64,000 bases of DNA from Branchiostoma floridae (Eukaryota > Chordata > Leptocardii > Amphioxiformes > Branchiostomatidae): NCBI RefSeq assembly GCF_000003815.2, contig NC_049995.1:18520824-18584823 (forward strand). The letters are read 5' to 3'. Position 1 is the first letter of the stretch, and every line of letters begins with the position of its first letter. Below, one piece after another: positions 1 to 64,000 of this stretch. A model generated the notes under the pieces. It had not been told where the DNA came from. It did no database searches and was given only the letters and a program-made list of their open reading frames with translations. A program made the position numbers and the translations under genes.

Positions 1-1
1 C

Positions 2-901
2 CCCGCTCTGGGTTCAGAAGCACCCGAGCAAGAGCGAGACACATCGGGGACAGAAGGGGCGGCATCCCGCTCAACTGGGGATAGCAAACAGGATGTGGTC
101 ACTTTTGGCGGGAAAGGATCAGAACCGGGAAAGTTTAAGTTCCTGCGCGGGGTTGTGGTGTCGCCTAGCAACGAGATATGTGTGGCTGATATGAGTAACA
201 GGCGAGTCCAAGTCCACAGCATGGAGGGGGTTTACCTGCGCAACTTCCCAACAGTTGTACCGGGTACAGGAGAAAGTACGATGCTGCCACGTGATGTTTG
301 TATGGACGGTAACGGCACGCTGTGGGTGGTGGGGGAAGGAGAGACAGCCGAACATGTTGTACAGTACAGCACGGACGGGGCCGCCATGGCGCGGTTTGAC
401 CTGAAGAAGAGCCATAATTTCCGCGGCATCGCAGTAGACACGCGCACTAACCACATCCTGGTGACTGATGCAGCCAACACTGAAGTACAGGTGTTCCGTC
501 CGGACGGCTCCCTGGTGCGGACAGTCCGGCATCCCGAGGGTGAGATGAAATACCCACATTACGTCACTGTGGACGGGGAAGGGAACATTCTTGTGTCGGA
601 CTGGAGAAGTGACTCTGTGTACGTGTATGACGAGTCCGGGAAGTTCCTGTTCCAGTTTGGAGGGAAGGGAAGTGGTGAAGGTCAGCTGATGTATCCCCGC
701 GGCATCTGTACAGGCAGCTCTGGGCACATCCTCGTGGCGGACAATGAGAACAGGAGAGTTCAGATCTTCACACGTCACGGCGAGTTTGTCCGAACCTTTC
801 GTACTGGATTTAAGCCGACAGGCCTGGCTGTGGGACCGGAAGGGCAGCTGGTTGTGACCGATCAACCTAACCACACTTTGGCCGTATTTTCTAATTACTG
901 A
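2..901 (+). CDS. Gene A, 3' end: NHL-propeller protein of the DED-NHL family (5' part outside window)
   Basis: The reading frame is open from base 2 to the TGA at 899-901 (299 codons). It starts in the acidic linker (EAPEQERDTSGTEG) that precedes the propeller in all paralogs. A closing strand (VTFGGKG) and six NHL repeats follow, beginning near PSNEICVAD, DGNGTLWVV, TRTNHILVTD, DGEGNILVSDW, SSGHILVAD and GPEGQLVVTD. By family knowledge NHL repeats form a six-bladed propeller that binds protein or RNA. No frameshift is seen. The upstream exons (DED, X, coiled coil) are expected to the left of the window. Loop residues differ from the other copies (for example MYPR in blade 5 and RSDS in blade 4), while scaffold residues are nearly identical. 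Intracellular location is inferred from the absence of a signal peptide in the complete paralogs. Confidence 0.9.
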   Translation, partial: PALGSEAPEQERDTSGTEGAASRSTGDSKQDVVTFGGKGSEPGKFKFLRGVVVSPSNEICVADMSNRRVQVHSMEGVYLRNFPTVVPGTGESTMLPRDVCMDGNGTLWVVGEGETAEHVVQYSTDGAAMARFDLKKSHNFRGIAVDTRTNHILVTDAANTEVQVFRPDGSLVRTVRHPEGEMKYPHYVTVDGEGNILVSDWRSDSVYVYDESGKFLFQFGGKGSGEGQLMYPRGICTGSSGHILVADNENRRVQIFTRHGEFVRTFRTGFKPTGLAVGPEGQLVVTDQPNHTLAVFSNY

Positions 902-1890
902 TTGTAGAACAATTTAATCTTCGAAATTGATTGACTTTTGTCCCAACACAGACCGGACAAATTCATTTTTTTACATTTTATTCAGCCCATTAGCTACCAT
1001 ACGGATGGACGGATGGACGGATGGACGGGTGGGGCGGTGCCTACTTCCAACGCCCTTGGACCCGTCGATCAGACCAGACTTTTGGAAGGTCACGTGTTCT
1101 CAGAAATTGAGTCCTTTTTATAACTGTTCCCATCGTCAGTCATATTCAAGAAGATTCCCGGAAGCTCACTTTGTGTTCACTCACAATCCTAATGCTTTAT
1201 TCAATACGTACTGTCATGCTCATGTTGGTTAGGGGTAGCTTACTAACAGATTGTGATTTCCCTTCATGACTTAGCCGATGATAACGAGTATCCAAACAGC
1301 AATTTACTGGTGAAGGTTCAGGATGCACGACATTTTTCACCTGTAACATAAAGTATTATCAGCTGAACGACTCAATACTACATACAGGTCTCTACACCAT
1401 GTCTAACGATTGCACATTAACATGTCTTTTGTATCAGCGGTTGAATCCCTTGTGGCTGAATTGGGTCCTGTGAGAACATAATCAGTATTTCACCAATTTA
1501 AGTTATAACTGCTTTGGATGAAATCATTATGGTGGTCTAACGTATGATAAGTACAGACCATAGTTTCGATCCCTATTCACCATATGATAATAGTGATAGT
1601 GATAGTCCAGTGCCAACATTTTATCTCAAAGCAGATGTTGGGAGGTAAATTGTCTGCCACTGGTGTCTATCGTGGTGGCAGATGTATATTCACACCTAGC
1701 GGATACTGCAGGTACTACAGGATGCCCCTGAAGGGAATTTTGCCCAGTAACGCATAGAAATAGAAATACAGGGATGAACTGCCCAGTAGAACCAAATGTA
1801 CCTGTATTACAAGTCATATATGTGCTGTGGCGCTCATTACGCGTACGCATTAGTGACAATTATTACCCTTATCCGAACTAATTTCGTCAC
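902..1890. other. 3' flank of gene A and upstream region of gene B
   Basis: No gene is seen. An 8-bp microsatellite (GGATGGAC units) lies at about 1003-1030. The place where other copies carry CCAATAAA reads CACCAATTTAAG near 1491, so the usual poly(A) signal looks degraded here. The stretch from about 1250 on is homologous to the other intergenic regions (for example GCCGATGATAACGAGTATC). Confidence 0.5.
1003..1030. repeat. GGATGGAC microsatellite
   Basis: About 3.5 copies of an 8-bp unit occur just downstream of gene A. It is absent from the other intergenic copies at this density. Confidence 0.7.
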
Positions 1891-2056
1891 TAGCGGGTAA
1901 TTATAAAAAAACTTCGCTATGATATCAGAAACCTGCAGAATCATAATCAAAGTCCAAAGAAAACGGACTTTGCTTCAAATCTGCCGCCTTTGCTGGTACA
2001 TCAGTCACTTGAAGGGAGACGTTTGCTCCTGTAGTACCGGCAGTATCCGCTAGGTG
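1693..2056. repeat. Promoter-flanking inverted repeat, gene B
   Basis: Arms at 1693-1722 and 2027-2056 are reverse complements at 29 of 30 positions (left arm begins CACCTAGCGGATACTGCAGG). The predicted TATA box at 1902 lies between them. Similar arm pairs occur upstream of C (7139-7168 / 7463-7492, weaker), D (15718-15747 / 16004-16033) and H (about 45188 / 45418). Confidence 0.75.
1902..1910 (+). promoter_or_regulatory. TATA box candidate, gene B
   Basis: TATAAAAAA lies in a conserved context (GCGGGTAAT before, CTTCGCTAT after) about 343 nt before the predicted leader-exon donor at 2245. C and D have it at nearly the same spacing, which supports a core promoter. No start site can be mapped from sequence alone. 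Confidence 0.5.
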
Positions 2057-2245
2057 CATAGCTGCACCTGCCATCTTGACATTACCCGGCGGCCATGATC
2101 AAAGTCTAACGGGTAACGAGTTTACCACCTGCCATGTTTACTGCAACTTATTTCAGTTCCCAGACAGGAGACATCTGAATTTGTCTTGAAGGATCAGACT
2201 AACACTGGTTACGTCTTAAGGAGCCCGTCTCACCGTTACACACAG
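1932..2245 (+). other. Predicted noncoding leader exon of gene B
   Basis: The segment ends in CACACAG/GTGAGT, a perfect 5' splice site at 2245/2246, with a second perfect donor (CTACAG/GTGAGA) at 2273/2274. Counterparts lie upstream of all nine genes whose 5' side is in the window. Coding exon 1 of B follows a pyrimidine-rich acceptor (GTTTTTAG/G-ATG), so an intron of about 2.3 kb (2246-4562) is predicted. That intron contains a 178-bp MITE, microsatellites and one CRE module. The exon start is only estimated at about 30 nt after the TATA box. A hairpin-capable AGGTGCA-TAGC-TGCACCT lies near 2052. Confidence 0.5.
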
Positions 2246-3176
2246 GTGAGTTTTCACACCTGATTAACTACAGGTGAGAAATGTTCACTTCAGCCAGGTG
2301 GCCCTTTTGGTCAATAACATGAAAAGGATTTTGGTACCAGGAGACTTTAACTGTTCTTTACGTCGTCTTGAAGGAGTAACACTTTATAATTTGGGTAATA
2401 AAACGATAAGAAAATTTCGGAAAATTCGCCTTTTCTCATTTTTAAGGCGTTTGCTGCTGAAAAAAAGTGATAAAAAATGAAAAAAAGGAACTTGTATGTT
2501 AAGAGAGTGGTGTCAAATTAAACTGGGGGAGCGTTTTTAAACTTCATTTTTCTCAAACAGATTTGTTTATCTATTGGTTTGGCTGTTCAGCACGCACAGT
2601 CTTGCCTGCCCAACTGTGGCTTTTACACAGGGTTAGCCCTGCTGACAAAGACAAAAACATTTCATCACTTCATCATGTGACAATCTGTGTTTATCATAAG
2701 TGTAAGTGACAACAATTATCTCCTCTCTTTTGTGATTAAGGATAGTTTTTATCATCTATCGGTATCATGATCTCTAACTGCCCCTTAACAAACGTTGGTG
2801 AGGTGATAATGACATTATGTTTTCTAGGCTACACTTTGTTTAACAGGATGCAAATGTAGGTGGGTGGGTGTGTCAAAATGTAGTTTTACACCTGCAATTT
2901 GATAGGCTACATTCTTACGAAAAGCTAAGATGATTAACATGTATATCATTTGTTGCAAGGGCTTATCAATATCCTGATCTACAATTCTTTCTCCGCTCTT
3001 TGGTGCGCCCTCGTGACATGTTTATGGCTGTTGAACAAACGTTTCAGAGTAAATGAGCTGATAATTACAATATAAATCTCTTTTTAGTTACACTATGTTT
3101 GAGAGGAAACGTGAGTGGGGGTGGCAAACTCCAGTTTTACACATACAAACTAAATGACATATGTTATTATGAACGG

Positions 3177-3186
3177 TTATATATAT

Positions 3187-3217
<31 letters not shown>
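3177..3217. repeat. (TA)n microsatellite
   Basis: An alternating TA tract directly abuts the 178-bp MITE. The MITE's TA target duplication falls within this tract. Confidence 0.85.
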
Positions 3218-3395
3218 CAGTCAAACCTGTCTATAGCGGCCACTCAAGGGACCGGACAAATTTGGCCGCTATAGACAGGTGGCCTCTGTATAGAGGTGGC
3301 AACTTATAGATACAATACCCAAGGGACCGACAAAAATTGGCCACTATGGACAGGTGGCCCCTCTGTAGAGGTGGCCCCTAATACAGGTTTGACTG
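3218..3395. mobile_element. 178-bp MITE-like element, copy 1
   Basis: Terminal inverted repeats CAGTCAAACCTG and CAGGTTTGACTG are flanked by TA on both sides. The interior consists of repeated GGCCACCTCTATAGA-type palindromic segments. A second copy of exactly 178 bp lies at 15180-15357 in the opposite orientation. No coding capacity is seen. TA duplication with these ends fits a nonautonomous DNA transposon; the superfamily is not assigned. Confidence 0.75.
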
Positions 3396-3397
3396 TA

Positions 3398-3434
3398 GAA
3401 AGAGAGAGAGATAGAAAGAGAGAAAGAGAGAGAT
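3398..3434. repeat. GA-rich microsatellite
   Basis: GAAAGAGAGAG-type tract next to the MITE. Confidence 0.75.
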
Positions 3435-3476
3435 AATTTGTAGTAAAATATATCAGTGTCCTGAGCTTTGTCCGCT

Positions 3477-3562
3477 CGGCACGTCCGTGTGACGTGTTAA
3501 TGATTGTTAATGATTGTTGGACAGTACAAACATTCCGAAGTAGGCAAGCTGAAGTCACGATA
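3477..3562 (+). promoter_or_regulatory. CRE-type upstream module, gene B copy
   Basis: A diverged copy of a module found upstream of genes B to I. It has GGCACGTCCG, then GTGACGTGTTAATGATT, then GGACAG-ACAAAC, and ends in a TGACGTCA-like site (here TGAAGTCA). An internal TTAATGATTG duplication is present. A regulatory role is inferred only from conservation and position, about 1 kb before coding exon 1. Confidence 0.4.
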
Positions 3563-3779
3563 GGCCATTCAAGGTATTTGCAAACAACTACAATAGAATT
3601 CACAACTAGACAGAAGGTCTGGCTCAGGCCACAGGCGTTACCATTGTTACTTTACAAACATTCCGGTGTCGCTGAGAGGACGACACGGGGAGGGCAACGT
3701 ACTCGGAGACTCACAAACAACTGCAGTACGTAATCTAACTGGGCAAGGAAGGCACTGAGTCCACATATGTTATATAAAC

Positions 3780-3802
3780 ACATCATCATCATCATCATCA
3801 TC
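3780..3802. repeat. (CAT)n microsatellite
   Basis: Seven to eight CAT triplets in the leader intron of gene B. Confidence 0.85.
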
Positions 3803-4563
3803 ATAAACACAAGTAAAATGACCCCTGACTCAGTAAGAAAACAATGAATCGAAGTGAAGAATCCTAACTTTTAAACAATTCTAGCCCATGCTAAAATACA
3901 ATGTCCTCATGTTTACATGTATTGTGTATGTCTCATGGGAATTCAACATTCACATGTAGCTCACAATGTATCACACAACGAATACGCAACATGTGAATTT
4001 ATAATAATTTGTATGGTCAACTGTACAATGTGTGTTTGAGGGCACCAAAAATCCAAATTGTTGACTGGCATAGAATGTTCAAGTCTAGGCCATAGTTGAC
4101 AAAGGACATTCTTTGTTTAGTTTATTCATGAGCATTTTTAACTGTTACCTGTAAACCCCTCGATACATCATAATCTCAGTTGTCCCGTTGGTGAAAGGCA
4201 GTATCAAAAGAGTCCGTTGGACACGGCTTTGTCTCGCTCTGTGACTTTTTTTATTCTTCCACTCACTCACTCACGGCCCATAACCACAGTGGTCGTATGG
4301 CTCCACGACAGCCAGCAGGGGTGATCCCTGCTACGAACTATGGTGCTTACGTCCCCGGTAAATCTGCTAGGCAGTTTGATACACCTTTGGCACTTTTGAT
4401 AGCGTCTCAAACCACCAGTAAATAAACCTAAAGACTGGCATGAATTGTTTAAAAGCTACATGATTAGCCCCCTGAAGCAATGTACGTCTTGCCTGCTCAG
4501 GCACACAATATGTGTAGAATTTGATCAGTCCATGCCAATGACGTTTTATCGTCTGTTTTTAGG

Positions 4564-6019
4564 ATGGCAGGTCCCGTCAGAAAAAGAGTAGACACTGCCG
4601 ACAGACGCCATTTTGATTTTGTTCAAACCTTGCTCCGTATTTCCGATGAACTGACAGAAGAGGAAACGGCAAACGTGAAGTTACTTTGCCTGCATCTGAT
4701 CCCTGAAGGCCAGTCGGAACAACTTAAACGGGCAGTGGACGTTTTCCAAAAGCTGATAAAAATGGACAAAATTGACAAGGAGAATCTCGACTTTCTCGAG
4801 GAGATCTTAGAAAGAATCAACCGACTTGATCTGATCCGAGACGTTCTGAGACGGTTTCAACCGCCAGACCGAGATATTCCGGAGAATCCCGAACTGCAAC
4901 CGAGAAGTAACGACGTGGGTGCAAGTAAAAGAGGTCAGTAAAATCAGTACTTTTCTGGTAACGCTTTAAAAGTGCATAAAACGGTTCAACATGACAGTTC
5001 TTTCCTCGAACGTTAGATTTTTAACAGTATCGCAATATCAATTGACTTTTTTTTTCTTTTTGTAGTACTTACTGTAATCAACCTTTGGCTTACACATTGG
5101 CTAAAGCGATAGAACAAATGCTGTTTTCGTTACAGAAGCACCCAAGGAAGAGCGACACACAGCGGAGGCAGCAGGAGCGGCATCTGGTTTTACTTGGGAC
5201 AGGAAACAGGATGTGATCACTTTTGGCGGGAAAGGGTCGGAACCAGGAAAGTTTTATTATCCGCGCGGGGTTGTGGTGTCACCTAGCAACGAAATATTTG
5301 TGGCTGATATATTTAACAAGCGAGTCCAAGTCCACAGCACTGAGGGGGTTTACCTGCGCCACTTCCCAACAGTTGTACCGGGTACAGGGGGTAAGGTCAT
5401 GGAGCCATATGATGTCTGTATGGACGGTAACGGCACGCTGTGGGTAGTGGGGCTCGGAGTGACAGCTGACCTTGTTGTACAGTACAGCACGGACGGGACC
5501 GCCATGGCGGGGTTTGACCTGAAGAATAGCTCTTATTACCGTGGTATAGCAGTAGACATGCGCACTAACCACATCCTGCTGACTGATGCAGACCAAAGTG
5601 CAGTTCAGGTGTTCCGTCCGGACGGCTCCCTGGTGCGGACAGTGCAGCATCCACTGGGTGGGATGGTACGCCCAATGTGCGTCACTGTGGACGGGGAGGG
5701 GAACATTCTTGTGTCGGCCTGGGGAACTCACAGTGTCTACGTGTATGACGAGTCCGGGAAGTTCCTGTTCCAGTTTGGAGGTCATGGAAGTGGTGAAGGT
5801 CAGCTGAAATATCCCCGCGGCATCTGCACTGACAGTTTGGGGTACATCATCGTGGCGGACTATGGGAACGAGAGGGTTCAGATCTTCACACGTCACGGCG
5901 AGTTTGTCCGTGCCGTCCGTACTGGGTTTGAGCCGGAATGCCTGGCTGTGGGACCGGAAGGCCAGCTGGTTGTAAGCGATTGGAATAATCATACAGTGAC
6001 TGTATTTCCTAACTACTGA
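4564..6019 (+). CDS. Gene B: short DED-NHL fusion protein (two coding exons)
   Basis: Exon 1 is 4564-4933 and exon 2 is 5136-6019, joined at phase 1, giving 417 residues. Residues 1-95 form a DED: helix 2 has ELTEEETANVKLLCLHL and the end has the family's RxDL motif (RLDL). From about residue 150 a six-repeat NHL propeller runs to the TGA. The X domain, coiled coil and GEKPPGGW hinge of the other paralogs are missing. The acceptor (CGTTACAG/AAGCACCC) matches sequence that is exonic in the paralogs (GGTACAGAAGCACCC), so an internal deletion seems to have recruited a splice site. The donor is AGAG/GTCAGT, weaker than in sister genes. The exon before ATG ends in TTTTTAG. Blade 4 has an A in place of the usual D (SAWG). 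The frame is intact, so a functional minimal form is plausible; a degraded copy kept open by gene conversion is the alternative. Confidence 0.8.
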
Positions 6020-7138
6020 TCGAAAAAAAGACTCGATAAAGATTAAATTTTTCTTTGATCTACTTGAACATGATGACTCAAGAACGGATGGACGGGGCGG
6101 GGCGGTACCGACTTCCAATGACCTTTGATCCATCGCTCTGGTCAGACGTTCACGTGTTCTAAGCAATCGGGTCCTACCATTATAAGTTCCCATTTGTGTC
6201 GTCAGTCATCCTGAAGACGACAAGAGGATTCAGCGATTCCCAGAAGCTCTTTTTGTTATCCATATTCATAATGCTTCATCCAATACATACTGTTATGCTC
6301 ATTCAGTTCAGTTGCTCATAGTGCATTCTATGCGACTGTTGGGGACATATTGGGTAAGTATGTTGGGTCGGCGAGATTCGGCAACAGGTGGCCAGATGCT
6401 GACAGAACGATGATTGGTTGATTGATTGATTGATTCCTGCTTTGTAAATAGCTCAGAAAAAACAACAAAAGGTTGAAGTTGAAGTTGCATGGTCTAATTT
6501 AAGTTGATAAAGAGAATGGCAGCTTCCCCACAGACTGAGGTATCCCTTCATGTCAGCCGATGATAACGAGTATCTAAACAGCAGTTTACTGGTGATGGTT
6601 CAGGGTGTGTGGCTTTTTTATCTGTAACATTAAGTATTATGAGCAGAACGAATAAATACTCAATACTACACACAGGTCTCTACACCATGTCTAACGATTG
6701 CACAATAACATGTCTTTTGTATCAGCGGTTGAACCTCTTGAATCTCAGTATTTCACCAATTAAAGTTATACCTGCTTTACATGAAATCATTTTGGTTCTC
6801 TATGGTCTAACTTATGATAGTGCAGACTATAGTTTTGATCCCTATTTAACATATAATAATAGTGCTGGTGATAACAGTGCCACCATTCATTTCATCTCCA
6901 AGCAGATGATGATGAATGGTTTATTAGGTTAAAAATCTCTCGCAGCCTGTTGCTGAATTGCGGATTTCATACAAATAATTGTTTTCCAGCCAGAACTAAT
7001 TCTGGAAACATTAAAAATCTATATCATCAATTATATATCAAACATTGAAATAACGTTAAAAATTCTGACATTGATAAAACATATTTGTAGGAAAGATGTC
7101 TGCCACAGGTTTATGTAGAGATAGCAGATGTATCTTCA
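6020..7138. other. 3' flank of gene B and upstream region of gene C
   Basis: No gene is seen. It contains a (TTGA)n tract at about 6413-6434, a unique CAGTTCAGTTGCTC segment near 6303, and the conserved intergenic block with GCCGATGATAACGAGTATC at 6554. A short TTTCATCTCCAAGCAGATGATG segment begins the upstream region of gene C. Confidence 0.5.
6759..6764 (+). terminator. Poly(A) signal candidate of gene B (ATTAAA)
   Basis: The ATTAAA variant occurs in CACCAATTAAAG, aligned with CACCAATAAA in the other paralogs and followed by a T/G-rich stretch (TTTTGGTTCTC). It is about 740 nt past the stop codon. Confidence 0.45.
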
Positions 7139-7289
7139 CACCTAGCGGATACTGATGGTAGAACAGGGATGAGCTCTTTTGCAAACCCAGTTTACCTGTA
7201 TTACAAGTCGCATATGTGCGACGACGCTCATTAAGCATTAGTGACAACTTTCACCCTCATCCGAACTATTTTCGCCACTAGAAGGCAAC

Positions 7290-7297
7290 TATAAAAA
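7290..7297 (+). promoter_or_regulatory. TATA box candidate, gene C
   Basis: TATAAAAA is followed by CTTCGGTATGATATCAG, in the same context as genes B and D, 395 nt before the leader donor (about 354 nt when a small insertion at 7386-7427 is discounted). Confidence 0.5.
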
Positions 7298-7326
7298 CTT
7301 CGGTATGATATCAGAAACCTGCGGAA

Positions 7327-7685
7327 TGGTAATCAAAGTCCAAACAATACGGACTTTGCTTCAAATCTGCCTCGTTTACTTAAAACATCCCAACCGGGCC
7401 CCGGTTTGGAAATGTGACCTAAGCCTTACTGGTACATCAATCACCTGACCGCAGACGTTTACTCTTGTAGTACCGGCAGTATACGCTTGGAGCGTAGCTG
7501 CACCTGCCATCCCATCATTACCCAGCGGCCATGATCAAAGTCTAACGGGCACCGAGTTTTCTTGCCAACTGCCAAGTTTACTGAAATTCATTTCAGTTCC
7601 CAGATTGGAGACATCTGAGAAAGTTTGTCTTGAAGAATCAGACTAACACTGGTAACGTCTTAAGGAGCTCGTCTACGTCACACAG
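7327..7685 (+). other. Predicted noncoding leader exon of gene C
   Basis: It ends in CACAG/GTGAGT at 7685/7686 with a second donor (GTACAG/GTGAGA) at 7704/7705. The exon start is estimated from the TATA box. The leader intron (7686-11102, about 3.4 kb) contains diverged upstream modules, two good CRE modules, a LINE insertion and a further module. A small palindromic insertion (7386-7427) lies inside the predicted exon. Confidence 0.45.
7386..7427. mobile_element. Small palindromic insertion (AACCGGGGCCCGG type)
   Basis: Relative to gene B the sequence is interrupted by about 42 nt centred on ACCGGGCCCCGGT and ending in TTTGGAAATGTGACCTAAG. The same end sequence forms the terminal inverted repeats of an insertion at about 32302-32500, so this may be an internally deleted or solo-end copy of that element. 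Confidence 0.5.
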
Positions 7686-8500
7686 GTGAGTTCTTGCAGT
7701 ACAGGTGAGAAATGTCCACTTCAGCCAGGCGGCCATTTTAGGTCAATGGCATGTAAAGGATTTTAGTACCTAGAAACTTTGATTGTTCTTTACGTGGTCT
7801 GGAAGGAGTGGTTCATTTTGATTTCGGGAAATAAGACGATAACAAATTTGCGTTTGCGTGTCCTTATTTTCGGAATATAATGACATTTATTACTGGTAAA
7901 CGTGACACGAAATGACTGGAATAGTGGCGACAGCGTAAGATTTAGACCTGTGTATAAACGCGGTGGTGTCAAATTACATGGTTGGGCGTTTTAAAACTTC
8001 AAGATAACTTTCACAGATTCATTTATTAATTGGTTTAGGTGTTCAGCACACACAGCCATGCAGGGTTTCCCAACTCGCATGTGGCTACTTCGAAGGTCTA
8101 GCCCTGCTGACAGAGACAAACACATTCATCACTTGCTGTTGTAACACTCAATGTTTCTTAGAAGTTAGTTCATAGATGATCATCCTCTCTCCCTTGCCAT
8201 TATGATCATTTTTTGCATCTATCAGTATTAACATCCCTGTCTCCGCCCCTTCCGAAGCACAAGTTAACCATTGTTGAACAAACATTCCAACGTCGGTGAG
8301 CCGATAATAACCACATAAATCTCTTCTGCGTTACACTATTTTCAAGCCCTAGCTAAGTTAACATGGCGAAAAGTAGTTTTATACCTGCAGTTTGAATAAT
8401 CTAATGTGGTTTGAAAACTTATTATACGATGTTAAACGTGTTTAAGTTACAAGTATTTGTGGCAAGGGCCTATCAGTGTCCTGATCCCTGCCCCTCCCCT

Positions 8501-9012
8501 CGGTACGTCCGCGTGACGTGTTAATGATTGACGGACAGAACAAACCCTCCGGAGTGGTCTGAGCTGACGTCACGGTGTGGGCAAGGCACTGGGAGATGTA
8601 AACAATTACATCACGAGTACAAATAAAGCTTAGCGTGGATTCAACGGTGCTTACTCCACAGATGTTAACGTTGGTACTTAAAAAGGAGTATTGCTAAAGG
8701 TTTATGTTTACAGAAACTTACACTCACCGTCGGTGATAGTATAATAGCCACATTTATTGGTTTACTGGTTTACTGAGATACCTTTAGCTCATATATATGC
8801 CTTCTATGTTCGCAGAATTAGATGACTGGGTGTGTCAAACAGTAGTTTTACACCTACAGTTTCAATAATCTATGTTCTATGAACATGTAAGTATGTTATT
8901 TGTGGCACAAGGACCTATCAGTGTCCTGATCTCTGCCCCGCCCCTCGGCACGTCCGCGTGACGTGTTAATGATTGTGGGACAGAACAAACTCTCCAGACT
9001 CTGGCGTCACGG
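8501..9012 (+). promoter_or_regulatory. Two CRE-type upstream modules, gene C
   Basis: Copies lie at 8501-8575 (GTCCGCGTGACGTGTTAATG then GCTGACGTCACGG) and 8945-9012 (CRE degraded to TGGCGTCACGG). They are embedded in a longer repeat unit of roughly 440 bp that includes AATTAGGCTTAGCGTGG and CTTACTCCACAGATGTTAA. The unit also occurs upstream of D, E, F, G and H. Confidence 0.5.
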
Positions 9013-9168
9013 GAAGGACCAAGCACTGGAAGATGTTAATTAAATCACGAGTACAAATTAGGCTTAGCGTGGTCTCATTGCGGCTTACTCCACAGATGTT
9101 AATGTTGATACTTAAAATTACTTGTTAATGGTTAATGATTGAATAAAGTTAAACCCCAGCGTCAGTGA

Positions 9169-10441
9169 GATTGACTTTGACTTGACTTTGACTTTGACTT
9201 TATTAAGATCCACAATTAGCATAACAATATACAAGTACATTGAAGCTACTCTTCCTGTGGTCTTATCAACAAACATTACAGGACAAAAACTTGACACACA
9301 GGAACACATACAATCTATACAACGTACATAACATTCACACTTGATAAAAGATAACTTAATGACTACTTGAGGTCATATATACAATGGGCCAATTATCTAT
9401 TGCAAACCATTCCATGTGATGGACATTCTGTACAAAAACCTTTTCTTTTGAGCGTTTGTTCTGGGCTTTGGTAGTCTGATAGTTTGGGATTTTGATGAAC
9501 GTGTTTGATATCCATGAGACTGCATTTTGACCTGTTTATACAGAGAGACTGGTTGTTTGTTTTGCATTATCTTACGAAAAGTCTCTACACTTTTCTGCTG
9601 GATTCTGTCTTTCACGGACAACCACCCTAGCGTCTGCAGCAAAGCGTCCCTGCTTGTGAACCTGTGGCAACCAAGGGCGATCATGGTCGCTCTGTTCTGT
9701 ACGACTTGTAGCCGGTTTATGTTCTTCCCAGACGTACTTGCCCACACCGAACTGCAGTAGTCTAGATGTGTTAGTACAAGGGCTTGAATCAGTTTTATCC
9801 TCAGTCTGCGCGGAAGTAATTTCCTCACCCTGTTCACTTGCGCCATGCTCCTATTGCAGTTCTTTGCAACATGGTCTACGTGATTGTCGAAAGTGAGGTT
9901 TTGGTCTACATGTACTCCCAAAAGCTTGACAGTGGGTACTTGTTGTAAACTCTGCCCCCTGAGTTCCAACTGTAGTGGTGGTGCGTCTCTTGTCTTCTTA
10001 GACGTCCCAACCAGCATGGTCTTCGTCTTGCCATTGTTCAGTTTAAGCATGTTGTAGTCCGACCATTTAGCCACACATTCTAAATCCACCAGAGTCTTTG
10101 TTCTTATGTCCTTTACAGTGCGTCCTGCTGCATGTACTGTACTGTCGTCAGCATACTGGTCCAGTTTCCCATTCTCTACTGTACTGGACATGTCATTGAC
10201 GTAAATACTGTACAGTTGTGGTCCCAAACAGCTTCCCTGTGGCACCCCGCATTGTAACACTCGGCTCTGACTGTATGCCCCGTTTGCATAGACCTGCCAC
10301 TTGCGGTCTGACAAGTATGACTTGATCCACGACGTCGCTTCTTCTGAGAATCCGTACATCTGGAGTTTCTTAAGAAGAAGGGCGTGGTCTACCAACTCAA
10401 ACGCTGCACTGTAGTCCAGCAACACTACCGAGGTCATCATT
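9169..10441 (-). mobile_element. 5'-truncated LINE (CR1/Jockey-like) insertion
   Basis: A reverse transcriptase reading frame on the minus strand (9397-10440) is followed by a roughly 230-nt 3' region. That region ends in AATAAAGTCAAAGTCAAAGT-type short repeats, typical of CR1-like 3' ends. The element interrupts a repeat unit that is intact elsewhere (GTGAGATT joined to AAAATGATCATAT near 17165), so both borders are visible. No long target duplication is seen; at most ATT is shared. The 5' part, with endonuclease and ORF1, is missing. Confidence 0.8.
9397..10440 (-). pseudogene. LINE reverse transcriptase fragment
   Basis: An open frame of 347 residues encodes the C-terminal half of a non-LTR retrotransposon polymerase. 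It starts within the RT palm (LLDYSAAFELVDHALLLKKL) and has GVPQGSCLGP and the catalytic YADD box (QYADDSTVHA). The thumb region and C-terminal tail (WNGLQ) follow. The endonuclease domain and the N-terminal RT motifs are absent, so it cannot be autonomous. It is antisense to gene C, within its predicted leader intron, and is a retrotransposon remnant rather than a host gene. Confidence 0.85.
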
Positions 10442-10599
10442 AAAATAACATAACCAGATATATGACTTCTATGGATGCAGGCATAAACGGGTTTGTGTGT
10501 TAAACAGTAGTTTTACATCTGCAGTTTAAATGATCTATCTTCTATGAACATGTAAGTTTGTGGCGATGGCTTATCAGTGTCCTGGTCTCTCCCGCCCCT

Positions 10600-10675
10600 C
10601 GGCACGTCCGCGTGACGTGTTAATGATTGTTGGACAGAACAAACTCTCCGGAGTCGGTGTGCTGACCTTCGGGCA
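10600..10675 (+). promoter_or_regulatory. CRE-type upstream module, gene C proximal copy
   Basis: GGCACGTCCGCGTGACGTGT, TAATGATTGTTGGACAGAAC and ACTCTCCGGAG are present. The CRE half is degraded to TGACCTTCGGG. It lies about 430 bp before coding exon 1. Confidence 0.4.
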
Positions 10676-12683
10676 GAACTCTGATCGATGTTTGGGTGGT
10701 GGAAATGGGGACAAAGTCTGTGGTTCAGTCAATTGCAAGTCAGTCAGTACACGACTCAGGCTAGTTTGTGGTATTTGTGATCCTGTAGCAAGAAGGTGAC
10801 ATGATTTGTAGATGTTGTTAGTCGGAGAAGGATTATTTGTAAAATCATCTACTATAAATGTGTTAAATTTAAAGAGTTAGAGTGACCTTTTGGCACTGGT
10901 ACTGGAGCGCCAACTAGTGATTCATGATGGCAGTACACCCTTGGCATTATCGATTGACCGGAAACAAGATGGTGAACGGGGAAGGGGCATGTTCACAAGA
11001 TGTCGAAGGACATCGATGCCGACTGATGTAATAAAATAATTCAAAAAACTATGCTGTATCACCATATAGATATTTCTAATTTAATATTGTGTTATTTTTC
11101 AGGATGGCAGGCCCACCGCGGGAAATTGAAGGGTTCACAGATGAAGACCGACGACATTTTGAGTTCGTGCGACCTCTCATTCACATATCTGATTCCCTTA
11201 CCAAAAAGGAAACAGATGATGTGAAAATATACTGTGCGCACGTGATTCCAAAAGGCATGATAAAAGGTCTAAAACGGGCAGTTGACATTTTTCTAAAGCT
11301 AAAAGAAATAGGCAAGATCAACCAGGAGAACCTGGACTTTGTTGAGGAGGTTTTGGAAATGATCGGACGACGTGATTTGGCTCGGGACGTTCTGCGGCCA
11401 GCCCAACAACCTGACCGAGCGATTCCGGAAAATCCCGAACTCCAGCCGGAAATCCCCGAGCCCCAGCCGGAAAACCCCGAGCCCCTACCGGGACCAAGTC
11501 ATGACGAAGCGAGGGCAGAAGGTAAGCAAAAATTAAGTATCATTGTTTACTCAAACTCAGTATAACATATCTCAAGTAACCGCTAGGCACAAAATTCTTT
11601 AAATCGGGCTGTATAGAGTTTCCGATTCCGTGTATTTTTCTGTTTTATTCAAATTAGTATTTAAGACCGAAAAAGGGACTTTAAAAACATACTAATGATG
11701 ATTCTTTTCACAAGTCTTCTATCCCTAGTCTGCAATACTTGAAACTTAACCTTGTGAAAATATCTTAATATTTCCAGAACCTACAGCGTCCAACATCTAC
11801 ACAGTGGTGCACGGCCACAGCAGCATGACCCAGGAGACGGTAGATCGTCACAGACAGAACATAGCATCCGCCTGTAACACCAGGAGGTCACAGGTCAAGT
11901 TCAGAGGTTACAAGAAGCACAAGAGCATCCTGGTGCACTTCTCCATACCGCGGGAGAACACGGCGGTGCTGAGGCACATGGCGGATCACTCCGACCCGAG
12001 ACTTGTCTACATGGGCGTCAAATCACTGCAGATCGACGCTGAAGTTCCCATCAAAGTCCAGCAGAGGGCGCCGTTGTACGGTAAGTTGATTTCCTTTTAG
12101 CCTTTATATGTACTTCATTTGTCAATTTTAGATTTTGCAGTTCCGTCAAAGAATGTAGATTTTTAAATGAGGTTAAATTTTCTCTTAAAGAAGCACCATC
12201 TGAAATTATAGATGCTGAAGAGCAACTGAATGTTTTCTTGTGAAAAATTAGCAATCAATTCTATTCCAGTACTTTCCGACCATCTACCATATGACTAAAC
12301 TTCTCGTAGCTGCATGTCAGGCATTTAGAGAGATTTACTTCAACTTTACTTGGACAAGCAGGTCTTAGTAGGTGATACCATATCCAACCATATGTCTCAT
12401 GGTGTCATCTATCTTTCACTGATGTGTTCCAGATGTCAAGAGGCAACTGCCCGTCGATGACATCGAGGTGGGATGCAGCACCCGGACCAAACACCAGAGG
12501 GCGCCCCAGAGCTGGACCCGCCTGTCTGCCCTGAACCTGTTCTCGGACGCCCTGCCGCTCCATCTGCAGGCAGCCGCGAGTCTGGAGTACCAGGGCTTCT
12601 CCTACAGCCTGGTCCGGGCTCTGGTGCAGAAGGACCGGCTCAGAGAACACCAGATGAGGCAGGCCATCCAGAACCTCAGGAAC

Positions 12684-12848
12684 GCAGAGGTGGATTCCAA
12701 CACGCTCCGTCAGAAGGCAGAGGTGGATTCCAACACGCTCCGTCAGAAGGCAGAGGCGGATTCCAACACGCTCCGTCAGAAGGCAGAGGTGGATTCCAAC
12801 ACGCTCCGTCAGAAGGCAGAGGTGGATTCCAACACGATCATGACTTTG
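12684..12848 (+). repeat. 33-bp coding tandem repeat in gene C coiled coil
   Basis: Five 33-bp units each encode 11 residues (AEVDSNTLRQK, third unit AEADSNTLRQK). Eleven-residue (hendecad) periodicity fits a coiled coil. Other genes have two units (D, E, G, H, I), four (J) and seven (F). Confidence 0.9.
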
Positions 12849-12980
12849 CGCTCCAAGCTCAACATCACAGAGAACAGGCTGAAGGAGGCTCTTGAGACGA
12901 TCACAGTTCTTGAAGAAAAGCTGCGGCAGGCTCAAGAATACGCAGAGAAAGTCGCCAAGCAGGTGACGTCCCACGTGACG

Positions 12981-13175
12981 GAGTACAGGGGAGAGAAGCC
13001 GCCTGGAGGCTGGCCACAGGAGTTCAGGGGAGAGAAGCCGCCTGGGGGCTGGCCACAGGAGTACAGGGGAGAGAAGCCGCCTGGAGGCTGGTCACAGGAG
13101 TACAGGGGAGAGAAGCCGCATGGAGGCTGGTCACAGGAGTACAGGGGAGAGAAGCCGCATGGAGGCTGGTCGATA
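12981..13175 (+). repeat. 39-bp coding tandem repeat (YRGEKPPGGWPQE) in gene C
   Basis: Five 39-bp units encode 13 residues each, with the invariant core GEKP-GGW. Copy number varies between paralogs from one (I) to about six (G). They probably form a flexible Pro/Gly/Trp hinge between coiled coil and propeller. Confidence 0.9.
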
Positions 13176-14245
13176 CAGGTCGAGAAGGCAGATTCAGCTA
13201 CACAGACACACCTATTGGATCCTTTTGGTACTACAGGGATACCTGGAGATGTGGGCGGTGACAAGGTTGGAGAAGACACGACTGTAGAGGAAGAAGACGG
13301 GAAAACTCCAAGACAAGATTCTGGCAGTGGGAGCAGTGGAAAAGAGGATGTTCTCGGTACAGAAGCAACCAAGCAAGAGCGACACACAGCGGGGACAGAA
13401 GGAGCGACATCTGGCTCTACTGGGATCTTGAAACAGGGTGTGATCACTATTTGTGGGGAGGGATCAGAACCTGGAAAGTTTCGGCTCCCACGTGGTGTTG
13501 TCTTGTCGCCTAGCAACGAGATATTTGTGGCTGATATGAGTAACAAGTCCAAGTCCACAGCACTGAGGGGGCTTACTTGCGCCACTTCCCAACAGTTGTA
13601 CCGGGTACAGGGGATAAGGACATGCAGCCACATGATGTCCGTATGGACGGTAACGGCACGTTGTGGGTAGTGGGAGAAGGATGGACAGCCCATCATGTTG
13701 TACAGTACAGCACGGACGGGACCGCCATGGCGCGGTTTGAACTGAAGAAGAGCCATAATTACCGAGGTATAGCAGTGAACATGCGCACTAACCACATCCT
13801 GGTGACTGATGCAGACCAAGTTGAAGTTCATATGTTCCGGCCGGACGGCTCCCTGGTGCGGACAGTCCGGCATCCACGGGATAGGGAGATGACACGCCCA
13901 ACGTACGTCACAGTGGACGGGGAAGGGAACATTCTTGTGTCGGACTGGAACAAAGACTCTGTCTACGTGTATGACGAGTCCGGGAAGTTCCTGTTCCAGT
14001 TTGGAGGTTGGGGAAGTGGTGAAGGTCAGATGAAGTGGCCTCACGGCATCTGTACAGACGGCTCTGGGCACATCCTCGTGGCGGACCATGGGAACGAGAG
14101 AGTTCAGATCTTCACACGTCACGGCGAGTTTGTCCGGACCTTCCGTACTTGGTTTAAGCCGGAAGGCCTGGCTGTGGGACCGGAAGGGCAGCTGGTTGTG
14201 ACCAGTTGGAGTTTTCTTACTGTAACTGTATTTCCTAACTACTGA

Positions 14246-15179
14246 TTGTAGACGAGGTTCATGTTTGAAAGGGATTTCATTTTGTTCCAACCAAACTAAA
14301 AATGGACTAACCAATTAGTCAACCAGTTTACTTATCTACTTTATGATGATGTAAGAACGGATCAGGGCGGGGGGGGGGGGGGCAGTTCCGGCTTCCAACG
14401 ACCTTTGACCAACCGCTCAGGCCAGACTTTCAGAAGGTCACGTGTTCAAGCAATCTCATCCTACGTATATCAGTTCCCATCTTTTTCGTCAGTCCTAAAG
14501 AAGACCAGAGGACTCGGTAATTCCGGAACTAATATTGTTATACATCTTCATAATGATTAATTCAAGTACATAAATCCGTTCTCATGTTAATTTAATTGCA
14601 ATAGTTGCTGAATCTTTTAATGGTGTCTGGAAACCACTGGAATAAGTTGCATACGGAAGGGTCAGCAGCAGACAGAAAAATTTATTGAGTAATTTATCAT
14701 TGCTTTGTAAATAGCAAACTCAAAGGGTTTTGACAATAGAGATTAAAGATAAGGACAATAGCATATTCCTCATAGACTGTAGTTTCCCATCATTACTTAG
14801 CCAATGATATTCATACAGCAGTTAAATGTAAAATGTGTTATATCTCTTACTGAATATTGTGAATAGATAAATACGGAATAAAGACACAATGTCTAAAGAT
14901 TACACATCAACAGTTTAATTTGAGTTTAGTTGTGAATTGATTTCAGTATGGTACACCAATAAAATATGCTTTCTTTGTATAAAACTATCGTCGTTTTCTG
15001 TGGTCCCAGTTCACATCTGTGGTCTAAACAATGCGAAGTAACGCCAAAAAGAGATTATTACCTGGATGTCTAACCTAAATCGACGTAATGCAAAGTAACT
15101 AATGATAAGAAACAGCCATGGTTCAGATCCCCGTGTAACAACCTAGAAAAAGCCAAATGATTAGCATTAAATAGACATA
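14246..15179. other. 3' flank of gene C and upstream region of gene D
   Basis: No gene is seen. It holds a G-run (about 14369-14382), a CACCAATAAAATATGC poly(A) candidate at 14958, and part of the shared intergenic block. A 178-bp MITE follows at 15180. Confidence 0.5.
14958..14963 (+). terminator. Poly(A) signal candidate of gene C (AATAAA)
   Basis: AATAAA in TACACCAATAAAATATGC, about 710 nt past the final stop, at the position conserved across paralogs. Confidence 0.5.
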
Positions 15180-15357
15180 CAGTCAAACCTGTATTAGGGG
15201 CCACCTCTACAGAGGGGCCACCTGTCCATAGTGGCCACTTTTTGTCGGTCCCTTGGGTATTTTATTCACAAGTTGCCACCTCTATACAGAGGCCACCTGT
15301 CTATAGTGGCCACATTTGTCCGGTCCCTTGAGTGGCCACTATAGACAGGTTTGACTG
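15180..15357. mobile_element. 178-bp MITE-like element, copy 2
   Basis: Same length and ends as the copy at 3218-3395 (CAGTCAAACCTG ... CAGGTTTGACTG, TA on both sides), inserted in the opposite orientation in the upstream region of gene D. Confidence 0.75.
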
Positions 15358-15717
15358 TATTAAAGTTCACTCCGACGTCTAGCGGTAAATGATAAAACTA
15401 CATACCACTGTAGAAATAACCAATGTAATTTTACCGTATGCAAACAAAGGTCAGACTTGCAATGACGACCTATGAGGTCCTGAATGGAAAGTATTAAGTA
15501 ACTTATTAAAACCAATTCTCTATTAATATTCAGCATCAAAACTGGTAAAGCGTGTAACATTGTAGAACATCCTTGTGGCGAGATAACAAATTTTGAATGA
15601 CAAATTGTCCGCATTTCGGTCCTGTTGTGATAAAAGCGCCGCCATTTTATCTCCGAGCAGATGTTGGGAGGAAAGATGTCGGCCGCTGGTTTAAGTCGAG
15701 ATGTCAGATGCAGCGCA

Positions 15718-16033
15718 CACCTAGCGGATACTAGTGGTACTACAGGGATGAACTGTCCAGTAGAACTCAATGCATCTGTAAAAATTCTGCATTACGAGTC
15801 ACATATGTAGGGCGGCGCTCATTAAGCAATAGTGACAATTATTACCCGTATCCGAACTATTTTCGACACTAGCGGGTAATTATAAAAACTTCGCTACGCA
15901 ATCAGAAATCTGCGCAATCATAATCAAAGTCCAAAGAATACAGACCTTGCTTTAAATCTACCACCTTTACTGGTACATCAATCACCTGACCGCAGACGTT
16001 TACTCCTGTAGTACCGGCAGTATCCGCTAGGTG
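15718..16033. repeat. Promoter-flanking inverted repeat, gene D
   Basis: Arms at 15718-15747 and 16004-16033 (right arm ends CAGTATCCGCTAGGTG) match each other and the pair upstream of gene B. They flank the TATA candidate at 15881. Confidence 0.7.
15881..15888 (+). promoter_or_regulatory. TATA box candidate, gene D
   Basis: TATAAAAA follows GCGGGTAAT and precedes CTTCGCTACGCAATCAG, 352 nt before the leader donor, matching B and C. Confidence 0.5.
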
Positions 16034-16233
16034 CAAAGCTGCACCTACCACTACCACATTACCCAGCGGCCATGATCAAAGTCTGACGGGCACCGAGTTT
16101 GCCTTTCAACTGCCACGTTTACTGCTATCTATTTTAGTCCCTATACAGGAGACATCTGAGGAAGTTTGTCTTAAAGAATCAGACTGACATCGGTTACGTC
16201 TTAGGAAGTCAGTCTTACCGTTACGTCACACAG
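15912..16233 (+). other. Predicted noncoding leader exon of gene D
   Basis: It ends in CACAG/GTGAGT at 16233/16234 with a second donor at 16252/16253. The predicted leader intron (16234-18346) carries three CRE modules and an NRF1-like palindrome close to the coding exon. The exon start is estimated only. Confidence 0.5.
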
Positions 16234-16936
16234 GTGAGTTTTAACAGTACAGGTGAGAAATGTTCACTTCAGCCAGGTGGCCATTTTAGATCAATGACAT
16301 GAAAAGGATTTCAGTACCATATGAGACCTTCATTGTTCTTTGCGTGCCGTGGTTGGGAAGGAGTAACAACTTTTAATTCGGGAAATAAGATGGTAACAAA
16401 TTCTAGAAAGTTTGCGTTTCGTTATTGTGAGGATAAATGGACATTTGTTACTAGTAAACGTGACACGAAATTACTGGAATAGTGACGTTTAGGTGTTGAT
16501 CACGCACAGCCATGCAGTGTTTCCCAACTCGCATGTGGCTACTTATGACAGAGACAAACACATTCATCACTTGCTGTTGTAACACACTATGTTAATTAGA
16601 AGTTAGTTCATAGATGATCATCCTCTCTCCCTTGCCATTATGATTATTTTTTTTTGCATCTATCAGTATCAACATCTCTGTCTCCGCCCCTTCCGAAGCA
16701 CAAGTTAATCATTGTTGAACAAACATTCCAACGTCGGTGAGCCGATAATAACCACATAATTCTCTTTTGTGTTACACTATGTTTCAGTCGCTAGCTGACT
16801 GGGTATGGAAAAATGTAGTTTTGCACCTGAAATTTGAATAATCTAATGTGTTTTGAAGACTTAAGATGATAAACGTGTTTACGTTACTAGTACTTGTGGC
16901 AATGACCTATCAATGTCCTGATCTCTGCCCGCCCCT

Positions 16937-17852
16937 CGGCCCGACCGCGTGACGTGTTAATGATTGACGGACAGAACAATCTCTCCGGAGTGGTCTGAGC
17001 TGACGTCACGGTGAGGGCCAAGCACTGGGAGATGTAAACAATTACACCACACGTACAAATTAGGCTTAGCGTGGATTCAATGGTGCTTACTCCATATATG
17101 TAAATGCTGATACTTGAAAATGACTTGTTACTGGCTATAAGAATCTTATACCCCAACGTAGGTGAGATTAAAATGATCATATATTTGCAGACATAGATGG
17201 GTGCGCGTGTCAAACAGTAGTTTTACATCTGCAGTTTAAATAGCATATTTTCTATGAACATATGAGTATGCTATTTGTGGCTTGCACATAACAACGTTCA
17301 GATCTAAATTTTATATCCCCGCCCCTCGGCACAACCGCGTGACGTGTTAATAATTGTTGGACAGAACAAACTCTCCGGAGTGGTCTGAGCTGACGTCACG
17401 GTGAGAGCCAAGCACTGGAAGATGTAAACAATTACACCACACGTACAAATAAAGCTTAGCGAAGATTCAACGGTGCTTACTCCACAGATGTTAACGTTGG
17501 TACTTAAAAAGGAGTCTTGTTAAAGGTTAATGTTTAAAGAAACGTAAACCCAGTGTCGGTGATAGTATAATAGCCACATATTGGTTTACTGGATTATCGA
17601 GATACATTTAGCTCATATATATGCCTTCTGTGTTTGCAAAATTAGATGATTAGATGGGTGGGTGTGTCAAACAGTAGTTTTACACCTACAGTTTCAATAA
17701 TCTATGTTCTATAAACATGTAAGTATGTTATTTGTGGCACAAAGACCTATCAGTGTCCTGATCTCTGCCCCGCCCCTCGGCACGTCCGCGTGACGTGGTA
17801 ATGATTGACGGACAGAACAAACTCTCGGGAGTGGTCTGAGCTGACGTCACGG
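16937..17852 (+). promoter_or_regulatory. Three CRE-type upstream modules, gene D
   Basis: Copies lie at 16937-17011, 17326-17401 and 17777-17852. Each runs from a GGCACGTCCGCGTGACGTG-like start to GCTGACGTCACGG, within a roughly 400-bp tandem unit. All three retain a perfect TGACGTCA palindrome. Confidence 0.55.
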
Positions 17853-18032
17853 CGAGGGCAAGGTGCTCGGAGATTCACAAACAACTTCAGTACAAGTTCC
17901 AACTGGGCTTAGTGCGGACTGAATGTTGCTCAGTCCCCAGTCGTTAACGCTGGTACTTTGATATGACTACAGTAGAATGTATCTTTGTCAGATATCCAGA
18001 AAGAAGTCAGTAAGCTGGTACAAGTTTTGAAC

Positions 18033-18044
18033 TGCGCATGCGCA
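18033..18044. promoter_or_regulatory. NRF1-like palindrome upstream of gene D
   Basis: TGCGCATGCGCA is a perfect 12-bp palindrome matching the known NRF1 core (GCGCATGCGC), about 310 bp before coding exon 1. Gene I has the same site at 55454-55465; F and H have mutated versions. It may mark a second promoter close to the DED exon. Confidence 0.45.
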
Positions 18045-18347
18045 GGGTCAAAGGTGAAGACCCCTGATCAGTAATCGTGAGTTCTTGTGTTGTTGAGACA
18101 CATGTCGAGACGTGCTTCATTTAGGTCCCGAGGCCTTCAACTCTTATAAATTATCCACAATGCGTGACTGTTAATGCAAATTTTAAAATGCAAGTACTTT
18201 ATTCTTTATCATTGTACCCTGCGCAGATTGCTATAAAGCTTTGTGGCTATCATCCAGTAGTTAAATGTACCTTACCTACTAGTACTTAGACGTACAATGT
18301 GTGCAGAATATGATGAGTTCAGTTCAGTTTTATCGTCTGTTTTCAGG

Positions 18348-21174
18348 ATGGCAGGTCCGGTTCGAGAAAGAGTCACAGATGCCGACAGGCGCCATTTCGA
18401 TTTTGTGCAAACCTTGCTCCGTATTTCCGATGAGCTGACAGAAGAGGAAACGGCAAACGTGAAGTTGTTCTGTCTGCATCTGATTCCTGAAGGCCAATCG
18501 GAACAACTGAAGCGGGCGGTGGACGTTTTTCAAAAGCTGATTAAACTGGACAAAATTGACCAGGAGAATCTCGACTTTCTCGAAGAGCTGTTGGAAAGAA
18601 TCGGGCGTCAGGACCTGATTCGGGACGTTCTGAGACAGTTCCAGCCTCCTGAACGAGAGATTCCGGAAAATCCCGAACTGCAGCCGGGAACAAGTCAACA
18701 GGGAGCAGATGCAGAAGGTGAGTTACAAGCAAGAAAATTATGGATGAACCTCAAACAAAAACCTATTATCTGCCCGGCAGCCTTGTATCGTCATAGAAAT
18801 ACATTTCTATGGAATTTGGTCTAAATCCAACCACTTATAGAAATCATAAGAAGCAATCCTGTGGACTTGTTGTCAATTAACATTAACACTTTCATTGCTA
18901 CTTAACATTCCAGGAAATGCAACGTCCAACACATACGTGGTCGTGAACGGCCAAGTGCGCATGATCCAGGAAACTCTAGATCGTCTTAGAAACCACATAG
19001 CAACGTTATCTGGCACCAGAAGGTCAATGGTCAAGTTCAGAGGTTACAAGAAGCACAAGAGCATCCTGGTGCACTTCTCCATACCGCGGGAGAACACGGT
19101 GGTGCTGAGGCACATGGCGGATCACTCCGACCCAAGACTTGTCTACATGGGCGTCAAGTCACTGCAGATCGACGCTGAAGTTCCAATCAAGGTCCAACAG
19201 GGGGCGCCGTTGTACGGTGAGTTGCATGCTTTTAGCTATAGTCTTCACAAACAATCAAATGTACTCTATCTGTGAATTTTAGACTTTTGCAGGTCTATCG
19301 AAGAATATGGATGTTATTTTGAGTTTATATTTTCTCATACAGAAGCACCATCAAAGACTATAGATATTTAAGAGATACAGAATATCTACTTGTGAAACAT
19401 CAGAAGTCGATTTTATTCCAATACTTTCCCAGCATCTACCATATGGCTGAACCTGATAGTAGCTGCATGTTAGACATGTAAATAGATAGCATTATTTCTA
19501 CTGTACTGGGACGAGCAGGTCGTGTACGTGACGCCATATCAAACCCTATGTTTCATGATATCATATATCTTTAACTTATGTGTTCCAGATATCAAGAGGC
19601 AACTGCCTGTTGATGACATCGAGGTTGGATGCAGTACACGGAACAAACACCAGAGGGCGCCCCAGGGCTGGACCCGCCTGTCTGCCCTGAACCTGTTCTC
19701 GGACGCCCTGCCGCTCCATCTGCAGGCAGCCGCGAGTCTGGAGTACCAGGGCTTCTCCTACAGCCTGGTCCGGGCTCTGGTGCAGAAGGACCGGCTCAGA
19801 GAACACCAGATGAGGCAGGCCATCCAGAACCTCAGGAACGCAGAGGTGGATTCCGACAAGCTCCGTCAGAAGGCAGAGGTGGATTCCAACACGATCATGA
19901 CTTTGAGTTCCAAGCTCAACATCACAGAGAACAGGCTGAAGGAGGCTCTTGAGACAAACGATATTCTTGAAGAAAAGCTGCAGCATGCTCAAGAATACGC
20001 GGAGAAAGCCGCCAAGCAGGTGACATCCCACGTGACGGACTACAGGGGAGAGAAGCCGCCTGGAGGCTGGCCACAGGAGTACAGGGGAGAGAAGCCGCCT
20101 GGAGGCTGGTCGGCACAGGTCGAGAAGGCAGATTCAGCTACACAGACTCACCTAACTGAACCTGTTGGTACTACAGGGATACCTGGAGGTGTGGGTGACA
20201 AGGTTGGAGCAGACCCGACTGCAAAGGAAGAAGACGGGAAAACTCCAAGACAAGAATCTGGCAGTGGGAGCGATGGAAAAGAGGATGTTCTCGGTACAGA
20301 AGCACAAGAGCAAGAGCGACACACAGCGGGAATACAAAAAGCGGCACCTGGCTTTACTGGTGTGATTACTTTTGGTGGGTTTGGAAAGGAACCTGGAGAG
20401 TTACGGGACCCACGCGGTGTTGTGGTGTCGCCAAGCAACGAGATATTTGTGGCCGATGAACTTAACAGGCGAGTCCAAGTCCACAGCACAGAGGGGGTTT
20501 ACCTGCGCCACTTCCCAACAGTTGTACCGGGTGCTGGAGATAAGGACATGGAGCCGCATGATGTCTGTATGGACGGTAATGGTACGCTGTGGGTAGTGGG
20601 GCGGGGAAAGACAGCTCACCATGTTGTACAGTACAGCACGGACGGGACCGCCATGGCGGGGTTTGACATGAAGAAGAGCATTTATTTCCGCGGCATTACA
20701 GTGGACATGCGCACTAACCACATCCTGGTGACTGATTGTGACCACGGTGAAGTTGATGTGTTCCGTCCGGACGGCTCCCTGGTGCGGACAGTCCGACATC
20801 ACGAGGGTGAGATGACACACCCACGGTACGTCACTGTGGACGGGGACGGGAACATTCTTGTGTCGGACTGGAACAATTACAATTACTACGTGTATGACGA
20901 GTCCGGGAAGTTCCTGTTCCAGTTTGGAGGTTTGGGAAGTGGTGAAGGTCAGCTGAATAGGCCTGCAGGCATCTGTACAGACAGCTCGGGTCACATTCTC
21001 GTGGCAGACTATGGGAACGAGAGGATTCAGATCTTCACACGTCACGGCGAGTTTGCCCGTACCGTCCGAACTGGGTCTGGGTCTGGGCCGGAAGGCCTGG
21101 CTGTGGGACCGGAAGGGCAGCTGGTTATGACCAATTCTTTGAACGACATTGTGACTGTTTATCCAAGCTATTAG
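18348..21174 (+). CDS. Gene D: DED-X-coiled coil-NHL protein, intact
   Basis: Exons 18348-18717, 18914-19216 and 19589-21174 are joined at phase 1 (donors GAAG/GTGAGT and TACG/GTGAGT; acceptors CATTCCAG and TGTTCCAG) and encode 752 residues. Residues 1-95 are a DED with the acidic helix-2 and RQDL elements of the DED charge triad. Residues 124-224 are the X domain. From about 285 a coiled coil runs to about 370, with only one 11-residue repeat plus the terminal unit, then two GEKPPGGW repeats, an acidic linker and NHL repeats from about 478. Propeller loops differ from sisters (RDP, DEL-N, NNYNY, NRPA, and an SGSG insertion in blade 6). No RING, B-box or membrane segment is seen. ATG is chosen because it directly follows the conserved TTTTCAG acceptor; a frame from 18297 is open but not conserved. 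Confidence 0.88.
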
Positions 21175-22670
21175 TCAAGCAGCACTTTGGAGTAAGAAGG
21201 CTTTTATTTTTTTTTTCAACACAAATGAATGAACTTTCCATTTTCTCAAACCAGTCCTTTTGCCTACTTTGTGAACGGGTGTATGGGGCGGGGAACGCTA
21301 CAGGCTTCCAATGGCCTTTGACCTTTTGTTCATATCAGACAGACGGAAGGTCACGTGTTTTGAACATTTAAGTCCTCAGTTATCCTGAACAGATCAGAGA
21401 ACATGTCGAAAAATTCAAATCCATCTTCAGAACGTTTAAAACGAATTATAACATTCCCTGGACGAGAGTTGTTTTTTTCCATTCCGACCAAATTAGATTT
21501 TTTATCAACGTCACTTGATCATGGATTGTTCACAATCTGACGATAAACGCTCAAAGACGCTCAAACCACTCAAAGCTTTCTTTCCGCTTGTTCAAAAGAA
21601 TTTGATATATTCCATCCTTTAGGTACATTCAATTTAATTACATTCTAGGAGAAGATAACCCTTACATTGTACAAATATAAATGCACAAAATATGTTTAGG
21701 ACTTCTAACTAATAGCATGAGTATTACGTTAAACTCTAAATGTTGATTTATCTTTATTAGTGTACCTTGGTTTATGTATTTGTACCCAATCTTTTATACT
21801 TCAATGTTCATTTTAATGTAATTGCTTATTTAATATCCATGCAACAGTTGGTTAATCTTTAAATGATATTTGTCTGGAACCCATCTTGACATGTCGGGTT
21901 GGTTACAGATTTAGTAAGTATTTTTTCATACTCAAGCCTTCAAGGGTCTTCCATCGCCATGGATTCCTTAATCGTTGAAAGGACGGATTGAAGATTAGGA
22001 AGATGGCAGCTTCGTCGCTGAGACTGTGGTGACGCCATGACTTATCCGATGATAACGAGTATCTAAACAGTCGTTTGTCGATGATGGGACAGGACACGTG
22101 ATATGTTTTGCCGGTAACACCACCATGTATTATCAGCTCAACAATTAGATACAACATATAAGTCTCTGTACCATCTCTAAAGATCACACATTAACACGTC
22201 TTTGGTATCAGCGGTTGAATTTCCTGGGAGTTGAATCGAAATGGATACTTTACGATGTCGTATGCTGTTTTACACCAATAAAAGCTGTACTTTCTTTGCA
22301 TGAAGTGATCATAGTTCTTTGTGGTTTTACTTATGATACTGAGTACCAACCATGATTTCAGTCCCTGTGTGACACCCGGCAATAATACGCGGCCAAATGA
22401 AAAGCATTGATAGACATAGAATATTTCACAAGGACTTCTAGCGGTACATGATGAAACTGAATGCTATCAAACTGAATGAACTGAATGATCTATAGAAATA
22501 AGCAACGAGATTCTGCAATACCATCGCGGACTGGGCTTCAAATAAGGACCAACGAGGTTCTCAAAGAAGGTATATATTAACTGTCTTATCTAATTCGTAT
22601 TGTAACAAAGCGGTCTTGTCGTAACATTGTAGAACATCCTTGTGACGACAAAGTTTAACGAACAAATGGT
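21175..22670. other. 3' flank of gene D and distal upstream region of gene E
   Basis: No gene is seen. The first 900 bp (AGTCAAGCAGCACTTTGGAG onward) are shared with the flanks of E and G and, in part, F and I, so they are recent duplicates. AATAAA at 22277 is the poly(A) candidate. Confidence 0.5.
22277..22282 (+). terminator. Poly(A) signal candidate of gene D (AATAAA)
   Basis: AATAAA in CACCAATAAAAGCTGT is followed by T/G-rich GTTCTTTGTGGTTTTAC. It predicts a 3' UTR of about 1.1 kb. Confidence 0.55.
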
Positions 22671-22672
22671 CT

Positions 22673-23170
22673 GAATGTTGGTTCTGTTATAAACATAGTG
22701 CCGCCATTTAATCTCCAAGCAGATCTTGGAAAGAAATATTTGGGCCCCTAGTTAGTATATGTCGAGATGCAACTTGTACTACAGGGATAAGCTTTTCAAT
22801 AGAATATAATTCACCTGTTTTACAAATCAATTATTAAGGCGACACCCATTCAGTATTAATGGAAACGCTAGCTTATTGTATCCCGAAATATTTCGTCACT
22901 AGCGGGTCAAACCTCGCTATGCAAATTGTCTAGATGTTGGATCTTGTTATAAACAAAGTACCACCATTTAATCACCAAGCAGATGTTGGGAGGAAAGTTT
23001 TCGGCCCCTAGTATATGTCGAGATGCAACTTGTACTACAGGGTTTTCAATATAACATAATTCACCTGTTTTACAAATCACATATGTACGGCGACGCCCAT
23101 TCAGTATTAATGGAAACGCAAGCTTATTGTATACCGAACTATTTTCGTCACGAGCGGGTCAAACCTCGCT
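22673..23170. repeat. Tandem duplication of the upstream region of gene E
   Basis: Two copies of about 250 bp lie side by side. Both contain CCATTTAATC-CCAAGCAGAT, AACTTGTACTACAGGG, AATTCACCTGTTTTACAAATC and AGCGGGTCAAACCTCGCTAT. The other genes have one copy. Confidence 0.75.
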
Positions 23171-23189
23171 ATGCAATCAGACTCCAGCG

Positions 23190-23528
23190 GTCGGGACCAA
23201 AGTCCAACGGATACAGAGTTCGCTACAAAGCTGCCACGTTCACTCGTATTTCAGTCAACAGACCGAAGACGCTTATTTCTGTAGCTACAGTGCCAGCAGT
23301 ATCCGCTAGGTGCGTAGCTGCACCAGTCATCCCGACATTACCCAGCGGCCATGATCAAAGTCTAACGGGTACCGAGTTTGTTTCCCACTGCCTAGTATAC
23401 TGCATTTTTGTAAGTGCCCAAACAGGAGACATCTGAGGGCCGGGAGTGAAGAATTAGTCTTGAAGAATCAGACCAAGACTGACACTGGCTACGCCTTAAG
23501 GAGTTTATCTTACCGTCACGTCACACAG
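23190..23528 (+). other. Predicted noncoding leader exon of gene E
   Basis: It ends in CACACAG/GTGAGT at 23528/23529, with a second donor at 23555/23556. The TATA box seen in B to D is missing; the aligned bases read GGGTCAAACCTCGCTAT. The leader intron of about 1.3 kb (23529-24848) contains two CRE modules. The start is estimated. Confidence 0.45.
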
Positions 23529-23942
23529 GTGAGTTTTTAACCTGCTTCACTACAGGTGAGAAACGTTTGACGTGGCACTTCAGCCAGGCGGCAATTTTAG
23601 GTCAACGACTTTGAAAATTAAAAAAAAAATTCTTTCACCCTGAGACTTTTGCTTCTTGCTCTATATGTGGTACAACCTTGGATAAAAGGAATTCAGAGAA
23701 AGTTTACGGAATTCGTTAATGTATAATATATAGCCTGATGGTGAGTCTGAAAGAAAGGGACCACATAAGTGTCTACTTAACTCACTTTGAATGGGAACAT
23801 CTGTAGGATAATTTTTCATTACAATTCTATGGTATTCACAGTTGCTCTTTAGAAGTCTCATGTTACTGTCAGTAGGATAATGATCATGTAAGTGTCTCAT
23901 TGTGGCAAGGACCTATCAGCGTTCTGATCTCTGTCGCTCCCC

Positions 23943-24426
23943 TCGGCACGTCCGCGTGACGTGTTAATGATTGATGGACAAGACAAACTCTCAGGAGTGG
24001 TCTGAGCTGACGTCACGATGAGGGCCAAGCAGTGGGAGATGTAAACAATTTAATCAAACCGAGTCCAAGCTAGGCTTAGAGTGGATTCAATGGTGTTAAT
24101 GTTGGTACTTGAACATGACTTTTTAATGATCAATTATTTTTAAACAAATTTACACAGGCGTCGGTGAGATTATAATAACCATATATATGTCTTATATATT
24201 TAAAGAGATAGATTGGTGGGCGTGTAAAACTACTAGTGGGACCAGTAATTTTACACCTGAAGTTTAGATGCTATCTATGTGCGATGAACATTATATATTA
24301 TTTGTGGCGAGCACTTATCAGTGTCATAATCTCCGCCCCGCCCCTCGGCACGTCCGCGTGACGTGTTAATGATTGATGGACAGAACAAATTTAAACTCCC
24401 CCAAGAGTGGTTGAGCTGACGTCACA
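23943..24426 (+). promoter_or_regulatory. Two CRE-type upstream modules, gene E
   Basis: Copies lie at 23943-24017 and 24345-24426. Both keep GGCACGTCCGCGTGACGTGT and a TGACGTCA core. Confidence 0.5.
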
Positions 24427-24849
24427 ATGTGGGCAAGGCGCAGAGATTCGCAACTACAGTACAAGTTCCAGCTGGGCTGGGTGTGGATTGAATGTTGCTT
24501 TAACCGTCAGTTGCCATGAGTTCACGTATGAGCTGGCTCACGAGGGGAACTGACCGCAAATTAAATCGAATCTAATTCGTAAATAAGTGTCCAGACCATA
24601 GTTGACACATTTCTGTACGTGTTTTGTTTATAAATGTCTGTGGGCTATCAAACTTACATGTAGCTTTCGATGCGTCACACAGCGAATGCGCATTTTGAAA
24701 TTTGAATTACCTTATTCATAGCCCTATGCCTTGTGTTGATTATCATGATTATCATTCTATAGTGATGTAAGTTTTACATAGAAATACTACTACGTACAAC
24801 GTGTGCAGAACTGGATCACTTCAGTGACATTTTATCGTCTGTTTTCAGG

Positions 24850-27800
24850 ATGGCAGGTCCGGTCCGAGAAAGAGTGACAGATGCCGACAGGCGCCATTTT
24901 GAATTTGTCCAAACTTTGCTCCGTATTTCCAAAGAGCTCACAGAAGAGGAAACGGCAACCATGAAGTTGTTCTGCCTGCATCTGATCCCTAAAGGTCAGA
25001 GGGCACAACTCAAGCGGATAGTGGATGTTTTCCACAAGTTGATGGAACTCGACAAAATTGACCAGGAAAACTTGGAATTTATTGAAGAGATCTTGGAGAG
25101 GATCGGGCGACAGGACCTGATTCGGGACGTTCTGCGGCAGTTCCAGCCTCCTGACCGAGAGATTCCGGAAAATACCGAACTGAATCTGGAAAACCACGAA
25201 CTTAAACCGGAAAACCCCGAACTGCAGCCGGAAAACCCCGAGCTGCAGCCGGAAAACCCCGAGCACCAGCCGGGAACAAGTCTGTTAGGGACGACAGCAG
25301 AAGGTGAGTCACATGTGGTGGATTTTAAGCCTCACACAACACTGTCCGTAAAACTTGCCATACATCTCGTCCTGAAGTACTTTTAAACACTATTTACGCT
25401 TGGGGAGGGCCTAAACTTCCCGCGTCAACTTTGAGACTAGGAAACATTTCTTAAACTTTTGTTGGCAACAATTTCAGGATAATAGATATTATTTTTTCCA
25501 ATTTTTTCGTGTTGCCATGGCAACGGGTTTCTAACAACCATATTTTACAACAATCACTAATTCTGGTTAAAGCCATGAGGTTTCTTAGTTTTCTTGCTTA
25601 TATAATTTAATATGACATTCATAAATAAATATTTGTAATCTATGCTAATGTGTTAACGCAATCTGTCATAATCCGAAACGGTGAAAATGACACATGGTTT
25701 TAATCAAGTTGTTGTCACTCGACTATCATTATTACTTTGTACAAAAAACTTCAAAGGAACGTTTTCAATCTTCTTTATGGCATTTGGTTATTATATGTGA
25801 AATAAAATGTAATTACAGAATCTAAGGTTGCAGATCTAAGATTCAGGATTTCAAAGAAGAGCAAAAATACCTTTGACGTCATTTCTTGACCTCATTTTTA
25901 CACCATTGCGGCTGCATTTGACAACAGAAGTCTATAATGTCTTTTAAACACCGTTTCTTTTGTTACAGTTTTGTTTAGTACAGTATTAAGAGAAATCCTT
26001 ATTTACACAGTTTTAGTTAATGGAATCACATATGTAACGCCATTCTTACGTCATATTACGTCATAATGGTACCAAGAGCATACGCGTTATACATTACTCC
26101 CTGCAATTTAGTGATCGTACATTAAACAGTTTTGAAACTATGATTCTGGTTGAACTAACACCCCCCCCCCCCCACCCCAGGGTTAAAAGAAAAACCCAGG
26201 CTAGATAGTGTGAAGTTATTATCTAAGTTAGGATCATAAACGTATTAAGGTAAACTTTAATTTACCTTCCATCAATAAGATAATTTGGCGTACATCACAT
26301 CCAAAAATATGCAGTCAAATAGTGTAACAATACATGGTTTACATAACTGGGCCGTTTTGTTTCGAATTACAATTTTAACATAGTGCCTTTATCTTGTGTC
26401 TCACAATAAGCTGCACTTTAGCCCTTGTCTAAAATTTTGCAGCTTTCAGTGTGTCGTGAGATAAATTGAATCATCTCATCTCCTTACGGCCCTTTTGTAT
26501 TCGCGTTTGTTTCAGGTGACGTGCGGGGATATTTTGACGATGTTATCGAGGAAATCAGCCACAAGTGGGACGACCTGGCCTGGAAGCTGGGATTTCAGGA
26601 TAACGAAATCAAAGTAATCCGAGACTTGGAGCGTGACCATGACCACAGGTGCAGGGAAATGCTGACCAGGTGGAGAAACAGGGAGGGGAGTAAAGCAACT
26701 CTACAGGTCCTACAGCAGGCCTTAGAGAAAATTGGTGAAACTCGGACAGCAGAGAGCCTAGAGGGTTTGTATCATCGTTCAAATGTTCAAATTTACCACG
26801 ATCTACCCTTTATCTAGAAGTTTTGTAAAAAATTATAAGCGTCAAGATTTTTCCTCTCCGTTCAACTAGAAACTATTAGAAACCTTTCTAAATAGTTTGT
26901 GAAATAGAACAAGCATCTTAATGTCATATTCTATTCGCAGGAACTACAACCTCCAACACCTACGTTGTCGTTCACGGCACAGTGCGCATGATCCAGGAAA
27001 CTCTAGATCATCTTAAAAACTGCCTGGCAACGTTAATTGGCACCAGGAGGTCACAGGTCAAGTTCAGAGGTTACAAGAAGCACAAGAGCATCCTGGTGCA
27101 CTTCTCCATACCGCGGGAGAACACGGAGGTGCTGAGGCATATGGCGGATCACTCCGACCCGAGACTTGTCTACATGGGCGTCAAGTCTCTGCAGATCGAT
27201 GCTGAATTACCCATCCAAATCACACAGGGGGCGCCTGTGTACGGTGAGTTGACTTTGTGTTTGTCTTCATATGCATGCAGTTTTAATTATCATAGACTTA
27301 GTTGGTATTTTTCCATTTTTATATTCATAAGGTCTAAATTCAGGTGCATTCAGTTTATGTAGTGAGTTGCTTTATTTCGGCAATTTGAAAAATTTTAGAG
27401 AAGAGGAAATAGGTTGTCGACGCTGTCAACGTCACCTTTCGAAGGTACTTTACAATAGATTGTCCCTAGCTGTCGTTCTTTGTACAGATAATGCTCTTTG
27501 CACTAGAAATGCACTTTCTATAAATAAGAATCATCTACACTACTTATCTGTTGATTTGGGAAGTTCCTTTTACTAAATGAATTTCAGATCTTAAGAGACA
27601 ACTGCCTGTTGATGACATTGAGGTGGGATGCAGTACCCGGACCAAACACCAGAGGGAGCCGCGGAGCTGGACCCGACTGTCTGCCCTGAACCTGTTCTCG
27701 GACGCCCTGCCGCTCCATCTGCAGGCAGCCGCGAGTCTGGAGTACCAGGGCTTCTCCTACAGCCTGGTCCGGGCTCTGGTGCAGAAGGACCGGCTCAGAG

Positions 27801-29185
27801 AACACCAGATGAGGCAGGCCATCCAGAACCTCAGGAACGCAGAGGTGGATTCCAACACACTCCGTCAGAAGGCAGAGGTGGATTCCAACACGATCATGAC
27901 TTTGCGCTCCAAGCTCAACATCACAGAAAACAGGCTGAAGGAGGCTCTTGAGACAAATAAAATTCTTGAAGAAAAGCTGCAGCAGGCTCAAGATTACGCG
28001 GAGAAAGCCGCCAAGCAAGTTACATCCTACGTGAAGGAGTACAGGGGAGAGAAGCCACCTGGAGGCTGGCCACAGGAGTACAGGGGAGAGAAGCCGCCTG
28101 GAGGCTGGTCGGCACAGGTGGAGAAGACAGATGCAGCTACACAGACAAACCTAGCGGCTTCTGTTGGTACTGCAGAGATACCTGGAACTGTGGGTGACAA
28201 GGTTGGAGCAGACCCGACTGTAAAGGAAGAAGACGGGAAAACTCCAAGACAAGACTCTGGCAGTGGGAACAATGAAAAAGAGGATGTTCTCGGTACAGAA
28301 GCACCCGAGCAAGAGCGACACACAGCGGGGACAGAAGGAGCGGCATCTGGCTCAACTGGGGACTTGAAACAGCCCGTGATCACTTTTGGTGGGAAAGGAT
28401 CAGAACCTGGAAAGTTTTATTATCCGCGCGGTGTTGTGGTGTCGCCTAGCAACGAGATATTTGTGGCTGATAAGGACAACAGGCGAGTCCAAGTCCACAG
28501 CACAGAGGGGGTTTACCTGCGCCACTTCCCAACAGCTGTACCGGGTACAGGGGATATAGTCATGGGGCCGCATGATGTTTGTATGGACGGTAACGGCACG
28601 CTGTGGGTAGTGGGAGAAGGTGGATCAGCTGATCATGTTGTACAGTACAGCACGGACGGGACCGCCATGGCGCGGTTTGACTTGGAGAAGGACCGTTATG
28701 ACCGGGGTATTACAGTGGACATGCGCAATAACCACATCCTAGTGACTGATCCACTCCCAGGTGCAGTTCTTGTGTTCCGTCCGAACGGCTCCCTGGTGCG
28801 GACAGTCCGGCATCCACGGGGTGGGGAGATGACACACCCACAGTACGTCACTGTGGACGGGGAAGGGAACATTCTTGTGTCGGACTGGAACAATAACTAT
28901 GTCTACGTGTATGACGAGTCCCGGAAGTTCCTGTTCCAGTTCGGAGGTGAGGGAAGTGGTGAAGGTCAGCTGGCTAGTCCTAACGGCATCTGTACAGACA
29001 GCTCTGGGCACATCCTCGTGGTTGACTTTAGGAGCAGGAGGGTTCAGATCTTCACACGTCACGGCGAGTTTGTCCGGACCGTCCGTACTGAGTTTCGGCC
29101 GGAAGGCCTGGCTGTGGGACCGGAAGGGCAGCTGGTTGTGACCAATTATTTGGACCATGTTATGACTGTATATCCCAACTTTTAG
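24850..29185 (+). CDS. Gene E: DED-DD-X-coiled coil-NHL protein, intact
   Basis: Exons 24850-25303, 26516-26764, 26941-27243 and 27588-29185, all phase 1, encode 867 residues. The DED (ELTEEETATMKLFCLHLIPK, RQDL) is followed by five degenerate ENPELQP repeats. A DD at about residues 152-234 has the family pattern WDDLAWKLGF, DNEIKVIRDLE, RCREMLTRW and AESLE. DED followed by DD is the order found in FADD. Next come the X domain (235-335), the coiled coil, two GEKPPGGW repeats and NHL from about 592. Loop changes include KDN, PLPGAV, NNNY, ASPN and FRSR. The DD exon donor is GAGG/GTTTGT, a weak site, and the exon is 249 nt (83 codons), so skipping it would stay in frame. The 1.2-kb intron before DD contains an X-box-like palindrome at 25511 and a poly-C run at 26160. 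Confidence 0.88.
25511..25524. promoter_or_regulatory. X-box (RFX-type) palindrome in gene E intron
   Basis: GTTGCCATGGCAAC is a perfect palindrome matching the known RFX-factor X-box consensus. It sits in the DED-DD intron. G has the identical site at 39889 and I has one mismatch at 56347; a fourth copy is inside a MITE at 47663. Function is unproven. Confidence 0.4.
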
Positions 29186-30960
29186 TCAGGCAGCACTATG
29201 GAGAAGAGTTTTTTTTTTTATCTTACCATATTCTCAAACCAGTCCTTTTGACTACTTTGTGAACGGGTGGATGGGGAGGGGAACGCTACAGGCTTCCAAC
29301 GGCCTTTGACCTTTTGTTCATATGAGACAGACGGAAGGTCACGTGTTTTGAACTTTTAAGCCCTCAGTTATCCTGAACAGATCAGAGAACATGTCAAAAA
29401 ATTCAAATCCATCTTCATAACGTTTAGAACGAATTATAACATTCCCTGGACGAGAGTTGTTTTTTCCATTCCGCCCAAATTAGATTTTTGATCAGCGTCA
29501 CGTGATCATAGATTGTTCACAATCTGACGATAAACGCTCAAAGCCGCTCAAACCACTCAAAGCTTTCTTTCTGCTTGTTCAAAAGAATTTGATATATTCC
29601 ATCCTTTAGATAAATTCAATTTGAACACATTCTAGGAGAAGATAACCCTTACATTGTAAAAATATAGATAAATACACAAAGAAATGTTAAGGACGTCTTA
29701 CTAATAGTAGGCGTCATACGTTAAACTCTAAATGTTGATTTATATTCATGTGTGTACCTTGGTTTATGCATTTGTACTTAATTTTGTAATGTACTTCCAT
29801 GCTCATAATACATTTTAATATAATTTAATGCTTTAATGCATTTTGATGTTTATCTAACATCCATGCAACAGTTGATGAATCTTTAAATGATGATTGTCTG
29901 GAGCCCATCTTGACATGTCGGGTTGGTTACAGATTTAGCAGGAGCAGACGAAGATACTAACAGAAAAAGGAATTGATTAATTAATGATTTGTAAATAGCT
30001 TTTCATACCCAAGCCTTCAAGGGTTTTCCATCGCCATGGATTCCTTAAACGTTAAAAAGACGGATTGGAGATTAGGAAGATGGCGGCTTCGTCGCAGACT
30101 GTGTTGACGTCATGATGAAGCCGATGATAACGAGTATCCAAACAGCAGTTTACCGATGGCGGTACAGGATACGTGATATGTTTTACCGGTAACATCATCA
30201 TGTATTATCAGCTGAACACTTAGATACAACATATAAGTCTCTGCACCATCTCTAAAGATCACACATTAACACGTCTTTGGTATCAGCGGTTAAATTTCTT
30301 GGGAATTGAATTGAAATGGATACTTTACGATGTTGTATTTAGTTGTTTTTTTTACCAATAAAAGCTATGAAATGATCACAGTTCTTTGTGGTCTTATAAT
30401 ACTGAGTACCAACCTTGATTTCGGTCCCTGTGTAACACCCGACAAAAAGGCGCGGCCAAATGAAAAGCATTGATAGACATAGAATATCTCACAAGGACTT
30501 CTAGCGGTACATGATGAAACTGAATGCTATTAAACTGAATGAACTGAATGTTCTATAGAAATAAACAACGAGATTCTGCATAACCATCGCGGACTGGGCT
30601 TCAAATAAGGACCAAAGAGGTTCTTCAAAGAAGGTACATATCAACTGCCTTATCTAATTCGTGTGGGAACAAAGCGGCCTTGTCGTAACATTGTAGAACA
30701 TCCTTGTGACGACAAATGTAACGAACAAATTGTCTGAATGTTGTTTCTTGTTATAAATAAAGTGCCGCCATTTAATCTTCCAGCAGATGTTGGAAATAAA
30801 TATTTGGGCCCCTAGTATATGTCGAGGTGCAACTTGTACTAAGGAATTAGCTTTTCAATAGAACATAATTCACCTGTTTTACAAGTCACATATAACGGCG
30901 ACGCCCAATCAGTATTAATAGGAACCCTAGCTTATTGTATCCCGAAATATTTCGTCACTA
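29186..30960. other. 3' flank of gene E and distal upstream region of gene F
   Basis: No gene is seen. It is closely similar to the D and G flanks throughout, including the AACAGATCAGAGAACATGTC and GCCGATGATAACGAGTATC blocks. The poly(A) candidate is at 30357. Confidence 0.5.
30357..30362 (+). terminator. Poly(A) signal candidate of gene E (AATAAA)
   Basis: AATAAA in TTTACCAATAAAAGCTATG, followed by GTTCTTTGTGGTC, 1.17 kb past the stop. Confidence 0.55.
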
Positions 30961-30984
30961 GCGGGTCAAACCTCGCTATGCAAT

Positions 30985-31315
30985 CAGACTCCAGCGGTCG
31001 GGACCAAAGTCCAGCGGATACAGAGTTCACTACAAACCTGCCACGTTCACTCGTATTTCAGTCAACAGACCGGAGACGCTTATTCCTGTAGCTACAGTGC
31101 CAGCAATATCCGCTAGGCGCGTAGCTGCACCAGCCATCCCGACATCACCCAGTGGCCATGGTCAAAGTCTAACGGGTACCGAGTGTGTTACCCTACTGCC
31201 ACGTTTACTGGTATATCAGTCCCCAGACAGGAGACATCTAAGAAAGTTTGTCTTGAAGAATCAGACTGACGCTGGTTACACCTTAAGGAGTTTGTCTTAC
31301 CGTCACGTCACACAG
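30985..31315 (+). other. Predicted noncoding leader exon of gene F
   Basis: It ends in CACACAG/GTGAGT at 31315/31316, with a second donor (CTACAG/GTGAGA) at 31343/31344. There is no TATA box. An open frame inside (31097-31327) is not in phase with the DED start and is not conserved in sister genes, so the exon is read as noncoding. The leader intron (31316-32950) holds two CRE modules and a small MITE-like insertion. Confidence 0.45.
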
Positions 31316-31715
31316 GTGAGTTTTTAAACCTGCTTTACTACAGGTGAGAAACGTTTGACGTGGCAAATCAGTCAGGCGGCCATTTCAGGTCAACGACCTG
31401 AGAATACTTTTCCTTTATTTTGAGACTTTCGTTCCTCTTTATGTTGTGGACGTTTGGATAAAGAGAATTTAGAGAAATTTTAAGGAATTCATTTATTTAC
31501 AAAGCCTGATGGTGAACCTGACACAAGGGACCACATAAAAGTCTTCTAAGCTACTTTGAATGGGTAGGCGGGTATGATATTTTGAATTACAATTTTATCT
31601 TGTTCACAGTTGTACTTTAGATATCTTAATCATGATAATGTTAATAGGATAATGATAATGTGAGTGTATCATTGTGGCAAGTACCTATCAGTGTCCTGAT
31701 CTATAATCCCGCCCC

Positions 31716-32239
31716 TCGGCACGTCCGCGTGACGTGTTAATGATTGTTGGACAGAACAAAATCTCAGGAGTGGTCTGAGCTGACGTCACGGTGAGGGCCA
31801 AGCACTGGGAGGTGTAAACAATTATAGAACGAGTGCAAATTAGGCTTAGCGAAGATTCAACGGTGCTTACTCCACGGATGTTAACGTTGGTACTTAAAAA
31901 GGAGTATTGTTAAAGGTTAATGTTCAAAGAAACTTAAACCCAGCGTCGGTGATAGTATGATAGCCACATATATTGGTTTACCGGTTTACCGAGATACCTT
32001 TAGCTCATATATATGCCTTCTATGTTTGCAGAATTAGATGACTGGGTGTGTCAAACAGTAGTTTTACACCTTCAGTTTCAATAATCTATGTTCTATGAAC
32101 ATATTACTAATAGTATGTTATTTGCACAAAGACCTATCAGTGTCCTGATCTCTGCCCCGCCCCTCGGCACGTCCGCGTGACGTGTTAATGATTGTTGGAC
32201 AGAACAAACTCTCAGGAGTGGTCTGAGCTGACGTCACGG
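31716..32239 (+). promoter_or_regulatory. Two CRE-type upstream modules, gene F
   Basis: Copies lie at 31716-31791 and 32164-32239, both with GTCCGCGTGACGTGTTAATG and GGTCTGAGCTGACGTCACGG. Confidence 0.55.
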
Positions 32240-32301
32240 GAGGGCAAAGTACTCGGGAGATTTACAAACAACTTCAGTACAAGTTCCAACTGCGCTTAGT
32301 C

Positions 32302-32500
32302 TTAGGTCACATTTCCAAACCGGGCCCCGGCAGAGATGTCTGCGGAAACGCAAAGTAAAAGTGTTTACCAAGGAATATACACAAATTATGCCAATGACTA
32401 ATATTGTTTACGTTTTGTGTGTTTTATTGCCTTTTATATCACATTTTTCGTTTCCGAAAGCTGCCCGGCCGGGCCCCGGGTTGGGAATTGTGACCCAGGC
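32302..32500. mobile_element. MITE-like insertion with GC-rich inverted ends
   Basis: The ends GGTCACATTTCCAAACCGGG and CCGGGTTGGGAATTGTGACC are inverted repeats. The insertion splits a unit that is continuous upstream of D (GGGCTTAGTGCGGACTGAATG near 17905). The flanks suggest a short TTAG duplication. It has no coding capacity and is related to the small insertion at 7386-7427. Confidence 0.6.
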
Positions 32501-34475
32501 ATTAGTGTGCACTGAATGGTGCTCAGTCCCCAGATGTTATAAAAATTAACGGTGGTAGTTTAATATGATTACAGTGAAATTTTTTCTTGTCAGATTATCA
32601 GAAAGAACACAGTATCAACTCAGTAAGCTGTAACAAGGTTTGAACTGCTCATGCGCACGGCCAAGGGAGAAGGCCCCTGATTTGTAGTTCTTGTTTCTTC
32701 AGACACATGTCAAGACGTGTTTTCGTCATGTCTCCGGGCCTTCAACTTAGAGGGATTGTCCACAATGCATCGACCAAATGCATCACATTTCAAAATGCAG
32801 AAATTAATTTATTCTTTAACCTTGTACCCTGCATAAATTGCTATATGTATGTGGCTACCATCTTGTAGCTATATGTACGTCGTACCCTTTTAGACGTACA
32901 ACGTGTGCAGAGTAAGATCGGCCCAGTGACGTTTTATCGTCTGTTTTCAGGATGGCAGGTCCGGTCCGAGAACGAGTCACTGCTGCCGACAGGCGCCATT
33001 TTGATTTTATGGAAACTTTGCTCCGTATTTCCGATGAACTCACAGAAGAGGAAACACAAAACGTGAAGCTGTTCTGCCGACACCTGATCCCCAGAGGCCA
33101 TGCGGAACAACTCAGACGGGCGGTGGACGTTTTCAACAAACTGATAGACCTGGACAAGATCGACCAGGAGAATCTCGACTTTATTGAAGAGATCTTAGAA
33201 AGAATCGGACGACAGGACCTGATTCGGGACGTTCTGCGGCGGTTCCAGCCGCCTGACCGAGAGATTCCAGAGAATCCCGAACTGCAGCCGGGGACAAGTC
33301 AGCATGGCCAGGGAGCAAATGCAGAAGGTAAGTATCAACTAACATGCAAGAAAATTGTGGATAAGCCTCAAACAAACAAAAATTCAATATTTGTACAACT
33401 TGCTCAGCACCTTGTCTAGAAAGACATTTTAAGGAATTTGCTTAAATCCAACTAGTAATAAAAATCGACAGAGACAATTTTGCGGACTTATGTTAAATTG
33501 ACATAAGCATATGTATACTTGATGATTGCAGGAAATGCGACCTCCAACGCCTATGTTGTCGTTCACGGCCAAGTGCGCATGATCCAGGAAACTCTAGATC
33601 GTCTTAGAAACAACATAGCAAGGTTATCTGGCACTAGAAGGTCACAGGTCAAGTACAGAGGTCACAAGAAGCACAAGAGCATCCTGGTGCACTTCTCCAT
33701 ACCGCGGGAGAACACGGCGGTGCTAAGGCACATGGCGGATCACTCCGACCCGAGACTTGTCTACATGGGCGTCAAGTCACTGCAGATCGATGCTGAGGTA
33801 CCCATCCAAATCACACAGGGGGCGCCTGTGTTTGGTGAGTTGACCTTTTTTTCTCTTCATATGCACTCATTTGTCATTTCAGGGCTAAGGTCTGTGAACT
33901 ATATGGCTACTGAATCAGATATAACAGCGTTGAATTGGTATCCATCTTCATATGCACCAAATGTTTGAATTGCAGACTATCGAAGCAACTATAGATGTCA
34001 AAGAAAACAAAATGCCTTAATGTGTCAAATCAGCCAATTCGTAACAGTGCTTTCGGAAAATCTACCATGGCCACATGACTGAAATTGCTAACACGTCTAC
34101 GAGACAAATAGACAGAGATGTGGACCTCATCTACACTTTGATAATAAGGACATGATGATGTACGAGATGTCATACTAGTCCATATGTTTCATGGTGTCAT
34201 ATATCTTTCACTAATGTGTTCCAGATGTCAAGAGGCAACTGCCTGTTGATGACATCGAGGTGGGATGCAGTACCCAGAACAAACACCAGAGGGCGGCCCA
34301 GATCTGGACCCGCCTGTCTGCCCTGAACCTGTTCTCGGACGCCCTGCCGCTCCATCTGCAGGCAGCCGCGAGTCTGGAGTACCAGGGCTTCTCCTACAGC
34401 CTGGTCCGGGCTCTGGTGCAGAAGGACCGGCTCAGAGAACACCAGATGAGGCAGGCCATCCAGAACCTCAGGAAC

Positions 34476-34706
34476 GCAGAGGTGGATTCCAACACGCTCC
34501 GTCAGAAGGCAGAGGTGGATTCCAACACGCTCCGTCAGAAGGCAGAGGTGGATTCCAACACGCTCCGTCAGAAGGCAGAGGTGGATTCCAACACGCTCCG
34601 TCAGAAGGCAGAGGTGGATTCCAACACGCTCCGTCAGAAGGCAGAGGTGGATTCCAAAACGCTCCGTCAGAAGGCAGAAATGGATTCCACCACGATCATG
34701 ACTTTG
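34476..34706 (+). repeat. 33-bp coding tandem repeat in gene F coiled coil
   Basis: Seven 11-codon units (five AEVDSNTLRQK, one AEVDSKTLRQK, one AEMDSTT). This is the longest expansion in the window; several units are identical at the DNA level. Confidence 0.9.
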
Positions 34707-34761
34707 CGCTCCAAGCTCAACATCACAGAGGACTTTGCGCTCCAAGCTCAACATCACAGAG
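34700..34761 (+). repeat. Exact 31-bp tandem duplication in gene F
   Basis: GACTTTGCGCTCC...CACAGAG occurs twice back to back (34700-34730 and 34731-34761). It is single-copy in every paralog. Because 31 is not a multiple of 3, the frame is lost. Confidence 0.95.
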
Positions 34762-36054
34762 AACAGGCTGAAGGAGGCTCTTGAGACGATCTCAGTTCTT
34801 GAAGAAAAGCTGCAGCAGGCTCAAGAATACGCAGAGAAAGCCGCCAAGCAGGTAACATCGCACAGGACAGAGTACAGGGGAGAGAAGCCGCCTGGAGGTT
34901 GGCCACAGGGGTACAGGGGAGAGAAGCCGCCTGGAGGCTGGCCACAGGAGTACAGGGGAGAGAAGCCGCCTGGAGGCTGGCCGGCACAGGTGGAGAATGC
35001 AGATGCAGCTACACAGACACACCTAACGGACCCTGTTGGTACTACAGGAATACCTGGAGGTGTGGGTGACAAGCTTGGAGCAGACCCGACTGTAAAGGAA
35101 GAAGACGGGAAAACTCCAAGACAAGACTCTGGCAGTGGGAGCAATGAAAAAGAGGATGTTCTCGGTACAGAAGCACCCGAGCAAGAGCGCCACACAGCGG
35201 GGACAGAAGGAGCGGCACCTGGCTCTACTGGGGACAAGAAACAGGGTGAGATCACTTTTGGTGGGGAAGGATCAGAACCTGGAAAGTTTCGGCTCCCACG
35301 TGGTGTTGTCGTGTCGCCTAGCAACGAGATATTTGTGACTGATATGGGCAACAGGCGAGTCCAAGTCCACAGCACAGAGGGGGTTTACCTGCGCCACTTC
35401 CCAGCAGTTGTACCGGGTATAGGGGATAATACGATACAGCCACGTGATGTTTGTATGGACGGTAACGGCACGCTGTGGGTAGTGGGGCATGAAGTGATAG
35501 CTGATCATGTTGTACAGTACAGCACGGACGGGACCGCCATGGCGGGGTTTGACTTGAAGAAGATCGATTATGACCGCGGCATTGCAGTAGACATGCGCAC
35601 TAACCACATCCTGGTGACTGATCCAGACCAAGGTGAAGTTCAGGTGTTCCGTCCGGACGGCTCCCTGGTGCGGACAGTCCGGCATCCACGGGGTGAGATG
35701 AGACACCCACGGTACGTCACTGTAGACGGGGAAGGGAACATTCTTGTGTCGGACTGGGGCACTCACTGTGTCTACGTGTATGACGAGTCCGGGAAGTTCC
35801 TGTTCCAGTTCGGAGGTCGGGGAAGTAGTGAAGGTCAGCTGACGTATCCCGGCGGCATCTGTACAGACAGCTCGGGGCACATCCTCGTGGCGGACTCTGG
35901 GAACGAGAGGGTTCAGATCTTCACACGTCACGGCGAGTTTGTCCGGACCGTCCGTACTGGGTCTGATCCGGAAAGCCTGGCTGTGGGACCGGAAGGGCAG
36001 CTGGTTGTCATCAATTCTTTTAACTGTACTGTGACTGTATATCCCAACTATTAG

Positions 36055-37690
36055 TCATACTGCACTTTGGAGAAGGCTTTTATTTTGTTTCTTGGTCTCT
36101 ACTGCACACGCTCTGTACAGCCCCTGGACGAAGAGTGCCTTTTTTCCATTCCACCCAAATTAGATTTTTGATCAACGTCACTTGATCATGGATTGTTCAC
36201 AATCTGACGATAAACGCTCAAAGCCGTTCGGCTTTCTTTCCGCTTGTTGAAAGGAATTTTATATATTCCATTCTTTATCTAATTTAAATACATTCTAGGA
36301 GAAGATAACCCTTACATTGCACAAATATAGGTAAATACATTTTAAAAATGTTAAGGACTTTTAACTAATAGTAGGAAATAGGAATCATACTTAAAAATCT
36401 AAATGTTGATTCATCGTTATGTGTGTACCTTGATTTATGCATTTGAAGCCATTGTTTTATGTCCTTCAATGCTCATAATACCTTTTAATGTAATTGCTCA
36501 TGCAACATCCATGCAACAGTCGGTTAATCTTTAAATGATGATTGTCTTGAACCCATCTTGACGTGTCGAGTTGGTTACAGATTTAGCAGCAGCAGACGAA
36601 TACACTAACAGAAAAAGGATTGATTAATGGATGATTTGTAAATAGCTTTTCATACTCAAGCCTTCAAGGGTCTTCCATCGCCATGGATTCCTTAAACGTT
36701 TAAAAGACGGATTGAAGATAAGGAAGGTGGCAGCTTCGTCGCTGAGACTGTGGTGACGTCATGACTTAGCCGATGATAACGAGTATCTAAACAGCAGTTT
36801 GTCATTGATGGCGGTACAGGATACGTGATATGTTTCACCTGTAACATCATCATGTATTATCAGCTGAACAATTACATACAACATATAAGTCTCGGCACCA
36901 TCTCTAAAGATCACACATTAACGCGTCTTTGCTATCAGCGGTTGAATTTTTCGGAATTGAATTGAAATGGATACTTTACGATGCCGTATTCAGTTTTACA
37001 CCAATAAAAGCTCTGCTTTCTTTGCATAAATGATCATAGTCCTTTGTGGTGGACTACGGACATGCATCAGGACACCTCAGCACAGCAGTTGTGTTGGATC
37101 TTTCATACCCTAGTGTGCCTCATGCCTCAAGGTAACATATACAGACATCGATGCCTGTCCGCCATGACAGTCAGACCAAAACAGAACACACCTTCTTTGT
37201 CTTCTTTACCTTCTTTCCACTAAGACAATTTTACCCACGTCTCTCTGAGGTCGTTACATTCCTTACCATAACCGTAGCCACTCAGTACAGCATGATACCT
37301 AACGTCCTAAAGCTCACAAGGCCTATCCAACGATACATGGCTGATATGCGGGAGCTAACAACAGTTTCAATAGAAAGGAATGTGCTTTTTTTGAGCGTTG
37401 CAGGGATGGCTACTGACTCCTCTGTGTGTTTCCAGCACGGCCATAGCGTACAGAGGCCAAGTTTATTTTACTCCCGTCGGCCTTTGCGCCAGTAATCTAC
37501 CTGACAGGAACACGGAAGTACTGCAGCAACTGAAGCGCGTCGCGCGGACTATAGTTAGCCGTACTACGAGTCTTTTCAAATAGATCAACGCGCTTAGAGT
37601 ACGGTTATGGGGAGTCCTCTGTCAATGGACCGAGAACACAGTTAAGCGTACAAACAGATTTATGCTAAAAAAACTTGCGGCTTGCACGTT
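36055..37690. other. 3' flank of gene F and upstream region of gene G
   Basis: No gene is seen. The first part matches the D/E/G flanks with an internal replacement near 36090-36130. From about 37050 to 37690 the sequence is unlike any other intergenic region here: the usual promoter block (CCGCCATTTTATC, GCGGGTC, CAGTATCCGC) is absent. Open frames at 37151-37495 and 37398-37583 show no recognisable domain. Confidence 0.5.
37003..37008 (+). terminator. Poly(A) signal candidate of gene F (AATAAA)
   Basis: AATAAA in TACACCAATAAAAGCTCTG, 950 nt past the stop. Confidence 0.55.
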
Positions 37691-37727
37691 GCACCTTAAG
37701 GCGTCCTTCGTACTATTCTTCACACAG
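37640..37727 (+). other. Predicted noncoding leader exon end of gene G
   Basis: CACACAG/GTGAGA at 37727/37728 aligns with the leader donors of the other genes, preceded by CTTAAGGCGTCCTTC. The second donor is degraded (TTTACGGTAACT). The upstream promoter block is replaced by unrelated sequence, so the start cannot be estimated. The leader intron runs to 39139. Confidence 0.35.
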
Positions 37728-38343
37728 GTGAGATCTCACACCTGCTTTACTTTACGGTAACTTGGCATGTCAGCAAGGAGGTCGTTTTAGGTCAAAGTCT
37801 CAAAAGCCTGTATGTTATCTTTAGACCTTAATCCTTATGTGTATAAGAACAATTGATATCTTGTATCAAAAGAAAACATAGGAAAATTCAAGAAGTTCTC
37901 ATTATATTGGAAGGTGAACAGGTATCTGATATTCTTAAACATGGATATATTCTTAGCCAAACTCTCCGTTAAGGGATAGACCGGTCGGTAGGTATGCACA
38001 GTTACCTTTTTAATATTCTTCTTAATGTGAACAAGAAGTTAAACATGTAAATATGTTCTTGGTGGCACTGAGGGCCTCTGGGCGCCATAAACAATGACTC
38101 CACCCCTCGCCAGGCCTTTGTGACTTGTCACCGGTGCTGAACAGAGCAAACATCACGAAGCCTGTGAGCTAATAATGGCGACATATTTGTCTTTGGTGCT
38201 ACACTTGGCATGTTAAACTGCAGTTTTACGCCTGCAATTTGAATAGTATAATTCATAATAAAAATTAAGATGATATCGATGAACCTGTTAGTATTATGTT
38301 ATTTGTGACAAGGACATCAGTGTCCTGATCTCTGCCCCACCCC

Positions 38344-38772
38344 TCGGCACGTCCGCGTGACGTGTTAATGATTGTTGGGCAAAACAAACTCTCCGGAGTC
38401 GGTGTGTTGACGTCATGGGGAGGGCCAATCAATGGAAAAATAAACAATTACACCACGGGTACAAATTAGCCTTAGTGATGAATAAACGGTGCTTACTCCA
38501 CAGATGCTTACGTTGGTACTAAAATGAATTCTTATAATTAATAATTTATAACAATCTTAAACTTAAACCCAGCGTTGGCGAGATGCTTTATATGTTTGAA
38601 GACATAGATGGGTTCGCATGTCAAACATTTTACAGCTGCAGTTAAATAGTCTATGTTCTATGAGTAAAAATGTTATTTGTGGTGAGGGATTGCCATGATC
38701 TCTGTCCGCGTGACGTGTTAATGATTGATGGACAAAACAAACTCTCCGGAGTGGTCTGAGCTGACGTCACGA
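38344..38772 (+). promoter_or_regulatory. Two CRE-type upstream modules, gene G
   Basis: Copies lie at 38344-38418 (TTGACGTCATGG) and 38704-38772 (GTCCGCGTGACGTGTTAATG, GCTGACGTCACGAG). Confidence 0.5.
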
Positions 38773-39140
38773 GAGGTCAAGGTACTCGGGAGATTTACAA
38801 ACAAAAGCTCAGAAAATTCCCCTAGACTAGACCGTCAGACGATGACCTCTGACCTGCTTCACCTTGCTCCAGAATAATAATAGTCAGCGTGCTCCTACTA
38901 TACTACTCATATTGCCCACAATGCATCTCACTGTGAATACATATTTGGAAATTAACTGAAATGCAGAAAAAGTTCTTAGTCTTTGACCTATTGCTCTGCA
39001 TAAGTCAGAAAAAAATCAGTGTGTCTACAAGACGCACAATGTGTGCAGAATACTCTCAGTCCAGTGACATTTTATCGTCTTTTTACAGGTGTCTGGAATA
39101 GGATATGTTCAGTGACAGTGACGTTTCGTCTGTATTCAGG

Positions 39141-42100
39141 ATGGCAGGTCCGGTCCGAGTAAGTAGAGTCACAGCTGCCGACAGGCGCCATTTTGATTTT
39201 GTCCAAACTTTGCTCCGTATTTCCAAAGAGCTCACAGAAGAGGAAACGGCAACCATGAAGTTGTTCTGCCTGCATCTGATCCCTAAAGGTCAGAGGGCAC
39301 AACTCAAGCGGATAGTGGATGTATTTCACAAGCTGATGGAACTGGACAAAATTGACCAGGAAAACTTGGAATTCATAGAAGAGATCTTGGAAAGAATCGG
39401 ACGACAGGACCTGATTCGGGACGTTCTGCGGCGGTTCCAGCCTCCTGACCGAGAGATTCCGGAAAATCCAGAACTCCAGCCTGAAAACCCCGAGTTTCAG
39501 CCGGAAAACCCCGAACTGCAGCCGGAAAATCCCGAGTTTCAGCCGGAAAACCCCGAACTGCAGCCGGAAAATCCCGAGTTTCAGCCGGAAAACCCCGAAC
39601 TGCAGCCGGAAAACCCCGAAAACCAGCCGGAAACCCCCGAACTCCAGCCGGGAGCAAGTCTGTTAGGGACGACAGCAGAAGGTGAGTCACATGTGGTGGA
39701 TTTTAAGCCCCACACAACACTGTCTGTACAACTGGCCATACATCTCGTCCTGAAGTACTTTTTCAACACTATTTACGCTTGGGGAGGGCTTAAACTCCCC
39801 GCGTCAACTTTGAGGCTAGAAAACTTTTCTTAAACTTTTATTGTGAACAATTTTAGGATAATAGATAGTATTTTTTTCCATTTTTCGTGTTGCCATGGCA
39901 ACGGGTTTCTGACAATCATATTATACAAGAATCACAAATTCTGGTTAAAGCCACGAGGTTTCTAAGTTTTCTTGCTAATATAATCTAATATAACATTCAT
40001 AATTGAATATTCGTAATTCATACTAGTGTGATAACGTAATCTGTCACAATCCCAAACGGTGAAAAATGACACAAGGTTTTAATCAAGTCGTTGTCACTCG
40101 ACTATCATTATTAATTTGTACAAAAGCTTCAAAGGAACGTTTTCAGTCTTCTTTATGGTATTTGCTTGATATATGTGGAATAGAATGTATTTACAGAATC
40201 TAAGGTTGCAGATCTAAGATTCAGGATTTCAAAGGAGACCAAAAATACCTATGACTTATGATTTATTTTTACACCATTGCGGTTGCATTTGACAACACAA
40301 GTCTATAATAAGTCTATTGGACAACATTTCTCTCGTTACATTTTTGTTTAATACAGTACTAAGTCTAAGAGAAATCAATCCTTATTTACACAGTTTTAGT
40401 TAATGAAAACACATATATGACGTCATGTAGTGCAACAATACATGGTTTACATATCCGGGCGATTTTATATTGTGTTGTACAATAAGCTGCACTTTAGCCC
40501 TTGTCTAAAATTTTGCAGCTTTTAGTGCGTCGTGTGATAAACCGAATCATCTCATCTCCTTACGAATGACTTTGGCCCTTTTGTATTCGTGTTTGTTTCA
40601 GGTGACGTGCAGGGATATTTTGACGATGTCATCGAAGAAGTCAGCTACAAGTGGGACGACCTGGCCTGGAAGCTGGGATTTCATGATAACGAAATCAAAG
40701 TAATCCGAGACTTGGAGCGTGACCATGACCACAGGTGCAGGGAAATGCTGACCAGGTGGGGAAACAGGGAGGGAAGGGGAGCAACTCTACAGGTGCTGAT
40801 CCAAGCCCTAAAGAACATTGGTGAAACTCGGACAGCAGAGAGCCTAGAAGGTTTGTATTATCGTCGCTTTGTAAGAAATATCACCATCACGATCTAGCAG
40901 TTCTATAGCAAATTAAAAGGATTAGGCTATTAATATATTACTCTCAACCCAGTTAGAAACGCTTAGAAACCTTTTGATTTTTTTTTAAACAACACAAACT
41001 TATTATTGATTATTGTTTGCAGGACCTACAACCTCCAACACCTACGTGGTTGTGCACGGCACAGTGCGCATGATCCAGGAAACTCTAGATCACCTTAAAA
41101 ACTGCCTGGCAGCGTTAATTGGCACGAGAAGGTCACAGGTCAAGTTCAGAGGTTACAAGAAGCACAAGAGCATCCTGGTGCACTTCTCCATACCGCGGGA
41201 GATCACGGCGGTGCTGAGGCACATGGCGGATCACTCCGACCCGAGACTTGTCTACATGGGCGTCAAGTCACTGCAGATCGACGCTGAAGTTCCCATCAAA
41301 GTCCAACAGGGGGCGCCGCTGTATGGTGAGCTGACTTCTTTTAGTCTTCATTTGTTCTCTGTCAATTTTAGACTTTTGCAGGTCCATCATCAAAGAATAT
41401 GGATTTCATATCCAGTTGCATGAGTAACTAATGGTGTATCAAATTACCTGGATGTCTAATCCTTATCGACGTTCAATGTGGGTTTAAATTTTCTCTTGCA
41501 GAAGAACCATCAAAGACACTATAGATCTTGAAGAGAAACAGAATGTTTCCTTTTAAAAAATCTGCAGTCCATATTATTCCAGTACTTGCCGACCATTTCC
41601 CATATGCCTGAAACTGCTAGTACCTACAAGTTAGACATGTAAATAGCGATATTTACTTCAACTGTACATGTACTTGGACAAGCAGTCGTTGTACGTGATG
41701 CCATTTCAAACCCTATGTTTTATGATGTCATATCTCTTTCACTGGTGCGTTCCAGTTATCAAGAGACGACTGCCCGTTGATGACATCGAGGTGGGCTGCA
41801 GTACACGCACCAAACACCAGAGGGTGCCCCACAACTGGACCCGTCTGTCTGCCCTGAACCTGTTCTCGGACGCCCTGCCGCTCCATCTGCAGGCAGCCGC
41901 GAGTCTGGAGTACCAGGGCTTCTCCTACAGCCTGGTCCGGGCTCTGGTGCAGAAGGACCGGCTCAGAGAACACCAGATGAGGCAGGCCATCCAGAACCTC
42001 AGGAACGCAGAGGTGGATTCCAACATGCTCCGTCAGAAGGCAGAGGTGGATTCCAACACGATCATGACTTTGCGCTCCAAGCTTAACATCACAGAGAACA

Positions 42101-43503
42101 GGCTGAAGGAGGCTCTTGAGACGATCGCAGTTCTTGAAGAAAAGCTGCAGCAGGCTCAAGAAAACTCAGAGAAAGCCGCCAAGCAGCTGGCATCCCACGT
42201 GACGGAGTACAGGGGAGAGAAGCCGCCTGGAGGCTGGCCACAGGAGTACAGGGGAGAGAAGCCGCCTGGAGGCTGGCCACAGGAGTACAGGGGAGAGAAG
42301 CCGCCTGGAGGCTTGCCGCAGGAGTACAGGGGAGAGAAGCCGCCTGGAGGCTGGCCACAGGAGTACAGGGGAGAGAAGCCATATGGAGACTGGCCACAGG
42401 AGTACAGGGGAGAGACAGCGCCAAGTAGTGGTTCGGCAGAGGTCAAGAAGGCAGACGCAGCTACACATACATACCTAGCGGGTCCTGTTGGTACTGCATG
42501 GGGACCTGGCGATGTGGGTGACAAGCTTGGAGAAGACCCGCCTGTAAAGAAAGAAGACAGAAAAACTCAAATACAAGACTCTGCAAGTGTGGGCGATGGA
42601 AAAGAGGCTGTTCTCTGTACAGAATCACCCGAGCAAGAGCGCCACACAGCGGGGACAGAAGGAGTGGCACCCTGCTCTATTGGGGACATGAAACAGGGTG
42701 TGATCACTTTTGGTGGGGAAGGATCAGAACCGGGAAAGTTTGTGAACCCGCGCGGCGTTGTCGTGTCGCCTAGCAACGAGATATTTGTGGCTGATCACAA
42801 CAACAGGCGAGTCCAAGTCCACAGCACAGAGGGGGTTTACCTGCGCCACTTCCCAGGAGTTGTACCGGGTACAGGGGATAAGGTCATGAAGCCACATGAT
42901 GTCTGTATGGACGGTAACGGCACGCTGTGGGTAGTGGGGTGGGGAGAGACAGCCGACCATGTTTTACAGTACAGCACGGACGGGACCGCCATGGCGGGGT
43001 TTGACCTGAAGAAGATCGGTTATTCCCGCGGTATTGCAGTGAACATGCGCACTAACTACATCCTGGAGACTGGGGGCAATAATGAAGTTCATGTGTTCCG
43101 TCCGGACGGCTCCCTGGTGCGGACAGTCCGGCATGCCGAGGGTGGGATGACATGCCCACGGTACATCACTGTGGACGGGGAGGGGAACATTCTTGTGTCG
43201 TACTGGTTCAATCACTGTGTCTACGTGTATGACGAGTCCGGGAAGTTCCTGTTCCAGTTTGGAGGTGAGGGAAGTGGTGAAGGTCAGCTGGATAGTCCCC
43301 TCGGCATCTGCACAGACAGCTCTGGGCACATCCTCGTGGCGGACTATGGGAACGAGAGGATTCAGATCTTCACACGTCACGGCGAGTTTGTCCGAACCTT
43401 CCGTACTGGATTCAGACCGACAGGCCTGGCTGTGGGACCGGAAGGGCAGCTGGTTGTTACCAGTTATTTGAACGACATTGTGACTGTTTATCCCAGCTAT
43501 TAG
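39141..43503 (+). CDS. Gene G: DED-DD-X-coiled coil-NHL protein, longest intact member
   Basis: Exons 39141-39681, 40602-40850, 41023-41325 and 41756-43503, all phase 1, encode 946 residues. The DED resembles that of E and has a two-residue insertion near the start (VRVSRV, shared in form with I's FRESRV). Nine ENPELQP/ENPEFQP repeats follow, then the DD (about 181-263; WDDLAWKLGF, RCREMLTRWGN), the X domain (264-364), the coiled coil, five GEKPPGGW repeats plus a degenerate sixth (GETAPSSG), and NHL from about 672. Loop differences include FVNP, DHNN, TGGNNEV, YWFNHC and DSPL. The last exon starts V-I-K in place of D-V-K. The DD donor is again GAAG/GTTTGT. The frame 39105-39140 before ATG is open, but ATG follows a CAG acceptor-like site (GTATTCAG). 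Confidence 0.88.
39462..39650 (+). repeat. 21-bp coding tandem repeat (ENPELQP) in gene G
   Basis: Nine 7-codon units alternate ENPELQP and ENPEFQP, ending in ENPENQP and ETPELQP. D, F, H and B have one unit, I three and E five. This lengthens the tether between DED and DD. Confidence 0.9.
39889..39902. promoter_or_regulatory. X-box (RFX-type) palindrome in gene G intron
   Basis: GTTGCCATGGCAAC, identical to the site in gene E at the same intron position. Confidence 0.4.
42205..42414 (+). repeat. 39-bp coding tandem repeat (YRGEKPPGGWPQE) in gene G
   Basis: Five clear units and a degenerate sixth. Unit 3 has L for W (GGLPQE) and unit 5 reads GEKPYGDW. This is the highest copy number in the window. 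Confidence 0.9.
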
Positions 43504-45300
43504 TCAAGCAGCACTTTGGAGAAGGCTTTTATTTTGTTTCAACACAAATGAATGAACTTTCCATATTCTCAAACCAGTCCTTTTGCCTACTTTGTGAACG
43601 GGTGGATGGGGAGGGGAACGCTACAGGCTTCCAATGGCCTTTGACCCTGTGTTCATATCAGACAGACAGAAGGTCACGTGTTCTGAACATTTAAGCCCTC
43701 AGTTGTCCTGAACAGATCAGAGAACATGTCGAAAAATTCAAATCCATCTTCATAACGTTTAGAACGAATTATAACATTCCCTGGACGAGAGTTGTTTTTT
43801 TTCCATTCCGCCCAAATTAGATTTTTGATCAACGTCACTTGATCATGGATTGTTCACAATCTGACGATAAACGCTCAAAGCCGCTCAAACCACTCAAAGC
43901 TTTCTTTCCGCTTGTTCAAAAGAATTTGATATATTCCATCCTTTTAGGTAAATTCAATTTAAATACATTCTAGGAGAAGATAACCATTACATTGTACAAA
44001 TATAATTACACAAAATATGTTAAGGACTTCTAACTAATAGCATGAGTCATACGTTAAACTCTAAATGTTGATTTATATTCATGTTTGTACCTTGGTTTAT
44101 GCATGTGTACTTAATTTTTCAATGTACTTCCATGCTCATGATACATTTTTATATAATTTAATGTTTTTAATGCATTTTAATGTTTGTTTAACATCCACGC
44201 AAAAGTTGGTGAATCTTTAAAATCTTTAAGTGTCTGGAACCCATCTTGACATGTCGGGTTGGTTACAGATTCAGCAGCAGCAGACGAAGATACTAACAGA
44301 AAAAGGATTGATTAATTCATGATTTGTAAATAGCCTTTCATACCCAAGCCTCAAAGGGTCTTCCATCGCCATGGATTCCTTAAACGTTGAAAAGACGGAT
44401 TGAAGATAAGGAAGATGGCGGCTTTCTCACTGACTGTGGTGACGTCATGACGTAGCCGATGATAACGAGTATCCAAACAGCAGTTTGCCGATGGCGGTAC
44501 AGGATACGTGACATGTTTCACCGGTAACACCACCATGTATTATCAGCTGAACGATTAGATACAACATATAAGTCTCTGCACCATCTCTAAAGATCACACA
44601 TTATAATATATACGTCTTTGGTATCAGCGGTTGAATTTCGGGGGAATTGAATTGAAATGGATACTTTACGATGCTGTATTCAGTTTTACACGAATGAAAG
44701 CTATGCTTTCTTTGCATGAAATGATCAAAGTTCTTTGTGGTCTTACTTATGATACTGAGTACCAACCATGATTTCGGTCCCTGTGTAACACCCGACAAAA
44801 AGAAGTGGCCCAATGAAAAGCATTGATAGACATAAAATATCTCACAAGGACTTCTAGTGGTAAATGATGAAACTGAATGCTATTAAACTGAATGAACTGA
44901 ATTTTCTATAGAAATAAACAACGAGATTCTGGAATACCATCGCGGACTGGGCTTCAACTAAGGACCAACGACGTTCTTAAAAGAGGATATATATCAACTG
45001 CCTTATTTAATTCGTATGGGACCAAAGCTGCCTTGTCGTAACATTGTAGAACATCCTTGTGACGACAAATGTAACGAACAAATTGTCTGAATGTTGGTTC
45101 TGTTATAAACATAGTGCCGCCATTTAATCTCGAAGCAGATGTTGGAAAGAAATATTGGGGCCGCTAGTTTATGTCGAGATGCAACTTCACACCAGCGGAT
45201 ACTGCTAATACTACAGGGATTTTACAAATCACATATGTACGGCGACGCCCATTCAGTATTAATGGAAACGCTAGCTTATTGTATCCCGAACTGTTTTGGG
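43504..45300. other. 3' flank of gene G and distal upstream region of gene H
   Basis: No gene is seen. It is nearly colinear with the D and E flanks. The conserved poly(A) position reads AATGAA (44693-44698) in place of AATAAA. Confidence 0.5.
44693..44698 (+). terminator. Degenerate poly(A) signal of gene G (AATGAA)
   Basis: CACGAATGAAAGCTATGC replaces CACCAATAAAAGCT. This weaker hexamer may reduce or shift polyadenylation. Confidence 0.35.
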
Positions 45301-45319
45301 TCAAACCTCGCTATGCAAT

Positions 45320-45639
45320 CAGATACCAGCGGTCGGGACCAAAGTCCAACGGATACAGAGTTCGCTACAAACCTGCCACGTTCCCTCGTATTTCAGTCAA
45401 CAGACTGGAGACGTTTATTCCTGTAGTACCAGCAGTATCCGCTAGGTGCGCAGCTGCACCTGCCATCCCGACATAACCCAGCGGCCGTGATCAATTTCTA
45501 ACGGGTAACGAGTTGGTTGCCACCTGCCACGTTTACTGGTATATCAGTCACCAGACCTGAGACAGCTGAGTTTGTCTTGAAGAACCATACTGACACTGGT
45601 TACGTCTTAAGGAGTTTGTCTTACCGTCACGTCACACAG
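45320..45639 (+). other. Predicted noncoding leader exon of gene H
   Basis: It ends in CACACAG/GTAAGT at 45639/45640, with a second donor (CTACAG/GTGAGA) at 45667/45668. The TATA box is lost. The leader intron (45640-48428) is enlarged by a piggyBac-like MITE and a SINE. Confidence 0.45.
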
Positions 45640-46041
45640 GTAAGTTTTTGAAGCTGCTTCACTACAGGTGAGAAACGTTTGACGTGGCACCTCATCCAGG
45701 CGACCATTTTAGGTCAACGACCTGAGGCTACTTTTTTTAACCTAGAGACTTTCATAGCTCTTTATGTGGTGAAACGTTATCCTTAGGTAAAAGGAAGTCA
45801 GAAAAAGTTTAAGGAAGTTGTTCATGTATAATAGCCTGATGCTGAACCTGACAGAAAGTGACCACATAAATGTCCTCTAAGTTACTTTGAACGGTAAGGC
45901 GGGTAGGATAGGTTTAGATTAAATTTTATGATATTCACAGTCGCACTTCAGATATTTTTTTGTTGCTGTGAATAGGATAATGACCATGTAAGGGTCTCAT
46001 GTTGGCAGGGTTTTATCCGTGTCCTGATCTCCGCCCCGCCC

Positions 46042-46650
46042 CTCGGCCCGTACTCGTGACGTGTTAATGATTGATGGACAGAACAAACTTTCAGGAGGGG
46101 TCTGAGTTGACGTCACGGGGTAGGCCAAGCAGAGATGTAAACAATTATAGCACGAGTACAAATTAGGCTTAGCGTGGATTCAATGGTGCTTACTCCAAAT
46201 ATGTTAATGCTGATACTTGAAAATGACTTGTTACTGGCTATAAGAATCTTATACCCCAACGTAGGTGAGATTAAAATGATCATATATTTGCAGACATAGA
46301 TGGGTGGGCGTGTCAAACAGTTACATCACGGGTACAAATTAGGCTTAGCGAAGATTCAACGGTGCTTACTCCACAGATGTTGATTTTGGTACTCAAAGAT
46401 GACTTGTTAACGATTAATTATTTTTAAATGAAGTTAAACTGAAACGTCGGTGAGATTATAAAAACGCCATATATGCCTTATATGTTTGCAGAAATAGTTT
46501 GGTGGGCGTGTAAGACCGTAGTTTTGCTAATATGCTATTTGTGGCGACGGCTTATCAGTGTCCTAATCTATATCCCCTCCCCTCGGCACGTCCGCGTGAC
46601 GCGTTAATGATTGTTGGACAGAACAAACTCCGCCATAAGCTGAGGTCAGG
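46042..46650 (+). promoter_or_regulatory. Two CRE-type upstream modules, gene H
   Basis: Copies lie at 46042-46118 (TTGACGTCACGGGG) and 46583-46650, where the CRE is degraded to TGAGGTCAGG. Confidence 0.45.
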
Positions 46651-46932
46651 GTGTGGGCAAGGTACTCAGAGATTCACAAATAACTACAGTACAAGTTCCA
46701 ACTGGCTGGGCTGGGTGTGGGCTGAATGTTGCTTAGTCAACATTGCTTTAACAGTAAGTTGCAGTAGGAAACTTATGAGTTTGCTCACGATGTGAACTGA
46801 CCGCGCGTGCGCTAAGGTCAAAGGTCAAAGCTAATGAAAATATGAACTTTTATGCGTAGCTTACAATGCATCCCTCGGTTATGACGGTAAATGGAGGTCC
46901 CGTGTCTGCGGAGATCTACACACAACGCATGC

Positions 46933-47726
46933 TTAACCCTATTCAGACCGGGTTTTTTTGGTCATCCCTGGACGGGGGGGTGGGGGGTGGGGGGGGTGAG
47001 ACCTCCTGAGACATGATATCGACATAATATCTGACGAGTGTTTGACGATTGACGTTACGTTGACGTAAGATTACGTAATTATGACGTCATGAATTTATTA
47101 TATTGGCCGGACACATGAAAAAAGGGTATTCTCAGAAAACTTCAAGTTATACTACAAAAATTGTAACAATAAATGCAGATAACAGAATAATAATGTTTAT
47201 TACGACTTGTATTGCCAATAGCAACATCGATGACGTCATAATGACGTCATAAAATGACGTCATGCACATCTAAGATACGAGTTAGGCTCCGCCATATTAT
47301 ATCCACCACCTTGAATTTTGAAAAGTACTTTTTTGCAACAAATAATCACAAAGGGCAATGGAAATAGACTAAATTCATTCATTTAGATGGTTTTTGATGA
47401 AAAAATACCAGGTAGTTACAAATTTTAAGGGATAATCAGCTTGTTATTCTTGATCTGGCCATACGGTCCGCCATCTTGGATTTTGGGCTGATGACGTCAT
47501 CAAATTAGCATAATTTATGCATATATAATTATGAAAGATGTGCTAAATAATATAAGATTTTATTTATGTAACAAGATAGCAGTAATATAGCAAATAAATG
47601 TGAAAAATATATTGTTAGAACCAAAAATAGTGATTTTTGGTAAAACTGCCTGTCAGCAAACGGTTGCCATGGCAACACGAAAAATGCAAAAGCCCCCCCC
47701 CCCCCCCCCCGTCTGAATAGGGTTAA
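46933..47726. mobile_element. piggyBac-like MITE (TTAA-flanked, 794 bp)
   Basis: TTAACCCTATTCAGAC at the left and GTCTGAATAGGGTTAA at the right are perfect inverted repeats that include a TTAA on each side. TTAA duplication with CCC...GGG ends is the known signature of piggyBac-type elements. Inside are a G-run near the left end and a C-run at the right, three TGACGTCA palindromes at about 47222-47262, one near 47492, and an X-box palindrome at 47663. No transposase is present. It lies in the leader intron of gene H. Confidence 0.75.
47663..47676. promoter_or_regulatory. X-box (RFX-type) palindrome inside the MITE
   Basis: GTTGCCATGGCAAC next to ACACGAAAAATG. The same 3' context, reversed, flanks the sites in the E, G and I introns, which suggests those introns carry a related repeat. 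Confidence 0.4.
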
Positions 47727-48000
47727 GAACCCACCGTACCTTTCGTACAAGAGTAGGGGTATGCCCCGGTGTGCTATGGTGCAAATTCTTCTGTCTCGGG
47801 TTGGTGATTCACTTCAAATCATCCGGATGGAGTCCTGGCGAACCTCCGTCTCCAATTAGGAATACGGTGAATTACACCATTCATCGGGACGGGAGACCTG
47901 GCGCATCCCTGTCTCATAATTAGTTAGCGAAAGGGTGTGTCACCCAGTAGGGGCGATATAACCACTATTTAAGTAGGCACGTCGACCGATAATGGTGATG
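47727..48000. repeat. Repeat-like sequence split by the MITE
   Basis: The sequences left (about 46880-46932) and right (47727-48000) of the MITE are absent from the other intergenic regions and contain CGGGACGGGAGACCTGGCGC and related short inverted segments. They look like an older repeat into which the MITE inserted; the family is not recognised. Confidence 0.35.
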
Positions 48001-48119
48001 GCAATGCATCACACAGCGAATGCGCATCCTGGCATGTGAACTACCTTATTCTTAGCCCTGACGCCTTGCGTGAGCCGTTCTAAAGTTCATCAGTATCACA
48101 CAGTATTACCTTACTTACT

Positions 48120-48354
48120 AAATAAATAAATAAATAAAATAGATAAATACACAGGTCTTACTGGCAAGCGTGCAGATGTTGACACACTGGCAGCACCGAA
48201 TCCGTAGGTGTTTTTGGCACACTTTTTGACAGATTAGCCGTGAGGCTCGGTGGGCGTCACTCCACCGTCATGGGGGCAGGGGCATGGCGAGTATCGAACT
48301 CAGGACCTACTGATTCTGATTCCAACGCTCTAGCCGTTGCGCCACACAGACACC
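48120..48354 (-). mobile_element. tRNA-derived SINE
   Basis: Read on the minus strand it begins GTGTCTGTGTGGCGCAACGG. It has an A-box-like TGGCGCAACGG and a B-box-like GAGTTCGATACTC and ends in a (TTTA)n tail. An 11-bp direct repeat CCTTACTTACT flanks it (48109-48119 and 48355-48365). The uninterrupted site is visible upstream of gene D (near 18267). Confidence 0.8.
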
Positions 48355-48429
48355 CCTTACTTACTTAGACGTACGATATATATGTGCAGAATTGGTTCAG
48401 TTCAGTGACGTTTCATCGTCTGTTTCAGG

Positions 48430-51234
48430 ATGGCAGGTCCGGTACGAGAAAGAGTCACAGATGCCGACAGGCGCCATTTTGATTTTGTGCAAACCTTGCT
48501 CCGTATTTCCGATGAGCTGACAGAAGAGGAAACAGCAAACGTGAAGTTGTTTTGTCTGCATCTGATTCCTGAAGGCCAGTCGGAACAACTGAAGCGGGCA
48601 GTGGACGTTTTCCAAAAGCTGATTAAACTGGACAAAATCGACCAAGAGAATCTTGACTTTCTCAAAGAGCTGTTGGAAAGAATCGGCCGACAGGACCTAA
48701 TTCGGGACGTTCTGCAGCAGTTCCAGCCGCCTGACCGAGAGATTCCGGAGAATCCCGAACTGCAGCCGGGATCGAGTCAGCAGGGCCAGGGAGCAATTGC
48801 AGAAGGTAAGTAACAACTAACATGCAAGAAAAGTTTGTATAAGCCTCAAATAAAAAATCCATTATCTGGCCGGCAGCCTTACCTCGTTATTTCTATGGCA
48901 TTTGCTCTCAATCCAACTAGTAAAAGAACTCATAAGAAACAATATTTCGGACATGTTTTCAATTAACATAAACACTTGATATTCCAGGACATGCAACCTC
49001 TAACACCTACGTTGTCGTGAACGGCCAAGTGCGCATGATCCAGGAAACTCTAGATCGCCTTAGAAACCACATAGCAACGTTATCTGGCAGCAGAAGGTCA
49101 CAGGTCAAGTTCAGAGGTTACAAGAAGCACAAGAGCATCCTGGTGCACTTCTCCATACCGCAGGAGAACACGGCGGTGCTGAGGCACATGGCGGATCACT
49201 CCGACCCGAGACTTGTCTACATGGGCGTCAAGTCACTGCAGATCGATGCTGAAGTTCCCATCAAAGTCAAGCAGGGGGCGCCTGTGTACGGTGAGTTGAC
49301 TTTGTATTTGTCTTCAATTGTATTTAACATAGACTTAGTCGGTACTTCTCCACTGGTCTGAATTCAGGCACATTCCGTTGGTATTCCAGTTTAGACATTG
49401 AGTGGTTTTATTTTGGCAATATTTGCGTTTTTCTTCCAAGTTACAAAAATATTTTTGGAAAAAGAAAATGGTTGTCGACGCTTTTACAACATGTCTAATA
49501 GATGTCTAATAGATTGTCCCTAGCTGTCATTTTTTATACAGATAATGCTTTATGTACATGAAATGCAATTTCCATACATCAGAACCATCTAGACCATTTA
49601 CCTGTTGATTTGTGAAGTTAGTTTCACTAAATTTCAGATGTCAAGAGACAACATCCTGTTGATGACATCGAGGTGGGATGCAGTACCCGGACCAGACACC
49701 AGAGGGCGCCCCAGGGCTGGACCCGTCTGTCTGCCCTGAACCTGTTCTCGGACGCCCTGCCGCTCCATCTGCAGGCAGCCGCGAGTCTGGAGTACCAGGG
49801 CTTCTCCTACAGCCTGGTCCGGGCTCTGGTGCAGAAGGACCGGCTCAGAGAACACCAGATGAGGCAGGCCATCCAGAACCTCAGGAACGCAGAGGTGGAT
49901 TCCAACAAGCTCCTTCAGAAGGCAGAGATGGATTCCAACACGATCATGACTTTGAGTTCCAAGCTCAACATCACAGAGAACAGGCTGAAGGAGGCTCTTG
50001 AGACGATCGCAGTTCTTGAAGAAAAGCTGCAGCAGGCTCAAGAATACGCAGAGAAAGCGGCTAAGCAGGTGGCTTCCCAATTGACGGAGTACAGGGGAGA
50101 GAAGCCACCTGGAGGCTGGCCACAGGAGTACATGGGAGAGAAGCCGCCTGGAGGCTGGTCAGCACTGGTCGAGAAGGCTGATGCAGTTACACAAACACAC
50201 ATAGCCGATACTGTTGGTACTACAGGGAGACCTGAGGATCTGGGTGACAAGCTTGGAGAAGATCCGACTGTAAAGCAAGAAGAAAAGAGAACTGCAAGGC
50301 AAGACTCTGACACTGACAATGGGGTCGATGAAAGAGATGATATTTTTAGCACAAAACCAATTGAGGAAGAACAACACATAGCGGTAATAGAAGGAGCGCC
50401 AATTGGCTCTACTGGGGACATAAAACAGGGTGTGGTCTCTTTTGGTGGGGAAGGATCAGTACCTGGAAAGTTTTCTTACCCACGTGGCGTTGTGGTGTCG
50501 CCTAGCAACGAGATATTTGTGGCAGAAAAAGACAACAAGCGAGTCCAAGCCAACAGCACAGAGGGAGTTTACCTGCGCCACTTTCCAACAGTTGTACCGG
50601 GTACAGGGGATAAGGTCATGGAGCCGCATGATGTCTGTATGGACGGTAACGGCACGCTGTGGGTAGTGGGGGGAGGAAAGATAGCTGACCATGTTGTACA
50701 GTACAGCACGGGCGGGACCGCCATGGCGGGGATTGAACTTAAGAAGGGCTCTTATGACCGGGGTATTGCGGTGAACATGCGCACTAACCACATCCTGGTA
50801 ACTGATTGTGACCAAGGTGAATTTCATGTGTTCCGTCCGGACGGCTCCCTGGTGCGGACAGTCCGGCATCCACAGGCTGGTCTGAAACGCCCGGGGTATG
50901 TCACTGTGGACGGGGAAGGGAACATTCTTGTGTCGGACTGGGGCAGGAAATCTGTGAGCCTGTATGACGAGTCCGGAAAGTTCCTGTTCTGGTTTGGAGG
51001 TGAGGGAGGTGGTGAAGGTCAGTTTATCCCTGTGGCATCTGTACAGACAGGGCAGGTAACGTCCTCGTGGCGAACCCTGGGAACAGGAGGGTTCATATTT
51101 TCACACGTCACGGCGAGTTTGTCCGGACCGTCCATACTAGGTCTAAACCGGAAGGCCTGGCTGTGGGACCGGAAGGGCAGCTGGTTGTCACCGATCGGTG
51201 GAACGACACTGTGATTATATTTCCTAACTACTGA
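48430..51234 (+). pseudogene. Gene H: DED-X-coiled coil-NHL gene with 4-bp frameshift in NHL blade 5
   Basis: Exons are 48430-48805, 48988-49290 and 49638-51234, phase 1. The DED is almost identical to that of gene D (EGQSEQL subtype, RQDL). The X domain has a Q for R change (IPQEN). The coiled coil has one diverged unit (NKLLQKAEMDSNT) and there are two GEKPPGGW repeats. The linker before the propeller is the most diverged of the array (DTDNGVDERDD). Near 51024, four bases are missing between GGTCAG and GGCATC compared with all sisters. Translation leaves the propeller in blade 5 and stops at 51214 (751 residues); the original frame would end at the TGA at 51232-51234. The protein may misfold, so a pseudogene is likely, but a five-sixths propeller product cannot be excluded. 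Confidence 0.72.
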
Positions 51235-52730
51235 ACGGAAAACATCTTCGATAAGTATCTAATTTTGTTCCATCACAAACAGATTGGACGTACCAAATAG
51301 CCACCAGTTCTCCGGTGTACCACATGATGACGGAGGGCGGTACCGACTTTCAACGACCTTTGACCCATCGCTCAGGCAATATACTTTTGGAAAATCACGT
51401 GTTCTCAGAAATTAAGTCCTACTTCTATCTGTTCCCATCTGTTTCGTCAGTCATCCTGAAGAAGACTTGAGGATTCGGTGATTCCCGAAAGCTCACTTTG
51501 TTATCCATCTTCATATTGCTTCATTCAAGTACATAGATCTATGCTTAAAGTACACTTTATGTGAAAGTCGAATCTTTTTAATAGCAAACGTGTCTAAAAA
51601 CCATGGTAACTTTTGGGGTATGTCTGATTTGACAGATCAAAGCTTTATTAATTAATTGATTATTGCTTCGTAAATAGCTTTGCAGACTCAAATGTCTTGC
51701 ACGGCCATGGATTCCCTTTTAAACATGGTACATTGGTATGAACCAAGCGGCAACACTGTGATATAAAAAAAGTCATCTTGTATATATTCTAATTTTGCGA
51801 AGACGGAATGAAGTTGAGAAGAATGACAGACTCGTCACAAACTCGAGGGTACCCTTCAGTTTGACCGATGATAACGACTCTCCAACCAGCAGTGTACCGA
51901 TGATGGTTTAACGATGTGTGATTTTTTTTACCTGTAACATCACAATTTATCATCGGGTAAACAATTAGATACAATATAAAGGTGTCTGCACAATGTCTAA
52001 AGGTCACACATTAACACGTCTTTGGTATCAGCGGTTGAATTTCTTGGGATTTGAATTGAATTGGATACTTTACGATGCTGTATTCAGTTTTGCACCAATA
52101 AAAGCTATACTTTTGTTTGCATAAAATGATTATAGTCCTTTGTAGTCTTACTTATGATACTGAGTACCAACCATAATTTCAGTCCCTGTGTAACACCCGG
52201 CAAAAAGACGCGACCAAATGTAAAGCATTGATAGACATAGAATATCTCACAAGGACGTCTAGCGGTACATGATGAAACTGAATGCTATTAAACTGAATGA
52301 ACTGAATGTTCTATAGAAATAAACAACGAGATTCTGCAATACCATCGCGGACTGGGCATCAAATAAGGACCAAAGAGGTTCTTCAAAGAAGGTATATATC
52401 AACTGTCTTATCTAATTCGTGTGGGAACAAATCGGCCTTGTCGTAACATTGTAGAACATCCTTGTGACGACAAAGTTTAAAGAACAAGTTGTCTGAATGT
52501 TGGTTCTTGTTATAAATATAGTGCCGCCATTTAATCTCCAAGCAGATGTTGGAAAGAAGCATTTGGGCCCCTAGTATATGTCGAGATGCAACTGAGTTGT
52601 ACTACAGGGATTAGCTTTTCAATAGAATATAATTCACCTGTTTTACAAACCACATAAGTACGGCGACGCCCATTCAGTATGGAAACGCTAGCTTACTGTA
52701 TCCCGAACTGTTTTCGTCACGAGCGGGTCA
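51235..52730. other. 3' flank of gene H and distal upstream region of gene I
   Basis: No gene is seen. The first 350 bp resemble the B and C flanks more than the D, E and G flanks. The second half (from about 52000) matches the E/F type, with a poly(A) candidate at 52097. Confidence 0.5.
52097..52102 (+). terminator. Poly(A) signal candidate of gene H (AATAAA)
   Basis: AATAAA in TGCACCAATAAAAGCTATAC, about 860 nt past the stop. Confidence 0.55.
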
Positions 52731-52759
52731 AACCTCCCTTTATAATCAGACTCCAGCGG

Positions 52760-53074
52760 TCGGGACCAAAGTCCAACGGATACAGAGTTCGCTACAAACC
52801 TGCCGCGTTCTCTCGTATTTCAGTCAGCAGGCCGGAGACGCTTATTCTTGTAGTACCGGCAGTATCCGCTAGGTGCGTATCTGCAGCTGCCATCACGACA
52901 TTACCCCGTGACCGATCAAAGTCTAACGGGTACCGAGTGTGTTATTCAACTGCCACATTTACTGGTATATTAGTCCCCAGACAGGAGACATCTGAGGGCC
53001 GGGAGTTTGTCTTGAAGACTCAGACTGACACTGGTTACGCCTTATGGAGTTTGTCTTACCGTCACGTCACACAG
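52760..53074 (+). other. Predicted noncoding leader exon of gene I
   Basis: It ends in CACACAG/GTGAGT at 53074/53075, with a second donor at 53102/53103. A TTTATAA at about 52738 replaces the lost TATA position. The Penelope element sits only 175 bp after the donor, so the leader intron (53075-55738) is otherwise short. Confidence 0.45.
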
Positions 53075-53293
53075 GTGAGTTTTTGAACCTGCTTCACTAC
53101 AGGTGAGAAACGTTCGACGTGGCGATTCAGCCAGGCGGCCATTTTAGGTCAACGACCTGAGAATACTTTTCTTTCACCTTGAGACCTCCATTGCTCTTTG
53201 TGTGGCGAAACCTTGGATAAAAGGAGAGCAGAGAAACTTTCATGAATTATTCAAATACAATTCAATCTCTACAACTGGATAAAAACGGATATT

Positions 53294-53343
53294 TACTTCC
53301 GGACGTTTCGAGTGACATCCATCACTCTTCTTCAGCAAAAGCA
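53294..53343 (-). ncRNA. Hammerhead ribozyme-like motif of the Penelope element
   Basis: On the minus strand the order is an 8-nt arm TGCTTTTG, core CTGAAGA, stem II GAGTGA/TCACTC with loop TGGATG, core GAAA, short palindrome ACGT, cleavage-type GTC, and arm CGGAAGTA pairing with the first arm over 8 positions (two G-U near the core). This is the core layout of the minimal hammerheads described in Penelope elements. One extra A (53328) sits between CTGAAGA and stem II and may impair activity. Confidence 0.65.
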
Positions 53344-53493
53344 GAATGAACTAGTCAGAACAATTCAATACCAGTACAGCTAACTAGAAAAACTGGTTTA
53401 ACCACTAAATCGTTAGGATCATATGCAAAAGGTTACACAAATGCAAATCATGTTAGCATAGTTCCTATGGTCAGACAATACCATAGGAAAAAA

Positions 53494-54972
53494 CTATTGT
53501 CCTTTGTTGTGCAAGGCGGGGTCCCATGTACTGGAAAGTTCTACGCGCAGTCCTCCCTTCCGGTTCAAGGTGGGGTTGTAGATCCGCTCGTAGATGGCCT
53601 CCTTGACACCCCGTTCATACCACCGTGGTTCGCGGTCAAGAATGTCTGTAGTATCCAGTCTGAAGGAATGTCCTTGGTGTAGCTGAGTGTGGTGGTAGAT
53701 GGCAGAAGAGTATCCACTTGCTGTAGCCCTGCAGTGTTGTTTGTACCTAGCCTTCAGTGGTTGACTGGTTTCTCCAATGTAGGTGTCGTTGCACTGTGGA
53801 CCTTCACGCTTAAGTCTGTAGATGACGTCAGATTTGGTGCCTTTCTGTACACGGTCCTTTGGATGGACCAACTTCTGTCTGAGGGTGGAGTGGGGTTTGA
53901 AGTTGGTAGCAATGTTGAAGTTCTGTAGGATTCGCCGGAGTTTCTCTGATACTCCATGGATGTACGGTATTGTGGCATTCACTGTCTTCTTCTTCTTGTC
54001 CAGTGGCTTACTGTTGGAAGGTTTCTTTGACTCATGAGATGGTTTCAGGGCTTTGTTGAAAGACCATTGTCTGTAGCCACACTTGTTCAGGGCATCCTTA
54101 AGGTGTCGGTGCTCGTTGGATTTGGCTTCCTCTGAAGTGATGATGGTGTCCGCTCTGTGAAACAGGGTTTTTATCACACCCAGTTTCTGCTCTAAGGGAT
54201 GATGGGATTGGAAGGCCAGGTATTGGTCGGTGTGGGTTGGTTTCCTGTACACATCTACATTGATAAGTCCGTCTTCCTCTACAATGACTTTGGAGTCCAG
54301 GAATGGTAGTGTGTTGTTCTGGCTCATCTCCTGTGTGAACTTGATGTTGTCGTCTATTTGGTTGATATGTTGGAAGAACTTGTCTGCATTCGTCTTCTTC
54401 AATCTAGAAAAAGTGTCGTCCACATACCGGAACCAGTTGGCAGGCGGAGTGTCAGGGAACGTGCTCAGGGCTTCTGTCTCAAATCTCTCCATGTACAAGT
54501 TGACAACTATAGGGGACACTGGAGAACCCATAGCGCATCCATGTAACTGTTGGTAGTACTGTCCGTTGTAGACGAAGTATGTGCATCCCAGGCAGAGCTC
54601 TAAGAGATCACAGATTTGTTTGGAGGATAAGCTGGTTCTCTCTCCCAGGGTTGTGTCGGGTTCGAGGAAATCCCTTACAACCGCAACTGCTCTCTTTGGT
54701 GGTATGGAGGTGAAGAGGGAACACACGTCGTAGGAGGTGATTATCTCGTCTTCCTCAACCCGGATGTCCTTTATCTTGTTAACAAAGTCTGCACTGTTCT
54801 TGATGTGATGTTCAGATTTGCCCACTAACGGTCCTATGATATCAGCGAGAAATCTGGACAGTTCATACGTCACGGACCCTACGCTAGATACAATTGGACG
54901 CAGTGGTACCTCCTTCTTGTGGATCTTGGGAAGTCCATAGAAGGCTGGCGACTGTTCTCCGGTTGGATAGAT
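53494..54972 (-). pseudogene. Penelope-like reverse transcriptase-endonuclease, N-terminally truncated
   Basis: The frame is open from the truncation point at 54972 to a stop at 53494. The RT part has FYGLPKIHK, LRPIVSS, SYDVCSLFTSIP, GCAMGSPVSPI and the catalytic box YVDD (FRYVDDTF). The C-terminal part has the GIY-YIG-like TYIGETSQPLKARYKQH with a following catalytic-type R and E region (RWYERGVKEAIYERI). These are the two known Penelope domains in the right order. It is antisense to gene I and within its leader intron. With the start lost it is a remnant. Confidence 0.88.
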
Positions 54973-55192
54973 CTTTCATGAATTAGTTTATTTATATAGC
55001 CTGGTGGTGAAACTGACAGAAAGTTACCATATAAATGTCTTCTAAGTTACTTTGAATGCGTATGTGGGACTATGGTTTATGGTATTAACAGTTGCACTTT
55101 AGATGTCTTATATTACTGTGAATAGAATAATGATCATGTAACTATCTTTATGTCGCAAGGACCTATCATTGTCCTGATCTCCACCCCGCTCC

Positions 55193-55268
55193 TCGGCACG
55201 TCCGCGTGACGTGTTAATGATTGATGGACAGAACAAACTCTCCGGAGTGGTCTGAGCTGACGTCACGG
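55193..55268 (+). promoter_or_regulatory. CRE-type upstream module, gene I
   Basis: GGCACGTCCGCGTGACGTGT through GGTCTGAGCTGACGTCACGG, about 470 bp before coding exon 1. Confidence 0.5.
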
Positions 55269-55453
55269 GGAGGTCAAAGTACTCGGAGATTCACAAACAA
55301 CTACTGTACAAGTTCCAACTGGGCTCAGTGTGGATTGAATGCTGCTCAGTCCCCAAATATTAATGTTGTTACATTTATTTAATACGACTAAAGTGAAAAT
55401 TCCCTTGTTCATATATCCAGAAGGAACACAATAAGCTGGTAACAGGTTTGAAC

Positions 55454-55465
55454 TGCGCATGCGCA
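55454..55465. promoter_or_regulatory. NRF1-like palindrome upstream of gene I
   Basis: TGCGCATGCGCA, the same palindrome and spacing (about 275 bp before ATG) as upstream of gene D. Confidence 0.45.
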
Positions 55466-55739
55466 TGCCATGTGTCCATGGCGATGGCCTCTGACTTGTA
55501 GTAAGGATTTCTTGTGTAGACACATGCCGAGGCGTATTTTCTTGATACATGGAAAAATGTTTAGGGGCCATTCAACTTTGATTATTGCTCACAATACATC
55601 TCACTGTGAATACACATTTTGAAATGCAGACAATTCTAGGTATTTAACCTACCGCGTAGAACGGTATAAAGCTTAGGTGCTAATAGGCGCACAATGTGTG
55701 CAGAATAGGTTCAGTGGCATTTTATCGTCTGTTTTCAGG

Positions 55740-58700
55740 ATGGCAGGTCCGTTCCGAGAAAGCAGAGTCACAGATGCTGACAGGCGCCATTTTGATTTTG
55801 TCCAAAGTTTGCTCCGTATTTCTAAAGAACTCACAGAAGAGGAAACTGCAGTCATGAAGTTGTCCTGCATGCACCTGATCCCTAAAGGCAGGGCGGAACA
55901 ACTCAAGCGGACAGTGGATGTTTTCCACAAGCTGATGGAACTGGACAAAATTGACCAGGAGAACCTGGAGTTTATAGAAGAGATCTTGGAAAGAATCGGA
56001 CGACAGGACCTGATTCGGGACGTTCTGCGGTCGTTCCAGCCGCCTGACCGAGAGATTCCGGAAAATCCCGAGCTGCAGCCGGAAAACCCCGAGCTGCAGC
56101 CGGAAAACCCCGAGCACCAACCGGGAGCAAGTCTGTTAAGGACGACAGCAGAAGGTGAGTCACACATAAAGCCTCACATAACACTGTCTGTACAACCTGC
56201 CATACATCTCGTCCTGAAGTACTTTTTCAACACTATTTACGCTTGGGGAGGGATTAAACTCCCGACGTCAACTTTGAGACTAGGAAACTTTTCTTAAACT
56301 TTTGTTGGCAACAATTTTAGGATAATAGACTTTTTTTAATTTTCGTGTTGCCGTGGCAACGGGATTCTAACAACCATATGTTAGAAGAATCACTAATTCT
56401 GGTTAAAGCCACGAGGTTTCTAAGTTTTCTTGCGTATATAGTTTAATATAACATTCATAAAATCAAGTATTCGTAATTTATACTAATGTGATAACGTAAT
56501 CTGTTTCAATCCCAAACAGTGAAAAATAACACAAGGTTTTAGTCAAGTTGTCACTCGACTGTCATTACTACTTTGTACAAAAAGCGTTTTTAGTCTTCTT
56601 TATGGTATTTGGTATATGTGGAATAAATGTATTTACAGAATCTAAGGTTGCAGATCTAAGATTCAGGATTTCAAAGGAGAGCCAAAATACCTATGACTTA
56701 TTTCTACACCATTGCGGTTGCATTTGACAACCCAGGTCTATAATAAGGCTATTAGACACCATTTCTTTTGTTACAGTTTTGTTTAATACAGTACTAAGAG
56801 AAATCCTTATTTACACAGTTTTAGGTAATGAATTAACATACATGACGTCATGTAGTGCAACAATACATGGATTACATAACCGGGCGATTTTATATTGTGT
56901 TGTACAATAAGCTGCACTTTAGCCCTTGTCTAAATTTTTTTTAGTGCGTCGTGAGATAAACCGAATCATCTCACCTCCTTACGGAGGACTTCGGTCCTTT
57001 TGTATTCGTGTTTGTTTCAGGTGACGTGCAGGGATATTTTGACGATGTCATCGAAGAAGTCAGCTACAAGTGGGACGACCTGGCCTGGAAGCTGGGATTT
57101 CAGGATAACGAAATCAAAGTAATCCGAGACTTGGAGCGAGACCATGACCACAGGTGCAGGGAAATGCTGACCAGGTGGAGAAACAGGGAGGGAAAGGGAG
57201 CTACTCCACAGGTGCTGAAACAAGCCCTAAAGAACATTGGTGAAACTCGGACAGCAGAGAGCCTGGAAGGTTTGTATCATCGTTTTGGAAGATATGTTAA
57301 AATTTACCATCACGATCTACCCTTTATATAACAGTTCTGTAGAAAATTATAAGGGTCACGAGTTTTCTTCTCCATCCAACTAGAAACTATTAGAAATATT
57401 ATTGAATAGTTTGTAAAATAGCACAAACATCTTAATAATTATATTGAATTTGCAGGAACTACAACCTCCAACACCTACGTGGTCGTGCACGGCACAGTGC
57501 GCATGATCCAGGAAACTCTAGATCATCTTAAAAACTGCCTGGCAACCTTAATTGGCACGAGAAGGTCACAGGTCAAGTTCAGAGGTTACAAGAAGCACAA
57601 GAGCATCCTGGTGCTCTTCTCCATACCGCGGGAGAACACGGCGGTGCTGAGGCACATGGCGGATCACTCCGACCCGAGACTTGTCTACATGGGCGTCAAG
57701 TCACTGCAGATCGACGCTGAAGTTCCCATCAAAGTCCAACAGGGGGCGCCATTGTACGGTGAGCTCAATTAGTGTTTCACTTCACATAATTGTCAAATTT
57801 AGATCGCTACAAGAATAAGGACATTACTAACTTTATGAAAGTTATTATCTACTATTATTTTCTTTCGACGCTTTACCAAACCTCTGGCTATTGAATTCAG
57901 GGAAACAGAATGTTCCATTCCAGCACTTTCGGCCCAAAACCACATGACTAAAAGAAGCACGTTTCTGGAGGAACTTAAACTGTATTTGGACAAGAATGTC
58001 TTGTGGGTGATGTCATATCAAATACAATCTGTAAATTTCATGATGTCATTTTTCTTTCACAAATGTGTTCCAGATTTCAAGAGACAACTGCCTGTTGATG
58101 ACATTGAGGTGGGATGCAGTACCCGGACCAAACACCAGAGGGCGCCCCAGGGCTGGACCCGCCTGTCTGCCCTGAACCTGTTCTCGGACGCCCTGCCGCT
58201 CCATCTGCAGGCAGCGGCGAGTCTGGAGTACCAGGGCTTCTCCTACAGCCTGGTCCGGGCTCTGGTGCAGAAGGACCGGCTCAGAGAACACCAGATGAGA
58301 CAGGCCATCCAGAACCTCAGGAACGCCGAGGTGGATTCCAACACGCTCCGTCAGAAGGCAGAGGTGGATTCCAACACGATCATGACTTTGCGCTCCAAGC
58401 TCAACATCACAGAGAACAGGCTGAAAGAGGCTCTTGAGACGATCGCAGTTCTTGAAGAAAAGCTGAAGCAGGCCCAAGAATACGCAGAGAAAGCCGCTAA
58501 GCAGGTTGCATCCCACGTGACGGAATACAGGGGAGAGAAGCCGCCTGGAGGCTGGTTTGCTCATCAGGCGGAGAAGGCAGATGTAGCTACACAGACACAC
58601 ATAGAGGGTTCTGTTGATATCACAAGGAGACCTGGAGAAAGGGTTGAAAAGCATAGAGAAGACCCAACTGCAAAGGAAGAAGGCAGGAAAACTCCAAGGA

Positions 58701-59620
58701 AAGACTCTGGCAGTGGGAGGCATGGAAAAGATGCTGTTTTCGGTTCAGAAGCATTCAAATCAGAGCGACACACAGAGTTGATAGAAGGAGCGGCACCTGG
58801 CCCTACTGGTGTGGTCACTTTTGGCGGGAAAGGATCAGAACCTGGAAAGTTTAATTACCCACGTGGCGTTGTGGTGTCGCCTAGCAACGAGATATTCGTA
58901 GCTGATACAGACAACAGGCGAGTCCAAGTCCACAGCACGGAAGGGGTTTACCTGCGCCACTTCCCAACAGTTGTACCGAGTAAAGGGGGTTATTACATGG
59001 GGCCACATGATGTTTGCATGGACGGCAGCGGCACGCTTTGGGTAGTGGGGCAGGGTGAGACAGCTCATTATGTTGTACAGTACAGCACGGACGGGACCGC
59101 CATGGCGGGGTTTGACCTGGAGAAGATCGGTTATTCCCGCCGTATTGCAGTGGGCATGCGCACTAACCACATCCTGGTTACTGATCCAGACAATGCTGCA
59201 GTTCATGTTTTCCGTCCGGACGGCTCCCTGGTGCGGACAGTCCGGCATCCACGGGGTGGGGAGATGACTCGCCCAACGTACGCTACAGTTGACGGGGAGG
59301 GGAACATTCTTGTGTCGGACTGGGACACTCACTGTGTCTACGTGTATGACGAGTTCGGGAAGTTCCTGTTCCAGTTTGGAGTCGAGGGAAGTGGTGAAGG
59401 TCAGCTGAGTGCTCCCTGTGGCATCTGTACAGACAGCTCGGGGCACATCCTCGTGGCGGACTATGGGAACAAGAGTGTTCAGATCTTCACACGTCACGGC
59501 GAGTTTGTCCGTACCGTCCGTACTGGGTTTCGGCCGGAAGGCCTGGCTGTGGGGCCGGAAGGGCAGCTGGTTGTAAACAGTTATTTGAACGACATTGTGA
59601 CTGTTTATCCCAGCTATTAG
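55740..59620 (+). CDS. Gene I: DED-DD-X-coiled coil-NHL protein, intact
   Basis: Exons 55740-56154, 57021-57269, 57456-57758 and 58074-59620, all phase 1, encode 837 residues. The DED (ELTEEETAVMKLSCMHLIPK, RQDL) is followed by three ENPELQP repeats, a DD at about 139-221 (WDDLAWKLGF, RCREMLTRW), the X domain (222-322; ILVLFSIP in place of ILVHFSIP), a coiled coil with the minimum of 11-residue units, a single GEKPPGGW and NHL from about 563. The pre-propeller linker differs strongly from the others. Blade 3 begins RRIAVGM where sisters have RGIAVDM, and blade 5 has FGVEGSGEG. Loop changes include FNYP, TDN, GYY, PDNAAV, DTHC, SAPC. The DD donor is GAAG/GTTTGT as in E and G. The block before the coiled coil carries a few base changes while most copies are identical there. 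Confidence 0.88.
56347..56360. promoter_or_regulatory. X-box-like palindrome in gene I intron, one mismatch
   Basis: GTTGCCGTGGCAAC, with one base changed relative to the E and G copies at the same intron position. Confidence 0.35.
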
Positions 59621-60990
59621 TCAAGCAGCACTTTGGAGAAGGCTTTTATTTTGTTTCAACACAAATGAATGAACTTACCATTTTCTCAAACAAGTCGTTT
59701 TGCCCACTTTATGAACGGCAGCAGACGAAGATACTGACGAAACGATTATTAATTGATTAAGGCTTTGTAAATAGCTTGAAAAACTAAAACTCGAGCTGTC
59801 AAGGGTCTTACATGGCCATGGATTCCTGTAACTTTAAGAAAAAGGATTGAGGAAAATGGCGGCTTTCTCACAGACTGTGATGACTTCACGACTTGTAACT
59901 GATAACGAGTATCCAAACAGCAGTTTACCGATGATGGGACATGATAAATGATATATTTTACCTGTTATATATCAACCATGTATTATCAGTTAAACATATA
60001 TACACTGGAGTTTATTTGCAAGTTAATGCCTAAGGGCTAATTGCAAGTACATTGTTAACATTGGAGATATACAAGTAATAATGAATAGCTATAAACAATA
60101 TTCTACTCTAATACTAGCTATAGTGTTGGCTAAATGTACTAAATGCAGACCATGTCTACGGATTGCACATTAACAAGTCTGTGGTATTAGACGTTGAGTC
60201 TTTATGAGTTGAATTGAATTGGATTATGTGAGATGCCATAATCAGTTTAGCACCAATAAAGGTTATTCTTTCTTTGCATATAATGATTATGGCTCTTTGT
60301 GGCGTGACGCCCTGCAAAATAACCAGACCCGAAGAATAACATTCTATAGACGTAAAATGTCCCACAAGGGCGTCCAGTGGTAGATGATGCATCATACATT
60401 CTGCACAATACACAATGTTATTCTGAAGTATGCCAACAGCGACTGGGTTTGCAATGACGACCAATCAGGTTCTAAAACGAATTAACTATCCTGTCTGTAT
60501 AGGAATATAGCGGCATTATTGTAACATTGCAGAACATCCTTAGAACGATATAGCAAAATTTAACTAACAAATTGTCTGAAGTTTGGCCCTATTATGATAA
60601 TAGTACCACCATTTCATCAACAAGTAGATAGTGGAAGGAAAGGTGTCAGCACTATGTCACCGTCCAGTATATTTTGTCCGAAAACATGGATAAAATTGAG
60701 AAAATCATGATCATTCCCGACCCACTGATCTATGTCAATATGGCAGATGTAGTCACGCACCTAGCGGAAAATACCGGTAATACAAGGATAAGCTGCTCAG
60801 TACAACCCAACTTACCGGTTTTACTAGTCACATGTGTACGGCATCGCCCATTCAGCATTTAAGGTCAATCTTTACCCTTACCAAACCCGACTTTGCCGCC
60901 CACCTGCCATGTTTACTGGTATATAAGTCCCCAGACAGGAGACATCTGAGGAAGTCTGTCTTGTAGAGTCAGACTGACACCGGTTACGTC
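59621..60990. other. 3' flank of gene I and upstream region of gene J
   Basis: No gene is seen. About 600 bp present after D, E and G are missing here: TTATGAACGG jumps to CAGCAGACGAAGATACTG near 59715. An insertion-like AT-rich segment lies at about 60000-60130. The left arm of the promoter inverted repeat is degraded near 60757. Confidence 0.5.
60255..60260 (+). terminator. Poly(A) signal candidate of gene I (AATAAA)
   Basis: AATAAA in AGCACCAATAAAGGTTATTC, 640 nt past the stop, followed by GGCTCTTTGTGGCGTG. Confidence 0.55.
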
Positions 60991-61023
60991 TCAAGGAGCC
61001 CGTCTCACCGTCACTTCACACAG
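60900..61023 (+). other. Predicted noncoding leader exon end of gene J
   Basis: TTCACACAG/GTGAGT at 61023/61024 aligns with the other leader donors. Upstream GACAGGAGACATCTGAGGAA is conserved, but the promoter block is shortened. The second donor is absent. The leader intron is the shortest (about 1 kb, 61024-61992) and contains no CRE module. Confidence 0.4.
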
Positions 61024-61993
61024 GTGAGTTTTGCACCTGAGAGGTGTTCTAGTCTGAATGGCGGCCATTTTAGGTCAACGACATGAAACGGTTTTTGGTA
61101 TCATGAGATTTCGATTGTTCTTGTCGTGATCTGGAAGGAGTAACACTTTATGATTAAGAAAATAAGACAATCAATAGTTTCAAAAAGTTCGCGTCACCTT
61201 ATTTGGAGGTTATATCAGCATGCTTTGCTGGTACATGGTAAACGTGACGAAATGGATTAGTGACGTCAGCGTAACATAGGGACCTGCATGTAAACATGGT
61301 GGTTCCAAGGTACATGGGTGGAGCGTTTCTAAACTGCAATTTTCACCAACACGTTTATTACCTTTGCCAAGAAGGTTATATTTTGGGCAGCGTTTGTGTG
61401 TGTGTTTACTTATTTGTGTGTAAAAGGCCAGCATAAACAGAGAACGCGCGAATGACTTGCCTTGATATATGGTATGTGAGTAGGTCTTAATGAGACCTGG
61501 AAACGATTAGATTTTGGGGCTCCCTAGCGACATGTTAAGGTACTGCAGCGGAACGTCTTGGTTTGATATCTCGAGTTATGGACATGCTGGTGTCATAACT
61601 TTTCAGTGGTAGATAGCTATTGGAACGGAGAGTAAGTGGTGTATGTTTGAGGCTCCTAGCGTCTTGTTTTAGAACTGCAGGGGTCGACGTAAGTTTAGCG
61701 TCAGACTATGAAAGAGAAAGTGTACGCGCCCGACTGTGATCCTGAGTTTTTGTGTAGACAATGGCTGACAACTTTCCAGACGTATTTTTACGGCCCGTCA
61801 CTTTTAATACCCACAGTACATCACACTGGGAATGCTCCTTCCAAAAGCAAAGTACATTATTTCCTTACATTTTGCCTTGCGTAAATCGTTATCAAGTCAC
61901 ACAGGTAGCATCATCTAGCAATCTTACGTACTTAAACGTAAAATGTGTGCAAAATTGGATGAATTCAGTGAATTTTTGCTATCTGTTTTCAGG

Positions 61994-64000
61994 ATGGCAG
62001 GCCCGGTCAGAGAAAGAGTCACAGCTGCCGACAGGCGCCATTTTGATTTTGTGCAAACCTTGCTTCGTATTTCCGATGAACTTACAGAAGAGGAAACAAA
62101 AAACGTGAAGTTGTTCTGCCGACACCTGATCCCCAGAGGCCATGCGGAACAACTCGATCGAGCGGTGGACGTTTTCAACAAGCTAATAGACCTGGACAAA
62201 ATCGACCAAGAAAATCTCGATTTTGTCAAAGAGATCTTGGAAAGAATCGGGCGGCGGGACCTGATTCAAAATGTTCTGCGGCGGTTCCAGCCGCCTGACC
62301 GAGAGATTCCGGAGAATCCCGAACTCCAGCCGCCTGACCGAGAGATTCCGGAGAATGTCGAACTGCAGCCGGAAAACCACGAACTGCAACCGGGAACAAG
62401 TCAACAGGGAGCAGATGTAGAAGGTGAGTAACATCTAACATACAAGAAAATTATGGATGAACCTCAAACAAAAATCCATTATCTGCCCGGCAATCTTGTC
62501 TCGTCATAGAAAGACATTTCTATGAAATTTGCTCTCAATCCAACTACTGATAGAAATTATAAATAGCAATACTGCGGACTTGTTGTCAATTAACATTAAC
62601 ACTTTCACTGATACTTAACATTCCAGGAAATGCAACCTCTAACACCTACGTAGTCGTGAACGGCCAGGTGCGCATGATCCAGGAAACTCTAGATCGCCTT
62701 AGAAACCACATAGCAACGTTATCTGGCACCAGAAGGTCACAGGTCAAGTTCAGAGGTTACAAGAAGCACAAGAGCATCCTGGTGCACTTCTCCATACCGC
62801 GGGAGAACACGGCGGTGCTGAGGCACATGGCGGATCACTCCGACCCGAGACTTGTCTACATGGGCGTCAAGTCACTGCAGATTGACGCTGAAGTTCCCAT
62901 CAAAGTTCAACAGGGGGCGCCGTTGTACAGTAAGTTGACTTCTTTTTCTCTTCATATGCACTCAGTTGTGAATTTCAGAGTCAATTTCATATTAATGTCT
63001 CTTTTATTGATATATGTCTTCATATGTACTTTCCTGTTGCAGAAAAGCTTTATCAAAGACTATAGATATTGAAGAATATAAAATGTCTCCCTGTGAAAAA
63101 GCATCAGTCGACTCCGTTCCAGCACTTTCGGGCAGTCTACCACGTGACTCTAATTGCTAGATGACGACCTCAACTACACTTTAATAAGCAAGTCTTGTTC
63201 GGGATCTCATATTATTCCATACGTTTCATGATGTAATGTATATTTTATTCATGTGTTCCAGATGTCAAGAGGCAACTGGCTGTCGATGACATCGAGGTGG
63301 GATGCAGTACCCGGACCAAACACCAGAGGGCGCCCCAGAGCTGGACCCGCCTGTCTGCCCTGAACCTGTTTTCGGACGCCCTGCCGCTCCATCTGCAGGC
63401 AGCCGCGAGTCTGGAGTACCAGGGCTTCTCCTACAGCCTGGTCCGGGCTCTGGTGCAGAAGGACCGGCTCAGAGAACACCAGATGAGGCAGGCCATCCAG
63501 AACCTCAGGAACGCAGAGGTGGATTCCAACACCCTCCGTCAGAACGCAGAGGTGGATTCCAACACGCTCCGTCAGAAGGCAGAGGTGGATTCCAACACGC
63601 TCCGTCAGAAGGCAGAGGCGGATTCCAACACGATCATGACTTTGCGCTCCAAGCTTAACATCGCAGAAAACAGGCTGAGGGAGGCTCTTGAGACGATCAC
63701 AGTTCTTGAAGAAAAGCTGCAGCAGGCTCAAGAATTCGCAGAGAAAGCCGCCAAGCAGGTGACATCCCACGTGACGGAGTACAGGGGAGAGAAGCCGCCT
63801 GGAGGCTGGCCACAGGAGTACAGGGGAGAGAAGCCGCCTGGTGGCTGGTCGGCACAAGTCGAGAAGGCAGATGCAGCTACACAGAAACACCTAGCGGGTG
63901 CTGCTGGTACTACACGGGGACGTGGAGATGTTGGTGACAAGCTTGGAGAAGATCCAACTGTAAAGGAAGAAGACAAGAAATCTGCAGGGCAAGACTCTGG
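61994..64000 (+). CDS. Gene J, 5' part: DED-X-coiled coil of the DED-NHL family (3' end outside window)
   Basis: Exons are 61994-62423, 62627-62929 and 63262 to beyond 64000, phase 1. The DED is of the RGHAEQL subtype shared with F and has an RRDL motif, but RDVL is changed to QNVL. The linker carries an 11-residue internal duplication around PPDREIPEN. There is no DD exon. The X exon ends in A in place of G (TACA/GTAAGT), so the codon spanning the next junction becomes N in place of D. The coiled coil has four 11-residue units (first ends in QN) and two GEKPPGGW repeats follow. The acidic linker is still open at the window end, and the NHL propeller is expected to the right. No frameshift is seen up to 64000. 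Confidence 0.85.
63513..63644 (+). repeat. 33-bp coding tandem repeat in gene J coiled coil
   Basis: Four 11-codon units (AEVDSNTLRQN, two AEVDSNTLRQK, AEADSNT). Confidence 0.88.

Follow-up and report, generated by a model that had tools for sequence, protein, structure and literature searches.

A tandem array of genes ending in NHL propellers in Branchiostoma floridae raises the question of whether the differences between its copies gather on one face of the propeller, and what that face would be for. In an initial annotation, the variation was read as diversifying selection on a binding surface formed by the d-a and b-c loops. The window, which is the whole stretch of DNA analysed (64,000 nucleotides), lies within an array of 609 kb with 65 propellers.

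Genes and fold of the tandem array

Nine NHL propellers were counted in the window by tblastn, in tandem genes with the order DED, TRADD-N, coiled coil and NHL. Ten had been reported in the initial annotation, and the tenth begins just beyond the window end, at C17:18584927 (window position 64104). In a full gene, a constant signalling part made up of DED, TRADD-N and coiled coil is followed by a repetitive linker and then by an NHL propeller of six blades. All features lie on the forward strand, and the coordinates of the exons, which were placed by tblastn, are given with splice sites not fixed at every end.

Copy 1 is truncated by the window start and is represented by its propeller (95..898), and copy 2 by a DED exon (4564..4938) and a propeller (5213..6016), with no TRADD-N or coiled-coil match in the interval between the two (tblastn, E ≤ 1e-5). 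Copy 3 consists of a DED exon of divergent type (11104..11445), a TRADD-N exon (11789..12058), a coiled coil with linker (12423..13424) and a propeller with a frame change near 13547 (13440..14242). The same four parts, in the same order, are found at 18348..18722, 18913..19194, 19579..20361 and 20362..21171 in copy 4, and at 24850..25308, 26940..27221, 27581..28363 and 28376..29182 in copy 5. For copy 6 they are a DED exon (32952..33332; Pfam DED, E 1.9e-18), a TRADD-N exon (33531..33812), a coiled coil with linker (34215..35235), whose frame change between 34670 and 34717 adjoins a 31-bp tandem duplication (34700-34761), and the propeller used for structure prediction (35248..36051). Copy 7 follows at 39141..39482 (Pfam DED, E 1.7e-17), 41022..41303, 41746..42687 and 42700..43500, copy 8 at 48430..48810, 48987..49268, 49631..50419 and 50432..51231, with a frame change in the propeller between 50995 and 51025, and copy 9 at 55740..56081, 57455..57736, 58064..58810 and 58811..59617. 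Copy 10 contributes a DED exon (61994..62428), a TRADD-N exon (62626..62907; Pfam TRADD-like_N, E 1.3e-9 in frame 62563-63069) and a coiled coil with linker (63252..63998), its propeller lying beyond the window end. This TRADD-N exon, the one that was scanned, also matches NCOA6_TRADD-N (E 4.3e-9).

TRADD-N stands downstream of DED in eight of the nine genes with a DED inside the window, which is the order of the DED and TRADD-N expansions of Kaur et al. (2021). Disruption or the lack of a part was observed in four of the eight genes covered from DED to propeller (copies 2, 3, 6 and 8), including the propeller frame changes of copies 3 and 8. Two reverse-transcriptase frames were also observed in the window.

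With copies 3 and 8 each entered as a single in-frame piece, all nine propeller sequences matched Pfam NHL at E ≤ 0.01, the lowest value being 4.3e-34. Copy 6 scored 105.7 bits against a curated cut-off of 20, and no WD40 family was among the Pfam matches of the propellers. The predicted model of copy 6 (pLDDT 94.8) has 24 strands in six four-stranded blades, and its fold gave a TM-score of 0.89 to the TRIM3 NHL domain at 32% identity. Loop and strand classes were taken from DSSP on this predicted structure and faces from DSSP and propeller topology alone, by which the six blades are predicted to contribute their d-a and b-c loops to one common face, here termed the top. Pfam scans of two exon-3 frames and two DED exons of the window gave no match to NACHT, RING or B-box.

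Diversifying selection on the top face

Since pairwise counts at multiply hit codons imply many silent steps and a low ratio, site models were used, run in our own implementation with naive posteriors rather than in PAML or HyPhy. Across the nine window propellers, M8 was favoured over M8a (2ΔlnL 187), with a class of dN/dS 5.7 at 41 of 271 codons (15%). These fast-class codons (P > 0.5) fall at 34 of the 82 d-a and b-c loop codons, 7 of the 129 strand codons and none of the 60 a-b and c-d loop codons (Fisher p = 2e-10 for top-loop vs bottom-loop counts in the DSSP classes), which supports the initial proposal of diversifying selection on one face. When one omega was fitted per region, the values were 1.99 for the top, 0.20 for the bottom and 0.53 for the strands (2ΔlnL 254 over a single omega). 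By loop type omega was 1.64 at d-a, 2.88 at b-c, 0.23 at a-b and 0.18 at c-d, so that it exceeds 1 at the two loop types where this had been expected and is not raised at the others. The variable residues quoted earlier for blades 1, 4 and 5 were found in the sequences exactly as written. Diversifying selection between paralogs thus acts strongly on positions of the top face, and the remainder is conserved.

The top loops are unevenly fast, with conserved Gly/Pro positions interspersed among variable ones, and the tree-free pN/pS of the whole top-loop set (82 codons) has an interval that includes 1, both in the window (1.20, 0.90-1.65) and in the copies outside it (1.14, 0.91-1.43). Choosing sites by a leave-one-blade-out register gave pN/pS of 1.10 (0.79-1.66), too weak to decide, and 54 copies outside the window were therefore used as the test instead. 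At the same 41 codons, the outside copies showed pN/pS of 1.70 (1.36-2.17; pN 0.405 vs pS 0.239), and 0.42 at the other 230 codons. An independent M8 fit to the 54 copies, with branch lengths scaled from the nucleotide tree and no bootstrap, gave 2ΔlnL of 1078 vs M8a and omega of 5.47 at 33 sites (12% of codons), 30 of which coincide with window sites and none of which is on the bottom (0 of 60 bottom-loop codons, as in the window). Of the 15 strand sites in the outside copies under free silent rates, 4 fall at mid-strand or lower. Because the outside copies replicate it, chance is a very unlikely source of the face pattern. No two of the 57 copies that have two or fewer gaps at the 41 sites are identical across these sites, and the closest pair differs at 14.

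For the other parts of the gene within the array, omega was 0.24 in DED, 0.31 in TRADD-N and 0.27 in the coiled coil, and a positive class was unsupported by M7 vs M8 (2ΔlnL 0.4, 1.1 and 3.6, respectively). Under free silent rates, 2ΔlnL for DED reached 5.1, and 2 of its sites had P > 0.9.

Putative ligands and known propeller systems

Variation largely confined to one face would be expected of a receptor repertoire, and the window probably belongs to one that is encoded in the germline and made up of intracellular recognition receptors. The top face would most likely bind invader ligands, upon which the coiled coil and DED would assemble a death-effector signalling complex; we infer the immune role, the binding of ligand by this face and the oligomerisation of DED.

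The closest described families, in the available text of Kaur et al. (PMC8195603), are DED-TRADD-N-propeller expansions in Branchiostoma and other marine invertebrates, which resemble the array in the order DED then TRADD-N, a low-complexity linker, a C-terminal propeller and lineage-specific expansion. High propeller variability is taken there as a sign of diversification by recombination, and a role in counter-invader sensing is predicted. Several differences were found. The propellers are termed WD40 in that main text, where "NHL" occurs 0 times, whereas those of the array are six-bladed NHL propellers; "positive selection" likewise occurs 0 times in the available text; and raised entropy is described for the expanded TRADD-N, which in the array is without a supported positive class. 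The present results turn a descriptive variability of propellers on marine-invertebrate death-domain adaptors into a mapped and replicated putative recognition surface of some 41 positions, almost all of them on a single face of an NHL scaffold that is otherwise constant. The ligand question thereby becomes directly testable.

It is also conceivable, although unlikely, that diversifying selection shapes the top face as a binding surface for allorecognition, between individuals or gametes, and not for pathogens. The nearest mechanistic parallel serves that function: as described in the available text of Paoletti et al. 2007 (PMC1805685), HET-D/HET-E are fungal NWD allorecognition genes in which positive selection falls, as in the array, at the d-a loop and b-c turn on the propeller top; in the fungal genes it is combined with concerted evolution. 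No window feature identifies the ligand, which leaves room for this alternative. Against it, though not decisively, stand the ties of the DED and TRADD-N families to apoptosis and counter-invader systems in the available text of PMC8195603, and a RING/B-box NHL cluster that varies much the same face. The fungal genes also differ from the array in carrying a NACHT domain, which was not found in the array exons scanned, and in WD40 repeats that are up to 100% identical and exchanged as repeat units (PMC1805685, as far as available). In the array, blades with a match to one another inside the same propeller show 28-41% identity, and exchange seems to occur between copies at the same position, unlike in HET-D/HET-E.

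NHL propellers are best known from TRIM-NHL proteins (TRIM71/LIN-41, TRIM2/3, Brat, Thin), in which they bind RNA or act in development, and with which the array propellers have the NHL fold in common. The TRIM-NHL order of RING, B-box, coiled coil and NHL differs from that of the array, where the window exons scanned have no RING or B-box. In LIN41, according to the available text of PMC5908797, RNA is bound on the upper surface, opposite the preceding domain, and this is the side where the variable loops of the array should lie by topology. Summed over the 41 sites, net charge varies between -3 and +3 across the nine copies, indicating no constant basic pocket, and a conserved basic RNA pocket was dropped as a candidate.

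Among other propellers, tachylectin-2 is a propeller lectin, for which we know of no NHL or death-domain partner. In corals, positive selection has been reported in tachylectin-2 as a putative invertebrate immunity gene (PMC2880987, in the available text). Among the literature matches listed, and within their available text, none described the loops of an NHL propeller as positively selected.

Relaxed constraint, exchange between copies and the repertoire

If folding held the propeller body while the top loops drifted neutrally, a whole-class top-loop pN/pS near 1 would be expected, as was observed, and top-loop pN (0.27) is indeed exceeded by the divergence between many pairs in their introns (intron 2 K 0.21-0.85). 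Such relaxed constraint is nevertheless very improbable, being contradicted by omega of 5.5-5.7 at 12-15% of codons, by the lower bound of 1.36 at window-chosen sites in other copies, and by the top class itself, for which a fixed omega of 1 is rejected (2ΔlnL 45 with nine copies, 10.6 with four and 226 outside the window).

The selection signal was retained without the two broken-propeller copies, on a star tree and when three segments were each given a tree of their own. With free silent rates, the nine copies gave 2ΔlnL of 43.5 with 32 sites at P > 0.9, vs a maximum of 15.0 in 100 null simulations of a parametric bootstrap on the three segment trees (95% value 10.9 for nine whole copies). 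The null simulations had a mean of 2.4 sites at P > 0.9, with 31 in at least one, and single sites are therefore less certain than the overall test. Copies 4, 5, 7 and 9, which have no break in matched blocks, gave 2ΔlnL of 46 for M8 vs M8a, with omega of 1.69 on the top and 0.19 on the bottom. Under free silent rates the small subsets were weaker, at 6.6 for the four-copy set, 8.6 for blades 1-2 and 8.1 for blades 5-6, all below the null value set for nine whole copies.

Signs of exchange between copies were found in their silent sites and flanks. Relative to other pairs, silent divergence in pairs sharing a loop was 0.63 at 1-3 codons, 0.61 at 4-7 codons and 0.80 at 8-14 codons, with no reduction at 15-25 codons (1.24). 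The recombination test gave p 0.0025 for third positions and p 0.057 for all sites in the window, and was not significant in the outside copies (p 0.55). The short silent tracts common to copies with shared loops fit short-tract gene conversion, which is supported but not proven. Loops may pass between copies as short tracts, while selection would hold the copies different on the top face. Uncollapsed haplotypes were dropped as a source of the copies, given intron divergence of up to 0.85.

Least probable of all is a spurious signal, produced where gene conversion or a local mutation hot spot violates the site-model assumptions. In its favour, exon and flank histories do conflict (intron K 0.845 but propeller dS 0.113 in copies 5 and 6; 3' flanks differing by 4-7% and propellers by 13-15% in copies 4, 5 and 7), and four-fold silent diversity close to selected codons (within 2 codons) exceeds that at 6-10 codons (0.233 and 0.077 in the window, 0.249 and 0.094 outside). 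Against it, exchange moves variants and should not make replacement diversity exceed the silent diversity of the same sites, the signal was kept under the dual-rate model, the star tree, the segment trees and their bootstrap, and the fitted silent rate is not raised at selected codons (1.22 vs 1.27 elsewhere under the free-silent-rate model; 0.93 vs 1.40 in the outside copies). DGR-type targeted mutagenesis was dropped on the fitted silent rate of the window copies.

Recognition by a variable top face may also extend beyond this array. To our knowledge, lancelets have no rearranging antigen receptors. Tentatively, and with somewhat less confidence than doubt, the NHL propeller could be a general variable recognition module here, with two separately amplified families (DED/TRADD-N, with 65 copies in one array, and RING/B-box) varying largely the same face, and with new specificities arising in the germline through gene conversion of loop-sized tracts across the 600-kb array. 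Twelve loops could then combine almost freely on a single constant scaffold, as a combinatorial innate repertoire. The results suggest that an NHL propeller can act as a variable sensor and, within one genome, be coupled to two different outputs. In the nearby RING/B-box NHL cluster (C17:17.25-17.51 Mb), RING and B-box were present in both scanned proteins (L076 and L077), pN/pS over all top-loop codons was 0.97, and 31 of the 40 selected sites were on the top and 1 on the bottom.

Signal of positive selection on one face of the window propellers

The window contains nine NHL propellers, one fewer than the ten of the initial annotation, in parts of ten tandem genes (copies 1-10) on the + strand. 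A full gene consists of three coding blocks: the first two are exons for DED and TRADD-N, and the third encodes a coiled coil, a tandemly repeated linker and a six-bladed NHL propeller. Pfam assigned NHL to all nine propellers (9/9), and no WD40 family was among their Pfam matches. The best solved structural matches of the AlphaFold2 model of the nine aligned propellers (pLDDT 94.8, pTM 0.92) were the NHL domains of TRIM3, TRIM2 and Thin. Faces were assigned from the DSSP strands of this predicted model, the d-a and b-c loops forming the top and the a-b and c-d loops the bottom.

In site models of the nine copies (our own implementation, with naive posteriors), M8 was favored over M8a (2dlnL 187) and M7 (219), and M2a over M1a (188), with M8 placing 15% of codons in a fast class whose omega is 5.7. 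The 41 codons assigned to this class at P>0.5 comprised 34/82 top-loop, 0/60 bottom-loop and 7/129 strand codons; six of the seven strand sites were located in the top fifth of the strand and one mid-strand. Omega was 1.99 in the top, 0.20 in the bottom and 0.53 in the strands, and by loop 1.64 (d-a), 2.88 (b-c), 0.23 (a-b) and 0.18 (c-d). The site-wise check thus confirmed the earlier proposal that paralog differences gather on one propeller face, with omega above 1 at d-a and b-c loops only. Two results were weaker: the tree-free pN/pS of all top-loop codons in the window was 1.20 (interval 0.90-1.65), and at variable registers picked by leaving out one blade at a time pN/pS was 1.10 (0.79-1.66).

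Restricting the M7/M8 comparison to the seven copies whose propeller is unbroken gave 2dlnL 145 with 31 top, 0 bottom and 5 strand sites. A star tree, as another check, gave 287 with 32, 0 and 9 sites. With a separate tree for each segment, 2dlnL was 52 (blades 1-2), 66 (blades 3-4) and 51 (blades 5-6). Copies 4, 5, 7 and 9, the genes without a break in any matched block, gave 2dlnL 46 for M8a/M8 (21 top, 0 bottom and 5 strand sites) and a top omega of 1.69, which differs from 1 (2dlnL 10.6). Under a dual-rate model with site-varying silent rates, beta>alpha was required (2dlnL 43.5), and 32 sites at P>0.9 were found in the nine copies (25 top, 0 bottom, 7 strand), where the silent rate was not raised (1.22 vs 1.27 elsewhere). 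The statistic had a mean of 3.9, a 95% point of 10.9 and a maximum of 15.0 in 100 null simulations on three segment trees; it was weaker in subsets, with 6.6 for the four copies, 8.6 for blades 1-2 and 8.1 for blades 5-6, and reached 29.0 for blades 3-4 alone.

Copies outside the window, signalling domains and a second family

The outside set consisted of the 56 other array propellers minus L059 and L063, near-duplicates of copy 1 and of the outside propeller L061, respectively, leaving 54, including the partial propellers L053, L062, L066 and L067. In these copies, pN/pS was 1.70 (1.36-2.17) at the 41 window-picked codons and 0.42 (0.34-0.52) at the remaining 230; omega was 1.97 for the top, 0.24 for the bottom and 0.59 for the strands, and a top-class omega of 1 was rejected (2dlnL 226). 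An independent, unbootstrapped M8 fit gave omega 5.47 at 12% of codons (2dlnL 1078 vs M8a). It yielded 33 sites at P>0.5, of which 26 were in the top, 7 in strands and none in the bottom; 30 of the 33 were among the 41 of the window (hypergeometric p 2e-27). In the dual-rate test (2dlnL 300), 45 sites reached P>0.9, 30 of them in the top, 15 in strands and none in the bottom. The bias to the top end is less clean here than in the M8 set, since 4/15 strand sites are no higher than mid-strand (height 0.5 for columns 100, 132 and 266, and 0.25 for column 214).

In the signalling domains of the same genes, M0 omega was 0.24 for DED (9 copies), 0.31 for TRADD-N (8) and 0.27 for the N-terminal part of the coiled-coil block (8). 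A positive class was unsupported there (M7/M8 2dlnL 0.4, 1.1 and 3.6, respectively), and the dual-rate model gave 2dlnL 5.1, 2.9 and 0.5 with 2, 1 and 0 sites at P>0.9. The positive-selection signal is specific to the propeller.

A second family was sampled as 18 propellers (L068-L085) at C17:17.25-17.51 Mb, one of several groups with ~50% identity; both proteins scanned there (2/2) carry RING and B-box. Omega was 2.43 (top), 0.40 (bottom) and 0.61 (strand), and tree-free pN/pS 0.97, 0.47 and 0.66. M8a/M8 gave 2dlnL 441 and placed 31 of 40 sites in the top, 8 in strands and 1 in the bottom; 26 of the 40 coincide with window sites (p 5e-16). Of the 17 sites at P>0.9 in the dual-rate test (2dlnL 46), 13 were in the top, 3 in strands and 1 in the bottom. 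This cluster varies largely the same propeller face as the window array. Its RING/B-box/coiled-coil part (10 copies, omega 0.56) also has a weaker positive class (M8a/M8 2dlnL 13.8, omega 1.97), and the contrast between the propeller and the rest of the protein is therefore less strict in this family.

Distribution of the diversity among copies

Introns between the TRADD-N and coiled-coil exons differed by K 0.21-0.85 between copies, although the most divergent pairs may be unalignable, while propeller dS was 0.11-0.28 irrespective of intron divergence (copies 5 vs 6: intron K 0.845, propeller dS 0.113). Copies 4, 5 and 7 differed by 4-7% over the 300 bp past the stop and by 13-15% in their propellers, indicating that exon and flanks have different histories. 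Genomic and propeller distances were unrelated (rho -0.01; 60 near-complete copies, 1770 pairs).

When 36 of the 41 sites were grouped manually into twelve loops, identity at one loop hardly predicted that of the next (mean correlation 0.014). Silent differences inside shared loops affected 212/2749 codons, and the ratio of flanking silent divergence in loop-sharing to non-sharing pairs (a 25% sample for the latter; descriptive ratios) was 0.63 at 1-3 codons, 0.61 at 4-7, 0.80 at 8-14, 1.24 at 15-25 and 0.91 at 26-45, with a reduction at 1-3 codons in 10/12 loops. Shared loops look inherited, not reinvented, and the short range of reduced silent divergence fits an exchange of tracts only a few tens of bases long. 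In the window, a phi-type test was significant for third positions (p 0.0025), with p 0.057 for all sites and 0.014 when selected codons were left out; it was not significant for 45 of the outside copies (p 0.55-0.75), so exchange between copies is supported, not proven. Four-fold silent diversity in outside copies was 0.249 at 0-2 codons from selected codons, 0.128 at 3-5 and 0.094 at 6-10; such a peak is expected near sites kept different by selection, and a local rise in mutation would produce the same. Of the 63 copies, 57 had no more than two gaps across the 41 positions, and any two of these 57 differed at 14 to 38 positions. The mean number of amino acids per selected position was 8.7.

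Proposed function and organization of the array

The combination of a variable face on a constant body with equally constant signalling domains and a linker of varying length points to a receptor, in which the propeller face would capture a ligand and the coiled coil and DED might then assemble a signalling platform. In LIN41, bound RNA occupies the upper surface, on the side away from the preceding domain (PMC5908797); propeller topology likewise predicts that the variable face of the window copies points away from DED and coiled coil. Kaur et al. 2021 (PMC8195603) report that proteins combining DED, TRADD-N, a linker and a WD40 propeller have expanded in lancelets, and suggest diversification by recombination; the architecture is alike, but the propeller is NHL here and WD40 there. 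The evolutionary mode resembles that of fungal HET-D/E WD40 propellers, for which Paoletti et al. 2007 (PMC1805685) demonstrated positive selection at d-a/b-c positions and concerted evolution. Among the matches listed from the openly accessible literature, none reported this architecture with NHL together with HET-D/E-type evolution. A lancelet pangenome study (PMC12373286), where it treats dispensable genes, lists death and death effector domains as the most enriched in B. floridae, which would fit an array varying in content.

The window corresponds to C17:18,520,824-18,584,823. In the genome searched (513,431,437 bases, 431 contigs), the copy 4 propeller had at least 142 matches at E<=1e-30 (769 candidates). 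The array comprises 65 of them, with at least 68% identity, inside C17:18,297,355-18,906,190, nine being in the window; further NHL matches of ~50% identity were found on C17 and other contigs. The DED query gave 75 matches, 68 of which lie on C17 between 18.28 and 18.91 Mb.

Coding minisatellites (window 12680-13171, 34472-34982, 39459-39651, 42204-42415, 62286-62371 and 63509-63632) have a 33-bp coiled-coil unit, the 39-bp unit EYRGEKPPGGWPQ and a 21-bp PENPELQ unit after DED, with copy numbers that differ from gene to gene. A 31-bp tandem duplication (100% match, 34700-34761) is located at the frame change of the copy 6 coiled coil. Two reverse-transcriptase frames lie on the - strand, at 9397-10512 (Pfam RVT_1 E 1.7e-21) and 53494-54975 (E 3.7e-7), the latter resembling a Penelope-like element that ends in a GIY-YIG motif.

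The array appears to repeat a two-gene unit of ~13.6-16.6 kb (window 18348-63998). In copies 5, 7 and 9, DED and TRADD-N are of one type and lie far apart (1.4-1.6 kb), and in copies 4, 8, 10 (and 6) they are of another type and lie close together (~0.2 kb); groups by intron 2 and by 3' flank disagree with these types. In copy 2 (4564-6019), 275 bp separate the DED exon from the propeller, and this interval matched neither TRADD-N nor coiled coil. A partial propeller of 74% identity lies ~7 Mb from the array (C17:11234084-11234617). L059 (C17:18591756) and copy 1 (window 95-898) are close duplicates differing by 0.6%, and L061 (18311130) and L063 (18788536), both on the minus strand, differ by 1.7% at a distance of ~477 kb.
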